Origin: Parabacteroides faecis
Lineage (GTDB): Bacteria; Bacteroidota; Bacteroidia; Bacteroidales; Tannerellaceae
NCBI RefSeq assembly: GCF_014647375.1
Contig: NZ_BMPB01000001.1
Location: 310,001 to 374,000 of the forward strand
Reading direction: 5' to 3'
Length of the DNA stretch: 64,000 bases
In this document: piece by piece, positions 1-64,000 of the stretch
Layout: each line of letters opens with the position of its first letter
Numbering within the stretch: position 1 is the stretch's first letter
Position numbers and translations under genes: made by a program
The notes under the pieces: generated by a model
The model's database searches: none
Told to the model about the DNA's origin: nothing
What the model saw: the letters and a program-made list of their open reading frames with translations, nothing else

Positions 1-42
1 AAAGGATAGAGGATCTCGAGAAGAAATAAGGGAACAAATACA

Positions 43-50
43 TATCTTTG
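43..50 (+). promoter_or_regulatory. Candidate -7 promoter element for arsC
   Basis: TATCTTTG matches the Bacteroidetes -7 consensus TAnnTTTG and lies 30 bases upstream of the GTG start of the arsenate reductase. No clear TTG -33 box is visible at the usual distance, so this is only half a promoter. Confidence 0.45.
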
Positions 51-80
51 TTTTTTTGAAAAACATATATATTCCCAAAC

Positions 81-554
81 GTGAAAATATTAATATTATG
101 TACCGGCAACAGTTGCCGCAGCCAAATGGCGCAAGGTTGGTTACAGTCTTTCGACAAGAATCTGATCGTTTGTTCGGCAGGAACAGAGCCGGAAAAAGAA
201 GTGAATCCGCTAGCTATCAAAACGATGAGCAATTCCGGTATCGATATAAGTCACCATATACCTAAATCGATAAATGAATATCTGAACGAACCCTGGGATT
301 ATGTCATTACAGTTTGCGGTGAAGCCAATGACAACTGTCCGGTTTTCAAAGGAAAAGTCAGACATCGTGTGCATATCGGTTTTTACGATCCATCCAAAGC
401 CAAAGGAACACCCGAATTTATAGAAAGTGAATTTCGTCGGATATGTAATCAGATCAAAACAAAAATGTATGATTTTTACACTGACGAAATACAAAATGGC
501 GATGGTGGTCCCACATGCACCTGTGGAGCAAACAGATTTTGCAGGTGTAATTAA
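81..554 (+). CDS. arsC: Arsenate reductase (LMW-PTP fold, thioredoxin-coupled type)
   Basis: 157 aa. It should reduce arsenate to arsenite in the cytoplasm for later export. The N-terminal CTGNSCRS loop is the phosphatase-like anion site with nucleophile C7. The redox partner cysteines C79 and C86 sit in VTVCGEANDNCP-like context, spaced as in the pI258-type ArsC. The start is GTG at 81, because an in-frame stop at 57-59 excludes earlier starts. No arsenic efflux gene is visible in the window, although the left edge may hide one. Unusually, the protein ends in a cysteine-rich tail (C146, C148, C154, C156) after a GDGG linker. A low-molecular-weight tyrosine phosphatase is less likely because of the C79/C86 pair. 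Confidence 0.85.
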   Translation: MKILILCTGNSCRSQMAQGWLQSFDKNLIVCSAGTEPEKEVNPLAIKTMSNSGIDISHHIPKSINEYLNEPWDYVITVCGEANDNCPVFKGKVRHRVHIGFYDPSKAKGTPEFIESEFRRICNQIKTKMYDFYTDEIQNGDGGPTCTCGANRFCRCN

Positions 555-560
555 TAGTCG

Positions 561-590
561 AAGCCGGATCCTATATTTACCGGCTTTAGC
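561..590 (+). terminator. Terminator after arsC
   Basis: AAGCCGG (561-567) and CCGGCTT (580-586) form a 7-bp stem just after the arsC stop codon. The downstream sequence is only moderately T-rich. Confidence 0.5.
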
Positions 591-640
591 CACTTTGTTT
601 TCCCGGATATTTTTATAACTTGTAATGTTTGAAGATTGAA

Positions 641-690
641 AAAATAAAAGCCCAAAATATATTTCGATTAATACACTTTGGGCTTCTGCT
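641..690. terminator. Bidirectional terminator between convergent genes
   Basis: AAGCCCAAA (648-656) pairs with TTTGGGCTT (677-685). T-rich tracts follow on both strands (CTTTTTAT on plus, TTTTATTTTTT on minus). It separates arsC from the convergent oxidoreductase ending at 698. Confidence 0.65.
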
Positions 691-697
691 TTTTATA

Positions 698-2134
698 TTA
701 TACATTATAATATTGTTCCCATCCTTTACGCGGAGGCTGACCGGACAGCATCTGGTTGGCGAAGTCGTCATTTACGATCTCCTTGGTATCGCGGTCGAAC
801 ACCAATTTGCGGTTCAGATGTTGTGCCAATACGCCAAGACAGAATACCTGGCTTAACGGACCTGCTATCGAGAACGGTGAACGTGTCTTTTCTTTTCCCT
901 GACAAGCCAACAGGAAGTTTGCATAATGGTTTGACGGGCTTTTCTGGTATTCAGGAAGAGTCGGATTCATTTCTTTGGCGATTTTATCCGGGATAACAGA
1001 CAAGGTGCTACCATGAGAACCGCCCTTAAATGTCAATGTCTTTGAATATATTTCCTTTCCGGGATTCAGTTTCATCAACTGAAGTTTTCCACCGGCTACA
1101 GTCGGTATGTTCGGATCGACATCTGAAGAACCAAAGTTTTCAGGTACAGGAGGAATATTATCCAAACCATCATACCAAGTTACATCAACAGCCGGCATGT
1201 TTCCTCTTTCCGGAAATTTGAACAAGATCGTAGAAGACATCGGGAAGAAGAAATTGTTATGATCTTTCAGATAGATCGGATTCACTTCGGAAGGTAATCC
1301 CATATCTAGAAATTCATGAGCCGTATCAAGGATATGTGCTCCCCAGTCGCCCAACGCGCCCATACCGAAATCATACCAGCAACGCCACTGTCCCATATGA
1401 TAATCATGGTTATAATCGTGATGTTGCACTACACCCAGCCAGGTATCCCAATCCATTGTTTCAGGAACAGGCTCTCCCATCGGCATATGTTTGATATTCG
1501 GATTCCATCCGTGCCAGCGGCGCGGAGAGTTCATGTGTGCGGTGATGGCTGTCACATCCTTGATCAATCCGGCTTCTTTCCATGCCTTGAACTGGAAATA
1601 ATTCGCTTCCGAGTGGCCCTGGTTACCCATCTGCGTAACAACACCGTATTTCTTTTCGCCCCGCATCATCAGCTCTATCTCCTGGAAAGTACGGGCCATC
1701 GGTTTCTCTACATATACATGTTTTCCATGTGCCATCGCTTCAATCGTGATCGGGAAATGGGCATGGTCGGGAACACCTACCGTCACAGCATCGATCTTTC
1801 CGGCCATCTGATCGAACATCTTACGGAAATCCTGATAACGGGGAACTTTCGGGAACATAGATATCAACTCTTGTGTATGCGCTGCACCCATATCCACATC
1901 ACACAGGGCCACTACATTACACAATCCGGTCTTATACAATTCTTTGGCTATTTCACCACCACGGTTTCCAATGCCAATAAATGCAATATTCACTTTCTCG
2001 TTCGCACTAACGAACGGTACACCCGGCATTGCACCCGCTTTCGAAGGGATCCAAAACGAAGGAATTGCAGTTGCAGCCGATAAAGCCAATGCCCGTTTCA
2101 GGAACGAGCGACGTGAGATGTCTTCTGATTTCAT
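698..2134 (-). CDS. Gfo/Idh/MocA family oxidoreductase with Tat signal
   Basis: 478 aa from the chosen ATG at 2134; an 18-codon upstream extension lacks conservation features. The N-terminus carries a twin-arginine signal (RRSFLK near residues 8-13, then a hydrophobic stretch ending before SKAGAMPGVP), so export is expected. A Rossmann fold follows (IAFIGIGNRGGE), then the family's EKP signature in VYVEKPMA, and a long C-terminal sugar dehydrogenase-like domain. Exported members of this family act on sugars or glycosides in Bacteroidetes, but the substrate cannot be told here. It stands alone, with a palindrome in its 5' untranslated region that may be an operator. Confidence 0.8.
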   Translation of the reverse strand: MKSEDISRRSFLKRALALSAATAIPSFWIPSKAGAMPGVPFVSANEKVNIAFIGIGNRGGEIAKELYKTGLCNVVALCDVDMGAAHTQELISMFPKVPRYQDFRKMFDQMAGKIDAVTVGVPDHAHFPITIEAMAHGKHVYVEKPMARTFQEIELMMRGEKKYGVVTQMGNQGHSEANYFQFKAWKEAGLIKDVTAITAHMNSPRRWHGWNPNIKHMPMGEPVPETMDWDTWLGVVQHHDYNHDYHMGQWRCWYDFGMGALGDWGAHILDTAHEFLDMGLPSEVNPIYLKDHNNFFFPMSSTILFKFPERGNMPAVDVTWYDGLDNIPPVPENFGSSDVDPNIPTVAGGKLQLMKLNPGKEIYSKTLTFKGGSHGSTLSVIPDKIAKEMNPTLPEYQKSPSNHYANFLLACQGKEKTRSPFSIAGPLSQVFCLGVLAQHLNRKLVFDRDTKEIVNDDFANQMLSGQPPRKGWEQYYNV

Positions 2135-2161
2135 GGTATTCTTTATTAGATAATTAATTAC

Positions 2162-2175
2162 TGTTTGCGCAAACA
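2162..2175. promoter_or_regulatory. Perfect 14-bp palindrome, LacI-type operator candidate
   Basis: TGTTTGCGCAAACA is a perfect palindrome centred on CG, the form typical of LacI/GalR operators. It lies 27 bases upstream of the oxidoreductase start, between that start and a possible -7 box (TATTTTTG on the minus strand, 2194-2201). No LacI-family gene is in the window. Confidence 0.4.
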
Positions 2176-2274
2176 TTAAAAACATCAACTTCGCAAAAAT
2201 AGATATTTTTTATTGATTTAAAAGAATTTGAGGAAGAAAGTTCTCAAATTAATCCGATCCTCATCATATAGTAA

Positions 2275-2829
2275 TTACCAAATATTCTGCATCGTATGGT
2301 CTGTCAATGCAGCTTCTACCCTCTGTTTATAAGCTTCAGCCCCGGCCACTATGTTTCTGGAAGCATCCGCACTACCTATTCCATAGACAACCAATGGCGT
2401 GTGCCAGGTCATTCCGGCATGTATCGCACAACCCTGGTAAGGACGTAGAAGTTCATCCATAGTAAAACCATTCCGCCCTCCACTGCGATAAGCAGCATAC
2501 TCCGACCCGGTCGTCGTAACGATCTGCAACGGTTTACCGGCTACTGCAGGTGTTTTCGCCAGCGAAGTAAAAACTTCATCCAGCCATCGCTTTAAAAGCG
2601 AAGGAGCCGACATCCAGTAAAAAGGAAATTGAAAAATAATCATCGAAGCATCAGAGATGATCGTACTCCACAGATTTACATCGAAAGATTGATCCTGATA
2701 TTCATACAGATCATATACCATGACACCGTCAATATCCTTTACCGCATCGGCTAGAGCTTTGTTTGCCTGTGATTCCTTCAGGTTAGGATGAGCCAGAAGA
2801 ATTACTACTTTTTTTGAACCGTCATTCAT
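2275..2829 (-). CDS. NAD(P)H-dependent oxidoreductase, flavodoxin-like fold
   Basis: 184 aa, the usual length of the KefF/MdaB/NQO-type family. It probably uses FMN or FAD with NAD(P)H to reduce quinones or xenobiotics in the cytoplasm. The sequence begins with VVILLAHPNLKESQANKAL, the phosphate-binding loop of this fold. It continues with FQFPFYWMSAPSLLKRWLDEVF, the canonical motif of the family, and TTTGSEYAAY before the C-terminal helices. It is monocistronic with its own promoter and a nearby palindrome, which suggests control by a dedicated repressor. The exact substrate is not recognisable. Confidence 0.85.
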   Translation of the reverse strand: MNDGSKKVVILLAHPNLKESQANKALADAVKDIDGVMVYDLYEYQDQSFDVNLWSTIISDASMIIFQFPFYWMSAPSLLKRWLDEVFTSLAKTPAVAGKPLQIVTTTGSEYAAYRSGGRNGFTMDELLRPYQGCAIHAGMTWHTPLVVYGIGSADASRNIVAGAEAYKQRVEAALTDHTMQNIW

Positions 2830-2877
2830 AATATTACTTTTTTAATAATGTAAAGTCGCATTCCAATTATGTTTTTA

Positions 2878-2910
2878 CAAAAATAAAGAAATCTATGAAA
2901 TTACAACAAA
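2878..2910 (-). promoter_or_regulatory. Promoter of the flavodoxin-fold oxidoreductase
   Basis: On the minus strand TTTG (2907-2910) is followed after 21 bases by TATTTTTG (2878-2885). This fits the Bacteroidetes -33/-7 pattern and lies about 50 bases before the ATG at 2829. Confidence 0.5.
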
Positions 2911-2921
2911 TAAAATAAATT

Positions 2922-2937
2922 ATGATCGAACGATCAT
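2922..2937. promoter_or_regulatory. 16-bp palindrome upstream of the oxidoreductase promoter
   Basis: ATGATCG-AA-CGATCAT is a perfect inverted repeat lying just upstream of the -33 box of the gene at 2829. It could be an operator for a TetR, MarR or HxlR-type regulator; no such gene is adjacent. Confidence 0.4.
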
Positions 2938-3403
2938 CGGAATTACAATCGATCTGAAAAAAGAGTTATTCCGGAACGAGAGAGAAATGAAAACCGTCTA
3001 ATTTTAACATATAAAAACATTCTATGTTTCCTATGCAGTTCCGATTAAAATTCAAATTAATTATATGGTTCACAAATATATAGTTACTATTTGATAGTTT
3101 TCCAAGTGATATTGTTCTAGTAGAACTTATTCATAAATTCTATTAAAATCAGATTTTCAGTTAACACTTAATTCTCGATCTCCTGATATCGTAAACTAAT
3201 TACAACTAATTTGTTACAAAATTAACTCTTTTAAGATACAAAACCGTTCCGTTGACGAATTTAAAACATATTTAGCCTATTTTAGCCAATTAATGATACT
3301 TCCATTTTGACAGTATTCCATAGTTCTACTAGAACTATAACAATTTAAATATGCTGAAACAAACATACACACATCTATTTTTTTACCTATAAATCAAACG
3401 CTT
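2938..3403. other. AT-rich regulatory gap before susC, with two related palindromes
   Basis: No gene is seen. Two perfect palindromes share the core TTCTA-N-TAGAA: 3114-3126 (centre G) and 3320-3338 (19 bp, centre C). Their centres are 209 bases apart, and the second is 65 bases before the susC start. They are the best operator candidates for the SusC/SusD pair. I found no convincing TAnnTTTG box close to the susC start. Confidence 0.5.
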
Positions 3404-6400
3404 ATGTCTAAAAAATTAACATTTCCAAGCTTGATTTTGCTTGCCGGTGCATTGGTCTCTCCATTAGGAGCCTATGCAGATGTAGTACCCGACAAGCAAA
3501 GTGTAAACATTTCACAACAGAGTGGACAAGTCACCGGAGTTGTAGAGGATTCAATGGGTCCGGTTATTGGAGCATCTGTTATTATTAAGGGAACCACAAG
3601 TGGGATTATGACGGACCTCGATGGTAAATTCACGCTAAACGATGTCAAAAAAGGTCAAACCTTACAGGTATCTTTTGTTGGTTATAAAACAAAAGAAGTC
3701 GTCTACAACGGCCAGGCAACACTGAAAATCTTTATTGAAGAAGATTCACAAGCTCTGGAAGAAGTTGTTGTAACAGCTCTGGGTATGTCCCGTGATAAGA
3801 AATCACTCGGTTACGCCATGACAGAACTAAAGGGAGATGAAATCGCCAAAGTAAACTCTCCAAACCCAATCAATGGACTACAAGGTAAAGTTGCCGGTGT
3901 ACAGATCAACATGGGTAACTCCGGGCCACAGTCTTCACAACGTATCATTATTCGTGGTAATACTTCTTTGGGAGGTAACAACCAGCCGATTTTCGTGATC
4001 GACGGTATTATCATCGACAATGAAGTAACAAAAACAGGGGCAGGACAAGACTGGGGTAATGACCTGAAGAACCTGAATGCCGATGACTTCGAATCGATGT
4101 CTGTATTGAAAGGTGCTGCCGCAACCGCTTTGTACGGTTCGCGTGCTTCCAACGGTGTGATCCTGATCACAACCAAAAAAGGCCGTAAAGGTGAGGGTAT
4201 AGGTGTTTCCGTTTCACATACGCAGCAATGGGAAAACATCTATGCGACACCGGATCTGCAAAACGAATTCGGTTCCGGTTCTTCTCCGGCATGGGCTCTG
4301 AATAGCGACGGTAGCGAAAACCGATACACTTCTGCCGGCCGTAGCTTCGGTCCTCGTTTCGACGGTAAACCGTTCTATGTGGATGGCCAGGAAATGATCT
4401 ATTCCGCCAAAGACAACAACTTGAAAAATCTTTATCAGACCGGGCACTACATGAACACCAACGTTGCTTTACAAGGTGGTTCTGAAAAAAGTGCATTCCG
4501 TTTCTCTTATTCAAACCTGCAGTCGGAGGGTTTAACTTTTAACAATGAATTCAAGCGTAATTCATTCAGTTTAAACGCATCCCACGATATCAGTTCACGC
4601 TTGAAAGCTGAAGGTGGATTCTCATATATCGAATCGACTGCCCAGAATCCGACAAGACAGGGAGGCTCGGGATCTCCGATCTATGACTTCATGTACAGCA
4701 TTGCTCGTGAATATGATACTGATTACTGGTTGAATAACAAAAACTATATCAGTCCGGCCGGTGACGGTTACAACTCATTGGATCCGTATGGTTATTCCAA
4801 AACGATCTACGACTACCTGGAAAACATCTATACACAGGACGAAATGAGTGTACGTGCTTTCTTGAATCTGGATCTTAAAATATTGGATTGGTTGTCATTG
4901 AAAGTGAAAGGCGATATTTACAAGCTATATACCACTAACGAATCAAAAGTAATGGCTACAGGTGCCAGCAAGTACGACGGTGCGGCTTATAAAATCCATG
5001 AAAATAAGAAAGACCAGTACAAAATTACCGGTATGTTGACTGCTAACCATTCTTTCGATGATTTCAATATCAGCGGTAGCGTAGCAGTAGAACAGTGGGA
5101 TACCAAAAGGGGATACCACAAAACCAACTCGGAGAATGGCTTGCGCGTTCCTGGTTTGTTCGATATGACAAACTCCGTTAATAAAGCGACAACCGAAGTC
5201 AGATATAATACTGACAGAAAACGCATCAACTCCATCTACGCTTTTGCCAATATGGATTATAAAGGGGTTTATTTCCTGGATATAACAGGACGTAACGACT
5301 GGTCGTCTGCATTGATCTATGAAAACGGAACAGGACACACCTCTTACTTCTACCCGTCGGTTGGTGCTTCCTGGTTGTTTGCCGAAGGTTTGCGCGATGC
5401 GATACCTGAATTTATCTCTTTCGGTAAGTTGAGAGCTTCTTATGCTATCGTAGGTAACGACTGTGCTCCTTATCTGACAACCGGTACCGGTTATTATGCT
5501 TTCGACAACACATTCGACAACCAGCTTAACGGCGGAACTTTTCCTTATTACAAATTCGACAAGGACGAATTACCGAACTTGAATTTGAAACCGGAGAAAC
5601 AACACTCCATCGAAATCGGTTTGGATATGCGTTTCTTTAAAAACCGTCTCGGTTTCGACTTTGCATGGTATAAGACCAATACAAAGAACCAGATCCTGGC
5701 ATTGCCGATCGCATCCGAATCCGGTGTTTCAAAACGTTGGATCAATGCCGGAGACATCCAGAACAAAGGTATCGAATTATTGATTACCGGTACTCCGATC
5801 GAAACGAAAGACTGGCGCTGGGATTTGTCTTTCAACCTGACGCGCAACAGAAACAAGATCGTCTCTTTGTTTGAAGGCGTTGAGAAATACCAGTTAGTAG
5901 GAGGTGGTACGGATACACAGGCATGGGCTACCGTAGGCGGCGCTTATGGTGATATCTACACTTCTTATGCTTACACACGCAACGAAAATGGCGAAAAACT
6001 GTTGAACGCAGACGGTTCTTATCCTCGTTCAAATAAAAGTGAGAAAATCGGTTCTTTACAGCCTAAATTCTTGTGGGGAGCCACCACTTCCGTAAGCTGG
6101 AAAGGCATTACGCTGAATGCTGTAATCGATGCCCGTTTCGGCGGAGACGTCTTCTCGGCAAGTTACTATTATGGTATGAATTCGGGGAACGTTAAATCTT
6201 CATTGACTGGTCGTGACACACAATACGGCGGTTTACCTCGTACATTGAGCGACGGAAGAGTGGTTAACGACGGTGTAATCCCGGAAGGCGTATTTATACC
6301 GGGTACGGAAATCAAAGGAGTGGACGTTTCCGGCAAGAGTTATCAGTATGCTTACGATCAAGGATTAGTCGATCCGTTATCTGCTTACAAATATTATGAC

Positions 6401-6694
6401 AACGTGTACAGTTGGTCCGGAGGTATCCGTGAAGAAGGTATCCATAAATGTTCATGGGTTGCCTTACGTGAAGTTTCCGTACATTGGCAATTGCCTAAAA
6501 AATGGGTGAACAAAGCCTACATTCAAAATGCAAGTATCGGCTTAATGGCCCGTAACTTAGGATTCCTGTATAACAGTCTGCCGGACAATATTCACCCGGA
6601 AGGCCTGAATACATCTTACAGCTCTGAATATATGGAAAGCGGTGGTGCCGTATTCTCACGCAACATTGGTTTCAGTGTTAACGTTTCATTCTAA
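3404..6694 (+). CDS. SusC/RagA-family TonB-dependent outer-membrane transporter
   Basis: 1096 aa. It should form the outer-membrane barrel that imports a substrate held by its SusD partner. Order: signal peptide (about 1-25), then a CarboxypepD_reg-like domain (about 40-120, with GVVEDSMGPVIGASV and DGKFTLND). Next come the plug start (EEVVVTALGM, typical of SusC proteins, and VQINMGNSGPQSSQRIIIRG) and ATALYGSRASNGVILITTKKG. The long barrel ends in the aromatic FSVNVSF. The susD-like gene follows after 21 bases. No glycosidase or regulator is adjacent, so the ligand cannot be inferred from context and need not be a glycan. Confidence 0.93.
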   Translation: MSKKLTFPSLILLAGALVSPLGAYADVVPDKQSVNISQQSGQVTGVVEDSMGPVIGASVIIKGTTSGIMTDLDGKFTLNDVKKGQTLQVSFVGYKTKEVVYNGQATLKIFIEEDSQALEEVVVTALGMSRDKKSLGYAMTELKGDEIAKVNSPNPINGLQGKVAGVQINMGNSGPQSSQRIIIRGNTSLGGNNQPIFVIDGIIIDNEVTKTGAGQDWGNDLKNLNADDFESMSVLKGAAATALYGSRASNGVILITTKKGRKGEGIGVSVSHTQQWENIYATPDLQNEFGSGSSPAWALNSDGSENRYTSAGRSFGPRFDGKPFYVDGQEMIYSAKDNNLKNLYQTGHYMNTNVALQGGSEKSAFRFSYSNLQSEGLTFNNEFKRNSFSLNASHDISSRLKAEGGFSYIESTAQNPTRQGGSGSPIYDFMYSIAREYDTDYWLNNKNYISPAGDGYNSLDPYGYSKTIYDYLENIYTQDEMSVRAFLNLDLKILDWLSLKVKGDIYKLYTTNESKVMATGASKYDGAAYKIHENKKDQYKITGMLTANHSFDDFNISGSVAVEQWDTKRGYHKTNSENGLRVPGLFDMTNSVNKATTEVRYNTDRKRINSIYAFANMDYKGVYFLDITGRNDWSSALIYENGTGHTSYFYPSVGASWLFAEGLRDAIPEFISFGKLRASYAIVGNDCAPYLTTGTGYYAFDNTFDNQLNGGTFPYYKFDKDELPNLNLKPEKQHSIEIGLDMRFFKNRLGFDFAWYKTNTKNQILALPIASESGVSKRWINAGDIQNKGIELLITGTPIETKDWRWDLSFNLTRNRNKIVSLFEGVEKYQLVGGGTDTQAWATVGGAYGDIYTSYAYTRNENGEKLLNADGSYPRSNKSEKIGSLQPKFLWGATTSVSWKGITLNAVIDARFGGDVFSASYYYGMNSGNVKSSLTGRDTQYGGLPRTLSDGRVVNDGVIPEGVFIPGTEIKGVDVSGKSYQYAYDQGLVDPLSAYKYYDNVYSWSGGIREEGIHKCSWVALREVSVHWQLPKKWVNKAYIQNASIGLMARNLGFLYNSLPDNIHPEGLNTSYSSEYMESGGAVFSRNIGFSVNVSF

Positions 6695-6715
6695 TCACCT
6701 TTATAATTAAGTAAA

Positions 6716-8380
6716 ATGAAAAAAATTAAATATTATATTCTCGGAGCGTTAGCTTCCATGGCTGCATTAAGCTCCTGCGATGCCGACTTCACCAAAATCA
6801 ACAAGAATCCTGATACGGTATACGAAGTTGATCCGGAAGTGTTCCTCTATCAGATTGAAAATGTAATGTGTAATGCTGGAGAAACATGGGCAGACTCATA
6901 TGCCTGTCGTTTGAGATGGATGCAGTATTGTGCCGGAATCTGGGGATATAGCACAACTAACTTCACCGAATGCGCCGGTTTTTCCGGATCATTATACAGC
7001 AACTATGTAAACGCTGGTAAATATGCCCGTCACATACCTTATTACGTCAAAACCAATATGCCGGAACAGGAAGCTGCTTACAGCGACTTAACCGAAGTAG
7101 CCCGTATCCTCTTGATTACAAAAGGTATTCAAGCATCCGACGTATACGGTTCTTTGGTGTACACCGACGGTTGGGGAACCCGCAACGGTAACGTGGAAAT
7201 TCTTGAACCGACTTTCCAAACTCAGGAAGAGTTGTTGACGACCTGGAACCAGGAACTGAAAGAAGCTGCCAATAAGCTGGCAACATCCAGCAACCAGGTG
7301 ACTTTCAAGAATTATGACCTGGCTTACAGTGGCGACATGAGTAAATGGGTGAAGGCTGCTAATGCCGTACGTATGCGGATCGCTTTGAGATTGTTAAAAC
7401 AGAAACCGGCAGAAGCTAAAGCCATTGCACAAGAGGTATTATCTTCCGGCAACATTTTCAGCAGTATCGACGATAGTTTTATCCTTTATTTCGATAACTA
7501 CTGGACAACCCAAGGCGACTGGCATTCCGTCATTGACATGGATCGCGCTTCTGCTGCTTTTATGGCTTACTTACTGAAGTATAACGACCCGAGAAAACGT
7601 CTGTTTTTCCAAATCAACAATTTAACTCCGGAAAACGTAGCCGCATTCAATGCCAAAGAAACAACGACTCCTGCACAGGTTATTCCGACTCATTTAGGTC
7701 GCTGGACCGGTGGTAGCGTAAGTTACGACAAATGGGCAACCGACTCCTGTCGCACATCTCGTTATCTGGACGATATCGACATGCGTCCGATGAACAGACC
7801 TCAGACTCGTTTGTGGAAAGGTGCGCAAGACAATGGTAGTGCCGGTGGCTGGATTCCTTTGGTAACATATGCAGACTTCTGTTTCATGGCTTCCGAATTT
7901 ACGCTGGAAGGCGTTGCCAACAGCAAAACAGCTCAGCAATGGTATGAAGAAGGCGTAAAAGCCTCTCTGAGACAATGGAGTAAAATTGCCGACTACTGCA
8001 AAATCAATGACTACGAAGCGGTTACAGAAAGTGAAATCGAAGCATTCCTGAAACAGGATGGTATCGCATGGAACAGTGCCATGGCTAAAGAACAGATCTA
8101 CTGCCAGACTTGGGTAGAACATTTCAAGAATAACAGTGAATCATGGGCCATGTACAAACGTACCAACTATCCGAGCACTACATCTACATTGGTTACCTGG
8201 GAACCGATCAATGTATACGGTGAATTGCAGCAAGTACCGCGTCGTAAAAAATTCACCATGCCAGCCGATGGTTCTGCCAACTATGCAAATCAGGTAAAAC
8301 GCCTTGAGGACATGCAGAAAGAATCGAACTTCGGTCGTCTGGACAGCGAATTTGGTCGTATATGGTGGGATAAAGAATAA
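6716..8380 (+). CDS. SusD/RagB-like outer-membrane lipoprotein (SusD_2 type)
   Basis: 554 aa. The signal peptide ends in the lipobox LSSC (cysteine at residue 21), so this is a lipoprotein, presumably on the cell surface. The sequence FTKINKNPDTVYEVDPEVFLYQIEN and the later DPRKRLFFQ look like the SusD-like_2 subfamily rather than classic SusD. It should cap and feed the SusC barrel encoded 21 bases upstream. A strong terminator follows, so the two genes form a closed operon. The start ATGAAAAAAATT is complementary over 9 bases to the conserved 5' part of the small-RNA family in this window. Confidence 0.88.
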   Translation: MKKIKYYILGALASMAALSSCDADFTKINKNPDTVYEVDPEVFLYQIENVMCNAGETWADSYACRLRWMQYCAGIWGYSTTNFTECAGFSGSLYSNYVNAGKYARHIPYYVKTNMPEQEAAYSDLTEVARILLITKGIQASDVYGSLVYTDGWGTRNGNVEILEPTFQTQEELLTTWNQELKEAANKLATSSNQVTFKNYDLAYSGDMSKWVKAANAVRMRIALRLLKQKPAEAKAIAQEVLSSGNIFSSIDDSFILYFDNYWTTQGDWHSVIDMDRASAAFMAYLLKYNDPRKRLFFQINNLTPENVAAFNAKETTTPAQVIPTHLGRWTGGSVSYDKWATDSCRTSRYLDDIDMRPMNRPQTRLWKGAQDNGSAGGWIPLVTYADFCFMASEFTLEGVANSKTAQQWYEEGVKASLRQWSKIADYCKINDYEAVTESEIEAFLKQDGIAWNSAMAKEQIYCQTWVEHFKNNSESWAMYKRTNYPSTTSTLVTWEPINVYGELQQVPRRKKFTMPADGSANYANQVKRLEDMQKESNFGRLDSEFGRIWWDKE

Positions 8381-8416
8381 ACCCAGAACTAAATTTTCAA
8401 TATAATTTTTGATGGT

Positions 8417-8446
8417 GAAAGGTGGCCGGGATGGTCACCTTTCTTT
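8417..8446 (+). terminator. Terminator of the first susCD operon
   Basis: GAAAGGTGGCC (8417-8427) pairs with GGTCACCTTTC (8433-8443), 11 bp with one G-U, five-base loop, followed by a T-rich tract. Confidence 0.75.
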
Positions 8447-8500
8447 ATATGTATTAACTAATAAGCCGCTGAAAATGCTGTTACTTACAGAAAAAATCAT

Positions 8501-8508
8501 TTACTTTG
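8501..8508 (+). promoter_or_regulatory. Possible -7 element of the glyS promoter
   Basis: TTACTTTG is one base away from TAnnTTTG and sits 26 bases upstream of the synthetase start. The -33 region is weak. Confidence 0.3.
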
Positions 8509-8534
8509 CAGGTTGATAATAATTACATATACTT

Positions 8535-10079
8535 ATGGCACAAGAAGATGTTTTCAAGAAATTAGTTTCACACTGTAAAGAATACGGATTTGTATTTCCC
8601 TCTTCAGAAATATATGATGGTTTAGGAGCAGTGTATGATTACGGACAGTATGGCGTAGAGCTGAAAAATAATATAAAGAAATACTGGTGGGACAGCATGA
8701 CCCTGCTTCACGAAAATGTAGTAGGCCTCGACTCCGCTATTTTCATGCATCCGACTATCTGGAAGGCATCCGGCCATGTGGACGCATTCAATGACCCTTT
8801 GATCGACAATAAGGATTCCAAGAAACGGTATCGTGCCGACGTACTGATCGAAGATTATCTGGCTAAGATCGATGAAAAGATACAGAAAGAAGTCGACAAA
8901 GCTGCGAAAAAGTTCGGTGAAGCATTCGATGAAACCCAATTCCGTGCTACCAACGGCCGCGTATTGGAACATCAGGCTAAACGCGACGAGATACACACCC
9001 GTTTTGCGAAAGCACTGAACGATTCCAACTTTGAAGATCTCCGCCAGATCATTATCGACTGCGAAATCGCTTGTCCGATCTCCGGAACACGCAACTGGAC
9101 GGAAGTACGCCAGTTCAACCTGATGTTCTCCACAGAAATGGGATCTACTGCCGACGGCGCTTCCAAAATCTACCTGCGTCCGGAAACTGCACAGGGTATT
9201 TTCGTAAACTTCCTGAACGTGCAGAAGACAGGCCGTATGAAAGTACCTTTCGGTATCGCTCAGATCGGTAAAGCATTCCGTAACGAGATCGTTGCCCGTC
9301 AGTTCATCTTCCGTATGCGTGAGTTCGAACAGATGGAAATGCAGTTCTTCGTTCGTCCGGGAGAAGAAATGGAATGGTTCAAACAATGGAAATCGACTCG
9401 TCTGAAATGGCACAAAGCAATGGGACTGGGTGATCAGAAATATCGTTACCACGATCACGAAAAACTGGCTCATTATGCCAATGCAGCTACAGACATCGAA
9501 TATGAAATGCCGTTCGGTTTCAAAGAAGTGGAAGGTATCCACAGCCGTACAGACTTCGACCTGAGCCAGCATGAGAAATTCTCAGGTAAGAAGATACAGT
9601 ATTTCGATCCTGAATTAAATAAAAGCTATACTCCGTACGTTATTGAAACATCTATCGGTGTCGACCGTGTATTCCTGAGCGTTATGGCCGGATCTTATTG
9701 CGAAGAGACACTCGAAAACGGTGAAACACGCGTAGTATTGAAATTGCCTGCAGCTCTGGCTCCTATCAAGTTAGCCGTATTGCCGCTGGTTAAGAAAGAC
9801 GGGCTTCCTGAAAAAGCGGAAGAGATTGTCAACATGCTGAAATTCGATTTCCGTTGCCAGTATGATGAAAAAGACTCTATCGGCAAACGTTACCGCCGTC
9901 AGGATGCCATTGGAACTCCGTACTGTATTACAGTTGACCACGATACTTTGAAGGATAATTGTGTAACGATCCGTTTCCGTGATACCATGGAACAGGAACG
10001 TGTAAGCATCGACAAGCTGCACGAGATTATTTCTGAAAAGGTTAGTATGAAGTCATTATTAAAAAAGATAACTGAATAA
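8535..10079 (+). CDS. glyS: Glycine-tRNA ligase, dimeric type
   Basis: 514 aa class II aminoacyl-tRNA synthetase that charges tRNA-Gly in the cytoplasm. It is the single-chain alpha2 form, not the split glyQ/glyS form. Visible class II elements are VFPSSEIYDGLGAVYDYG near the N-terminus, motif 2 in AFRNEIVARQFIFRMREFEQMEM, the family stretch YLRPETAQGIFVNF, and motif 3 around TPYVIETSIGVDR. The C-terminal anticodon-binding domain starts near PIKLAVLPLVKKDG. The following lipoprotein gene begins 5 bases after the stop codon, so the two are probably co-transcribed. Confidence 0.97.
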   Translation: MAQEDVFKKLVSHCKEYGFVFPSSEIYDGLGAVYDYGQYGVELKNNIKKYWWDSMTLLHENVVGLDSAIFMHPTIWKASGHVDAFNDPLIDNKDSKKRYRADVLIEDYLAKIDEKIQKEVDKAAKKFGEAFDETQFRATNGRVLEHQAKRDEIHTRFAKALNDSNFEDLRQIIIDCEIACPISGTRNWTEVRQFNLMFSTEMGSTADGASKIYLRPETAQGIFVNFLNVQKTGRMKVPFGIAQIGKAFRNEIVARQFIFRMREFEQMEMQFFVRPGEEMEWFKQWKSTRLKWHKAMGLGDQKYRYHDHEKLAHYANAATDIEYEMPFGFKEVEGIHSRTDFDLSQHEKFSGKKIQYFDPELNKSYTPYVIETSIGVDRVFLSVMAGSYCEETLENGETRVVLKLPAALAPIKLAVLPLVKKDGLPEKAEEIVNMLKFDFRCQYDEKDSIGKRYRRQDAIGTPYCITVDHDTLKDNCVTIRFRDTMEQERVSIDKLHEIISEKVSMKSLLKKITE

Positions 10080-10084
10080 ATTAA

Positions 10085-10684
10085 ATGAAGAAGTACCTGC
10101 AATTCGCGTTGATGATTTTTTGTATGTCCGTAGTCTTTACCTCCTGTAAAGATGACGATGACAGTGATGATGCAGCCGTTGAAGCATACAAACTGAAAAA
10201 TGAACAGGCTTTCGCGGCAAAGGAAAAAGACACCGATTTCTTTAAAGTAAGTATACAAGGATCCGGAGATGATTTTGTTTATGCTAAAAGGATAAAACAA
10301 GGAGACGGCCCTGTAATCTATTACAACAGCCGTGTGACTGTTTATTACAAAGGATGGTTGATCGATAGCAAAGAAGGCGAGTATTTCGATCAGTGCGTTC
10401 CCTATGCAGCACCAGCTAAATTCGCTGTAAGCTCCGCTTCCTCCAACTATAACTATACTTATGGCTATGGAGTTCCCTCTCCTATAACTGGATGGACCAT
10501 TGCTTTGCAAAATATGGTAGTTGGTGACAAATGGGAAGTTTGGATTCCTCAGAAACTAGGATATGGTTCTAATAAAAAGGATAACATTCCTGCATACTCT
10601 ACATTAATTTTTGAGATAGAGGTCATGGAAAGAACATCTGAAGTTGCAGGAACCGATGATAAAGAAGATTATCCAACATCTTAA
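10085..10684 (+). CDS. FKBP-type peptidyl-prolyl isomerase lipoprotein
   Basis: 199 aa. The signal peptide ends in the lipobox FTSC (cysteine about 21), followed by an acidic stretch KDDDDSDD. That acidic stretch resembles a surface-export signal of Bacteroidetes lipoproteins. The FKBP domain covers roughly residues 65-190, with VTVYYKGWLIDSKEGEYFDQ and later MVVGDKWEVWIPQKLGYG and IPAYSTLIFEIEVME, all standard FKBP strands. It should assist folding outside the cytoplasm. It follows glyS by 5 bases and is closed by a strong terminator. Confidence 0.85.
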   Translation: MKKYLQFALMIFCMSVVFTSCKDDDDSDDAAVEAYKLKNEQAFAAKEKDTDFFKVSIQGSGDDFVYAKRIKQGDGPVIYYNSRVTVYYKGWLIDSKEGEYFDQCVPYAAPAKFAVSSASSNYNYTYGYGVPSPITGWTIALQNMVVGDKWEVWIPQKLGYGSNKKDNIPAYSTLIFEIEVMERTSEVAGTDDKEDYPTS

Positions 10685-10704
10685 ATTCACTTTAGAATGA
10701 ATAG

Positions 10705-10742
10705 AAAAGGGGACATCAAATATTTGATGCCCCCTTTTTATT
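10705..10742 (+). terminator. Terminator after the FKBP gene
   Basis: AAAAGGGG (10705-10712) and CCCCTTTT (10731-10738) form the base of the stem, with CATCAAATATTTGATG as the inner palindrome. A T tract is built into the right arm. Confidence 0.85.
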
Positions 10743-10759
10743 ATTTATAAGTTTGATAT

Positions 10760-10870
10760 AAAAAAGGCTGCCTCATAAAGCAAACCCTTATAAACAATTA
10801 AAGCCTGTCTCACGACAAGCCCTAACCAAACTTTGTTAACCTTAAATCTAATACTATTATGAAAAAACCA
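10760..10870 (-). ncRNA. Small RNA family, copy 1
   Basis: Minus-strand transcript of about 110 nt predicted from a consensus promoter on its right and a Rho-independent terminator on its left. The body is nearly identical to copies 2-4 (22.77, 24.71 and 28.02 kb). In order from the 5' end: a U-rich segment antisense to ATTATGAAAAAACC, then a conserved AAGGTTAACAAAGTTGG stretch. Next is a 10-bp hairpin closed by a GTGA tetraloop (about 10801-10824), then the terminator hairpin (10766-10786) and a T tract (10760-10765). It lies downstream of the alpha-galactoside locus. No protein is expected from it. Confidence 0.75.
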
Positions 10871-10875
10871 CAGTA

Positions 10876-10906
10876 CAAAGATACAGGAATAAAGGGCTTT
10901 TGTCAA
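10876..10906 (-). promoter_or_regulatory. Promoter of small RNA copy 1
   Basis: Minus strand: TTGACAA (10900-10906), 20 bases from TTG to the -7 box, then TATCTTTG (10876-10883). The boxes are conserved in all four copies while the spacer sequence is free to vary. Confidence 0.8.
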
Positions 10907-10984
10907 GTCTTTTCTGACTAATAAACGTTAAGCAGAACACTTATTCCAGTCAAATTTTGTTATCGAACACAAAACTATATAGAT

Positions 10985-11045
10985 TACAATCAAATTCTAC
11001 TAAAATTAACAGCCTAGAGCCCTAATTTCAGTAGATTTGATTGTA
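10985..11045. terminator. Long inverted repeat at the end of the alpha-galactoside locus
   Basis: Arms 10985-11007 and 11024-11045 are complementary over about 20 of 23 positions around a 16-base loop, directly after the last gene of the locus (stop at 11058, minus strand). There is no proper U tract, so it may stabilise the 3' end of the mRNA rather than terminate alone. Confidence 0.5.
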
Positions 11046-11057
11046 TCGACATGGATC

Positions 11058-13400
11058 TTATTTTATGAACTTCAAACATTCGGAATCCTGTGGGGAAGTG
11101 ACTGCCTGAACCAGGAATATACCTTTGGGCAGATCAGCAATATTGATGTCATAGCAGGTTTGCGAAGATAAAGCAGGATACTTTTTCAGTAACGCTCCCT
11201 GTGTCGAGTAGATAAGAATATCTTTCAGTTCTTTTTCCGTCTGTATAAACAAATGATCGTCCTTTACCCAGCCGGTTATCTTTCTATCCGGCGTAGTAAG
11301 ATCGGACACACCCGTTCCCGTGCCTTTCTTATCTATTCTGTATAACTTCACACCAAAATTAGGTAAAGAGAAAGGAATTTCTTCACCTTTCAGCGACACG
11401 CCCTGACCAGTCCAGAGCTCTTTAATACCTTTCACATCGGAAGAAGCGATTCCCAGTCGTGACAACTTGATATCTTCCGAGACTGATTCAGCTTTATAAT
11501 TAAATGCAGCGACATACATATAATCATCCGTATCCAACATAAAAAGACTCTCGCCACGGTTCCTTCCCCAACTGTTTTTACCTGAAGCCGTGGCACCTTC
11601 CACCGGGTAAAAAGATTTACCGATGCGCGCAATTTCGTTCACGTCGGCATTCGTCGCAAACTTTTCTGCTTTCTGGCGGGCAGCGAGATCCCCTATACAA
11701 GTTCCTTTCTGGCTGAAATTATCACCGAGAATATAAGTTCCCGTGATCACTCCCGATGTAATACGCATACGGTTTTCATCTTCATTATAAGCATCTTTAT
11801 GAAGAACCAGATGGTCGGCATCATTGAAGTTGTAGACCTTGTCGAGCCACCAGCCAAAAGAAAGTCCGTTCATTACATATTCCGTATCTTCCTTAGCTCC
11901 CCAGGCATCGCAACTGATACGGCGGGAGTTCCCGTATTGCGCAGGAAAGGCAGGAGCAATGGATAAAGCCATGAACATGTCATCCCCGCACAATTCCGTC
12001 AGATACTTCATACCACTGTTATAAGCCTGCACACCGGTCGTAACGCTCTTATCGTAATAAGAGTCCGCTTCAAGAATTGCATTGTTCAGGAAGTCGAATT
12101 TGATGTATTTATATCCCAACTCTTTAAAACGGTTGATGAAGTAACTCATCCGTTCACGGGTACCGGGATGGGTCGGGTCTAACGCACGGGAAGCAATCTT
12201 CTTCGGTTTTCCGTTCACATAGAGGTAAGCGTCTCCGTATCTGTAGCTGCTACCTTCCATAGAACGGCTACCGTCTTCTCCCCAATCGGAGAAAGGAGAC
12301 CAATAGATGCCCGGAACCTGTCCGTTATCGACACATTGCTTGGCAAATGTCTTCAACTGATAATCGTTCAGGTTATCCCAGTAAGAATCGAGGATCACAT
12401 AAGCCGTGCCGTCATTATTGAAATGATTCGGTTGCAGGTTCGTACTGATATAATCGGATACATCGAGAGCACCGGTAAAATTCAGCTTCTCGGCCATTGC
12501 GCCCCAACTGTTCCATCCGAAGATATTTCCTTTCGCCCATTTACGGGGAGGAGCAACCAACGCATTTGCTTCGCCGTATGCTTCAAGCCCTTTGCGCCAG
12601 TCATCGAACATGCCGACCAGGAGTTTCGGAGATTTCAGTTTCGTACCGGAGATGCTGCCGTGAGGTTTTGAACCTTCGGCATCGATATCGTGGGTAAGGC
12701 GATGGCTGATCCCGCCAAAACATTCCAGGCGGTTCAACTGCTGGTTGCCGGAGGTAGAATAGCGTACGCCGGTCTTCCATGTATCATGTTCAACGGAACC
12801 GAGCACCAGTCCTTCACGTGTATCACCAGAATAGATGGAAGTGACCTCGAAAGAAACAGAGTCTACCGACAATGCCAATGAGGAATAACCGATCCAGGCA
12901 TCATTGTCGAACGGTACGGATAAAACCCGGTTGGAGGCATTTGCATTCAGGAAAGAGCTGGTCGTTTCTGTGACAACCGGAGCAATATAATTACTTGAGG
13001 TTGCAGTCTCCGAAACGATATAGGCTTCTGTCAGAAAGTAACTTTTATCCGGATAGAAATAGAACGACTGTTGCAGAGCCGGTTTTCCATCGTGTGCTGC
13101 ATAGGTAAATGTGTATTTATGTCCGGCACCGAAGACATCATCGACAGTTTCTTCCGAAAAAGCAGGCTGTCCGTACTCCGTGCTTCGCAACCATGTTTCC
13201 TTCTCTTTCGCCTGAACAAAAACACCCGCCAATATGGTCTTTTCCTTATGGATAAAGTCGCATGTCTTTGTTCCTTCATTATAAACGATCTTCCAGCTAC
13301 CGGAAGCGATCACTTGCTGTTCACCTGCAAAAGCCTTTGCCCCCAACAAGAGACATACAAGACCAAAAAGCAGGGATGTTCCTGTTAAATTATTTTTCAT
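11058..13400 (-). CDS. Clan GH-D alpha-galactosidase-like glycosidase with T9SS-like C-terminal domain
   Basis: 780 aa with a signal peptide (MKNNLTGTSLLFGLVCLLLGAKAFA). The N-terminal beta-sandwich is followed by a TIM barrel with GWNSWGA, YWSPFSDWG, the likely nucleophile strand KYIKFDFLN and RRISCDAWG, which resembles the GH27 acid/base segment. DADHLVL closes the barrel. It is a paralogue of the protein at 18375-20372. The last 80 or so residues (from about 700) look like a type IX sorting domain, with ILIYSTQGALLKKY and ADLPKGIFLVQA. It is the distal gene of the locus, behind a terminator and a palindromic repeat array. Exact GH family and linkage are inferred. Confidence 0.75.
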   Translation of the reverse strand: MKNNLTGTSLLFGLVCLLLGAKAFAGEQQVIASGSWKIVYNEGTKTCDFIHKEKTILAGVFVQAKEKETWLRSTEYGQPAFSEETVDDVFGAGHKYTFTYAAHDGKPALQQSFYFYPDKSYFLTEAYIVSETATSSNYIAPVVTETTSSFLNANASNRVLSVPFDNDAWIGYSSLALSVDSVSFEVTSIYSGDTREGLVLGSVEHDTWKTGVRYSTSGNQQLNRLECFGGISHRLTHDIDAEGSKPHGSISGTKLKSPKLLVGMFDDWRKGLEAYGEANALVAPPRKWAKGNIFGWNSWGAMAEKLNFTGALDVSDYISTNLQPNHFNNDGTAYVILDSYWDNLNDYQLKTFAKQCVDNGQVPGIYWSPFSDWGEDGSRSMEGSSYRYGDAYLYVNGKPKKIASRALDPTHPGTRERMSYFINRFKELGYKYIKFDFLNNAILEADSYYDKSVTTGVQAYNSGMKYLTELCGDDMFMALSIAPAFPAQYGNSRRISCDAWGAKEDTEYVMNGLSFGWWLDKVYNFNDADHLVLHKDAYNEDENRMRITSGVITGTYILGDNFSQKGTCIGDLAARQKAEKFATNADVNEIARIGKSFYPVEGATASGKNSWGRNRGESLFMLDTDDYMYVAAFNYKAESVSEDIKLSRLGIASSDVKGIKELWTGQGVSLKGEEIPFSLPNFGVKLYRIDKKGTGTGVSDLTTPDRKITGWVKDDHLFIQTEKELKDILIYSTQGALLKKYPALSSQTCYDINIADLPKGIFLVQAVTSPQDSECLKFIK

Positions 13401-13440
13401 GACCTATTATTATATTAGTTTGATTCGGTTTTTTATTAAA

Positions 13441-13473
13441 CAAAACACCGGGCAAAGACATGCCTTCCCGGTG
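13441..13473 (-). terminator. Intrinsic terminator between susD and the distal glycosidase gene
   Basis: CACCGGG (13446-13452) and CCCGGTG (13467-13473) form a GC-rich stem; on the minus strand it is followed by TTTTGTTT. It sits inside the locus, upstream of the gene starting at 13400, so expression of that gene needs read-through or its own promoter. Confidence 0.65.
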
Positions 13474-13526
13474 CTTTCTCCTTTTACAATCCTTTTGCCT
13501 TTAGTTTATTAAATTTCAATCAATTA

Positions 13527-13647
13527 CAGTTTCCTCGTAGTTTCGCTATTTGGAAACTGTAGTTCTCTGCGGAGGGAACTGTAATTTCCTGCCTGGGAAA
13601 CTCTAGTTTCCTAAGGAGGAAACCGGAGTTTCTTCCCTAGGAAACTG
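13527..13647. repeat. Array of palindromic 22-bp units
   Basis: Four consecutive 22-bp units (13560-13581, 13582-13603, 13604-13625, 13626-13647) and one longer 33-bp unit (13527-13559). Most units have the form AGTTTCC, about 8 bases, GGAAACT, with small changes, so each can fold on itself or pair with its neighbours. It lies in the 3' untranslated region of susD. There are no unique spacers, so it is not a CRISPR array. Confidence 0.7.
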
Positions 13648-13661
13648 AAGTAACTTTACAG

Positions 13662-15239
13662 TTATCTGTATCCGGGGTTCTGATCATCCTGAGTCATGTC
13701 CGGATTCTGTTCGATCTCTTCGTTAGGGATCGGATAACGAACGTTATAATCCTGGATCGTACCTGAGCGTTTCGCCCATTTGTTGCGTGCTTTGATATAC
13801 TCAACGAATTTGCCTGTACGGATCAGATCGGCACGACGCCAGTTCTCACCCAGAAACTCACGCATACGTTCATCCATGATCTTCACACGGAAGTTATCCT
13901 GAGACATACCTGCATCCCATTTCTTATCAGCCGGGATATTAAAGCCCCATGCACGGTTACGCACTTCATTCACCTTTTCTACCGCCTGTCCGGTTTGTCC
14001 TAATTCATTCAGACATTCGGCATAGCTAAGAAGGACATCCGCATAACGGAGAGCCGGGATATTCTTCCCTGAGTTCCACATATTGTTGATACCCAAGCCT
14101 GAATACTGGTCGGTACGATAATCTTCATATTTCTTTACGTGCGGTTTCAATTCGTCATGGTCTTCACCCAGATCTTCCCAAGCAACACATTCGTAGTTAG
14201 GGACTTCACCATGATACGTAAAGTCGTAACGGATACTTTCCTCTTTACGGACATCACCGTCTTCCCAGATACCACCGTTTTCCACCGTTTCATATCCATA
14301 TTCAGTAACAACGACATGGTCGTAACCGGCAAAGTAACAACCGTCTTTCCACCAGTTCTGCGCCACACGTGAACCGATCTGGAACTGGATCTGGTTACGG
14401 TTCGGATTATTATTGAACTGAAATTCATAAATAGATTCCGCCGTATTCGGTTTCTCGTAATTCCACAGGTCGGCATAGTTTACCAATGAATAGCCCATCC
14501 CCATTACTTTCTCGAAACATTCTTTCGCCTTGTTGAAGTCGCGCAGACCGGTTTCTACCGGAGCAGACATATAAGCCTTACCCAACATCGTATAGCCGGC
14601 ACCGGAAGTTGCCCGTCCAGCCGTATTTGTCTTAGGAGCATATTTAGCCGCTTTTTCCAGGTCATTGATAATAAACTGCCAGACATCGGTCAAAGACTGA
14701 CGGCCGTAGCCGGTTTCTTCCAGCTTATCCAGGTCGATGATAGGTATTTCACCCCAGTATAACGCCAGTTCATAATCGACGAAACCACGCACGAAACAGG
14801 CCTCACCCAACAGTTCAGCTTGTTTGGTTCCTTCTGCCAGATCAGGCGTATCCAACGCACGGACGATCTTGGCAGCAGCGGTAACTATCGGGAAACGTTT
14901 GTTCCACTGATCTTTCACCTTGCTATGCAGGGAGTTCATATTGGCATCGTAACGGTCCATAGCCGCTCCTTCGCCACCCCCTTTATTCTGTAATGCACCG
15001 CGCTGTATTTCGTCGGTACCGGTCATCAGGAACCAGGCACGTTCATCCTGGCGGGTATTGTCACGCCAAGTATTATAGATACCCTTCAGATTCAGTTCGA
15101 TAAACTCTACATCTGAATAGATCTGCTCTTCTGTCAATGCTTTCTTGTTTTCCTGTGTCAGGAAATCGGAACAAGATGTGGTGATTCCGGCAGTAAGCGC
15201 CAAAGCCAGCAATCCGATCAAATTATATCTCTTTTTCAT
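13662..15239 (-). CDS. SusD/RagB-family glycan-binding outer-membrane lipoprotein
   Basis: 525 aa. The signal peptide ends in the lipobox ITTSC (cysteine about 23), giving a surface lipoprotein. SusD-like sequence follows: FLTQENKKALTEEQIYSDVEFIELNLKG at the start. The conserved C-terminal part contains IPALRYADVLLSYAECLNELG, REFLGENWRRADLIRTGKF and the ending QNPGYR. It partners with the SusC encoded 21 bases upstream. The start region ATTATGAAAAA is complementary over 11 bases to the conserved 5' part of the small-RNA family, the best match I saw among genes in this window. Confidence 0.92.
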   Translation of the reverse strand: MKKRYNLIGLLALALTAGITTSCSDFLTQENKKALTEEQIYSDVEFIELNLKGIYNTWRDNTRQDERAWFLMTGTDEIQRGALQNKGGGEGAAMDRYDANMNSLHSKVKDQWNKRFPIVTAAAKIVRALDTPDLAEGTKQAELLGEACFVRGFVDYELALYWGEIPIIDLDKLEETGYGRQSLTDVWQFIINDLEKAAKYAPKTNTAGRATSGAGYTMLGKAYMSAPVETGLRDFNKAKECFEKVMGMGYSLVNYADLWNYEKPNTAESIYEFQFNNNPNRNQIQFQIGSRVAQNWWKDGCYFAGYDHVVVTEYGYETVENGGIWEDGDVRKEESIRYDFTYHGEVPNYECVAWEDLGEDHDELKPHVKKYEDYRTDQYSGLGINNMWNSGKNIPALRYADVLLSYAECLNELGQTGQAVEKVNEVRNRAWGFNIPADKKWDAGMSQDNFRVKIMDERMREFLGENWRRADLIRTGKFVEYIKARNKWAKRSGTIQDYNVRYPIPNEEIEQNPDMTQDDQNPGYR

Positions 15240-15260
15240 AATTGTAATCCTTTTAAATCA

Positions 15261-18200
15261 TTAAAAACTAAAGTTCAAACCAAATACATACATTTTTGTC
15301 GGAGGATATCCGTAATCGCCTGTTTCAGGATCGAAGCCTTTATATTTGGTTGCACAGAACAGGTTGGATGCTGTGAAGTAAACACGCAGGTTTTCCACTT
15401 TGAGCTGGCTCAACAAAGGTTTCGGGAATGAATAAGCCAATGTCAGTGTAGACAAACGCAGATAAGAGGCATTCTGGATCGTGTAATCCATATCGGACGG
15501 ATTATAACGGTTATAACCGCTGGTCGTATTGGCAATCACACGCGGAACGGAAGCACCGGTATTTTCCGGAGTCCAACGGTCCAGCAGGTCGATAGACGAC
15601 ATGCCCGTACCTGTACTGTTGATCAAACCTTCGTAATATGAACTGATTTTCTTTGCACCGTAAGAATAGTTGAATACAGCATTCAAGGTAATTCCCTTAT
15701 AGCTGAAATCGGTGGCAAACCCGCCGTAGAACTTCGGATCCTTCTTTCCTACCACTGTGCGGTCAAGCTGGTCGATTACGCCGTCAGGCACACCGTCAGG
15801 GCCGGAAATATCTTGCGGGAACAAATCACCCAGGCTTACATGTTTTCCATTGAAATCCAGATTTTCCCATTCGCTACGGTTCGATTCGTTCGCGATACCG
15901 CCAGTCTTATAAGTATAAATGTTATTCAATGATTCGCCCAGGAAGATATTCTTTTCACGATCTGAACCGTTCAGGATCTCTGTCACCTGGCCATACAACT
16001 TAGACACCTCATTCTTATCGAAAGAGATATTGGCATTCACATTCCATGTAAAGTCTTTTGTCTGTATCGGAGTAGCGTTGATCGTCGCTTCAAAACCTTT
16101 ATTCTTTACAGAACCGATATTTTCCCATGTTTCACTGTAGCCGGAAGTCAACGGCAGAGAGTGTTTCATCAACAGATTATCATTCTTTATAAAGAATCCG
16201 TCCAGAGAAACGTTCAAACGGTCATTGAGGAATGCCATATCGACACCGATATTGGTTTGTTTCTGTTTTTCCCAGGTAATAGCAGGCGTACCTCTCAAAC
16301 CGCTGGTTGCGTAGGAAGCTTCGCCGTTGCTGACAGAAGAGAAATACAATGTACGATATGCATAGTTTTCGATATCCTGGTTACCAACCACACCATAACC
16401 TACACGGAACTTCATCCGGTCGAAAATAGTCTGGTCTTCCATGAACGCTTCATTCGTTATATCCCATGCGGCAGAGAAAGAAGGCAGGATACCCCAGCGG
16501 TGGCCTTTGGCAAACTTGGAAGAACCGTCGTAACGGGCCGTTGCCGTCAGGTAGTAACGCATATCATAGTTGTAGTTCACTCTACCCAGGACAGAAACGA
16601 GGGTATTGCCCTTGAAGTCAGAATCGAGTTCTTTCTTATCGTTAGCGGCAGCACCTTTCAGGTCATACCACAGCAAATCGTCGCTGGCATAACGGTCGCC
16701 CTGTGCTTTAGTATAGTTTTCCGAGTTCTTGGTCGTACTTGTACCGAACAGGAAGTTCATGCGGTGTTTGTTGATCGTCTTGTCGTAAGTGATCGTATTA
16801 TCCCACTGCCAGTTCAACTGTGACCATCTTTCGTGTTTTGCTCTCGCATCACCGTTATAGTGACGGATAGCTTCCTGGATATAGCTCGGTGTATATTCGA
16901 ACCAGGTCTGTGAAGAAACATCCAATGCGAACGTAGAACGGATATTCAGCCCTTCGATCGGATTGATGTTGATATAATTGGAAGAAAGGAAACGGTTACG
17001 GGCACGTTCGCGGGCTACTTCCTGCGAGTTGAACGGGTTGTAATCGTTATTGTTTCCTTCGTTGTGCACACGGTAGTACAATGTCAGATAATCCCAGGTG
17101 TAACGGGTTGCCGGATCTTTGTAAGGTGCCGGATTCAGCAGCGGGTTTGCATTCAGCGCCTTGTCATACACATCGTCTGTCGGCAGGTTATTTTCCGTAC
17201 GGGAGAAAGAAGAGTTCGTACCGACCTTCAACCACGGTTTGATCATCGATTCCGCATTGATACGTCCGGAATATTTCTTTTCTTTCGAATCACCGATCAG
17301 ACCGTCGATATTGGCATAATCGAAGCTGATGTAAATATTGTTCTTTTCCGTTGCATTGGAGAAGCTTACGGAGTGGTTCTGCTGGAAACCGGTGCTTGCC
17401 ACCTCATCCAACCAGTTATAGCTCTGACCTGCATTGTGAGTGGCGAACTCCTCATCGGAGAAAGCGGTATTCGTTTTCATCAATGTGTTATTGATGTAAT
17501 CCTGACGGTTTGCCGTAGGATTGTCCTGCATGTACCCATTGGCAAAAGCATCTATACGCAGGTCGAACAACTGGGAAGCATCCATTGTCTTCGGACGCTG
17601 GGTAATTTTTGAGAAACCTACCCAACCGTCGTAAGTAACACGTCCTTCGCCTATTTTACCTTTTTTGGTCGTGATAAGAACGACACCGTTGGCACCACGT
17701 GATCCGTAAAGGGCTGTAGCCGAGGCATCTTTCAACACCTGTACGGAAGCCACATCGTTCACATTGATGGCGTTAAAACCGCCGTAACCGTTGCCCATAA
17801 CCAAACCATCGACAACGTAGATCGGATCTGAACCGGAATTGATCGTATTCACACCACGAATCTTGATACTTGAATCGTCACCCGGACGAGTTCCTTTAGT
17901 GATCAAAACACCGGCTACACGTCCCTGAAGGGCTTCATTGACGGTCGTTACCGGGCGTTCTTCCAACACTTTCGCGTCGACATGCGCAATAGCGCCTGTC
18001 AGGTCGCTTTTCTTCATGGAAGCACCTACGATCACTACTTCGTCGATAGATTGTGAGTCTTCTGAAAGTGATACGTTGATCACGTTCTGGTTACCGACTT
18101 TTACTTCCTTGGTGTCATATCCGATATAGCTGATCACCAGGGTGGCGCCCGGTGAGGCTGTCAAAGAATATTTTCCATCCATATCCGATATAGTCCCTTG

Positions 18201-18353
18201 CGTTGTTCCCTTGAGAACAACGCTCGCTCCCGGGAGCGACTCCGACGTTTTTGCGTCGGTGATCGTACCTGTAATTGTTATGCCTTGTGCGAAAACGGTA
18301 CCGCAGCATACTACAAGCATCATCAAAATACTAAAAACCTTGATCTGTTTCAT
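15261..18353 (-). CDS. SusC/RagA-family TonB-dependent transporter
   Basis: 1030 aa from ATG at 18353; the signal peptide MKQIKVFSILMMLVVCCG begins there, so seven upstream codons are excluded. CarboxypepD_reg-like domain (about 27-105, ITGTITDAKTSESLPGASV), plug with IDEVVIVGASMKKSDLTGA and IKIRGVNTINSGSDPIYVVDG, then the barrel ending in YVFGLNFSF. In the alpha-galactoside locus it lies 21 bases after the glycosidase gene at 18375 and 21 bases before susD. It should carry alpha-galactosyl oligosaccharides; that substrate is inferred from the flanking enzymes. Confidence 0.93.
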   Translation of the reverse strand: MKQIKVFSILMMLVVCCGTVFAQGITITGTITDAKTSESLPGASVVLKGTTQGTISDMDGKYSLTASPGATLVISYIGYDTKEVKVGNQNVINVSLSEDSQSIDEVVIVGASMKKSDLTGAIAHVDAKVLEERPVTTVNEALQGRVAGVLITKGTRPGDDSSIKIRGVNTINSGSDPIYVVDGLVMGNGYGGFNAINVNDVASVQVLKDASATALYGSRGANGVVLITTKKGKIGEGRVTYDGWVGFSKITQRPKTMDASQLFDLRIDAFANGYMQDNPTANRQDYINNTLMKTNTAFSDEEFATHNAGQSYNWLDEVASTGFQQNHSVSFSNATEKNNIYISFDYANIDGLIGDSKEKKYSGRINAESMIKPWLKVGTNSSFSRTENNLPTDDVYDKALNANPLLNPAPYKDPATRYTWDYLTLYYRVHNEGNNNDYNPFNSQEVARERARNRFLSSNYININPIEGLNIRSTFALDVSSQTWFEYTPSYIQEAIRHYNGDARAKHERWSQLNWQWDNTITYDKTINKHRMNFLFGTSTTKNSENYTKAQGDRYASDDLLWYDLKGAAANDKKELDSDFKGNTLVSVLGRVNYNYDMRYYLTATARYDGSSKFAKGHRWGILPSFSAAWDITNEAFMEDQTIFDRMKFRVGYGVVGNQDIENYAYRTLYFSSVSNGEASYATSGLRGTPAITWEKQKQTNIGVDMAFLNDRLNVSLDGFFIKNDNLLMKHSLPLTSGYSETWENIGSVKNKGFEATINATPIQTKDFTWNVNANISFDKNEVSKLYGQVTEILNGSDREKNIFLGESLNNIYTYKTGGIANESNRSEWENLDFNGKHVSLGDLFPQDISGPDGVPDGVIDQLDRTVVGKKDPKFYGGFATDFSYKGITLNAVFNYSYGAKKISSYYEGLINSTGTGMSSIDLLDRWTPENTGASVPRVIANTTSGYNRYNPSDMDYTIQNASYLRLSTLTLAYSFPKPLLSQLKVENLRVYFTASNLFCATKYKGFDPETGDYGYPPTKMYVFGLNFSF

Positions 18354-18374
18354 AATTGATAAATTTAAGAACAT

Positions 18375-20372
18375 TTAGTTGTTTTCTATCTTGTAAAGCA
18401 ACGCATCCCTGGCGGGGACCGTCACTGTGAGTTTTTCCTTGACAGGCTGTTCATATCCACTCCAGAGTTCTCTTGCCCTGTAAGTAACCGTCGGCTCCAA
18501 TCCGAGGCGTTCAAGCAAAACTGTGGCATTCATCTCATCTTCCGAATAATTAAAGATAGCGAAATAAGATGATCCGTCTGCATCATGGCGAATAAATTGA
18601 TTTTCAGAACGTTCTCCATTTCCTTCCACCGGAGCGAATGAAATACCTCTGGCGACATCATTCACTCTTTGGTTGGTCATGAATTTCAGAGCGCGGTCTT
18701 TGTCGATCTGTTTGCCGCCCTTACTGAAATCGTCACCAACGATATACAAGCCGGTAATAGCACCGGAAGTCATACGGGCCCGGTTCTCGCCTTCGGTCGC
18801 TTCGCGCAGCACCAGGTGGTCGGCATCGTTATACTGGTACACCTCATCCTGCCACCAGCCGTAAGAAAGGGCATTCAGCGTGTATTCGGTATCTTTGATC
18901 TTATTCCAGGCATCACAGGCAATACGGCGTGAATTAGCGTAATGAGCCGGGAATACAGGAGAGATAGACAGATTGATGTACATGTCGCCGAAGTATTTGT
19001 TCAACAGCTGCATGCCGTAGTTGTAGGCCTGGATACCTGTCCGGATCTCCGGATTGTACCATTTGTCGGCTTCCATCGCCCCGTGTGTCATAAAGTCCAT
19101 CTTCACGTATTTGAAACCGCAACGATGGAATAGCTCAGACGTTTTCTTCATCATTTCCTCAATAGCCGGATGAGTCGGGTCGATCGCATAGGCACCGTCC
19201 AGTTCCTGCGGCTGGCCATTCGCATACAGATAAACATCTTTATACTTATAATCAGGAGCATCCTTGATGGTCCGATCCGGACGTCTGCCCCAATCGGTAA
19301 ACGGCGTCCAGTATACGCCGGCAATCTGTCCGTTAGCCGTACAATGATCTACGAAATCTTTCAGTTCTTCATCCTTAAAGCTATTCCAGCCGGAGTCGAG
19401 GCCGATCGTCACATTGCCGTCGGGATTCACAAAATGGTTGTTCTGCAAATTATCCCTGAAGAAATCGGACACCTCCAGCGCCTTCTGGTAAGTCAGCTTG
19501 AACTGAAGTGCACCCCAACTGTTCCAACCGAACGTAACGGCACCCGGCCATTTCTTCACGGGAGCTACTACAGCATTCGCTTTTCCGTATTCTTCCAGTC
19601 CGGCACGCCAGTCATTAAAGAAACCGACAAAGACCTTCGGCGACTTCACTGTTTTCCCTTTCAGGCTACCATGTGCTTTCGAATCACGTGTCAGCGTATC
19701 GGCAACACCCCCGAAACAAACCAGCGAACCGATATTGCTGCGGTCGCCTTTGACCATATCGATACCTGTCTTCCAGTCGGAATGCTCTACCGAACCGATG
19801 ACAAGACCTTTACGATCCTTATTATTGAATACGGTAGCCACTTCATAACTACGCAACTGATCGAAAGTCAGCGGATGAGACTGATAACGAATCCAGCAAT
19901 CGTTATCGAAAGGCTGGAACAACGCACGGTTATCCCCTTCGGCGAGTAAAGCAGGCATACGATCGATGTTGACCGGAGCCATATAATTCGATTCGACATC
20001 GGCATTCCCTCCCTGAAGGGTAAATTCCGTCAACAAATAATCTTTCTCCGGATAGATGTAGAAAGATTGCACCAGTGTAGGCAGGTTGCTATCGGTATAG
20101 GTAACCTGTAATAACGATCCTTCGCCGAATGCATCGCTGATAGCGGTTGCTTTCGAGCGACTACTCCTGTAGTCACGGGTTGTGACCAATTTGTCGCCTA
20201 ACTTATACGAAGCGTAGACCCCATCGGAAAGAAGCTGGCTCTCTTTTTCGATACGGTGGCCTTTCTGCTCCTGATCGTAGCTGACCGTCCATTTCCCCGA
20301 AGAGACGGAAGGTTCGCTACAGGATACAACAAGGGCGAGCAATAGCAGCAGATTTAAATTGATGAGTTTCAT
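18375..20372 (-). CDS. Clan GH-D alpha-galactosidase-like lipoprotein
   Basis: 665 aa. The signal peptide ends in the lipobox VVSC (cysteine 18), so it is membrane-anchored. The layout matches the paralogue at 11058-13400: beta-sandwich, then a barrel with FGWNSWGAL, YWTPFTDWG, KYVKMDFMTHGA (likely nucleophile Asp) and RRIACDAWN, and DADHLVL. It lacks the type IX-like tail of the paralogue. The gene is tightly packed between GH36 (17 bases upstream) and susC (21 bases downstream). Alpha-galactosidase activity is inferred from fold motifs and neighbours; other alpha-linked sugars remain possible. Confidence 0.75.
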   Translation of the reverse strand: MKLINLNLLLLLALVVSCSEPSVSSGKWTVSYDQEQKGHRIEKESQLLSDGVYASYKLGDKLVTTRDYRSSRSKATAISDAFGEGSLLQVTYTDSNLPTLVQSFYIYPEKDYLLTEFTLQGGNADVESNYMAPVNIDRMPALLAEGDNRALFQPFDNDCWIRYQSHPLTFDQLRSYEVATVFNNKDRKGLVIGSVEHSDWKTGIDMVKGDRSNIGSLVCFGGVADTLTRDSKAHGSLKGKTVKSPKVFVGFFNDWRAGLEEYGKANAVVAPVKKWPGAVTFGWNSWGALQFKLTYQKALEVSDFFRDNLQNNHFVNPDGNVTIGLDSGWNSFKDEELKDFVDHCTANGQIAGVYWTPFTDWGRRPDRTIKDAPDYKYKDVYLYANGQPQELDGAYAIDPTHPAIEEMMKKTSELFHRCGFKYVKMDFMTHGAMEADKWYNPEIRTGIQAYNYGMQLLNKYFGDMYINLSISPVFPAHYANSRRIACDAWNKIKDTEYTLNALSYGWWQDEVYQYNDADHLVLREATEGENRARMTSGAITGLYIVGDDFSKGGKQIDKDRALKFMTNQRVNDVARGISFAPVEGNGERSENQFIRHDADGSSYFAIFNYSEDEMNATVLLERLGLEPTVTYRARELWSGYEQPVKEKLTVTVPARDALLYKIENN

Positions 20373-20389
20373 GTATTGATAATTAAATA

Positions 20390-22594
20390 TTACTGTTCTG
20401 TAATCAGCAGGACCGTACTTTCATACGTATTCCCGATTGTCAGGCTGATACCGGCATTCATCAGATAATCACCGGGGAATACCTGCCCGTCGCCGTAGAA
20501 GGAACTGTTTCCGGCTTTATTCAATTCAGTGATCTTATATATTTTAGCCGGATCCAGTCCTTTCAGTTTGGTCTCAAAGAATGTTGTACGTCCGTGATAT
20601 TTCAGGCTGTAAGCAAAAAATACAGATTCCTTTTTATCTTTGGATATATACATATGCGAAGCCCATCCGGTTCCGTCGTAAGGCGATTTGAGACGATAAA
20701 GATCGCCCAGCTGTACGATCGGGCGGATACGTTTATAGTTCTTTATGGCCTGTTCTGCAAAAGGCAGTTCATCACCTGTCAAATCTTTCGGTTGCAATTC
20801 CATACCCAGACGCCCCGTCATGGCAACATCGAAACGGAATTTCAGCGGTGCCATCATACCCGTTTGATGGTTCGGAGTGGTCGAAACATGGGAAGCAGTG
20901 GCTTTTGCCGGGAAGAAAAGATTGGTGCTGTACTGGATGAATATACGGTCGAGCGAGTTGGTGTTATCGCTTGCCCAGAACTCATCGTGATATTTCAAGG
21001 CTCCGAAGTCCAGGCGGCCGCCACCGGCCGAACACAACTGGATCATAACATCCGGATGCTTTGCACGGATCCGTTCGTAAGCACTATACAGTCCTTTTAT
21101 ATACTCGATCCAGAAATGGGTCTGATCCTCTTTAGAAAGGTAATCGGAACCGAAATTGTCAACGTGGCGGTTCGCATCCCATTTAATATAGGAAATATGA
21201 GGAGACAAAGCGATTACATCGTCAAAAGTCTTCACCACAAAATCCTGTACAGCCGGATTGCTCAGATCGAGCAACCATTGGTTACGCATCGGGATAATAT
21301 CACGCTTACCGCTCTTTACAATCCATTCCGGATGCTTTTCTGCCAGTTCACTCTTTGGACTTACCATTTCCGGTTCGATCCAGATGCCGAATTTCAGTCC
21401 TTTATTTACTGCATACTTCGCCAGATAATCGATCCCGCGCGGTAATTTTTTCTTATTTACCTGCCAGTCACCCAAACCGACCTTATCCGAGTTACGCGGA
21501 TATTTGTTGGCAAACCATCCGTCGTCGAGTACGAACATTTCAACACCGAAAGCAGCCGCATCATCGATCATATCCGTGATTGTCTTCTCGGTAAAGTTAA
21601 AATAAGCACCTTCCCAACTGTTCAGGACGATCGGCAATTCCTGATCACCATGAGCCAATGCATAGTTACGCGACCAGTCGTGCAGATTTCTGGAAACCTG
21701 TCCTTTACCGGTAGAACTATATGTCCATACCATTTCCGGGGTTTGCAATATTTTACCCGGTTCCAGATTATAAGTAGAGGCAAAATTATTCATACCGGTC
21801 AACACATGCAGCATGCCGCATTCATCCACTTCAAAAGAGGTCAGATAGTTGCCCGACCAAGCCAGTGAACCAGCATAGACTTCACCCATATCTTCATAAG
21901 CCGGTCCGTTCAGAGACAACAGGAAAGAAGAGTTTTCAGACTGCGTGGTCCGTATGCCTTTCTTGGATTCCACCCGTTTGACACCGGGAGTCAGTTGCTC
22001 TTCCACCAATTGCATTTCAGAGGCCCATGCGCCATGAAAATGAGTCAGATAGTAAGAGTCTGCATGTAAGGGAAGATAAGCGGAAGATATATTTTCGACA
22101 GCCAGCCGGGTCTTTTCCTGATGAGAGATGGAAACAGACTGACAGATCACATTTTCCTTTTGGTAAGCTACAAAATTGAGATTGACGAAAACCGGGTACA
22201 AAGGATCTTTCAACTGTATTACGGTTTCTATTCTATTATTATCGATATTCTTTACGGTATGGTCCGCATATATCAATTCTGTAGTCTGAACGCCGTCATT
22301 ATGCGTCAGCTTCAATGCCGGATTCAGGAAAAGGCGTCCTCCGTAAGCAGGATAGATTACCGGAGCATAACCAATACCGTTATCCGGTTGTTCTTTATAC
22401 TTCTTATTAAGGAAAGGGGAAACATGCCGGAATTTATCTCCAAAATAGTTATATACTACTTTTTTATCCGAAGAGATAGAAAAGATCATGCTCAAGTCAT
22501 TTGTAGAGACGGATATGATGTCCGCATCTTTCTCCTGGGAAGAAACATTCATACACCCCAGTAAAAGGGCTACAGTTAACAATAGTGCTTTCAT
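20390..22594 (-). CDS. GH36 alpha-galactosidase
   Basis: 734 aa. It removes terminal alpha-galactose from oligosaccharides such as the raffinose family. Clear GH36 motifs: FVLDDGWFANKYPRNSDKVG, FGIWIEPEMVSPKSEL, nucleophile Asp in YIKWDANRHVDNFGS, and the acid/base region QLCSAGGGRLDFGAL followed by EFWASDNTN. The N-terminus is exported (MKALLLTVALLLGCMNVSSQ). It can be read either as a lipobox at LLGC or as signal peptidase I cleavage after SSQ, so anchoring is uncertain. It is the first gene of the locus and thus probably sets its expression. Confidence 0.92.
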   Translation of the reverse strand: MKALLLTVALLLGCMNVSSQEKDADIISVSTNDLSMIFSISSDKKVVYNYFGDKFRHVSPFLNKKYKEQPDNGIGYAPVIYPAYGGRLFLNPALKLTHNDGVQTTELIYADHTVKNIDNNRIETVIQLKDPLYPVFVNLNFVAYQKENVICQSVSISHQEKTRLAVENISSAYLPLHADSYYLTHFHGAWASEMQLVEEQLTPGVKRVESKKGIRTTQSENSSFLLSLNGPAYEDMGEVYAGSLAWSGNYLTSFEVDECGMLHVLTGMNNFASTYNLEPGKILQTPEMVWTYSSTGKGQVSRNLHDWSRNYALAHGDQELPIVLNSWEGAYFNFTEKTITDMIDDAAAFGVEMFVLDDGWFANKYPRNSDKVGLGDWQVNKKKLPRGIDYLAKYAVNKGLKFGIWIEPEMVSPKSELAEKHPEWIVKSGKRDIIPMRNQWLLDLSNPAVQDFVVKTFDDVIALSPHISYIKWDANRHVDNFGSDYLSKEDQTHFWIEYIKGLYSAYERIRAKHPDVMIQLCSAGGGRLDFGALKYHDEFWASDNTNSLDRIFIQYSTNLFFPAKATASHVSTTPNHQTGMMAPLKFRFDVAMTGRLGMELQPKDLTGDELPFAEQAIKNYKRIRPIVQLGDLYRLKSPYDGTGWASHMYISKDKKESVFFAYSLKYHGRTTFFETKLKGLDPAKIYKITELNKAGNSSFYGDGQVFPGDYLMNAGISLTIGNTYESTVLLITEQ

Positions 22595-22770
22595 GTCTAT
22601 CAGTTTTATTTTACTTATTCAAGGTTGATGGTGCAAACTAAGCCAATAAAGAGAAGTACGGAAAGCACGGATTCGCCAATAATTTGTATTTATGCATTTA
22701 ATTCATAGAGAATTAACAGGATTGCAACATTTACGTCATTTTTTGACGCATTTGTTACAGGGTAAAAAAC

Positions 22771-22883
22771 AAAAAAGGCTCGCATCCGAAAATGCAAACC
22801 TCTATAAAACATTAAAGGCTGTCTCACGACAACCCCTAACCAACTTTGTTAACCTTAAATCTAATACTATTATGAAAAAACCA
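22771..22883 (-). ncRNA. Small RNA family, copy 2
   Basis: Same architecture as copy 1. The terminator hairpin GGTTTGCAT/ATGCGAGCC (22777-22800) is fully paired with G-U pairs and followed by six T on the minus strand (22771-22776). In the central hairpin one C-G pair of the other copies is replaced by G-C, a compensatory change that supports the fold. It ends about 180 bases upstream of the GH36 start and so flanks the 5' side of the alpha-galactoside locus. Confidence 0.8.
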
Positions 22884-22888
22884 CAATG

Positions 22889-22919
22889 CAAAGATACACT
22901 CACGACAAGTGTTTGTCAA
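22889..22919 (-). promoter_or_regulatory. Promoter of small RNA copy 2
   Basis: Minus strand: TTGACAA (22913-22919) and TATCTTTG (22889-22896) with 20 bases between TTG and the -7 box. The spacer repeats the hairpin sequence CTTGTCGTGAG of the RNA body. Confidence 0.8.
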
Positions 22920-23040
22920 GCCTTTTACAGACAATATATGTTAAGCTCTTCACGCATTCCGGCTAAAAAATGTTTCTGAAGACAAAACTTTATACAATAC
23001 AGACAAAAACTGCTAATTTTAACAATTAAAGTGAGCTATT

Positions 23041-23838
23041 TTACAGGGAAAGGCGTTCTTTAAGCAACCGATAGCCGGTCAGACTGGCACGCAAACAGAC
23101 ACCTGTTTTCAAACGAACCTGGTAACTGTCTTTCCCGAACAATTCCACACGGATGATCTCCCCGCTATTCACGATACAAGACCGGTGAATACGGATAAAA
23201 GCATTTTCCGGCAGATGCGTTTCAAAATATTTCATCGTCTGTTCCTTGACATATTGGCCTGTCGAGGTGAACAACGTCACATAATCGCCGCTTGCCTGGA
23301 TATAGAGCAGTTCGTCCAACCGGATCAGATGGATACGGGTGCCGTCTTTCACAGAGATACGATCCAGTAACGCTTCTTCAGGTGGCAGTGATGTTTCAGT
23401 CTCAACAGAAACAAGAGAATCCTCAGACGGTTCTTCTTTCCGAATCTCCTTCCAGCGAATAAAATACCATTGAGCCAGAATAATCCATCCCAGCAGACCA
23501 AACAGAAAACGGAAAGGGATAGTCGAAGCAAACCATTCCATCCGACCGGGACAAATCAATGTCCCCACCATATACCCTCCTATAGTAGAAATCGCCAGGA
23601 CACCGATGGTTAATGCGATCTGGGCCTGTATCGGACGCAATACTCCGGTAACATACCAGAGCAGAAAACCGGAAACAGAGAATAACCCTACCGAAACCAG
23701 ACTGTCAAGCCATGCAAGCAGCCACCCCGTATGTTCGTAGTAATACAACAACAAGGCCCCTGTGCAACAAGCGATCGATGCCAGCATGATACCGGCAATC
23801 CTATAAAAGACAGAGTTTATAAACGGATGCGTCTGCAT
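23041..23838 (-). CDS. Membrane-bound LytTR-family DNA-binding regulator
   Basis: 265 aa from ATG at 23838; a TTG two codons earlier is less likely. Four membrane segments (about 10-33, 43-64, 70-92, 102-123) are followed by a short acidic linker. A C-terminal LytTR domain covers about 155-265 (RISVKDGTRIHLIRLDELLYIQASGDYVTLFT, ENAFIRIHRSCIVN). It resembles membrane-anchored LytTR regulators that sense envelope state rather than phosphorylated response regulators, since no receiver domain is present. It starts 2 bases after the stop of the LiaF-like gene, so the two are one operon and probably one sensing unit. Confidence 0.87.
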   Translation of the reverse strand: MQTHPFINSVFYRIAGIMLASIACCTGALLLYYYEHTGWLLAWLDSLVSVGLFSVSGFLLWYVTGVLRPIQAQIALTIGVLAISTIGGYMVGTLICPGRMEWFASTIPFRFLFGLLGWIILAQWYFIRWKEIRKEEPSEDSLVSVETETSLPPEEALLDRISVKDGTRIHLIRLDELLYIQASGDYVTLFTSTGQYVKEQTMKYFETHLPENAFIRIHRSCIVNSGEIIRVELFGKDSYQVRLKTGVCLRASLTGYRLLKERLSL

Positions 23839-23840
23839 AA

Positions 23841-24569
23841 TCAACTTTTGAATTCGATTCCGCCAAAAGTAGCATTTCCGCGTACCACCAATACATGCTC
23901 GTTATCCATGTTTACAGAAGCATTGAAACGTTTATCTTCACAGCCTCCCATCAGGGTACGGACATTAAAATGAAGCCGCCAGTCATTGGGTACATATATT
24001 TCCACCCCGGCAAACGTACAATCGATGTCAATATAGGTCCGCGGACCTTCCAGCTTTGTTCTTCGCAAATCCAGAATGGTTCCCCCGAACAAAACCTTGA
24101 TCCGTGCTCCTTTGAAAACCGGATCCAGAATAATCTGCTCCACGGAACTAAACGTATTATCCGATTCCACATAACCGTCTATATTGATAAATTCACTTTT
24201 TGTACCAGTGTCTGCCTCGTTACCTGTCGTTCCCCCTCTATTTTTCCAATGAGTATTGTTTTTCTTCCGTGGCGAAAAGAGTATCACGATACCGGCCAAC
24301 ACCAGAAGTAGCGGCCAGATAGTCATTCCACTGCCATCCATCCAGTCCAACTCAGGCATCAGAAAGTATAGTCCGAATAAAAAGGTGATCAATCCTCCGA
24401 CATACTGGCGGGAAAAAAAGGTAGAAACTCCCACATACATCACCAGCATCTGCCAGGATACTATAATATCAAAGATATCGGTAGCAATCATACCCATGTT
24501 CTTCAGTAACCATACAATCCCGACTACGATAAACGGGATTGCCCAAAAGATGTTTTTTCTAAGATTCAT
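23841..24569 (-). CDS. LiaF-like membrane protein
   Basis: 242 aa. Four or so hydrophobic segments occupy the first 100 residues (FWAIPFIVVGIVWLLKNMGM, ISWQMLVMYVGVSTFF and following). A soluble C-terminal domain follows with the LiaF/cell-wall-active antibiotic response pattern (EQIILDPVFKGARIKVLFGG, DIDCTFAGVEIYVP, VRTLMGGCEDKR, VRGNATFGGIEFKS). Proteins of this type dampen cell-envelope stress signalling in other bacteria. The LytTR gene directly downstream suggests it controls that regulator. The operon has its own consensus promoter. Confidence 0.8.
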   Translation of the reverse strand: MNLRKNIFWAIPFIVVGIVWLLKNMGMIATDIFDIIVSWQMLVMYVGVSTFFSRQYVGGLITFLFGLYFLMPELDWMDGSGMTIWPLLLVLAGIVILFSPRKKNNTHWKNRGGTTGNEADTGTKSEFINIDGYVESDNTFSSVEQIILDPVFKGARIKVLFGGTILDLRRTKLEGPRTYIDIDCTFAGVEIYVPNDWRLHFNVRTLMGGCEDKRFNASVNMDNEHVLVVRGNATFGGIEFKS

Positions 24570-24595
24570 AATCTGTATTGTTTAAATGTTTGAAA

Positions 24596-24626
24596 CAAAA
24601 GTAGGTATCAGCCACCTCCCGGACAA
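24596..24626 (-). promoter_or_regulatory. Promoter of the LiaF-like/LytTR operon
   Basis: Minus strand: TTG (24624-24626), 20 bases, TACTTTTG (24596-24603), an exact fit to TTG-N20-TAnnTTTG, ending 26 bases before the ATG at 24569. Confidence 0.7.
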
Positions 24627-24710
24627 GAGAGAAACGTCCTATTACAGTCAAAGATCGGTGAATCGCCGAAAATAACCGACAAAAAAAGGAAATATTCAGT
24701 GCAGAAAAAC

Positions 24711-24825
24711 AAAAAGGCCTGCATCTGTCCTGAATGCAAACCCCTATAAACAATTAAAGCCTGTCTCACGACAAGCCCTAACCAACTTTGTTAACCTTAA
24801 ATCTAATACTATTATGAAAAAACCA
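24711..24825 (-). ncRNA. Small RNA family, copy 3
   Basis: Same body as the other copies. The terminator hairpin GGTTTGCAT/ATGCAGGCC (24716-24742) is fully paired and is followed by five T, a G and five more T on the minus strand. It lies between the LiaF-like operon and the DUF417 gene. Confidence 0.78.
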
Positions 24826-24830
24826 CGATA

Positions 24831-24860
24831 CAAATATACGGCTTAATCCAAATTTGTCAA
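24831..24860 (-). promoter_or_regulatory. Promoter of small RNA copy 3
   Basis: Minus strand: TTGACAA (24854-24860) and TATATTTG (24831-24838), 19 bases between TTG and the -7 box. The region beyond (about 24864-24960) is similar to the matching stretch of copy 4. Confidence 0.75.
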
Positions 24861-24964
24861 GGGGTTTTATGCTAAATCATGTTTCGTGTCGTATAAGAAA
24901 AGCTAACAAGTTTCAATATGTTTATTTTTTACTTCCGAAGTGTTAAAATAAACACTTTTTGTTC

Positions 24965-25549
24965 CTATTTCTTCTTCAATATCCGCTGAGCGCAATCAGA
25001 CAGGACAACGATCGCCCCGGCAATAATCGCCGTGTCTTTTATCACCAGACGACCTGCTCCCGTAAGCAACGGGAAGCCATGCTCTCCGCTACCCAGATCC
25101 GGAACCCATACCTCCGGCGTAGTGACGAGGAACGACAAGGTGCCTATCGTCATTATGATAGCCAGTAGGGAGCCTACCAGACCAATCTTCGGAGAAAAGA
25201 TCCCCAGAAAGGTCAGTATACCGATCGCCATGATCAGGATACCCAGCCCATGTGAGAAACCATATGTATTGTTTTCTACATGCCACTGATGTTTGGCTTC
25301 ATTGAATTCACCCTCTTTCAACTTATATTCTTTGTATTCAGGTGCGCTCTTGGTATAGAAGAAGCTCATAAACGGGCTGTTTGCCACAAAGGGAACGATC
25401 CCTTCCGCTTCATAATTCCAGAATTTCAGTCCGCCGATCCATACGAATATGATCAGAATAGCAACACGGATCAGGTTAATACCCAGTTTCTGTGAAGAAG
25501 CTGCCATGTTCAGAAATGTGTCAAATAAATCCTTTAGTTTAGTAGTCAT
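24965..25549 (-). CDS. DUF417/RclC (YkgB)-family membrane protein
   Basis: 194 aa polytopic inner-membrane protein. Family signs are LGINLIRVAILIIFVWIGGLKFWNYEAEGIVPFVANSPFMSFFY at the N-terminus, GLGILIMAIGILTFLGIFSP and GSLLAIIMTIGTLSFLVTTPE. The tail GRLVIKDTAIIAGAIVVLSD is also shared. Relatives include RclC, linked to reactive chlorine resistance in Escherichia coli, but the biochemical role is unknown. It is a single gene here. A GATCTTTG sequence at 25583-25590 is a weak -7 candidate. Confidence 0.8.
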   Translation of the reverse strand: MTTKLKDLFDTFLNMAASSQKLGINLIRVAILIIFVWIGGLKFWNYEAEGIVPFVANSPFMSFFYTKSAPEYKEYKLKEGEFNEAKHQWHVENNTYGFSHGLGILIMAIGILTFLGIFSPKIGLVGSLLAIIMTIGTLSFLVTTPEVWVPDLGSGEHGFPLLTGAGRLVIKDTAIIAGAIVVLSDCAQRILKKK

Positions 25550-25660
25550 GTCTTTCTTTGTTTATCAGTTTAACTTATGATGCAAAGATCTGACATTTTT
25601 ACCCCATAGGAAATGGCAATTCTGCCGGATAACTTGACAATTATTCCCTAAGACACAATA

Positions 25661-25699
25661 AAACCGGTTAACAGAGGCTTATTTCCCCGTTAACCGGCC
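25661..25699 (-). terminator. Terminator of the radical SAM gene
   Basis: CCGGTTAAC (25664-25672) pairs perfectly with GTTAACCGG (25689-25697); on the minus strand TTTTATTG follows. Confidence 0.8.
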
Positions 25700-25719
25700 T
25701 TATTGACAACGAATTATTT

Positions 25720-26934
25720 TTAATTACGTATTCCCAGTTCTACCAGTTTCTGTTCGTCCAAAGCATACTTCCGTTCGATGCTCTGCAACAAGTCTTCACT
25801 GATATCCAGCGGACGGTTCAGTTTCTTCATTTCGCGGTATCCTTTATATACATGGGTGATCATCTTACGCGGATTGAAGACCAGCGATGAAGTGATCCAG
25901 CATCCATGCGTACACCAGCAATTCGCCTTATCCCCATGACCGATAGCAGCGATCTCCTGCTTCATGGCATCACTCTGCATGATCTTAGCGATATTACAAT
26001 CGTAATCCTTTACATTACCGATCGGCTCGCGAAGCTCGCAGGCACGGAAACGGCCGTCATAGTCGATCACCAAGGTGGTCTCTCCCGCCGTACAATCCAT
26101 TCCCCAGGGAGTCGGATGATCGATATTGGTCGCACGTACATTATATAATGTACGGATGAAGCCCAGATAGAAGAAACGGGCAATCGGTTTTCTGAAGCCA
26201 CCGGTCTCTTCCGCCATACGTTCCCCATAGACATTATAGATAGGCACAACCTCGTCCTGCAAAGCACGTAAAGTAGGTTCGGTAAGCACCTTCACCCCGT
26301 CGTCGCGCGTCATTCCGCGTGCAGCCTCGATAATATGGTTGGACAGATGGAAACGGCCTAAAATCCAAAGCATCAAATCCTGTACCTCCTCCAGGTTATA
26401 TTTTGTAATTACGGTGGCAAGGTTTTTCAGCACCCTGCCGTCGTCAGCAAAGTTTTTTTCAATCATCTTCAACGTCCCCATCGCTTTGTAGAAGTTACCG
26501 GGGACACCGCGCTGTATATCGTGTGTATCACCGAAACCGTCCAATGAAAGACTGAGGTTGATATTCAGTTCCGGACAATTCCGACGGATTTGTTTTACCC
26601 AGGCAATGATCCGGTCGGGCTTCAATCCGTTGGTAGGAATGTTCACGTCTTTTATCTCGTTATTCTTATAGAACATCTCTATAATTTCAGGTAATTCCTC
26701 ACGCAGTGTCGGCTCACCGCCGGATACCCACAAACGATTGAACTGTCCGGCTGTTTCGGAGATCTTCTTTATTTCTTCAAAAGTCAGGTCTTTTTCTTTT
26801 TTATCCATGTCTTCCGCATAGAAGCACATTTTACATTTGGCATTACACCGCCCTGTGACAAACAGGAAAACAGATTCTAATTTTCTGTTTGTGCTCATTG
26901 TTCTGAAAGAGCTCTTTGTTCGTTTTGTACCCAT
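25720..26934 (-). CDS. Radical SAM protein with SPASM-like C-terminus
   Basis: 404 aa; ATG at 26898 (12 codons in) is an alternative start. The radical SAM iron-sulfur site is CNAKCKMC (about residues 30-37), followed by WVSGGEPTLREELPEI. The C-terminal region holds further cysteines (MDCTAGETT, ACELREP, ANCWCTHGCW) that look like an auxiliary cluster of the SPASM or twitch type. Such proteins modify peptides or small molecules, but no precursor peptide or partner is visible nearby, so the substrate is unknown. Single gene between divergent promoters and a strong terminator. Confidence 0.8.
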   Translation of the reverse strand: MGTKRTKSSFRTMSTNRKLESVFLFVTGRCNAKCKMCFYAEDMDKKEKDLTFEEIKKISETAGQFNRLWVSGGEPTLREELPEIIEMFYKNNEIKDVNIPTNGLKPDRIIAWVKQIRRNCPELNINLSLSLDGFGDTHDIQRGVPGNFYKAMGTLKMIEKNFADDGRVLKNLATVITKYNLEEVQDLMLWILGRFHLSNHIIEAARGMTRDDGVKVLTEPTLRALQDEVVPIYNVYGERMAEETGGFRKPIARFFYLGFIRTLYNVRATNIDHPTPWGMDCTAGETTLVIDYDGRFRACELREPIGNVKDYDCNIAKIMQSDAMKQEIAAIGHGDKANCWCTHGCWITSSLVFNPRKMITHVYKGYREMKKLNRPLDISEDLLQSIERKYALDEQKLVELGIRN

Positions 26935-26994
26935 TGTTATTATGATTAGATTTCTCTATTAGTATTAGCTCCCATATCTTATTAAGCAGACAGA

Positions 26995-27002
26995 CAAATA
27001 TA
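26995..27002 (-). promoter_or_regulatory. -7 element for the radical SAM gene
   Basis: TATATTTG on the minus strand, about 60 bases upstream of the start. At the -33 position only CTG is found. Confidence 0.45.
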
Positions 27003-27138
27003 TACCATACCCATAAATCTATCAGCCAGACTTGAAAACATTCGCAAATTTCACCTATTATATATCATAAAACAATCTCCATTTGTGGGATTCGATGTTC
27101 TATATTTAAGAATATCAGTCAGAAAATCTAAATAGTCT

Positions 27139-27146
27139 TATATTTG
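27139..27146 (+). promoter_or_regulatory. -7 element for the AraC gene
   Basis: TATATTTG, exact consensus, 27 bases upstream of the ATG at 27174; the -33 region has no TTG. Confidence 0.45.
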
Positions 27147-27173
27147 TACATTTAAAATAGTGGAGATAACAAC

Positions 27174-28019
27174 ATGGAAGACAACATTCCTAAATTCGAC
27201 ATTCCTCTGGATTTTATCGTCGGAGACAGCATTACGGGTGAAATATTAAATCAATACGGCCGCTTCCCCTGCAAGATCAAAGCCGGTGTTTTTGTGCTTT
27301 GTGTACAGGGCAGTGTACAGGCCACCGTCAATCTGACAAAATTTATTATCAAACCCAATGATTTCATTACGCTTCCTCCGGGATGTTTTATCCAGATACA
27401 CGAAGTATCCGACGATGTCAAACTATGTTTTGCCGGATTTTCTTCTACGTTTGTGAGTCATATCAACTATATCAAAACTATCACGAACTATCTGCCCGTT
27501 ATCTTCGACAGCCCGGTGATGCCTCTGCCCGTACCGGTCTCCCAGTTATACCAGGAGGCTTTTTCCTTGCTGATCAAGGCGTATTCTTTGCCTAAGACCA
27601 TCGAGAACAAAGAGATCATAAAGGCTATCTTCACCATCTTCATGCAAGGAGTAATCGAACTGTATAAAAACCATACGCCATATAGCAATGCTCCGATGAC
27701 ACGCAATATGGAGATATGCCGCGAGTTCGTGCAGCTGGCGATGGAGAACTATACGAAAGAGCATAGCGTCTCCTATTATGCCAAGCGGCTTAATATCACC
27801 TTGCAACATTTCTGCTACGTAATAAAGAAAGTCAGCGGACGAACCGCGTTGGATATCCTGAGCAATATCATTATCATGGATGCGAAAGCACAGCTTAAAT
27901 CAACCGATATGCCGGTTAAGAAGATTGCATTCGCTCTGGGTTTCGACAACCTGTCGTTCTTCAATAAATACTTCAGACAACACGTGGGAATGACCCCTCA
28001 GGAATACAGGGAGAGCTAA
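27174..28019 (+). CDS. AraC-family transcriptional regulator
   Basis: 281 aa. The N-terminal half (about 20-110) looks like a cupin-type sensing domain (VFVLCVQGSVQATVNL, FITLPPGCFIQIHEV). The C-terminal AraC DNA-binding domain (about 185-281) has two helix-turn-helix motifs, VSYYAKRLNITLQHFCYVIK and VKKIAFALGFDNLSFFNKYF, ending in MTPQEYRES. It is divergent from the radical SAM gene and may control it. Its stop codon overlaps the terminator tract of small RNA copy 4 on the other strand. The ligand is unknown. Confidence 0.9.
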   Translation: MEDNIPKFDIPLDFIVGDSITGEILNQYGRFPCKIKAGVFVLCVQGSVQATVNLTKFIIKPNDFITLPPGCFIQIHEVSDDVKLCFAGFSSTFVSHINYIKTITNYLPVIFDSPVMPLPVPVSQLYQEAFSLLIKAYSLPKTIENKEIIKAIFTIFMQGVIELYKNHTPYSNAPMTRNMEICREFVQLAMENYTKEHSVSYYAKRLNITLQHFCYVIKKVSGRTALDILSNIIIMDAKAQLKSTDMPVKKIAFALGFDNLSFFNKYFRQHVGMTPQEYRES

Positions 28020-28128
28020 AAAAAGGGATATGCCGGATGCAAACCCCTATAAACAATTAAAGCCTGTCTCACGACAAGCCCTAACCAACTTTGTTAACCT
28101 TAAATCTAATACTATTATGAAAAAACCA
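28018..28128 (-). ncRNA. Small RNA family, copy 4
   Basis: Same body as copies 1-3. The terminator stem (about 28025-28046) has one internal mismatch and ends in seven T on the minus strand (28018-28024). Two of those bases belong to the stop codon of the AraC gene on the plus strand, so the two transcription units converge and overlap at their ends. Confidence 0.75.
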
Positions 28129-28133
28129 CAGTA

Positions 28134-28163
28134 CAAAGATACAGGTATTCTCCAACTTGTCAA
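28134..28163 (-). promoter_or_regulatory. Promoter of small RNA copy 4
   Basis: Minus strand: TTGACAA (28157-28163) and TATCTTTG (28134-28141), 19 bases between TTG and the -7 box. Confidence 0.8.
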
Positions 28164-28350
28164 TAGTTAAAATGCTAATTAGTGTTGTATAGCATATAAG
28201 AAAGGCTAACAAGGTTCAAGATATTTATTATTAGATTTCGAAATGTTAAAATGAGGCGTTCGTTCATGAAATGACACACCCCCTGTCCCCTCTCCAGAGG
28301 GGAAATGTTTGCATCGGTCAATATGATAAAACAATAAAAAAGCTGGGCAT

Positions 28351-28382
28351 AAAAAAAGAGGCGCTGCATAAAGCAACGCCTC
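28351..28382 (-). terminator. Terminator of the frdCAB operon
   Basis: GAGGCG (28358-28363) and CGCCTC (28377-28382) with additional inner pairing (CTGCATAAAGCA); seven T follow on the minus strand. Confidence 0.85.
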
Positions 28383-28410
28383 CCAAGCAATACATATATT
28401 ATAATGTATA

Positions 28411-29166
28411 TTAGTCTTGTAATTTAGCAACGATGAATTCGCGGTTCAGGCGAGCGATGTTGCTGACAGAGATATTCTTCGGACATTCCATTTCGCAAGC
28501 GCGAGTGTTGGTACAGTTACCGAAGCCCAGTTCGTCCATCTTGGCAACCATTGCTTTTGCACGGCGAGCAGCTTCCACCTTACCCTGAGGCAACAGAGCC
28601 AGCTGGCTAACCTTTGCAGAAACGAACAGCATAGCCGAACCGTTCTTACAAGCAGCAGCACAAGCACCACAACCGATACATGCAGCAGCATCCATAGCCA
28701 TTTCAGCATCTGCACGAGGGATAGCGATTGAGTTGGCATCAGGAACACCACCTGTGTTCACTGATACGAAACCACCTGCCTGGATGATTTTATCGTAAGC
28801 ATAACGGTCTACCATCAAGTCGCGGATTACCGGGAAACCGGCAGAACGCCACGGTTCGATCGTGATTGTTTCGCCATCGTTGAAACGGCGCATGTACAGC
28901 TGGCAGGTAGTAGCACCTGTTGCCGGTCCGTGCGGATGTCCGTTTACATACAATGAACACATACCGCAGATACCTTCACGACAGTCGTGGTCGAAGACGA
29001 TCGGCTCTTTACCTTCACTGACCAAACGTTCATTCAAAATGTCTAACATTTCCAGGAAAGAAACACTCTGATTGATTTTGTCTATTTGGTAAGTCTCAAA
29101 TTGTCCTTTATCTTTCGGACTTTTCTGACGCCAAACTTTAAGTGTTACTTTTATATCTTTATCCAT
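28411..29166 (-). CDS. frdB: Fumarate reductase/succinate dehydrogenase iron-sulfur subunit
   Basis: 251 aa. It carries electrons between the membrane cytochrome b and the flavoprotein. The [2Fe-2S] ferredoxin-type site is in [18 protein letters not shown]. The [4Fe-4S] and [3Fe-4S] ligands are in [14 protein letters not shown] and [14 protein letters not shown]. It is the last gene of a three-gene operon in the order C-A-B, 27 bases after frdA. In anaerobic Bacteroidales the complex works mainly as fumarate reductase, producing succinate; direction is known from the group, not visible in the sequence. Confidence 0.95.
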
Positions 29167-29193
29167 GATTCTAATTTTTGTGATTGATGATTA

Positions 29194-31137
29194 TTACTTC
29201 TTGTAGTTACGTGTTTGAGGAACAACGAACTGATAGTTCAAATCTTCCTTCAGCATAACCGGGTCTTTGTCTTCACCCTGGTATTCCCAACAAGATACGT
29301 ACATGAACTTATCGTCATGACGCAGGGCTTCGCCTTCCTCGGTCTGGTGCTCTGTACGGAAGTGTCCTCCACAAGATTCGGCACGATCCAATGCATCGTG
29401 TGCCATCAATGTACCAATCTCAATAAAGTCAGCCAAACGCAATGCTTTATCCAACTCTACGTTCAGGTTATCGGCTTCCCCCGGGATATATACATTACTC
29501 CAGAATTCTTTTTTCAGGTCTTTCAACATCTGGATCGCTTCCTGCAAACCTTTTGCATCACGTGCCATACCTACGTGTTCCCACATAATATGACCCAGTT
29601 TCTTATGGATAGAATCTACTGACTCTTTACCCTTGATACTCATCAATTTCTTGATACGGTCTTTGATACCCTTTTCAGCTTCTGCAAACTCAGGCAGATC
29701 GGTGCTGAAACGCGGAACCTGGATCTGGTCAGACAGATAGTTCTGGATTGTATAAGGCAATACAAAGTAGCCATCGGCCAATCCCTGCATCAACGCAGAA
29801 GCACCCAGACGGTTAGCTCCGTGGTCAGAGAAGTTAGCTTCACCGATAGCGAACAGACCCGGAATAGAAGTCATCAATTCATAGTCAACCCACAGACCAC
29901 CCATCGAGTAGTGTAATGCAGGATAAATCATCATTGGAGTTTCATATGGATCGTCGTTGGTAATTTCTTCGTACATGTCGAACAAGTTACCATATTTAGC
30001 TTTCACAACATCCTTACCCAAACGGTTGATAGCGTCGGAGAAATCGAGGAACACGGCCAAACCTGTGTTGTTTACACCGAAACCGGCGTCGCAACGTTCT
30101 TTAGCAGCACGTGAAGCCACGTCACGCGGAACCAAGTTACCGAATGCCGGATAACGGCGTTCCAGATAGTAGTCGCGGTCTGCTTCAGGAATATCTTTAC
30201 CTTTCTTTGTTCCGGCCTGCAATGCTTTTGCATCTTCCAGTTTCTTCGGAACCCAAATACGACCATCGTTACGCAATGATTCAGACATCAAAGTCAACTT
30301 AGACTGATAGTCACCTTTCACCGGTACGCAAGTCGGATGGATCTGCACCATACAAGGGTTAGCGAAGTAAGCACCTTTCTTGTAGCACTGCCATGCAGCA
30401 GAACCATTGGAAGCCATTGCGTTAGTAGACAAGAAGAATGTATTTACATAACCACCTGTTGCAACCACTACGGCGTGAGCAGAGAAACGTTCGATCTTAC
30501 CGGTGATCAGGTTACGGGCAATGATACCGCGAGCGCGGCCATCCACCTTAACAACGTCCAGCATTTCGTGACGAGTGTACATTTTTACTTTGTTCAAACC
30601 GATCATACGGCTCAAAGCAGAGTAAGCACCCAGCAACAACTGCTGTCCGGTCTGACCGCGGGCATAGAATGTACGGGATACCTGAGCACCACCGAATGAA
30701 CGGTTATCCAGCAGACCACCGTATTCGCGAGCGAAAGGTACACCCTGTGCCACGCACTGGTCGATAATAGAGTTTGACACTTCAGCCAGACGATAAACGT
30801 TTGCTTCGCGGGCACGGTAGTCACCACCTTTAATTGTATCGTAGAACAGACGGTAAACAGAGTCACCATCATTCTGATAATTCTTTGCAGCATTGATACC
30901 ACCCTGTGCAGCGATAGAGTGTGCACGGCGGGGAGAATCCTGGATACAGAAATTCAATACATTGAATCCCATTTCAGCCAGAGAGGCAGCAGCAGAAGCA
31001 CCGGCCAGACCAGTACCAACTACAATTACGTCCAGGCGACGTTTGTTTGCGGGATTCACCAGTTTCTGATGATCTTTATAATTTTTCCACTTCTCAGCCA
31101 ACGGGCCCTGAGGGATTTTAGAATCTATCTGAGTCAT
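29194..31137 (-). CDS. frdA: Fumarate reductase/succinate dehydrogenase flavoprotein subunit
   Basis: 647 aa, catalytic subunit with covalent FAD. The dinucleotide-binding motif [19 protein letters not shown] starts near residue 36. The FAD-linking region [20 protein letters not shown] follows. The active-site region includes [14 protein letters not shown] and [21 protein letters not shown]. The C-terminal ends in the typical [24 protein letters not shown]. It forms the soluble cytoplasmic head with the iron-sulfur subunit. It starts 31 bases after frdC. Confidence 0.96.
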
Positions 31138-31168
31138 AATGATTTATTTTCAATTGTTACACCTTAAA

Positions 31169-31894
31169 TTAATGTCCTGCACAAACAGCTACATAATCAC
31201 CGCCTACACCATTCAGGTAGAATACGATAGTAATAATAGCAAAGATCACGCAGATAGCAGTTGCTACGATCTTTGAAATGCAGATCCAACGGTTCATCCA
31301 GATCGTATTGTTCCAACCGATTGTCTGGATAGCGCTCCAGAATCCGTGAGTCAGGTGGAACCACAAAGCCACGTACCATACCAGGTAAAGAACTGTGTTC
31401 AGGATATTACCCTGGAAATAGTAGTTGATAAACGCTGCACCGTCCTGAGGAGATACGGTAGTCGTTCCGTCGCAAAGAGTTACTGTGTGATTGCCCATCA
31501 GTTCGGCGAACATCATCTTATACCAGAACTGGCTGAAGTGCAACACCATGAACAGGACAATGATAATGCCCAGTACCAGCATGTTCTGAGATGCCCATTC
31601 CACACCTTTCGGACGAGCGTTGATTGCATAACGGTCGTTACCACGAGCCTTACGGTTCTGAAGTGTCAACATCAAAGCATACACAAAGTGAATCACAACG
31701 CCTGCAGCCAGCACCAGTGTTGCTGCAACGGCATACCAATTAGCTCCCAGCAATGAACAAATCATGTTATAGGCTTCTCCCGAGAAAGCAGCCGCCACAT
31801 TCATTGACAAGTGGAACAATAAGAACAAAACAAGAAAAAGCCCTGTAATACTCATAATGAGCTTTTTCCCGATAGAAGAATTAAGTAACCACAT
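31169..31894 (-). CDS. frdC: Fumarate reductase/succinate dehydrogenase cytochrome b subunit
   Basis: 241 aa with five predicted membrane helices, the diheme b558 type. Candidate heme-ligand histidines lie in LLFHLSMNVAAAFSG, VIHFVYALML, MVLHFSQFWY and ALWFHLTHGFWSAIQT. It anchors FrdAB to the inner membrane and exchanges electrons with menaquinone. It is the first gene of the operon and lies behind a consensus promoter. Confidence 0.92.
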   Translation of the reverse strand: MWLLNSSIGKKLIMSITGLFLVLFLLFHLSMNVAAAFSGEAYNMICSLLGANWYAVAATLVLAAGVVIHFVYALMLTLQNRKARGNDRYAINARPKGVEWASQNMLVLGIIIVLFMVLHFSQFWYKMMFAELMGNHTVTLCDGTTTVSPQDGAAFINYYFQGNILNTVLYLVWYVALWFHLTHGFWSAIQTIGWNNTIWMNRWICISKIVATAICVIFAIITIVFYLNGVGGDYVAVCAGH

Positions 31895-31958
31895 AAGATA
31901 ATAATTTAAGTTATTTAATTGTTTTTAAAGATTCATATCAATGTACCCAATTGTCAGG

Positions 31959-31990
31959 CAAAGGTATGCTAAATACACGTATCACGCAAA
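31959..31990 (-). promoter_or_regulatory. Promoter of frdCAB
   Basis: Minus strand: TTTG (31987-31990), 20 bases, TACCTTTG (31959-31966), a full match to the Bacteroidetes consensus, giving a leader of roughly 60 nt. Confidence 0.8.
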
Positions 31991-32132
31991 CGATTAAAGA
32001 AATATTTCGCCAATCAAACCCATACATTTCGGGAGCAGTAAAACGCAATATTTGATCAAGACAGAATTTAACTAAAATGTAACAGGCACGCACCTGCTTT
32101 TTCATATCTTCGCAAAATAATTAGAGGATTGC

Positions 32133-33530
32133 ATGTTACAACGTAAAGCACTAAGCATCTTATTTATAATGCTTATCACATCAACTGTCGATGCCCAGCG
32201 GAAAGACAGCTTGATATTCAGGAATTCAAGAAATGAGTTTGAAACCACTTACAATAAAATATCAGAGAATAAGGTATACCAGATGCTGCGCGTTCCCGTG
32301 CCTCTTTTTGTCATATCGGCCATCACCTACAGGCAGGGAGATAAATTCCGGACATTACGCAATACCCACGTACCTGATTTCCATTACAGGTATGACGATT
32401 TCCTGCAATATGCCCCGCTGGCAGCCGTGATCGGAATGAAACTGGGAGGTGTGGAAAGCCGCAGTTCGTGGCCTCGCCTACTTGTATCGGACCTGTTTGC
32501 CGCCGGTATCATGGCGACAGCCGTCAACAGCATGAAATACACCATCAAACGGGAACGGCCGGACGGTTCTAAAAACAATTCGTTTCCTTCGGGGCATACG
32601 GCAACTGCTTTTATGGCGGCCACCATCATGCACCGGGAGTATGGCCTGACACGCAGCCCGTTATACAGCATAGGAGGATATACAGTAGCGACCGCCACCG
32701 CTTTCAGCCGCCAACTGAACAACCGCCACTGGCTGAGCGACGTACTGGCAGGTGCCGGTATCGGTATCTTATCCGCCGAACTGGGTTATTTCCTCGCCGA
32801 CCTTATTTTCAAAGACAAAGGACTGAATCTGCCTGATAAGCTCAGGGAATCTGCCCCTAAAGGCGGAAGGCCGTCTTTCCTTGAATTTTCAGTCGGATAC
32901 AGCATCATCAACGGGAGCGTCGAGATCGGCAAGAATATACGGCTCAGTTCTCCGGGAGCAACCAACGTAAGCGTAAAAGGTGGTTATTTCTTCAACCCTT
33001 ATTTCGGTATCGGAGGCGAAGTGACGGCGCTCGCCAGTCCGATGGCTTTCGATATGTCGCTATACACCGGGACAACCCCTTCGACCAAATACAACATTAC
33101 CCGTGTCCATGCAGATCCTACCGGTATTTTTACCTTTACGGCAGGGCCTTATTTCTCCTTGCCGGTAGCCGGTAAACTGCTCCTGGGAACAAAGTTCCAG
33201 GCAGGATATTCCCACCTGGTTAAAAATGATGTCGAAATGGACCTGCAGGAAAAGCAAGCTCCTTACACAACCGTGAACAATATCGCTTTCATGAAAGGGG
33301 AAGGCAGCAGTAATTACATCCTGCGCACAGGTATTTCAGCAACCGGAATAGTCAATCGCAATTTGGGGATACGTATGTTCGTGGATTACGATTATACCTT
33401 TCTGAAAGCCCCTTACCAGCTATTGACCAGCCTCGCCAATGATAAACCGACCTACGGCGAATCCCATTTAAGCAAACATAAGATGCACTATTTTACGATC
33501 GGTGCCACAGTGACGGCCCTGTTCTGGTAG
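32133..33530 (+). CDS. Exported PAP2-family phosphatase with C-terminal outer-membrane-like domain
   Basis: 465 aa with a signal peptide (MLQRKALSILFIMLITSTVDA). The PAP2 phosphatase signature is complete: KRERP (139-143), PSGH (152-155) and NRHWLSD (197-203). That fits lipid phosphate or undecaprenyl pyrophosphate-type substrates. After residue 250 the chain is beta-rich and repetitive, with alternating hydrophobic strands (VGYSIINGSVEIGKNIRL, YFFNPYFGIGGEV) and the ending YFTIGATVTALFW. It could be a small outer-membrane barrel fused to the phosphatase. The stop codon abuts the stop of the convergent gene at 33531. Confidence 0.8.
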   Translation: MLQRKALSILFIMLITSTVDAQRKDSLIFRNSRNEFETTYNKISENKVYQMLRVPVPLFVISAITYRQGDKFRTLRNTHVPDFHYRYDDFLQYAPLAAVIGMKLGGVESRSSWPRLLVSDLFAAGIMATAVNSMKYTIKRERPDGSKNNSFPSGHTATAFMAATIMHREYGLTRSPLYSIGGYTVATATAFSRQLNNRHWLSDVLAGAGIGILSAELGYFLADLIFKDKGLNLPDKLRESAPKGGRPSFLEFSVGYSIINGSVEIGKNIRLSSPGATNVSVKGGYFFNPYFGIGGEVTALASPMAFDMSLYTGTTPSTKYNITRVHADPTGIFTFTAGPYFSLPVAGKLLLGTKFQAGYSHLVKNDVEMDLQEKQAPYTTVNNIAFMKGEGSSNYILRTGISATGIVNRNLGIRMFVDYDYTFLKAPYQLLTSLANDKPTYGESHLSKHKMHYFTIGATVTALFW

Positions 33531-35357
33531 TTATCGGTCGGTAGCAGGAACGAGCCGTACCTTGATTTCTTCACCCTGTCCGCTTTCCAGGTTTACATCG
33601 AAAACGACCCGGTATGTTCCTTCATTGGAAGCATCATAACTATTCTTCGATACATTATCCAGAATAGATATGGCTGTGGCAGACGGACTATCCACGATCA
33701 GTTGCATGCATTTACCGTCTTTTTTCAGTTCCACCATATGGCTGTCCAATACACGGGGAACGGCTCCGGTCACAATTGTCCACCTGACGGAAGCAGGCTG
33801 GCCGTCTGCCTGTACCCGGTCGGTCACCGAAAGATATTTTTCATTGATTAGCGCGACTTCGCGGACGGCACTTTTCAAATCTCCCCCGAACAATCCTGTC
33901 ATTTCCAGAGAAGCACCGAGCTTATGATCATCCGAGTATATATTTGTCACAGGCACGAAGCCTTTTACACGGTGATATTTGCCATTTACAGTCAGCGTAC
34001 TATGAGCCAGGTTATTATAACGGAATACATCCCAGCGTTGCCCTTCCTGTGAAGAGTTCCACAAATCTACATTTTCTTTTTCCAGCGAATAGTATTCCTG
34101 CATGCCCAAATCCTGCACCCAGCGGACACCCAAAGCATCAAAAACAAACGATCCGGCATCCATATGGGCATGACTGGTCGAAGCTGTTCCTCCTTTTATT
34201 CCCAGATAAAAACCTTCACCGTCCTGCCATCCCGTACGAATCAATACGACAGGCGTTTGTCCGTTTCCAACCCACAACTTAGTTGCAGGAGGCATCAGTT
34301 CTTTCATTTTATATTGCGATCCATAGATAGGGATCAATGGCAAAAAGCGGTTTTCCTCATCGGAGAACGACAACTCGGCCCGGCTTAAAATATCCTTCTC
34401 ATTCCATAACAAAGAAGGGTCCTGCAATTTATCGGCAAACCAATACATAGCGGGCAAGGCAAAGACCGACTCACGCGAATCGCTGAAATTAAAACATTTG
34501 CCGGTCGTCCCGGTCATAAATTGCATAAAGCGGGCGGAAGCCAGAAAACCTTCTGCCTCAGAAAGTCCGCCATCAGACCCCAGAGCCGATTCGAGTGCCG
34601 CATTCATAAGTACCTGGAAGGTAGTTCCATATCCCCAATAATTATATCCTTCGGGATAGGCACCATCGGGAGCATACCCTTTCAATGTCAAACCGACTGT
34701 AGACAAAGCCCGCTCAATGATCTCGCGCGCCTCCCCCGGATGATCCTCCAGAACAGCCAATGCACCGTAAACCAACCCGGCATTACAGACCTGGTTCCAG
34801 TTGTTGGATGCACTCAGGAACCAGTTATACCGCTTATCGCGAGACGGGGCAAAACCTTTATTCAGAATAGCCTCTTTCACCAGTTTCCGCGTATCCGGAG
34901 ATAGTTTATCGAACAACCAGTCATAACCGAGAGCAACCGCCATGGTCATTTCACCTGTATCCAGGAAATGCGAGGGATTCCAGTCATTGAACGAACAAAC
35001 AGCAATCATTTCCTGCTCGGCACGCAGGAGGTATTTCTCCTCCCCTGTCATGCGATAAGCATAAGAGAGATAGAAAATGCGCCGCAAAGCTTCCCGTGAT
35101 ACGGCAAGTAGGCGCTTCCCTTCTTTTTTATAGGTCAGCATCGGCTTCATCGCGAAAGCATCGCATTGCCGAAGAAGATATTCATGCAACCGGAGTATCT
35201 CCGGATTATGTGCCAGACCGGATTTTATCTTCTGTTCTTCTCCCTGCTTAACCAGCAAACGGGGATGGGAAGGATAAGAATCAAAGTGTATCCCCTGCGC
35301 ACAAACAGGGACGAACAAGGTCATACAAAACACAACAAGAAGGGCAGCTTTATTCAT
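33531..35357 (-). CDS. Heparinase II/III-family polysaccharide lyase-like protein
   Basis: 608 aa, exported (signal peptide MNKAALLVVFCMTLFVPVCAQ). The N-terminal alpha/alpha toroid has NNWNQVCNAGLVYGALAVLE and GYAPDGAYPEGYNYWGYGT. The C-terminal beta-sandwich has GTASTSHAHMDAGSFVFDALG and WVQDLGMQEYY, both typical of this family. Members cleave uronic-acid polysaccharides, but no dedicated PUL partners are near, so substrate and activity are open. Its stop codon touches that of the PAP2 gene with no spacer. Confidence 0.78.
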   Translation of the reverse strand: MNKAALLVVFCMTLFVPVCAQGIHFDSYPSHPRLLVKQGEEQKIKSGLAHNPEILRLHEYLLRQCDAFAMKPMLTYKKEGKRLLAVSREALRRIFYLSYAYRMTGEEKYLLRAEQEMIAVCSFNDWNPSHFLDTGEMTMAVALGYDWLFDKLSPDTRKLVKEAILNKGFAPSRDKRYNWFLSASNNWNQVCNAGLVYGALAVLEDHPGEAREIIERALSTVGLTLKGYAPDGAYPEGYNYWGYGTTFQVLMNAALESALGSDGGLSEAEGFLASARFMQFMTGTTGKCFNFSDSRESVFALPAMYWFADKLQDPSLLWNEKDILSRAELSFSDEENRFLPLIPIYGSQYKMKELMPPATKLWVGNGQTPVVLIRTGWQDGEGFYLGIKGGTASTSHAHMDAGSFVFDALGVRWVQDLGMQEYYSLEKENVDLWNSSQEGQRWDVFRYNNLAHSTLTVNGKYHRVKGFVPVTNIYSDDHKLGASLEMTGLFGGDLKSAVREVALINEKYLSVTDRVQADGQPASVRWTIVTGAVPRVLDSHMVELKKDGKCMQLIVDSPSATAISILDNVSKNSYDASNEGTYRVVFDVNLESGQGEEIKVRLVPATDR

Positions 35358-35386
35358 AAGTCAGTATGTTAACGAGTTACTAGGTA

Positions 35387-35394
35387 CAAATATA
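35387..35394 (-). promoter_or_regulatory. -7 element for the heparinase-like gene
   Basis: TATATTTG on the minus strand, 30 bases upstream of the start. The nearest TTTG is only 16 bases further up, shorter than usual. Confidence 0.35.
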
Positions 35395-35471
35395 TAAAAT
35401 AACCTCTCAGCAAATTCATATAGACTCACATTTTATCTGATTTGAGCTATCCCCTTATTAAAGTGACTTAG

Positions 35472-35648
35472 CTATTACAGGTCTATTTGCCGTCAGTTTT
35501 AACTGACGGTTTACAAGTTTTCTCTCTTTTTTGGCTTCAGCCACATTTCTCTTCAATAGAGAGACTGCTTAAATGGGACTAAAGTCCAAAGAGAGAGAGC
35601 ATTTACTAATCCGTTGGTTAAAACCAACGGCAAATGAACCTGTAACTA
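35472..35648. repeat. Nested inverted repeat of about 177 bp (REP/MITE-like)
   Basis: The outer arms (about 35472-35509 and 35611-35648) are similar inverted copies that each end in a perfect inner palindrome: CCGTCAGTT-TT-AACTGACGG (35490-35509) and CCGTTGGTT-AA-AACCAACGG (35611-35630). Inside are smaller palindromes (GGCTTCAGCC, GGACTAAAGTCC, TCTCT/AGAGA). No transposase is present. A diverged relative lies at 42269-42311. Confidence 0.65.
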
Positions 35649-36437
35649 AGCATGTTTTATGTATGACTGATCGCTTGCTCGGATAGTTCAATTATTTCTA
35701 ATTGTGAAACAGCTTAATACAATAATTTGTTGGAGAAGCCTACTCTAGCTGTCATTTAGAATAACAACAAATGATCAGCAAACAGGATATTCACTTTCTA
35801 TATGATTAGAAAAGATCATATTTGCTAACACATGCAAATCCACACCTATCACTTCCGGAAGAGCCAAATAAACATATATTAACACCAGAGAATACTAAAC
35901 CATCTTGCCCATCTCGTTTTAAACGGATTAAAAATTCGTTTAAAACGAACTGACATTTTATTTAAAACGAAATGAGGCTTCTCTTCAGGTGAATTTTTGT
36001 TAATAAACCATCCGGATAAGCTCCTATAACAGAACAAAAACATGTTATCCGGCATATTCGACATGCCAGAATAGCTAATAACACGACCAGACAAGAAATA
36101 TCAAAAAGAGCACACATCGCAGTCATTTAAAAAGACCACGCCACCAAAAACGACTACATAAAAATCACAATATCGTAATAATTCCTTTTTACATAGCAAA
36201 ACATCAACCATCCATCCCTGCACAAGCCCATAAAATACACAAGTCCCTATACTCTCCTTACAGAAGCTACCCAGACAAAGATAAATTATCATTTTGTCAT
36301 CCAAATAGAAGCACAACATCCTGACATTTCATTTTGAACATGACTTTCTTTTTGACAAATCACCGCAACACCTCCAATAGAATAATACCCCTATCCTTCC
36401 TCTAAAAATTATTTAGTGCCCCTCTAATTCAGGAGAA
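35649..36437. other. Gene-poor AT-rich gap with operator-like repeats
   Basis: I see no credible gene here. TCGTTTTAAACG (35914-35925) and CGTTTAAAACGA (about 35937-35948) form a perfect inverted repeat, and a third TTTAAAACGA follows at about 35961-35970. An 18-base stretch at 35686-35703 (GTTCAATTATTTCTAATT) recurs exactly at 43746-43763. The rest is low-complexity AT-rich DNA. Confidence 0.5.
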
Positions 36438-36482
36438 TTGAACTTTTTTAGCTATGTTTGCAAAAGCATAATTAAAAAAGTA

Positions 36483-36959
36483 ATGAAAACACTGGTACAC
36501 ACAGAGAAAGAACATATCGAGGAGATTATCCGTAGCTGCGACGTCTGCTTTGTCGGGCTGGCAGATACAGATGGCACACCTTACGTCATTCCCATGAACT
36601 TTGGTTATCAGAATGGTGTTATTTATTTACATTCAGCGCAGGAAGGCAGAAGTATCTCTATCCTGGAACGGAACCCGAAGGTGTGTGTCACCTTCAGTAC
36701 CGACCACGACCTGGTATTCCAGCATCCCGAAGTGGCTTGTAGTTACCGCATGCGTTCCAAAAGCGTCATAGGCTGGGGAGAAGTGCGGTTTGAAGAGGAT
36801 TTCGACAAGAAAACAGAGGCGTTGAATATTATTATGAAGCAGTATTCGGACAAAGAATTTCGTTATTCCGATCCGGCAGTAAAGAATGTAAAAATATGGC
36901 TGGTAGACCTCGATGAAGTAACATGCAAAGAGTTCGGGGCTCCACACAAGAAATACTAA
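36483..36959 (+). CDS. Pyridoxamine 5'-phosphate oxidase-fold, Nim-like flavoprotein
   Basis: 158 aa from the ATG at 36483; the upstream extension is AT-rich leader and includes a TATGTTTG box (36453-36460). The split-barrel FMN-binding pattern is visible: FVGLADTDGTPYVIPMNFGYQNGVIYLHSA, then ERNPKVCVTF and SVIGWGEVRF. The C-terminal VWLVDLDEVT-like ending matches the family. Relatives include the NimA-type 5-nitroimidazole reductases, but many are flavin- or heme-binding proteins with no resistance role, so I do not call it nim. The next gene follows after 20 bases. Confidence 0.8.
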   Translation: MKTLVHTEKEHIEEIIRSCDVCFVGLADTDGTPYVIPMNFGYQNGVIYLHSAQEGRSISILERNPKVCVTFSTDHDLVFQHPEVACSYRMRSKSVIGWGEVRFEEDFDKKTEALNIIMKQYSDKEFRYSDPAVKNVKIWLVDLDEVTCKEFGAPHKKY

Positions 36960-36979
36960 ACATTTAAGAGAATGAATTT

Positions 36980-37450
36980 ATGAAGAATTTGTTAGCAATA
37001 TTTTTAATGGTGTTCCTGTTCGCTTCGTGTGAAGGACCGGCAGGCCCTCCGGGACGAGACGGACAAGATGGTGGTATAACTTATTGGGGAGTGGAAAACG
37101 TCGAAATAATGTCGAACGAATGGAAAGTCCAGAAAGACAAAAATGGTGATCCGGCCTATTATTCATACGACTATAAAATCAAAGATACTGATTTCAATAC
37201 CTATCTCGATACCTATGGAGACGGATTAGTAACAGCATATATGTATCTGGATTATAAAACCGACATAGAGGCGCAAACTCCTCTTCCTGCAATTCTACCT
37301 TTGAGAGAAGAAGACAACTATCAATGGAGAGAATATTACAGCTATGAATATACAACCGACGGTTTTGTCATATTCACAGTAAAATATTCTGATTTCATTT
37401 TAGATCAAAGACCTCCTACGTCTCATTTCAGAATTGTTTTAACCTATTAA
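36980..37450 (+). CDS. Small lipoprotein with a collagen-like segment
   Basis: 156 aa. Signal peptide with lipobox FASC (cysteine about 17), then EGPAGPPGRDGQDGG, a short Gly-X-Y run like those found at the N-terminus of many Bacteroidales lipoproteins. The rest is a tyrosine- and aspartate-rich beta-type domain with no family I recognise. It lies 20 bases after the Nim-like gene and may be co-transcribed with it. Function unknown. Confidence 0.75.
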   Translation: MKNLLAIFLMVFLFASCEGPAGPPGRDGQDGGITYWGVENVEIMSNEWKVQKDKNGDPAYYSYDYKIKDTDFNTYLDTYGDGLVTAYMYLDYKTDIEAQTPLPAILPLREEDNYQWREYYSYEYTTDGFVIFTVKYSDFILDQRPPTSHFRIVLTY

Positions 37451-37478
37451 AAAGTACGCATATATCAGATATTTAATG

Positions 37479-37486
37479 TACTTTTG
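37479..37486 (+). promoter_or_regulatory. -7 element for the serine acetyltransferase gene
   Basis: TACTTTTG fits TAnnTTTG and lies 23 bases upstream of the ATG at 37510; no TTG -33 box is present at 19-21 bases. Confidence 0.4.
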
Positions 37487-37509
37487 CCCAAAATAAGACG
37501 TTCAAAATA

Positions 37510-38409
37510 ATGGGATTGCAAAAGCATAGCAAGGTACTGAATGAAACAGTAGAGAAGCTTTCGGACGAGAGCTCATACAAACAACTGTTTCATGCATACC
37601 GTGACGAAGAGGCATTACCTTCGGGAGAAGTACTGAAGGACATCATAGACCTGTGCCGCGCAATCCTGTTTCCGGGTTACTACGGGAATGCACGGATCAG
37701 CAAGCAAACCCTCCGTTTCCATACCGGAGTGAACGTAGAAACCCTGCACACCCTACTCTGCCAGCAGATCTACGCAGGACTTTGCCTGGCCGACACAAGT
37801 TGTACATCCTGTCCGGAAGAGAAAATACAAGCCCATGCGGAGGAACTTACCGAAGCATTTATCTCTACCCTGCCGGAAATGCGAAGCCTGCTCGCGACCG
37901 ATGCCGAAGCCGCCTACAACGGCGACCCTGCAGCACAGAACATCAGCGAAGTCATATTCTGCTATCCCGGATTCCGGGCAATCTGTAACTACCGCATCGC
38001 ACACCAGCTCTATAAGCTACGTGTCCCTTTCATCCCCCGTATGATCACCGAAATGGCTCATTCCGAGACAGGTATCGACATCCATCCGGGAGCTGAGATC
38101 GGACACTATTTCTCTATCGACCACGGAACAGGAACCGTGATAGGCGAAACCAGTATCATCGGGAACCGCGTACGTATCTTCCAGGGCGTCAGCCTTGCCG
38201 GAGAGAAACTGCCCCCCGACGAAAACGGGAATGCTATCCGCGGCGTAGCCCGTCATCCGATTCTGGAAGACGACGTAACCGTCTATTCCAATGCCACTTT
38301 GCTGGGTAGGATACGGATCGGCAAGGGAGCTACGGTCTGTGGTAACGTATGGATCACCGGCGATATTCCTCCCGGCGATGTTATAACACAAAATAAAGTA
38401 ACTAAATAA
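37510..38409 (+). CDS. cysE: Serine O-acetyltransferase
   Basis: 299 aa. It transfers acetyl from acetyl-CoA to serine, the first step of cysteine synthesis. The N-terminal helical part (1-170) is followed by the left-handed beta-helix with hexapeptide repeats (HPGAEIGHYFSIDHGTGTVI, NRVRIFQGVSLAG, DVTVYSNATLLGRIRIGKGA). The HYFSIDHG and ARHPILEDDV segments are typical of SATs and hold the catalytic His/Asp. It is the longer Bacteroidetes form. The rRNA methyltransferase gene follows after 24 bases. Confidence 0.92.
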   Translation: MGLQKHSKVLNETVEKLSDESSYKQLFHAYRDEEALPSGEVLKDIIDLCRAILFPGYYGNARISKQTLRFHTGVNVETLHTLLCQQIYAGLCLADTSCTSCPEEKIQAHAEELTEAFISTLPEMRSLLATDAEAAYNGDPAAQNISEVIFCYPGFRAICNYRIAHQLYKLRVPFIPRMITEMAHSETGIDIHPGAEIGHYFSIDHGTGTVIGETSIIGNRVRIFQGVSLAGEKLPPDENGNAIRGVARHPILEDDVTVYSNATLLGRIRIGKGATVCGNVWITGDIPPGDVITQNKVTK

Positions 38410-38433
38410 TATCTTTTCTTACAACGCACACAA

Positions 38434-40044
38434 ATGAATAACGAGACATTTGAAATGGTGGCCAAAACCCTGTACGGGTTAGAAGAAATACTGGCCGGTG
38501 AGTTATTAGCTATAGGTGCCAACGACATAGAGATTGGCCGTCGTATGGTATCCTTCACAGGAGATAAAGAAGTCCTTTACAGGGCGAACTTCTGTTGCCG
38601 CACCGCCTTACGCATCCTGAAACCTATCTATCACTTTAAAGCAAAAGATGCCGATACGGTTTATAAGGAAGTAAAAAAGGTCGCATGGGAAAACTACATG
38701 TCACTGGATAAGACCTTCGCGATCGACTCCGTGATCTACTCGGAAGATTTCAATCACTCCAAATTCGTGGCTTACCGTACCAAAGATGCAATTGTCGACT
38801 ACTTCATGGAGAAGCACAACAAGCGCCCGTCCGTACGTGTGAACAATCCCGATTTATATATCAACATACATATCTCCCACAACGATTGTACCTTGTCTAT
38901 CGACAGTTCCGGCGAGAGCCTCCACAAACGCGGCTATCGTGTGGAACAGACGGAAGCACCGCTGAACGAAGTGCTGGCTGCCGGTATGATCCTGAAAACA
39001 GGCTGGAAAGGCGAATCGAACTTCGTCGATCCGATGTGTGGTTCCGGTACCTTGCTGATCGAAGCAGCCATGATCGCCCTGAACATCGCTCCAGGTATCC
39101 ACCGCAAAGAGTTTGCTTTCGAAAAATGGATCGACTTCGACCAGGAACTGTTCGACCGTATCTATAACGACGAGAGCAAGGAACGCGAGTTCACCTTCAA
39201 ATGCTACGGCTCGGATATCAACCCGGCGGCCATCGAGATCGCCCAGAAGAATATCCGCAGCGCCGGACTGGCTAAATATATCGACCTGAAAGTGTTGCCT
39301 TTCCAACAATTTACGGAAGCACCGCAGCCGGGTATCATGGTTACCAATCCGCCTTATGGCGAACGTATCTCCACCCGCGACTTACTAGGTCTCTATACGA
39401 TGATCGGCGAACGCATCAAACATGTATTCACCGGTTATAAAGTATGGATACTAAGTTACAAAGACGAATGCTTCGACAAGATTGGCCTGCGCCCTAATGA
39501 GAAAATGAAACTGATCAACGGTTCGCTCGATTGTGAATACCGTTGCTACGATATCTTTGAAGGAAAGAACAAAGACTATAAGAAAGCACTGAGCGAAGAA
39601 GGAGAAACACCATCCGACTCACGTCCCAAGACTGAGTTCCCAAGAAAAGAGTACGGAAGCCGGAATAACGACCGCCCATTCTCTTCAACACGCCCCAACA
39701 TGAAGTACGACCGCATGGATAGTCCTGCCCGCCGCTTTGCCGCCGCTCATAGCGAAGATGAAGAAGAACGCGCAGCAGCAACACCCGGAAAACGTTATTT
39801 TGGAGAAGAGCGCAATGACGGGCGTCCGATGCGTAAGCAGTTTGGAGGCGAGCGCCCGGATCGCAAGCCTTTTGGCGAAAGACCGGCAAAGATGCGCTAT
39901 AAGACGGAAGACGGAAAAAACGGCGACCGGAAGAGGTTCGACTCCAACCGGAAGCGCTTCGATGACCGTCCGGACAAACGGAATTTCGGCGACAGTTCCT
40001 TCAAGAAAACATTCAAAAAGAGAGAGGATGATTCAGAAGATTAA
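38434..40044 (+). CDS. RlmL-like 23S rRNA (guanine-N2) methyltransferase with basic tail
   Basis: 536 aa. THUMP-type RNA-binding N-terminus (about 1-160), then a Rossmann methyltransferase with the SAM motif DPMCGSGT (199-206) and catalytic motif NPPYGER (305-311). This is the arrangement of RlmL/YpsC family enzymes that methylate guanine in 23S rRNA. After residue 390 comes a long low-complexity Arg/Lys/Asp/Gly-rich tail with repeats such as RPDRKPFGERP and KRFDDRPDKRNFG, probably disordered and RNA-binding. The DPP IV-like gene overlaps the last 17 bases. Confidence 0.85.
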   Translation: MNNETFEMVAKTLYGLEEILAGELLAIGANDIEIGRRMVSFTGDKEVLYRANFCCRTALRILKPIYHFKAKDADTVYKEVKKVAWENYMSLDKTFAIDSVIYSEDFNHSKFVAYRTKDAIVDYFMEKHNKRPSVRVNNPDLYINIHISHNDCTLSIDSSGESLHKRGYRVEQTEAPLNEVLAAGMILKTGWKGESNFVDPMCGSGTLLIEAAMIALNIAPGIHRKEFAFEKWIDFDQELFDRIYNDESKEREFTFKCYGSDINPAAIEIAQKNIRSAGLAKYIDLKVLPFQQFTEAPQPGIMVTNPPYGERISTRDLLGLYTMIGERIKHVFTGYKVWILSYKDECFDKIGLRPNEKMKLINGSLDCEYRCYDIFEGKNKDYKKALSEEGETPSDSRPKTEFPRKEYGSRNNDRPFSSTRPNMKYDRMDSPARRFAAAHSEDEEERAAATPGKRYFGEERNDGRPMRKQFGGERPDRKPFGERPAKMRYKTEDGKNGDRKRFDSNRKRFDDRPDKRNFGDSSFKKTFKKREDDSED

Positions 40045-42229
40045 ATCATCACTGCTACTTTGTGCATTTGTTTTATCTACACCTATAACATTGATGGCAC
40101 AGGACAAACAGTTCACCTTACACGACCTGATCCCCGGGGGGAAAACGCACAGCCGTTTTGTTCCTGAGAATCGGCCGGGGTTACAATGGGCCGGCGACAT
40201 GTATATATATGTAGAGAAGAACAGTGTAATAGGAGCCAAGCCAAAGCACTATCCCGAAATACGCGTCAGCCGCTCCGGACTGAACCAGGCGTTGCAGGCT
40301 GCCGGCCTCGATTCCGTGGCCCGTATGCCGTCGTTCTCGGTTCCTTATAAAGGGAAACAGATATTGGCCTTTACCCAGAAACAGCATCGTATCCATTACG
40401 ATATGCAGGAAGGGAAAGTCGTTGCCGATTATCGACTGGATAAAGCAGGAAGCAATTACGAGTTCTGCCCGGCAAACAGTTACCTGGCATTCACGGACGG
40501 GAATAATATCAAAATCCTTTCACCGGACAATCAGACCAGCATTGTTACACGTGAAACAAAAGACGGTATTGTCTGCGGACAGACCGTTCACCAGCGGGAG
40601 TTCGGTATTAACAAAGGGCTGTTCTGGTCGCCGAAAGGCTCTGCCCTAGCCTTTTACCGGATGGATGAAAGTATGGTAACCGATTATCCCATCGTGAATA
40701 TCGATGCCCGTTGTGCCAAAGCGGAACCGCGGAAGTATCCGATGGCAGGCATGAAGAGCCATGAAGTAACCGTCGGCATCTATAACCTGTCGAACGGGGA
40801 GACTGTCTGGCTGCAAACCGGAACACCGAAAGAGAAGTATCTGACAAATATAGCCTGGAGTCCGGACGAGAAAAGTATCTATATCGCCGAGCTGAACCGC
40901 GACCAGAATGAAATGCAACTGGTCCGTTATTCCGCCCTGACCGGCGAGAAAGAGGCCGATCTGTTCACTGAAAAGAACGACCGGTATGTAGAGCCGCAAC
41001 ACCCGGTGCTCTTCCTCCCCAACGACCCGGATAAATTTATCTGGCAGAGCCAGCGCGACGGCTACAACCATCTGTATCTCTATGATACCAGTGGTAAGCT
41101 GCTCAAACAACTGACCAAAGGAGACTGGATCGTAATGAATGTTTTGGGCTTCGACCCGAAAGGTGAAAACCTGTTCATCACGTCCACACAACCACATCCG
41201 CTGAGTTCGTTTAGTTACGGGACACCGCTAAACATCAACGGCTGGCGATTGGAGATGAAGAAAGGAGAGACTCATCTGATATCCGGAGGCACAGGCTTAC
41301 GGGGGGTACACAACCTCTCGATCAGCCCGGACGGGAAATATGCCATCGACAATTATTCCACTCCCGATGTTCCCCGAAAGATAGAGATCGTACAGACGAA
41401 AAACAGAAAGACGATAGAAACCCTACTGACAGCTGAAAATCCGTACGAAGGTTATGCCCTACCCGAGATCGAAGTCGGTACTATCAAAGCTGCCGACGGT
41501 GTAACGAATCTCAACTACCGCCTGGTCAAACCGGTCGGACTGGATGAAAACAAAAAATATCCCGCCATTATCTATGTGTACGGCGGCCCGCATGCCCAAC
41601 TGATTACCGGCGACTTTATGAACGGCGTACGGGGATGGGATATCTATATGGCCCAACGCGGATACGTCATGCTGACGGTAGACAGCAGGGGATCGGCCAA
41701 CCGCGGATTTGAATTTGAAAGTGTTATCCACCGCAACCTCGGTGTCAACGAGATGGCGGACCAGATCAAAGGGGTAGACTTCCTCAAATCGCTCCCGTAT
41801 GTGGATGCCGACCGTATCGGTGTGCATGGCTGGAGCTACGGCGGTTTCATGACTACCAACCTGATGCTTTCATACCCGGAAATATTCAAGGTAGGCGTTG
41901 CAGGCGGTCCGGTGATCGACTGGAGTAACTACGAGATCATGTACGGCGAACGGTATATGGACCGTCCGCAGGATAATCCCGAAGGATATAAGAATGCCAA
42001 CATGAAGCTGAAGGCAGGCAACCTGAAAGGACACCTCCTGATGATCCACGGCGACATCGACCCTGTGGTTGTATGGCAACACAGCCTGGGCTTCCTGAAA
42101 GCCTGCGTGGATGCCGATACGTATCCGGACTATTTCGTCTACCCGCGCCATCCGCACAACGTGACCGGCAAAGACCGCCCGCATCTGTATGAGAAGATTA
42201 CGCGATACTTTGACGACTACCTTAAATAG
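40028..42229 (+). CDS. S9 family dipeptidyl peptidase IV-like protein
   Basis: 733 aa from ATG at 40028, where the signal peptide MIQKIKSSLLLCAFVLSTP begins; the longer open frame upstream runs inside the methyltransferase gene and is not used. Beta-propeller domain (about 90-480), then an alpha/beta hydrolase with the catalytic serine in GWSYGGFM (Ser603), Asp in GDIDPVVVW and His in HPHNVTGKDR. It should release dipeptides from periplasmic peptides. It overlaps the preceding gene by 17 bases, suggesting translational coupling. Confidence 0.9.
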   Translation: MIQKIKSSLLLCAFVLSTPITLMAQDKQFTLHDLIPGGKTHSRFVPENRPGLQWAGDMYIYVEKNSVIGAKPKHYPEIRVSRSGLNQALQAAGLDSVARMPSFSVPYKGKQILAFTQKQHRIHYDMQEGKVVADYRLDKAGSNYEFCPANSYLAFTDGNNIKILSPDNQTSIVTRETKDGIVCGQTVHQREFGINKGLFWSPKGSALAFYRMDESMVTDYPIVNIDARCAKAEPRKYPMAGMKSHEVTVGIYNLSNGETVWLQTGTPKEKYLTNIAWSPDEKSIYIAELNRDQNEMQLVRYSALTGEKEADLFTEKNDRYVEPQHPVLFLPNDPDKFIWQSQRDGYNHLYLYDTSGKLLKQLTKGDWIVMNVLGFDPKGENLFITSTQPHPLSSFSYGTPLNINGWRLEMKKGETHLISGGTGLRGVHNLSISPDGKYAIDNYSTPDVPRKIEIVQTKNRKTIETLLTAENPYEGYALPEIEVGTIKAADGVTNLNYRLVKPVGLDENKKYPAIIYVYGGPHAQLITGDFMNGVRGWDIYMAQRGYVMLTVDSRGSANRGFEFESVIHRNLGVNEMADQIKGVDFLKSLPYVDADRIGVHGWSYGGFMTTNLMLSYPEIFKVGVAGGPVIDWSNYEIMYGERYMDRPQDNPEGYKNANMKLKAGNLKGHLLMIHGDIDPVVVWQHSLGFLKACVDADTYPDYFVYPRHPHNVTGKDRPHLYEKITRYFDDYLK

Positions 42230-42268
42230 TTGACAAGTGACAGTTGACAGTTAAGTTACAAGGATGGC

Positions 42269-42311
42269 TTTAAGCTCAGTTCAATTGCCGTCTGCTTTAA
42301 CTGAGGCTAAA
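42269..42311. repeat. Inverted repeat after the peptidase gene, related to the 35.5-kb repeat
   Basis: TTTAAGCTCAGTT (42269-42281) pairs with AACTGAGGCTAAA (42299-42311). The region around CCGTCTGCTTTAACTGAGG is a diverged form of the palindrome at 35490-35509. Confidence 0.5.
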
Positions 42312-42354
42312 CATTCGATATTGCAATATAACAATAATAATAAATTACAACGAT

Positions 42355-43623
42355 ATGAACATTCTGTTATTAGGCTCCGGCGGCCGCGAACATGCAATAG
42401 CCTGGAAAATTGCTCAAAGTCCGAAAACGGACAAGTTATTCATTGCTCCCGGCAACGCAGGTACGGCTCAGGTGGGAACCAATGTGGCTATCAAGGCAGA
42501 CGATTTCCAGGCCATCAAAGACTTCGTATTGGCCAACAATGTGAATATGGTAGTTGTAGGTCCGGAAGACCCATTGGTAAAAGGTGTTTACGACTTCTTC
42601 AAAAACGACGCTTCACTGGCAGATATCCCTGTGATCGGCCCGTCGAAGGAAGGCGCACAGCTGGAAGGCAGCAAGGACTTCGCCAAAGCATTCATGATGC
42701 GCCACAACATTCCGACTGCCCGCTATAAGAGTATTTCAGCCGAAAACCTGGAAGAAGGATATGCATTCCTTGAATCGCTGGAAGCTCCTTATGTGCTGAA
42801 AGCTGACGGACTGGCAGCCGGAAAAGGAGTGCTGATCCTCGACACACTGGAAGAAGCGAAAAAGGAACTGGCCAACATGCTGGACGGTATGTTCGGCGAT
42901 GCCAGCAAGACAGTCCTTATCGAAGAGTTCATGACAGGTATCGAATGCTCCGTATTCGTCATGACCGACGGCACAAACTACAAAGTGCTCCCGGTAGCCA
43001 AAGATTATAAACGTATCGGCGAAGGCAACACCGGCCTCAACACCGGCGGTATGGGGGCTGTTTCGCCCGTTCCTTTCGCCGACGAAGCATATATGGCAAA
43101 GGTAGACGAACAAATCATCCGCCCGACCATCGAAGGACTGAAGGCGGAAGGTATCGACTATAAAGGTTTCATCTTCCTCGGCCTGATCAACGAAAACGAT
43201 CCGAAGGTGATCGAATACAATTGCCGCATGGGCGACCCGGAGACGGAAGTAGTCATGCTCCGTATCCAGAGCGACCTGGTAGACCTGCTGGAAGGGATAG
43301 CCGAAGGTAACCTCGACAGCCGCACCCTGGTTCACGACCCGCGTGCAGCCGTTACAGTCATGCTGGTAAGCGGCGGTTACCCTGAAGCGTATGAAAAAGG
43401 CAAAATAATCTATGGACTGGATGACGTGCCATCCGACAATATCCTCTTTCATGCCGGCACCATCGCCGCCAGCGGACGTATCCTGACCAACGGTGGACGC
43501 GTCATCGCCGTCAGCTCATACGGAGCCAACAAGGAAGAGGCCCTTGCCCGCTCATTTGCCGGAGCAAAGACCATCCTATTCGACCGGAAGTATTTCCGTA
43601 AAGACATCGGGTTCGATCTGTAA
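42355..43623 (+). CDS. purD: Phosphoribosylamine-glycine ligase
   Basis: 422 aa ATP-grasp enzyme of purine synthesis that joins phosphoribosylamine and glycine. It begins [19 protein letters not shown], the typical PurD start. [38 protein letters not shown] (ATP-grasp lid), [13 protein letters not shown] and [15 protein letters not shown] follow, all diagnostic. Full-length and alone; it is preceded by a hairpin repeat and followed by a REP-like element. Confidence 0.97.
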
Positions 43624-43651
43624 GTAAGTTTAAATATTATCAGATGTGAAT

Positions 43652-43729
43652 GTAGGGGCGGGGTCTGCCCGCCCATCTTCACCGGTTGTTATATTATTGT
43701 CGCAAAAGGCGGGCAAACCCCGCCCCTAC
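43652..43729. repeat. REP-like GC-rich inverted repeat
   Basis: A 22-base GC-rich arm at 43652-43673 is repeated in inverted, slightly altered form at 43708-43729 (arms built on GTAGGGGCGGGG and CCCCGCCCCTAC). The base composition stands out from the AT-rich surroundings. It is likely a dispersed palindromic element and could also act as a 3' stabiliser of the purD mRNA. Confidence 0.7.
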
Positions 43730-43767
43730 AGAACCTGTTATTTGGGTTCAATTATTTCTAATTCAGA

Positions 43768-44775
43768 ATGAACAATACATACCATTACTCCCGCAGGCAC
43801 AGTATATCAGGCACAGGCACTTTTGTGGTTGTGCTGGTGGCCTGTATTGCCTGCTGGATCGTAAGCTATTTCAACTCGGTCGGCTATCCGGTATACGGAG
43901 AGGTGACAGCCCCTCCCCTGTGGAATGCTATCTGCCAGGTATTGCCCGGCAAAGCTTTCACGTATACCATCGGTATGCTGTTGATGTTCGGGGGAGCCTT
44001 CCTGCTCCACCGTGCCAACTATATCCTGGTGCTGATCCGCGAAAAGACGCTGCTGCCTTTCCTGTTCTACGTACTGTTCATCAGCACCAATCCGGACTTC
44101 CTGCCGTTGAAGTCCACCTCGCTCGGTGTATTCTGCCTGATACTCGCCATCTACCAGCTATTCACCTCCTACCACGACCCCCATGCCAAAAGCAACGCCT
44201 ACAATACCGCCTTGCTGATCGGGATCGGGAGTTTGTTGTGGGTGCATATTCTTTGGTTCATTCCCATCTTCTGGATAGGGATGTATAATTTCAGGACGCT
44301 GAATATCCGGACATTCCTTGCCTCCCTGCTGGGAGTAGGTACCGTTTACTGGTTCCTGTTCGCCTGGTGCGTCTGGTTCCGTGACTTTACGCCGTTCACC
44401 ATCCCGTTTGCGGGCTTGTTTAAGATACGTTTCCTGATGGCTACGGGGATCGGGTTGCTCGACTGGATAGGTATTGCGGCCGTAGCTCTTTTAACAGCGG
44501 TTTCCGCCATCAATATCATTACGCACGAATATGAGGATGTTTTACGTACACGCCAATTCTTATCCTTCCTTATCGTTCTGTCGATATGGGCATTCGGGCT
44601 CTATTTCCTTTACGAACAAGCATCGGAAGAGTTTCTGGAAACAGCCTGTGTCCCGGCTTCGATACTGATCGCCCACTTCTTCACCGTGATGCGGGGCAGG
44701 ATCGTCTTCTGGACATTCTATGCAACAATCGTGCTTTATTTTATCCTCTTATTTTTACGTATATGGAATTTCTGA
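43768..44775 (+). CDS. Polytopic membrane protein of unknown function
   Basis: 335 aa with about nine hydrophobic segments starting near residue 20 (GTFVVVLVACIACWIVSYF) and ending in ATIVLYFILLFLRIWNF. It resembles uncharacterised Bacteroidetes membrane proteins of the DUF6427 kind; I am not certain of that assignment. The following VTT-domain gene starts 13 bases before its stop codon, so they are translationally coupled and may act together in the envelope. Confidence 0.7.
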   Translation: MNNTYHYSRRHSISGTGTFVVVLVACIACWIVSYFNSVGYPVYGEVTAPPLWNAICQVLPGKAFTYTIGMLLMFGGAFLLHRANYILVLIREKTLLPFLFYVLFISTNPDFLPLKSTSLGVFCLILAIYQLFTSYHDPHAKSNAYNTALLIGIGSLLWVHILWFIPIFWIGMYNFRTLNIRTFLASLLGVGTVYWFLFAWCVWFRDFTPFTIPFAGLFKIRFLMATGIGLLDWIGIAAVALLTAVSAINIITHEYEDVLRTRQFLSFLIVLSIWAFGLYFLYEQASEEFLETACVPASILIAHFFTVMRGRIVFWTFYATIVLYFILLFLRIWNF

Positions 44776-45212
44776 TAGAATACGGATATATCGGGGTGTT
44801 TATCGCCTCTTTCCTCGCTGCCACCATCCTGCCCTTCAGCAGCGAAGTCGTACTGACCGGCGTACTGCTGGCAGGTTCGGCCTACTGGCCCTGTATGGTA
44901 GCCGCGACCTTGGGTAATTTCCTGGGCGGCATGAGTTGTTACTGGCTCGGTATGCTTGGCAAAGTGGAATGGATTGAGAAATACCTCAAACTGGATGCCA
45001 AAAAGCTGCAAAAGGTACAAGAATGGATTGCGGGAAAAGGCTCGTGGATGGGCTTCTTCGTCTTCCTGCCGGGCATCGGCGACTTCATCGCGGTGGCACT
45101 GGGTTTCCTCCGCGCCAACATCTGGATCGTCGCCATCTCCATGTTCCTGGGCAAAGCCATCCGCTACTGGGTGTGGATGGAGTTCGTGTATAAGGTGCAA
45201 AGCATGTTTTAA
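44763..45212 (+). CDS. VTT (DedA/YqaA-like) membrane protein
   Basis: 149 aa from ATG at 44763, where MEFLIEYGYIGVFIASFLAA begins; the longer frame upstream lies inside the preceding gene. Family signs are ATILPFSSEVVLTGVLLAG, GNFLGGMSCYWLGMLGK and FLPGIGDFIAVALGFLRANI. The short YqaA-type form has about four membrane segments. Relatives are thought to move lipids across the inner membrane; the substrate is not visible here. Confidence 0.82.
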   Translation: MEFLIEYGYIGVFIASFLAATILPFSSEVVLTGVLLAGSAYWPCMVAATLGNFLGGMSCYWLGMLGKVEWIEKYLKLDAKKLQKVQEWIAGKGSWMGFFVFLPGIGDFIAVALGFLRANIWIVAISMFLGKAIRYWVWMEFVYKVQSMF

Positions 45213-45235
45213 AGGACTATAGTGAGAGGATACCC

Positions 45236-45303
45236 GACACTATAATCCTAATCTACCTGACACTATAATCCTAATCTACCTGACACTATAAACCTATAGT
45301 GTC
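45236..45303. repeat. 23-bp tandem repeat ending in a hairpin
   Basis: Two identical 23-bp copies (45236-45258 and 45259-45281) and a third partial copy whose GACACTATA (45282-45290) pairs with TATAGTGTC (45295-45303). It sits between convergent genes and could act as a terminator. Confidence 0.65.
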
Positions 45304-45334
45304 CAGCACTACTATGTTATCCGTAGCTTGAAAA

Positions 45335-46624
45335 TTATTCAGCCAGCCACTGGTTCAGTTGCGTCAAGATCTTTTCCTTGATGTCTTCCGGCATATTACC
45401 GATACGTGAACGGTGGCTGCCACGGGGCTGGAAATAGACTTGCTCATTCTTCTTCCCTTTGAATACCGGGGCATGGGCAGCGCTCCACGGATCGATCTCG
45501 CCATAGATGAAGATCATCTTCGGATCATTGTCTTTCAGGAAGTTATATATCTTATGATAAAGAGCCGGACGGAATTCTACCTTGTCTACCAGTTCTTTCG
45601 GAAGCATGATGCGGTTGAGGTATCCTTTGCTGCTCTCTATGGTCAGGTACTTTTTGAAGGGTTTGGTGTCATAACCGTAATAGCCCAGTTCGCGGGCTGC
45701 CTGTACAAAGAAAGAGATATTCGGCTGGTTCTCGGCAAAATAGTCGGGACTACTGATATCCATCAGATGTTTGAACAGCGCTTCCGTATCGGCATGCACG
45801 GAAGGAATTACGGAAACCGATGTTCCCCATTGCCACAAGGCGAAAGGATATTCCAGTACACAATAATCCAGCACTTCTGCCATCGGGATACGGTATTCCA
45901 AGCCTTTTTCTTTGGAGAGCGCTTCGAGTAAAGGGAGCATTTCAGCTTTGCGGCTCAACACTTCTGTTTGAAAATTCTTTATCCTGTTACGTTCTTTCTT
46001 TGTGCCGACTTTACGGAGGAACGGTTCGTGACGACCGTCTTCCACTCCCTTACACAGCGGACCGACATACGGAACGGAGATATCGACATCATCGGGAAAG
46101 AAAGCACGGTAAAGCATGGTGGTCTGGCCGCCCTTGCTGATACCTGTACTGATCCATTTGCCGGTATAAAGCTGTTTGAATGTCTGGTTGACGTTATGCA
46201 GGTCGTAAGCGGAATTTTCGGCAGTCAGGTAATCCCAGTTGCAAGGTTCGGGAGTAGACTCCAGGAAATAACGATACTCCACAAAGACCAGGTTGGCGTT
46301 CAACAGCTTCGTCAGTTCTTCCTCATATTTGGGATTGAGGGCATAGGCGCCGCCGTAACCTTCCGTTACCAGGACAGTCGGACGATCGAAACCGACATGA
46401 CCGATAACGACACGCTGGGTAAAGGTACCTGCTTCCGGATGCTTCGGGTCGATGGGTTGGGTGATACGTACCAGGTACTTCTCCGGATAGACATCCGATT
46501 CGAGTTGTTCGATGTTACTGATCCCTTTCAGGGAGGCAAGCTTCTCTTTCAAATCGCCCGGTGAAGCAAAAGCCACCAGGGTACACAGAAAAGAGAGGAG
46601 CAGAAGATGAAATGTTCTTCTCAT
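45335..46624 (-). CDS. Exported S37/S28-like serine aminopeptidase
   Basis: 429 aa with a signal peptide (MRRTFHLLLLSFLCTLVAFA). The alpha/beta hydrolase nucleophile is in STGISKGGQTTM (GxSxGG). Asp is probably in IFIYGEIDPWSA and His in PRGSHRSRIGNM. The sequence VFVEYRYFLESTPEP and its overall length fit the PS-10/S37 tripeptidyl aminopeptidase group, with S28 as a relative. It is the last gene of a four-gene operon and overlaps the end of queG by 4 bases. Confidence 0.8.
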   Translation of the reverse strand: MRRTFHLLLLSFLCTLVAFASPGDLKEKLASLKGISNIEQLESDVYPEKYLVRITQPIDPKHPEAGTFTQRVVIGHVGFDRPTVLVTEGYGGAYALNPKYEEELTKLLNANLVFVEYRYFLESTPEPCNWDYLTAENSAYDLHNVNQTFKQLYTGKWISTGISKGGQTTMLYRAFFPDDVDISVPYVGPLCKGVEDGRHEPFLRKVGTKKERNRIKNFQTEVLSRKAEMLPLLEALSKEKGLEYRIPMAEVLDYCVLEYPFALWQWGTSVSVIPSVHADTEALFKHLMDISSPDYFAENQPNISFFVQAARELGYYGYDTKPFKKYLTIESSKGYLNRIMLPKELVDKVEFRPALYHKIYNFLKDNDPKMIFIYGEIDPWSAAHAPVFKGKKNEQVYFQPRGSHRSRIGNMPEDIKEKILTQLNQWLAE

Positions 46625-47574
46625 GGTTTATCTTTCTTGTTGTTTATAATTCTTCGTTTATTAGTGATCGTACGGATCAATCCTTCATATTTCGCCCGTT
46701 TTACGGCCGACCTGGCAAAGATACGATTATAATCTTCACGGGTAAAGTCCGCCAGGTCTTCTTTTTTAAAGGAAAGGAAAGCAGGCGACGGGGTAAAAGC
46801 CTCTTCACGGGTAGGAACAGCAAAACGGTTCCAGGGGCAGACCTCCTGGCAGGTATCGCAGCCGTAAAGACGGTTGCCCAGGCGGGAGGCAAGCTCGGAA
46901 GGGATATCGCCTTTATGTTCGATAGTGAGGTAAGAGATACATTTGTTCGCATTCAGATGACCGGCAGACTCCAAGGCACCCGTCGGACAGGCGTCGAGAC
47001 AACGGCGGCAGTCGCCGCAACGATTCTCCTGAGGGCTGTCGTAATCGAGTTCCAGCGTAGTGACGATCTCACCGAGGAAGAAGAAAGAGCCTTTACCGGG
47101 GATGATAAGATTAGTATTTTTGCCGATCCAGCCAAGGCCGGCTTTCCAGGCCCAATAACGTTCGAGAAGGGGGGCGGAGTCGGTGAAGGCACGGGCTTCC
47201 GGAGCAGGTTCTATAGACGGAAGAAGTTCTTCCGTGATGTATTGCCAGAGTTGGCGGAGTTTGTCTTTCAGTACGATATGGTAGTCTTTTCCGTAGGCGT
47301 AATAGGAGATACGGGGAGCATCGGGAGATTGTTTCTGTGCCGGATAATAATTAAGAGCGACAGAGATGACGGAACGGGCACCTTCGATCAATCCGGCGGG
47401 ATTCAGACGGATATCGCGGTAGTTCTCCATATATTTCATCCCTGCATGATACCCTTCAGCTATCCAGCGGTCAAAAAACAAAGCTTCGGTGTCTGCGGAA
47501 GAGACCTCAGCTATTCCGCAGGCATCGAAGCCCAATTCTTTCGCTTTCTTCTTTATGCTGACAGATAGATTCAT
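46621..47574 (-). CDS. queG: Epoxyqueuosine reductase
   Basis: 317 aa. It makes the last step of queuosine synthesis on tRNA, reducing epoxyqueuosine with a cobalamin and two [4Fe-4S] clusters. Visible: GFDACGIAEV at the N-terminus, the family's DSAPLLERYWAWKAGLGWIG, and cluster ligands CGDCRRCLDACPTGAL and CDTCQEVCPWNR. It starts 3 bases after the deacetylase gene and overlaps the next gene by the ATGA form. Confidence 0.93.
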   Translation of the reverse strand: MNLSVSIKKKAKELGFDACGIAEVSSADTEALFFDRWIAEGYHAGMKYMENYRDIRLNPAGLIEGARSVISVALNYYPAQKQSPDAPRISYYAYGKDYHIVLKDKLRQLWQYITEELLPSIEPAPEARAFTDSAPLLERYWAWKAGLGWIGKNTNLIIPGKGSFFFLGEIVTTLELDYDSPQENRCGDCRRCLDACPTGALESAGHLNANKCISYLTIEHKGDIPSELASRLGNRLYGCDTCQEVCPWNRFAVPTREEAFTPSPAFLSFKKEDLADFTREDYNRIFARSAVKRAKYEGLIRTITNKRRIINNKKDKP

Positions 47575-47577
47575 TAT

Positions 47578-48189
47578 CTACTCGAATACCTTGAACACAT
47601 ACCCTTCTTTCTGTAGCCATTCGATGGCACGGGGCATCGCTTCACGCATGTTCGTTTCGGCTTTGAGGGAATCGTGGAAGACGATGACAGAGCCGTTGCG
47701 GGTATAGTTTTTTACCACGTTGAAGACACCGTTCGGCGTCATATGCGGACTGTAATCGCGGGTCACCACGTCCCACATGATAATCTTGTATTTCTTCCGC
47801 AAGGCTACCACCTGCGGGAAACGCATATGACCGTGCGGCGGCCGGTACAGGTCGCTGTGGATATATCCGGCAGCCTGCTCGATGTCATCCAGGTAATTCT
47901 TCGTCCAATATTGAAGTCCCTGAATATGATGGAAGGTGTGATTGCCTACCCGGTGTCCGCGATCGAGCACCATCTGATAAACTTCAGGGTGTTTGCGGAC
48001 ATTGTCTCCTACACAGAAGAAGGTCGCCTTCACACCATATTTGTCGAGTATATCCAAAACCCAAGGGGTAACCTCGGGAATAGGGCCGTCGTCGAAGGTG
48101 AGATATACACACTTCTCCTTGGCCGGTATCCGCCAGATTACCCCTGGGAACAGGACCCTGTAGAACCAGGGCGGTTGTTCTATAAACAT
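47578..48189 (-). CDS. Polysaccharide deacetylase (NodB/CE4 fold)
   Basis: 203 aa, the NodB domain alone. Motif 1 YLTFDDGP (29-36) holds the metal and catalytic Asp, motif 2 is NHTFHH, motif 3 RPPHGHMRFP, and later WDVVTRDY and IVFHDSLKA. It removes acetyl groups from a sugar polymer, possibly a glycan made by neighbouring envelope genes. No clear signal peptide is visible. It lies 3 bases from both neighbours in the operon. Confidence 0.9.
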   Translation of the reverse strand: MFIEQPPWFYRVLFPGVIWRIPAKEKCVYLTFDDGPIPEVTPWVLDILDKYGVKATFFCVGDNVRKHPEVYQMVLDRGHRVGNHTFHHIQGLQYWTKNYLDDIEQAAGYIHSDLYRPPHGHMRFPQVVALRKKYKIIMWDVVTRDYSPHMTPNGVFNVVKNYTRNGSVIVFHDSLKAETNMREAMPRAIEWLQKEGYVFKVFE

Positions 48190-48192
48190 ATA

Positions 48193-51100
48193 TTACTTAT
48201 TTCCGCGAACCGAACCGTAAGCCATCCGGTAGTTGTCAAACTCTTCCTGATACTTCTTAGCAAATTCGGGGTTATAATGTTTGCTGACTGCCAGAACTTG
48301 CTGCATGACGGCCAGGTTATGTTCCAACTCTCTTGTCACAGAAGCCAACTGAGACGGTCTCAGACGGAAGAACCAGTCGATATTCCGCATGGCATTTTCT
48401 GCAATTCCGGTAAAGATCTCTTCAGCCTTTTCTGTCTCATCGAGTGCATAATACAACTCACCGGTAGAAAGAGCCGTATAATCCAACGGTACATTTTCCG
48501 GCGGCAATACTTCCATACTCTTATTCAACACGTTCAACGCTTTCTCATTCTTGCCTTCCTTCAACAGGTCTTCAGCCAGTTTATTGAACAATGCCATACG
48601 GTAGCTCTTACACATACGCATCACGTTCTCATCGATATAAACACCCGGTTTATCTACACCACCCCATTTGAATTTGTTCATCACATTGTCGTACATCTTC
48701 TCTGTGTTGGTGTTTTTGTCCGCTTGCTTCGGAACGATCTGGTAAGCCAGACCTGTCTGTTCAAAGTAACCGTCCAGGCCGACGAACTGGTCTGGGTTCA
48801 CTGTGATCGCATAGTAGATAGGACGTTCCCAGTTGTTGGTTTGCAACATATCCAGGATGATCAGTTCCTGTTTACCCAGCGCTGTCTTTCCTTTCAGGTT
48901 GATAGTCATCTCTGTCAGCAGATCGGTAGAGTCGGCAAGACCTTTCGCCAGTGCCGTAGCCGAATCGACTTTATAGATCAGTGTCTCTGAAGGAATATAA
49001 TCGAGTTCCTGGTTGAATCCCGGTATCTTCTTGAATTTCGGGTCATTGCTGCGTACGAAATTCAAACCTGTGCTCAGGTCGATAGGTTTATCCATCATCG
49101 GAACGATATAGGCGGCATCACGTGTGCCTTGTATATAATCCGCACGATCCCATGAGATAGGCAGCGGAGCCGATTCGTAAGCCTGTTTCTTCATCTGGTC
49201 GATATACCAGTCTGTCTGCAGGTAACTGGTGTTACATACGCGGACATCGGTACGGATACCTTCCACTTCCTGTGCATACCACAACGGGAATGTATCGTTA
49301 TCGCCATTGGTGAAGATCACCGCATTCGGTTCACACGATTCCAGATAGTTGGCACCGAAATCACGGCAAACGTAGCGTCCTGAACGATCGTGATCGTCCC
49401 AGTTCTGTCCTGCCATCTGGATAGGAACGAACAGGCATAATACGGTTGCAATGGAACCGGCAGCCACAGCAGGCAACTTTCCATACTTCTCGATCAGCTT
49501 GGCCAGTGCCGCGACACCGAACCCGATCCAGATACAGAACGCATAGAAGGAGCCTGCATACGCATAGTCTCGTTCACGCGGCTGATACGGTGTCTGATTC
49601 AGATAAAGCACGATAGCGATACCTGTCATAAAGAACAGGAAGAAAGTGATCCAGAAACTCTGGATACCCCGCTGACCGGAATAAGCCTGATACAACAAGC
49701 CCAGGATACCGAGCAGAAGCGGCAGCATATAATAGACATTATGTCCTTTATTATTCGCGATATCGGACGGCATGTTATCCTGCGGGCCGACAAGCACCTC
49801 GTCGATCGCCTTGATACCAGTGATCCAGTTACCGTTCATCACCTCGCCATTTCCCTGAATATCGTTCTGACGTCCGGAGAAGTTCCACATAAAGTAACGC
49901 CAGTACATGAAGTTCAGCTGGTAAGCGAAGAAATAACGCAGGTTTTCGGCAAACGTCGGTTTCATCACTGTCACATTCTCACCGCAACGGTTGAACTTCA
50001 CCGGTTCTCCCTTAAACTGCGACCATTCCTTATAGGCCCCCACATGTGAATCGACATTGCTGTACATACGCGGGAAAAGCATATTCAACTCATCCACATA
50101 TTCGTATTCAACATCGTGACGGGAAACGAAATATTTATCTTTCTCTTTCGGATCTTTCTTGATCACGCGGCTCCAAACGGCTTCACCTTCCTTAGTGACA
50201 GGAGCACAGTTACCACCCTGGTTCTCACGTTTTACCTCCGAGGCAAATGTCTGTCCGTAGATCAACGGTGTCTTACCGTATTGTTCGCGGGCCAGATAAG
50301 AACGCAGCGTGAAGATATCGCTCGGCGCATTCTGGTTCATCGGGGTATCCGCCGTTGCACGGATCATCGTCAGTGCATAAGAAGAATAACCGACAACGAT
50401 CACCATCAGGCAAACCAATATAGTATTCAGCAATTTGATATTGACTTTCTTGCTCATGAACAGGTAAGCCGTCAATGCAGCTGTCAGGATCACAGCGATC
50501 ACATAACCGCTACCGATAAACGGAACACCTACCAGCACGATCGCTACGATAAAAGCAATCTTCATACGCGTCGGATTTATCTCATCGCGCATCGTTTCCC
50601 AGATGGCCCAGACCAAGACGCCCGACAAAGCAATCACATACGCAAAGACACCCGAATTGTAAGGCATACCCAGTACATTTACGAACAACAGTTCGAAATA
50701 ACCGCATACCTCGACCAGTCCCTGAACGACCCCATACATCATCAATCCGACGATAGCAAAAGAAACCAACAACGCATAGATGGTCCCTTTCATTGTAGGA
50801 TTCGGGAATTTCTTATAATAATAAACCAGGACGATAGCCGGGATACAAAGCAGGTTCAACAGGTGGACACCGATACTCAACCCCATCAGGTAAGCAATCA
50901 GTACGATCCAACGGTCGGCATGCGGACGGTCTGCCGCCTCTTCCCATTTAAGGATCAGCCAGAAAACCAATGCCGTGAACAGAGAAGAATAGGCATATAC
51001 CTCACCTTCTACCGCACTGAACCAGAATGTATCACTAAAGGTATAAGCCAACGCACCTACCAGACCGCTACCCATGATAGTGATCATTTTACCTAATGAG

Positions 51101-51435
51101 ATTTCGTCCTCATCGTTCACCATGATCTTACGGGCCAGGTGCGTAATACTCCAGAACAGGAATAAAATGGTCAGCCCACTGAAAAGTGCCGACATCGAAT
51201 TCACCATTTTTGCCACCATGGAAGTATCCGACGCAAGTTGCGTGAACAGGTTAGCCGTCAACATAAAGAACGGTGCTCCGGGCGGGTGCCCTACTTCCAG
51301 TTTAAAAGCTGAAGAAATGAACTCACCACAATCCCAGAAACTGGCAGTGGGTTCGATAGTCATCAAATAAACGGTAGAGGCGATCAGAAAAACAACCCAC
51401 CCCAACACGTTGTTGATTAGTTTATACTTTCTCAT
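48193..51435 (-). CDS. DUF2723/GT117 membrane glycosyltransferase-like protein
   Basis: 1080 aa from ATG at 51435 (MRKYKLINN); 22 codons further upstream are unsupported. About 11-12 membrane helices with the family start IEPTASFWDCGEFISSAFKL and EVGHPPGAPFFMLTANLF. Then soluble domains including TNGDNDTFPLWYAQEVEGIR and a TPR-like C-terminal part (ALNVLNKSMEVLPPENVP). The family is classed with protein O-mannosyltransferase-like GT-C enzymes in Bacteroidetes. The Asp/Glu in FWDCGE is likely the key acidic site. First gene of a four-gene operon with a consensus promoter. Confidence 0.9.
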   Translation of the reverse strand: MRKYKLINNVLGWVVFLIASTVYLMTIEPTASFWDCGEFISSAFKLEVGHPPGAPFFMLTANLFTQLASDTSMVAKMVNSMSALFSGLTILFLFWSITHLARKIMVNDEDEISLGKMITIMGSGLVGALAYTFSDTFWFSAVEGEVYAYSSLFTALVFWLILKWEEAADRPHADRWIVLIAYLMGLSIGVHLLNLLCIPAIVLVYYYKKFPNPTMKGTIYALLVSFAIVGLMMYGVVQGLVEVCGYFELLFVNVLGMPYNSGVFAYVIALSGVLVWAIWETMRDEINPTRMKIAFIVAIVLVGVPFIGSGYVIAVILTAALTAYLFMSKKVNIKLLNTILVCLMVIVVGYSSYALTMIRATADTPMNQNAPSDIFTLRSYLAREQYGKTPLIYGQTFASEVKRENQGGNCAPVTKEGEAVWSRVIKKDPKEKDKYFVSRHDVEYEYVDELNMLFPRMYSNVDSHVGAYKEWSQFKGEPVKFNRCGENVTVMKPTFAENLRYFFAYQLNFMYWRYFMWNFSGRQNDIQGNGEVMNGNWITGIKAIDEVLVGPQDNMPSDIANNKGHNVYYMLPLLLGILGLLYQAYSGQRGIQSFWITFFLFFMTGIAIVLYLNQTPYQPRERDYAYAGSFYAFCIWIGFGVAALAKLIEKYGKLPAVAAGSIATVLCLFVPIQMAGQNWDDHDRSGRYVCRDFGANYLESCEPNAVIFTNGDNDTFPLWYAQEVEGIRTDVRVCNTSYLQTDWYIDQMKKQAYESAPLPISWDRADYIQGTRDAAYIVPMMDKPIDLSTGLNFVRSNDPKFKKIPGFNQELDYIPSETLIYKVDSATALAKGLADSTDLLTEMTINLKGKTALGKQELIILDMLQTNNWERPIYYAITVNPDQFVGLDGYFEQTGLAYQIVPKQADKNTNTEKMYDNVMNKFKWGGVDKPGVYIDENVMRMCKSYRMALFNKLAEDLLKEGKNEKALNVLNKSMEVLPPENVPLDYTALSTGELYYALDETEKAEEIFTGIAENAMRNIDWFFRLRPSQLASVTRELEHNLAVMQQVLAVSKHYNPEFAKKYQEEFDNYRMAYGSVRGNK

Positions 51436-51498
51436 GTTTGTATAAAGTGTGATAATTAAATTGTCAATATATGCTATCCTCACACGGACAGTCGGCCG

Positions 51499-51527
51499 CA
51501 AAGGTAAGCATTTACGTTTAATACCAA
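51499..51527 (-). promoter_or_regulatory. Promoter of the GT117-deacetylase-queG-peptidase operon
   Basis: Minus strand: TTG (51525-51527), 18 bases, TACCTTTG (51499-51506), about 63 bases upstream of the ATG at 51435. Confidence 0.6.
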
Positions 51528-51655
51528 CGCCTTAATACTCCATAAATTGTATTGAAGAGATTAGAATTATATTAAAAAAAACCTGATTTTTAAGTGACTG
51601 AAGATGACAATTGTATGACAGAAATGTCAGATAGCAAAAAACGCCATTCCATCGT

Positions 51656-52087
51656 TCATAACACCTCTCTCTTCAAAAAATCAGCAAGGTGAAGATGAAT
51701 GATTCCTTCTACATCACTCCCTCTGTTAAATTCATCCAGGCTAACTACATATTTCGGATAGTTATCCTGAATAGTCATCAGATTACCAAACTCACGTTCA
51801 CGCGTTTTTTCATCCGAGATAAGATAAGCGACCTGTACATACACTTTTTTCCCTTGTTTCAACGCCACGAAATCAATTTCCTGATTATCTTTCTGACCTA
51901 CATAAACCTCATATTGAAGGAAAGATCCTAGTCTGCAATTGCGCAAACCCAGATCTTCAAAAAAATATTTATCACCGATTTCAAATTTCTTCAAACCATT
52001 CACATCAACCCGCCCTACCTTATTGATAAGATAAGCATTACCCAATGCTTTCAGATAAGCAAATAAGTCTTCATCATTTCGAATCAT
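51656..52087 (-). pseudogene. Remnant of an AAA ATPase/DUF4143 gene
   Basis: 143 aa matching only the C-terminal DUF4143 part of archaeal-type ATPases (AYLINKVGRVDVNGLKKFEI, then EVYVGQKDNQEIDFVALKQG and VYVQVAYLISDEKTREREF). The whole ATPase domain is missing upstream. Between LGLRNCRLGS and QYEVYVG roughly 20-30 residues normally present (the ENVVYLHLL region) are absent, as if deleted in frame. It is probably a decaying gene at the left edge of the accessory island. Confidence 0.65.
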
Positions 52088-52488
52088 GCGGAACTCTTAA
52101 AAGGTTTTATTCTTTTACTATATGTTCTATAATCTTCATATTTTTATAAGTTATACTTGATAAATTTTACAAAAGTACTACTTTTTCTTGATATACGGAA
52201 AAACGAGGAAGATGATTTGAGATACAGATGATTAAAGGAATTTTGAATGGTGTGTGAACGCCACGAGAAGCCATGAAAATGCCAATTGAAGCCTGAGCTG
52301 CGTTACCTATTCGTGACCAACGGAATTCAGGCACTTTATGGCACAATATTAGGCAATAAGTGGTTGAATACCTAATAATTGGCAAAGATTTTTCGCCTTT
52401 GGATTTATCTTCTCCGGTCTGCCTTGTTTTGCATACATTCCATCGGCTCTACCCGAACTAATTTTGTAATCAAAAAACGAGTAGAGCA
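52088..52488. other. Non-coding gap before the integrase
   Basis: No gene is seen. TAATTTTG (52459-52466) fits a -7 box 22 bases before the integrase start, but the nearest TTG upstream is 27 bases away. No attachment-site repeat could be identified within the window. Confidence 0.35.
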
Positions 52489-53763
52489 ATGAGAAGTACA
52501 TTTTCGACAATCTTCTACCTCAAACGGCAGGTAGTGAAAAAGGACGGGACGGTGCCCATCATGGGGCGTATCACGGTGGACGGAACGCAGACGCAATTCA
52601 GTTGCAAGCTGACCATCGACCCCAAGATTTGGGAAACCAAGACGGGACGGGCAACGGGCAGGAGTACCGTTGCGTTGGAAACGAACCGTATGCTGGACAA
52701 AATCCGGGTGAAGATAAACACCCATTATCAGGAAATCATGGACAGGGACAACTTTGTCACGGCGGAAAAGGTGAAGAACGCTTTCTTGGGGTTGGAACAC
52801 CGATGCCACACGTTGATGAAAGTCTATGAGCAATTCACCGCCGACTATGCCAAAATGGTGGAAGCCGGAATGAAGTCTAAGAAATCATACGAAAAATATC
52901 TTGTGGTGTACAAGCATTTGAAAGAGTTTCTCATGCAACGCTACCATGTGCAGGACATCGCCTTGAAGGAACTGACCCAGTCGTTCATCATGGACTTTGA
53001 TATGTTCCTGCGCACGGACAAGCATTGTTGCAACAACACCGCGTGGATTTACGTCTGCCCGCTTCGCACGATGATTTCGGTAGCCATCAGCAACGAATGG
53101 TTGGTGCACGACCCTTTCCGTGATTACGAAATCAAAAAGGAGGACACGGTACGCACATTCCTCACCAAAGAGGAAATCCAACTTTTGATGGATGGCAAGT
53201 TGAAGAACGCCAAGCAGGAATTATACCGCGATATGTTCCTGTTCTGTATCTTCACGGGATTGAGTTTTTCGGATATGCGCAATCTGAGGGAAGAGAACAT
53301 CGTGACCTACTTTGACGAGCACCAATGGATAAAAATCAACCGACAGAAGACGGGAGTGGAATCGAATATCCGCTTATTGGATGTTCCTCTCCGCATTTTG
53401 GAGAAGTATAGAGGATTGAGCGAAGATGGCAGGATTTTTCCCGTTCCGCACTATACAGTTTACTTGGCAGGTATCCGTTCCGTAGCCAAAAGATGTGGCA
53501 TAACCAAGTCATTTTCTTGGCATGTCACCCGTCATACGGCAGCCACTACCGTGTTGCTTTCCAACGGAGTACCGATAGAAACGGTCAGTTCCATTCTTGG
53601 ACACAAGAACATTTCCACAACCCAAATTTACGCCAAAATCACCAAGGAAAAGCTCAATCAAGACATGGAAAATCTGGAAAAACGATTGGGGAATATTGAA
53701 AGTTTCCTGTCGGATTCACACAAAAACGGAAAGGAGGACAACGTATGTGGCGCGACACGATAA
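52489..53763 (+). CDS. Tyrosine recombinase/integrase of Bacteroides mobile-element type
   Basis: 424 aa. N-terminal arm-binding domain (1-100), core-binding domain (105-215) and catalytic domain (220-400). Active-site residues seen are Lys287, His345-x-x-Arg348, His372 in ILGHKNIS and nucleophile Tyr381. The first catalytic arginine, usually in TGLR, is serine here (TGLSFSDM, Ser259), as known for IntDOT of CTnDOT. It may integrate the island or a lost element. A frameshifted companion gene starts inside its last 19 bases. Confidence 0.88.
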   Translation: MRSTFSTIFYLKRQVVKKDGTVPIMGRITVDGTQTQFSCKLTIDPKIWETKTGRATGRSTVALETNRMLDKIRVKINTHYQEIMDRDNFVTAEKVKNAFLGLEHRCHTLMKVYEQFTADYAKMVEAGMKSKKSYEKYLVVYKHLKEFLMQRYHVQDIALKELTQSFIMDFDMFLRTDKHCCNNTAWIYVCPLRTMISVAISNEWLVHDPFRDYEIKKEDTVRTFLTKEEIQLLMDGKLKNAKQELYRDMFLFCIFTGLSFSDMRNLREENIVTYFDEHQWIKINRQKTGVESNIRLLDVPLRILEKYRGLSEDGRIFPVPHYTVYLAGIRSVAKRCGITKSFSWHVTRHTAATTVLLSNGVPIETVSSILGHKNISTTQIYAKITKEKLNQDMENLEKRLGNIESFLSDSHKNGKEDNVCGATR

Positions 53764-54115
53764 TGGTAGAAGAGGACAACCGCATTGTCGCCACGGGTGG
53801 CAATGTGTGGATGAGTGCCGGGGAGATAGCCGACCTTTTAACATCATGGCGACAAGCGTGAACCGTGCCGTAAAGCAAGTGTTGAAAGCGGACGTACTAA
53901 ATGATTATGAGGTATTGAAACTCATCCGTTTGGATAACGGGTTGCTGATGGAATTCTACTCGATGGAACTCATCATTGTGTTGTCTTACAAGTGGAATAC
54001 CTTTTATACCAACCTTTTCCGCAAGTGGATGATGAAACGGATGTTTGAGTCAAGGAAAGAAATCATCCCTATGTTCTTATCCTCTGTACAATCGGATAAG
54101 GGTGGGTTTTGCTAA
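53745..54115 (+). pseudogene. Frameshifted integrase-companion protein
   Basis: Reading from ATG at 53745 gives MWRDTIMVEEDNRIVATGG and AGEIADLL, then a stop at 53859-53861. Sequence of the same type continues in another frame from about 53836 (ATSVNRAVKQVLKADVLNDY to 54115). One missing T in the CTTTTAAC tract (about 53836) explains the break: adding it restores AGEIADLFNIMATSVNRA. The product resembles small proteins often encoded next to Bacteroidales integrases, probably DNA-binding; function unknown. Either a pseudogene or, less likely, a recoded gene. Confidence 0.65.
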
Positions 54116-54157
54116 AAACTCTCACCTTATTATAGGCACATAAGCGCAAAAGGGAAG

Positions 54158-54204
54158 CCGTCATTGGTTACTCTCACATCAGAGAGCACCAATGACGGTT
54201 TTTC
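54158..54204 (+). terminator. Strong terminator after the integrase unit
   Basis: CCGTCATTGG (54158-54167) and CCAATGACGG (54189-54198), with inner CTCT/AGAG pairing, followed by TTTTTCTTTT. Confidence 0.85.
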
Positions 54205-54262
54205 TTTTCGCCGAATATTGAATTTCTTCTATTGGGAGTTTAATGCATTTTCCGACAATTAC

Positions 54263-54293
54263 ATACGCCCCATTATGGGAACGTGCCGTTTGA
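54263..54293 (+). repeat. Inversion repeat IR1, left arm
   Basis: 31 bases identical, in inverted orientation, to 58186-58216. It encodes the conserved TPHYGNVPF entry into the first target-recognition domain of HsdS. Inversion between the two arms would move the silent unit behind the expressed hsdS start. Confidence 0.85.
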
Positions 54294-55509
54294 GATACCC
54301 GATAATTGGATGTGGTGCAAATTGGAAGATTTGTGCAGTATAAAAGGTGGCAAAAGAATTCCCAAAGGTAAAGGCTTTTCTAATCAATGTACTGAACATA
54401 TTTATCTTCGTGTTACCAACATGAAGAACAGAACTATTTCTCTCGATGATTTGAAATATATTGAAGAAGATGTGTTTCAAGAAATAAAAAACTACACTAT
54501 TTCTTCAAATGACTTGTATCTTACTATAGCAGGTACTATCGGTGACGTTGGGGAAATCCCCCAAGAGGTTAGTGGTATGAGTTTAACGGAAAATGCAGCT
54601 AAATTGACCGATATTGGTTGTAATAGATTGTATCTGATGTATGCTTTATTATCAACAAATTCACAAGAGCATTTTAGCTCCAAGTTTCATCAAGTAGCTC
54701 AACCAAAGTTGTCAATAGAAACTGCGTCATCTACATTGTTGCCACTTCCACCACTTGCAGAACAACTGCGTATAGTTGGCGAGATTGAAAAATGGTATAA
54801 GTTGATTGACAACCTTGAATCAAATGCCACCGAATTGCAAACGGTTATAGCCCAAACCAAAAGCAAAGTTCTCGATTTGGCTATTCACGGTAAACTCGTC
54901 CTGCAAGACCCTGCGGACGAACCCGCCATTGAATTGCTTAAACGTATAAATCCCGACTTCACACCTTGTGATAACGGGCATTATCCGTTTGATGTACCGA
55001 GCGGGTGGATTTTTGCCCAAGGGAAATGTATTTTTACTTCGATGCGCAGCACAAAACCAAAGGGAGATACATTCTTATATGCAGATATTGACAGTATTGA
55101 CAACCATCTGAATATAGTACGTCCGAAATCAATAAGTGTTTCTTTAGCTCCAAGTCGAGCAAGTCGACACACTGAAAATGGTGATGTTCTGTTTTCTATG
55201 GTTCGTCCTTATTTGCGCAACATCGCAATGATAGAATGTGATGAATGTATTGCTTCAACAGGGTTTTATGTGTGTCATTCCAATGGCTCTATATTGCCAA
55301 AGTACTGTCTGAATATGATGCTTTCTGACTATGTAGTAAGCGGATTGAACCATTTTATGAAAGGGGATAATTCTCCGTCTATCAACAAGTCAAATTTGGA
55401 TGATTTCCCGTTTCCTATTTCCCCTCTTGCCGAGCAACAACGCATTGTAGCCAAGATTGAAGAAACATTCTCTATTCTTGACGGTATTCAAAATTCCTTA
55501 GAAGCATAA
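54264..55509 (+). pseudogene. hsdS: Silent hsdS cassette with two target-recognition domains
   Basis: Open frame without the conserved HsdS N-terminus (MDTKKLRQKILDLAIRGKL of the expressed copy) and without a promoter. It starts inside IR1 at TPHYGNVPFEIPDNW and carries a first recognition domain that differs from the expressed one. The conserved middle is LPPLAEQLRIVGEIEKWYK and VLDLAIHGKLVLQDPADEPA. A second recognition domain follows, from GHYPFDVPSGW to the C-terminal PLAEQQRIVAKIEETFSILD. It is a donor for the shufflon. The frame is intact, so it is a storage copy rather than decayed DNA. Confidence 0.85.
54964..54984 (+). repeat. Inversion repeat IR3, left arm
   Basis: 21 bases identical in inverted orientation to 57486-57506, within a longer stretch of imperfect homology covering the conserved central region of hsdS (about 54870-54984). 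It allows exchange of the second recognition domain only. Confidence 0.7.
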
Positions 55510-55534
55510 GCGAGAACGCTTCTAAGGAATGGTG

Positions 55535-56338
55535 CTACCAATTTACTACCTTATCCACAATCTTTTGTTGTTCGCTGGCGGTGCGGCGAAGATAGATGCG
55601 AGTGGTTTCTATGCTCTCGTGCCCCATGAGGTCGGCAAGCAAAGCAAGGTCGTTGAAACGGTCGAGAAAGTTCTTGGCAAAGCGGTGGCGGAAAGAATGT
55701 GGATAGACCACATCACGATTCAGACCGTACTTTTCAGCGAAATGCTTTAGTTGTTGCGCAATGCCACGAGTGGTAATTTGCTTGCCGAAACGGTTCAAGA
55801 AGATATATCCCGATGTCAACCCCATGCCGTTCAGCCACTTTTCGGCTTCGGTGCGCAGGTTTTTCGGGATATACAGACGGCGGATTTTTCCGCCTTTACT
55901 GTACATATCTAAGTAACCGACTTTCACGTGCTCTGCTTTGATTTGGAGCAGTTCACTGACACGCGCCCCGGTTGCAGCCATAAACCATACAATGAAATAC
56001 CATTCATCATAGCCGTCTGCCTTTAGCTTCGCTTTGAAGAACTTGTAATCCGCATCGCTGATTACATTCTCCAAGAAATTCTTTTGCTGTACCTTTACGA
56101 ATTTCAGTTTTAGCTTGTCCTGCTTCGTAAACTCCAAGAACTTGTTGATACCTTGTAACCGTAGATTTACAGTTTGAGGGCTGAAGTTTTCCACCAAGTA
56201 ACCCTTATAGGCTAAAAGGTTCTTCTTGTTGACTTCCTTGTAATGTTCAAGGAAATAGTTTACCGTCCACACATACGATGTAACGGTATTTTTAGCCAAG
56301 TTGGTTTTGGCTAAATGTCGTTTGAATTTTACTACCAT
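55535..56338 (-). CDS. Tyrosine recombinase, probable hsdS invertase
   Basis: 267 aa XerC/D-like recombinase without an arm-binding domain. All catalytic residues are visible: Arg126 in TGARVSELL, Lys148, His214-x-x-Arg217 in PHSFRHRF, His240 in LMGHESIETT and Tyr249. The core-binding domain occupies 1-85. It is enclosed between the two silent hsdS units and inside the IR1 interval, so it would flip itself together with the cassettes. Location and type match recombinases that shuffle Type I specificity genes in Bacteroidales; that it acts here is inferred. Confidence 0.85.
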   Translation of the reverse strand: MVVKFKRHLAKTNLAKNTVTSYVWTVNYFLEHYKEVNKKNLLAYKGYLVENFSPQTVNLRLQGINKFLEFTKQDKLKLKFVKVQQKNFLENVISDADYKFFKAKLKADGYDEWYFIVWFMAATGARVSELLQIKAEHVKVGYLDMYSKGGKIRRLYIPKNLRTEAEKWLNGMGLTSGYIFLNRFGKQITTRGIAQQLKHFAEKYGLNRDVVYPHSFRHRFAKNFLDRFNDLALLADLMGHESIETTRIYLRRTASEQQKIVDKVVNW

Positions 56339-56386
56339 ATTCTTCTTGTTTATTGGTGAATACGGCAGTAATATATGTGCATCTAT

Positions 56387-56419
56387 CGGGCATTATGAGA
56401 ACTTGCCCGATGGGTGGTG
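56387..56419 (+). repeat. Inversion repeat IR2, left arm
   Basis: 33 bases matching 57463-57495 in inverted orientation with one mismatch (22 identical, one change, 10 identical). It encodes the GHYENLP-GWC boundary at the start of the second recognition domain. Confidence 0.85.
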
Positions 56420-56933
56420 CTGTGTTCCTATTAAAGAAGCATTTACTATCAATCCAAGGAATAAAGTCGATGATGAAAACATTGATGCGGGTTTCGTTCC
56501 TATGGCAATGATTTCAGAAGGTTATTCTAATGATTTTATTTATGAAACGAGACCTTGGTGCAAAATAAAATCAGGTTTCACTCACTTTGCAAATGGAGAT
56601 ATTGCAGTAGCTAAAATATCTCCTTGTCTTGAGAACAGAAAATCAATGATATTAAAAGGTTTGCCAAATGAAATAGGTGCTGGTACGACCGAACTACACG
56701 TATTTAGGTCGCAATGTATTGACGCTCATTTCGGACTATGTTTCTTTAAGTCGGATTACTTTATTAATCAGTGTGTAGGCACATTCAATGGCGTAGTAGG
56801 TCAACAACGAGTAAGTAAAGCAATTATCGAAAATATCAACATTGGCATACCACCTCTTGCCGAGCAAGAACGCATAGCAAACAAAATACATTTATTGTTT
56901 GCTACGCTTGATAAAATAACGGAGGAGTTATAG
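56388..56933 (+). pseudogene. hsdS: Silent hsdS cassette with one target-recognition domain
   Basis: A partial hsdS that begins at IR2 (GHYENLPDGWCCVPIKEAF). It holds only a second recognition domain, different from both others, and the conserved end GIPPLAEQERIANKIHLLFATLDKITEEL. There is no promoter and no first domain. Upstream open frame back to 56301 is antisense to the invertase start and not part of it. Its stop codon overlaps head-on with the stop of the expressed hsdS (56928-56933). Confidence 0.83.
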
Positions 56934-58394
56934 CTCTTCCGTTATTCTATCAAGAATCTTGCTAAGGTACTCAATCTTTTCAACCATTCTTAACTGTTCC
57001 TTATAAGGAGGTAATGGTATCTTTATGGACAGATACTTGTCTAATATTAAATTGTGTAATCCAGTAGTTTGTGTTTGCATTTGTTTCATGTCCCCTTGGT
57101 TATAGTTTTGCAACAGCAAGTAATATAGATACTTGTAATGCAAGATTTCAGGATATTCAATTCGCAAAGACATTGTAAAATTGCTGAATGAATAGACGTT
57201 ATCTTTTCCCTCATAAAGGATTGCTCTGCCAACGGGATTTTTCTCGCTTCCACCTGATTTTTCCACAATTAAATCTCCATTACGCAAATTACGTTTCTCA
57301 AAAGACCTTTGTTCAACGTCTATGAATTCAATCTTAGTGTAATCCAATTTGAAGTCCTTTGTAAAATTGGCATTTCGGATAACACCTACATTTATGAATG
57401 GTGGTTTCTTGCCTTTCCATAAACCATTAGTACTTGAGCACATTTCATTTATAGAAGTACAACACCACCCATTGGGCAAGTTCTCATAATGCCCGTTATC
57501 ACAAGGTATGAAGTCGGGATTTATGCGTTTGAGCAATTCGATAGCTGGCTCGTCCGTAGGGTCTTGCGAGACGAGTTTACCGTGAATGGCAAGGTCAAGG
57601 ATTTTACTTTTGGCTTGGGCAATAAGGTTGTGAAGATGTACAGCATCTTTTTCAATCGCATCAACAAATTCAAACCATTTATCAACTTCTTGAATGATTT
57701 TTAATTGCTCTGCCAGTGGGGGTATAGGTATGTAAAAATTCTTTAGAACATCAAACGGTGGAATGTTTTTGATAGCAGTTCCTTTACTTTCTTTATATGC
57801 TTCTTCCTTTAGGATATAATCAAAGTAAAGCAAATAAAATCGTTCAATACTTCGATTGAATAACCTTATTAGCATTAGAGCTTGATTGATAATTCCTTCA
57901 TCAGGATTCTCCGAAAGAACTAAGGATTCACCAATCGTACCAGCACAACTTACTATTATATCATACGGTTGAACTGCAAAGCCAATGAGTGACTGATATT
58001 TTTCTTCCGTTATATAATAAGTTCCTAAATGCTCATCTTTCTGAATAGCATTTTTTTGTTCATATACCTTGTATGTTTTATCGCCTTTAGGAACAAACAT
58101 AGCTTTAGTTAAGCTACTTCCAAAAGGTCCTTTTTTGTAAAAGGCTAAATCGTCCAACTTGCACCACACCCACGAACTCGGCACTTCAAACGGCACGTTC
58201 CCATAATGGGGCGTATCGGTAGTTTTAGATGATTTCTTGCTTCGTTTAATCTTGCCCTCTTTGATGAGTTGTTCTTTCTCCGCTTTGATGCGTTCAAGCA
58301 ATACGGAAGCCGGCTCGTCCGCAGGGTTTTGCGGTACAAGCTTTCCACGAATGGCAAGGTCGAGTATTTTTTGACGTAATTTTTTGGTGTCCAT
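56928..58394 (-). CDS. hsdS: Type I restriction-modification specificity subunit
   Basis: 488 aa, the expressed copy. HsdS recognises the split DNA target for both methylation and cutting. Order: N-terminal conserved helix (MDTKKLRQKILDLAIRGKLV), linker, first recognition domain from PHYGNVPFEVPSSW (about 67) to IPIPPLAEQLKIIQEVDKWF. The central conserved region IAQAKSKILDLAIHGKLV follows. The second domain runs from GHYENLPNGWCC to IPLPPYKEQLRMVEKIEYLS, with a DRITEEL end. It follows the DUF1016 gene by 34 bases, after a hairpin. IR1, IR2 and IR3 right arms lie exactly at its domain boundaries. Confidence 0.92.
   Translation of the reverse strand: MDTKKLRQKILDLAIRGKLVPQNPADEPASVLLERIKAEKEQLIKEGKIKRSKKSSKTTDTPHYGNVPFEVPSSWVWCKLDDLAFYKKGPFGSSLTKAMFVPKGDKTYKVYEQKNAIQKDEHLGTYYITEEKYQSLIGFAVQPYDIIVSCAGTIGESLVLSENPDEGIINQALMLIRLFNRSIERFYLLYFDYILKEEAYKESKGTAIKNIPPFDVLKNFYIPIPPLAEQLKIIQEVDKWFEFVDAIEKDAVHLHNLIAQAKSKILDLAIHGKLVSQDPTDEPAIELLKRINPDFIPCDNGHYENLPNGWCCTSINEMCSSTNGLWKGKKPPFINVGVIRNANFTKDFKLDYTKIEFIDVEQRSFEKRNLRNGDLIVEKSGGSEKNPVGRAILYEGKDNVYSFSNFTMSLRIEYPEILHYKYLYYLLLQNYNQGDMKQMQTQTTGLHNLILDKYLSIKIPLPPYKEQLRMVEKIEYLSKILDRITEEL
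57463..57495 (-). repeat. Inversion repeat IR2, right arm
   Basis: Counterpart of 56387-56419 inside the expressed hsdS at the start of the second recognition domain. Confidence 0.85.
57486..57506 (-). repeat. Inversion repeat IR3, right arm
   Basis: Counterpart of 54964-54984; overlaps IR2 by 10 bases, so one site in the expressed gene serves both donors. Confidence 0.7.
58186..58216 (-). repeat. Inversion repeat IR1, right arm
   Basis: Counterpart of 54263-54293 inside the expressed hsdS, at the start of the first recognition domain. Confidence 0.85.
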
Positions 58395-58403
58395 TTGATT
58401 TCG

Positions 58404-58437
58404 TTTTTAAAATATGTGAGACAGCGTCTCACATATT
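58404..58437 (-). terminator. Hairpin between DUF1016 and hsdS
   Basis: AATATGTGAGAC (58411-58422) and GTCTCACATATT (58426-58437) form a perfect 12-bp stem with a three-base loop. On the minus strand it includes the DUF1016 stop codon and is followed by TTTAAAAACG. It may lower expression of hsdS relative to hsdR and hsdM, or protect the mRNA. Confidence 0.55.
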
Positions 58438-59562
58438 GCTATCTTCGTTCCCAAACTGTAATTTCAAAATAGCAGTTTGGCGGCTTATTTCTTCTTGCAG
58501 TTCTTGTGCTGAGGGAAGAATCAGTTTGTATTTAGTAGCGAAGAGCTGTTCGTTTCCTTTTAACACAGAATAGCGTGCGATATTCTCATCCGTTTCAGAA
58601 CAAAGCACAATTCCAATAGTAGGATTATCATCCGCGCCACGCCGAAGTTCATCATACATCTTCACATACATATCCATCTGGCCTACATCCTGATAGGATA
58701 CCTTATTTAATTTGAGGTCAATTAAGACAAAGCATTTGAGTAAATAATTATAGAACACCAAGTCTACATAGTAATCCTCTTGCGGAGTACGAATTAATTG
58801 TTGACGAGCCACCAGCGCGAAGCCTTTTCCCATTTCAAGTAAGAAATGCTCCATGTTGTCAATGATAGCCTGTTCAAGTTTTCGCTCTGTATAACCGGAA
58901 TTACCGGGAAGCCCAAGAAATTCAAGAACAGTAGGATTTTTGATAAACTCAAATTTATCATGTTGATAAAATGACGTTTTAAGCATCATCTCGTGCTTTA
59001 CATCGTCAGAAAGCTGCGACAGCATCATACGCTCATAGTATTGTGTGTTTATGTTGCGATTGAGTGTACGAAAACTCCACATTTCCTTAGCAGCCTCACG
59101 CATATACCAATCGCGTGCTTTCTTGTCAGAGACTCTCATCAGGCGTTCGTAATGCGACCACGAAAGTAATTCAAGATGATTGTCGATTTGGGCAGACGGT
59201 GTCTGCCGATTTTCCATGTCTGATTGGGCAGACACCGTCTGCCCAATTGTAAATCCTTGAAATTCGAGATAGAAACGCCTAAAGCTTTTGCAATTAGTTT
59301 CTGAATAGCCACGACCAAATTCTTCTGTAAGAATCCTTGAAGCAATAGCTATTACACGTTTCCCATATTCTGCACGAGCCTCACCGTGTTGTTCTTCTTC
59401 CACGATGCGGCGACCTAAATTCCAATTTGTATTGACCTGAGTATAGTTGATGGCAGCATACGCCTTTCGTAAATTTGAAAGTACAATATTTCGCAATTCA
59501 TCCGCAAAGCGAATTTCTGATGGCGTAAGCTGTTCTTCCTTTTTTTGTATTTTTTTCTCCAT
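58429..59562 (-). CDS. DUF1016/YhcG-family PDDEXK nuclease-like protein
   Basis: 377 aa from ATG at 59562; the longer frame upstream lies in hsdM. N-terminal winged-helix region (ELRNIVLSNLRKAYAAINYTQVNTNWNLGRRIVEEEQHG). C-terminal PDDEXK fold with VDLVFYNYLLKCFVLIDLKL (Asp, then DxK) and IGIVLCSETDE. Such genes often sit inside Bacteroidales Type I systems; their job there is not known. Residues about 107-126 (GQTVSAQSDMENRQTPSAQI) come from a palindromic insertion. It starts 4 bases after hsdM. Confidence 0.85.
   Translation of the reverse strand: MEKKIQKKEEQLTPSEIRFADELRNIVLSNLRKAYAAINYTQVNTNWNLGRRIVEEEQHGEARAEYGKRVIAIASRILTEEFGRGYSETNCKSFRRFYLEFQGFTIGQTVSAQSDMENRQTPSAQIDNHLELLSWSHYERLMRVSDKKARDWYMREAAKEMWSFRTLNRNINTQYYERMMLSQLSDDVKHEMMLKTSFYQHDKFEFIKNPTVLEFLGLPGNSGYTERKLEQAIIDNMEHFLLEMGKGFALVARQQLIRTPQEDYYVDLVFYNYLLKCFVLIDLKLNKVSYQDVGQMDMYVKMYDELRRGADDNPTIGIVLCSETDENIARYSVLKGNEQLFATKYKLILPSAQELQEEISRQTAILKLQFGNEDSNM
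59188..59246. repeat. Palindromic insertion within the DUF1016 coding region
   Basis: Two 20-base arms (59188-59207 and 59227-59246) are perfect inverted copies of each other. Each also contains its own palindrome GGCAGAC-N3-GTCTGCC. They stay in frame and encode QTVSAQ and QTPSAQ. Confidence 0.75.
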
Positions 59563-59566
59563 AATA

Positions 59567-63722
<4,156 letters not shown>

Positions 63723-63773
63723 AGCTTCTATATAATGCCGATAATGCAATATTATCGGAAGTTTCTATTAAAG

Positions 63774-63836
63774 CGAAAACTCCTCCGCTATCCCTGCGAG
63801 GCTGACCAAAGCCTATAAGACAGCGAAGGAGTTTCG
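63774..63836. repeat. Hairpin in the hsdR leader
   Basis: CGAAAACTCCTCCGCT at 63774 onward and AGCGAAGGAGTTTCG ending at 63836 pair with few mismatches; an inner AGGCT/AGCCT stem adds a second level. It lies between the likely promoter and the hsdR start, so it is part of the leader mRNA and could control hsdR expression. Confidence 0.55.
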
Positions 63837-63886
63837 TATGTTGTTTTAATTGTTTTCTCAGGTCATTAGCAGTCCGATAATGAGTG

Positions 63887-63894
63887 CAAAGGTA
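63887..63894 (-). promoter_or_regulatory. -7 element for the hsdR operon
   Basis: TACCTTTG on the minus strand, exact consensus, about 165 bases upstream of the hsdR start. No TTG is found at the usual -33 distance. The remaining bases to the window end contain no recognisable gene. Confidence 0.45.
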
Positions 63895-64000
63895 GCAATT
63901 TTTATCGGTTTCCCCTTGTTTATTTGGACAAAAAGTATAAGAGAAAGTATATATGTGCAACCCATGCTCACAAGGTGTCGCTTATTTGGAATTATCCGAC

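Follow-up and report, generated by a model that had tools for sequence, protein, structure and literature searches.

Architecture of the locus

The window, that is, the whole 64,000-nt stretch of the Parabacteroides faecis contig NZ_BMPB01000001.1 analyzed here, contains four paralogous elements on the minus strand, found in its sequence where the initial annotation had placed them: c1 (10757..10906), c2 (22771..22919), c3 (24711..24860) and c4 (28018..28163). Among their neighbors is a PUL whose first gene encodes a GH36 alpha-galactosidase (20390..22594, minus strand; Pfam PF02065) and which also includes a SusC-type transporter (15261..18374, minus strand; TIGR04056, 883 bits), both of which are candidate targets. 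A LytTR regulator and a LiaF-like protein, identified with Pfam, lie between c2 and c3 (23041..24569, minus strand).

Each element begins with a TTGACAA box at -33 (10906-10900 in c1, 22919-22913 in c2, 24860-24854 in c3 and 28163-28157 in c4), followed by a -7 box that reads TATCTTTG in c1 (10883-10876), c2 (22896-22889) and c4 (28141-28134), and TATATTTG in c3 (24838-24831). The predicted RNA starts fall near 10871, 22884, 24826 and 28129, respectively. Both boxes had been annotated before, with a spacing of 19-20 bases that holds when measured from TTG to TA and becomes 15-16 when counted from TTGACAA to TAT. The body had been described as nearly identical, which is accurate for GTGGTTTTTTCATAATAGTATTAGATTTAAGGTTAACAAAG, where the copies are the same, and nearly so up to about position 91; the last ~25 nt diverge.

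Conservation of the promoter and the seed

Related copies were collected with a 27-base pattern allowing up to 2 mismatches, so that conservation inside the pattern is a product of selection by the search. Only copies flanked by at least 110 upstream and 200 downstream bases were used, and merging rows equal over 100 bases reduced 149 copies to 146; c4 was merged with a copy from G038 in this step and was folded separately. The canonical Bacteroides promoter (TTG ... TAnnTTTG) is present in all four window copies, and both boxes occur in 132 of the 146 relatives. The -7 box TAnnTTTG was found in 141 copies and occupies a single position in 131 of these; shuffled upstream sequences gave 2.0, so that the box exceeds chance; the TTG box was counted in 132 copies at a gap of 15-21 from the -7 box, a raw figure taken without a shuffle control. 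The initial annotation named transposase-linked copies without promoter and terminator as evidence against its reading; on the promoter side, 5 of the 146 relatives lack an exact -7 box. Each window copy is probably transcribed from its own σABfr-type promoter.

Outside the 25 bases used for collection, positions 14-15 and 33-36 are invariant across the 146 copies, positions 37 and 38 each vary in a single copy, and positions 1-5 are kept in 133-143 of them.

Relationship to FopS and other small RNAs

All four copies align end to end (model positions 1-71) with the Rfam family RF04319 (BTncRNA_FopS), with E-values of at most 4.4e-5. The score of c2 (59.0 bits) lies above the cut-off of 56, and those of c3 and c4 (55.2 bits each) and c1 (53.9 bits, 10871-10788) lie just below it, by 0.8-2.1 bits. 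Because RF04319 matches every copy, the resemblance to FopS that had been proposed is supported at the level of the family, with two refinements: the seed belongs to a distinct class, and the proposed end at ~110 nt corresponds to an additional terminator that only a minority of the related copies carry.

In the FopS report (PMC11697453), the family is described as binding RbpB, repressing SusC translation and being induced by bile salts, with 14 copies in B. thetaiotaomicron and 12-15 paralogues per genome in the species covered. Its conservation is reported within Bacteroidaceae, and the main text of that paper does not name Parabacteroides (PMC11697453). The P. faecis genome yielded 12 RF04319 matches at E 0.001. 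Common to both systems are the promoter type, the multicopy habit and a 5' seed followed by a hairpin (PMC11697453), and more specifically the R1' seed GUAUUAGAUUUAAGGUUAA, the U tract after the hairpin, the wide dispersal of the copies and the complementarity to SusC start regions. The differences concern the seed, which reads CAU-G/A-GUAUUAG in FopS and CAU-AAUA-GUAUUAG here; the length, which in the published RNAs clusters around ~65 and ~70 nt (PMC11697453) and here amounts to ~82 nt up to the first hairpin; the extra terminator of some copies; and the scores, since 5 of the 7 AAUA copies in this genome fall under the RF04319 cut-off.

The GibS family (RF04182) shares an R1 seed and a central hairpin ahead of the terminator, and the four copies match its model weakly, at 33.7-45.9 bits. 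A GibS-type RNA, composed of R1 seed, central hairpin, R2 seed and terminator, would account for this layout, but it is very improbable: the scores stay far from the cut-off of 115 bits, and the canonical promoter boxes found here differ from the non-canonical PM2 promoter that, together with the R2 seed, is described for GibS (PMC11697453). BTnc231 (RF04180) matches c1 alone, at 32 bits against a cut-off of 80.4 bits, and gained no further support.

Distribution of the AAUA seed class

Where FopS has one base after CAU, the window copies have AAUA; judged by sequence, they form a distinct FopS sub-type, here called the AAUA class. The exact AAUA seed was detected in 8 of 295 Bacteroidales genomes, belonging to 4 families; when the spacer was allowed to vary from 0 to 8 bases, the seed was detected in 54 of the 295. 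P. faecis itself carries 7 AAUA copies, including three additional body copies (C1:162345, C2:369904 and C6:133424), together with 4 canonical copies. Carriage of the AAUA class by phages was considered and dropped, as its seed was found in none of the viral contigs. The canonical seed occurs in 13 viral stretches.

Hairpins and 3' ends

A first hairpin of 13 pairs and about -16 kcal/mol is predicted in all four window copies (c1, 10797-10827; c2, 22811-22841; c3, 24753-24783; c4, 28056-28086), followed by an interrupted U tract. Its covariation was evaluated in an alignment of 96 of the 146 copies, one per distinct hairpin stretch, in which 96.2% of the cells are paired and 11 of the 13 pairs show changes on both sides; the covariation score of 0.515 compares with 0.183 for shuffles and at most 0.138 for a slid alignment. 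The FopS-like layout, an unpaired 5' part and then a hairpin with a U tract, is present, with an interrupted tract in the window and a mean unpaired probability of the seed of 0.70-0.77 in c2-c4 and 0.49 in c1.

Downstream, each window copy has another hairpin trailed by a T tract, at 10763-10789 in c1 (-8.5 kcal/mol), 22775-22802 in c2 (-14.5), 24715-24743 in c3 (-12.7) and 28024-28048 in c4 (-10.8), the last with one internal mismatch. The description of these terminators as always well paired suits c2 and c3 and somewhat overstates the pairing of c1 and c4. A terminator-like hairpin does lie near ~110 nt in the window copies, but the hairpin kept throughout the family is the first, the second being present in 19 of 146 related copies and in neither the C1:162345 nor the C2:369904 copy, where it was looked for. 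Ancestrally, transcription probably ended at hairpin 1, yielding an RNA of ~82 nt; read-through in the window copies would extend the transcript to the second terminator and produce a form of 112-116 nt. Two points weigh against the idea of two isoforms: the second hairpin is confined to those 19 copies, and it shows no association with a broken U tract, so that compensation by the second terminator was not borne out (it is present in 15 of 95 copies with a longest U run below 5, against 4 of 51 with longer runs; Fisher p 0.21).

A coding function was rejected, the longest closed frame in the four RNAs being 13 codons from TTG; some relatives have one-base indels in the hairpin loop that would break this frame. 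A GTG frame of 18-19 codons remains open past the 3' end.

Genomic context of the copies

Copies c1 and c2 are direct repeats flanking the PUL, and five relatives without this PUL have a single copy at the corresponding place. This arrangement is what one would expect if the elements were repeated intergenic DNA, acting as a recombination border or mobile repeat without functional RNA, whose likeness is kept by copying or gene conversion. Such an origin appears very unlikely in view of the -7 box, recurrent and mostly fixed in position, the double compensatory changes in the hairpin, the seed that is almost invariant over several families, and the location of AAUA-class copies at conserved genomic places.

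Of 39 genomes of the genus that were searched, 18 have the LytTR gene, and each of these has an AAUA-class copy near it; among 27 loci from outside the genus, adjacency of LytTR-LiaF and FopS was seen at none. We discarded LytTR-LiaF as a general FopS regulator, the adjacency appearing to be genus-specific.

Complementarity to SusC start regions

In computation, SusC start regions are complementary to the AAUA seed. Over 56 start regions of the P. faecis genome (scored out of 207 candidates, the SusC gene of the window not among them), the mean duplex energy was -16.5 kcal/mol, compared with -10.3 for shuffled seeds (z -9.5), and upstream and coding stretches of the same genes gave z-scores of -1.9 and -1.2. 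Energies of -18 or lower were reached by 20 of the 56 SusC starts and by 15 of 258 other starts, a control set that includes a few SusC genes (18 of 258 when each gene is scored at the stronger-pairing of two starts), and SusC starts also paired better than 63 Lys/Arg-rich starts (p 4e-7). For the window's own SusC gene, an alternative start at 18353 gave -19.0 kcal/mol with the AAUA seed and -15.0 with the canonical one; the GH36 start region gave -23.4 with the canonical seed and -19.5 with the AAUA class.

Ordinary starts likewise paired better with the seed than with all 60 shuffled seeds, more weakly (z -3.2 for the 238 controls left after removal of proteins >900 aa; z -3.8 for the 63 Lys/Arg-rich starts), so part of the signal reflects an A-rich leader and an ATGAAA start. 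Placement of CAU on AUG, seen in 39 of 56 SusC starts and 117 of 238 others, was set aside as proof of targeting since it is equally common in Lys/Arg-rich starts (45 of 63). In P. faecis, the AAUA seed was better than the canonical seed by more than 2 kcal/mol at 29 SusC starts, with 5 in the reverse direction. The corresponding counts were 8:6 in G004, which has AAUA copies (30 of 56 listed SusC genes), and 5:6 in G203, which has no exact AAUA copy (29 scored from 30 retrieved, out of 56 listed SusC genes). Co-evolution of AAUA seed and SusC starts as a general rule was therefore not retained, and a split of SusC by N-terminal length did not sharpen the preference (20:3 vs 9:2).

These results leave some room for an RNA that is FopS by descent but whose AAUA class now acts mainly on non-SusC targets, the SusC complementarity deriving from shared A-rich leaders. 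Strongly pairing non-SusC starts do occur, and both the advantage over shuffles at ordinary starts and the lack of an AAUA preference in the two other genomes would fit such a shift. We consider it unlikely, as strong pairing favors SusC starts both over starts in general and over the Lys/Arg-rich set. No FopS seed was found within 1.5 kb of 60 SusC loci (30 each from P. faecis and G004; 3 mismatches allowed), which fits action in trans.

Proposed function

Sequence, promoter pattern, covarying hairpin, distribution and complementarity enrichment together support reading the four elements as FopS sRNA genes. They likely encode trans-acting members of the AAUA class that would block translation initiation at SusC or PUL-first mRNAs, possibly in forms of ~82 and 112-116 nt. 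The 5' ~38 nt would represent an antisense copy of the common SusC leader, CAU lying over the AUG start codon and AGAUUUAAGG over the upstream leader, and pairing in the cell would prevent initiation at several of these mRNAs.

The FopS family is thought to switch off sugar-import genes, and this layer of control over sugar uptake would reach further if other families use a second seed class. Two classes in one cell, differing at the start-codon end of the seed, also offer a natural test of seed specificity. A wider scheme is possible but rather doubtful: canonical and AAUA classes would coexist in Parabacteroides, the latter, hardly altered in Tannerellaceae, Dysgonomonadaceae and some relatives, acting on a separate set of SusC/PUL mRNAs and, through tandem terminators, having two lengths in this species, and FopS copies would serve as recombination borders for the gain or loss of a PUL cassette. 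The pairing may be modulated by an RbpB-like RRM-1 protein; the P. faecis genome encodes four RRM_1 proteins.

Family membership and seed class of the four window copies

The four small-RNA genes on the minus strand of the window (c1, 10757-10906; c2, 22771-22919; c3, 24711-24860; c4, 28018-28163) were borne out as first described, and the initial suggestion that they resemble FopS was matched by Rfam release 15, in which the FopS model (RF04319), with its cut-off of 56 bits, detected all four copies at scores of 59.0, 55.2, 55.2 and 53.9. Membership in the FopS family is well supported, and by analogy a FopS-type function is likely; the GibS model (RF04182) gave weak matches of 33.7-45.9 bits against a cut-off of 115. 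All four copies share a TTGACAA box, the stretch GTGGTTTTTTCATAATAGTATTAGATTTAAGGTTAACAAAG and a 13-pair hairpin, behind which lies a second hairpin that diverges among the copies and carries a T tract; the second promoter box is TATCTTTG in c1, c2 and c4 and TATATTTG in c3. The spacing of 19-20 bases in the initial annotation holds when counted from TTG to TA, the interval to which it refers.

The seed of the window copies reads CAU-AAUA-GUAUUAG, and that of canonical FopS CAU-G-GUAUUAG or CAU-A-GUAUUAG; the AAUA sub-type is a new variant within a known family. A seed pattern allowing 0-8 spacer bases matched 54 of 295 genomes of the order, with AAUA and one-base spacings the only two seen among the matches listed, and the exact AAUA-class pattern matched eight of the 295, from four families. 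In a named sequence collection the exact pattern occurred in at least 117 stretches; AAUA matches listed included Parabacteroides, Tannerella, Massilibacteroides, Proteiniphilum, Seramator, Porphyromonas macacae, Azobacteroides and Symbiothrix, together with records named to family, order, class or phylum level only, and none listed from the collection was named as Bacteroides, Phocaeicola or Prevotella. The canonical seed was also found in thirteen stretches of viral contigs, a search of which returned the AAUA seed in none; a phage copy of FopS is mentioned in the FopS paper (PMC11697453).

Our literature searches showed no title on such an RNA among those listed (10 of 25 in a narrow search on Parabacteroides, 15 of 721 in a wider one). 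FopS is absent from the main text of PMC10861873, and the available text of PMC7366714 names Parabacteroides in its reference list only. In the literature collection searched, two papers from 2024 on combine FopS with "sRNA", and one of them does no more than cite it.

Anatomy of the AAUA class

The seed hardly varies among the 146 AAUA copies, even beyond the bases used for collecting them. The -7 box was present in 141 copies, at one shared position in 131 (shuffles, 2.0), and a TTG at a gap of 15-21 in 132, a count that stands without a shuffle control. Hairpin 1, the first hairpin 3' of the seed, formed in every copy (mean -16.5 kcal/mol). On 96 chosen rows, 96.2% of its cells were paired, both-side changes occurred in 11 of 13 pairs, and covariation was 0.515 (shuffles, 0.183; slid controls, 0.138 or less); RNAalifold returned the same 13 pairs. 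A second terminator was found in 19 of the 146. The structured end of the family is thus hairpin 1, and the end at about 110 nt proposed initially is an extra feature of a minority of copies. These 19 copies are scattered, seven belonging to P. faecis, P. goldsteinii and G038 and the remainder to other species. A TTAGCA motif upstream of the -33 box was additionally observed in 31 of the 146 (1.3 expected from shuffles), for example at 28173-28178.

Genomic neighbourhood

The gene order in the window is ProRS, FKBP, c1, PUL, c2, LytTR, LiaF-like, c3, DUF417, radical SAM, AraC, c4 and FrdB. The PUL (11058-22594; GH-like, SusD, SusC, GH-like and a GH36 alpha-galactosidase) is flanked by c1 and c2 in direct orientation. 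Five relatives within the genus (G002, G003, G004, G018 and G022) show the order FKBP-FopS-LytTR, in which one copy stands and the PUL is absent, so the window PUL sits between two copies where those genomes have one; this suggests that it was gained or lost by recombination between FopS copies. P. gordonii carries copies at all four places and retains GH36 and the neighbouring GH, with diverged SusCD (55% and 42%). The same two genes are retained, again with diverged SusCD, in G038, and the PUL genes in P. goldsteinii. Copies c2, c3 and c4 are present in these two genomes; at the c1 place, the DNA examined from them showed no AAUA seed.

The LytTR and LiaF-like pair (23041-24569) adjoins AAUA-class FopS. 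The LytTR gene occurs in 18 of 39 genus genomes, and an AAUA-class copy lies within 1.5 kb at all 18 loci (both sides in seven, the c2 side in seven, the c3 side in four); outside the genus, none of 27 loci had one.

SusC start regions as candidate targets

According to PMC11697453, the FopS 5' end pairs with SusC start regions, and FopS represses in vitro, antagonised by RbpB. We compared the seeds with 60 dinucleotide shuffles on the start regions (-40..+20) of 56 SusC genes: the AAUA seed averaged -16.5 kcal/mol (shuffles -10.3; z -9.5) and the canonical seed -14.8 (shuffles -10.6; z -8.5). Either seed also surpassed all 60 shuffles in G004 (30 SusC) and G203 (29 SusC), with z from -4.7 to -6.8; of the three genomes, P. 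faecis alone had SusC genes that favoured the AAUA seed over the canonical one. On upstream and internal stretches of the same genes the AAUA seed differed little from shuffles (z -1.9 and -1.2), and energies of -18 or below were reached by 20 of 56 SusC versus 15 of 258 other starts. Pairing of the AAUA seed with 238 other gene starts (z -3.2) and 63 Lys/Arg-rich starts (z -3.8) was weaker than with SusC, yet still better than all shuffles. CAU was placed on AUG equally often in Lys/Arg-rich starts, which, like the confinement of the AAUA preference to one genome, counts against SusC targeting. In the local PUL, the start of its first gene, GH36, gave -23.4 with the canonical and -19.5 with the AAUA seed, and the alternative SusC start at 18353 gave -15.0 and -19.0. 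The genome also encodes four RRM_1 proteins, which are candidates for RbpB-type partners.

Copies in the P. faecis genome

All 39 genus genomes searched had a FopS match over the cut-off. The P. faecis genome (6.66 Mb; window at C1:310001-374000) contained 18 RF04319 matches at E <=1 and 12 at E <=0.001. The window-type seed is carried by seven copies, two of them over the cut-off; all seven share a 22-mer exactly, and the genome holds no additional site within three mismatches of it. Four copies are canonical. By eye, the canonical copies at C2:103812, C18:51557 and C18:51771 lack the TTGACA box and have an inverted repeat directly upstream of the -7 box (TTATGCTGCATAA in two of the three), a possible regulator site. 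Three weak matches of 24.3-26.6 bits (C1:392924, C1:51757 and C16:45970), whose opposite strand resembles, by eye, gene leaders ending in ATG, may be target mimics and not genes for sRNAs. A diverged FopS-like gene at C6:115876 (32.3 bits) carries a TATATTTG box of its own and, as a separate element, a strong T-tract hairpin on the 3' side.
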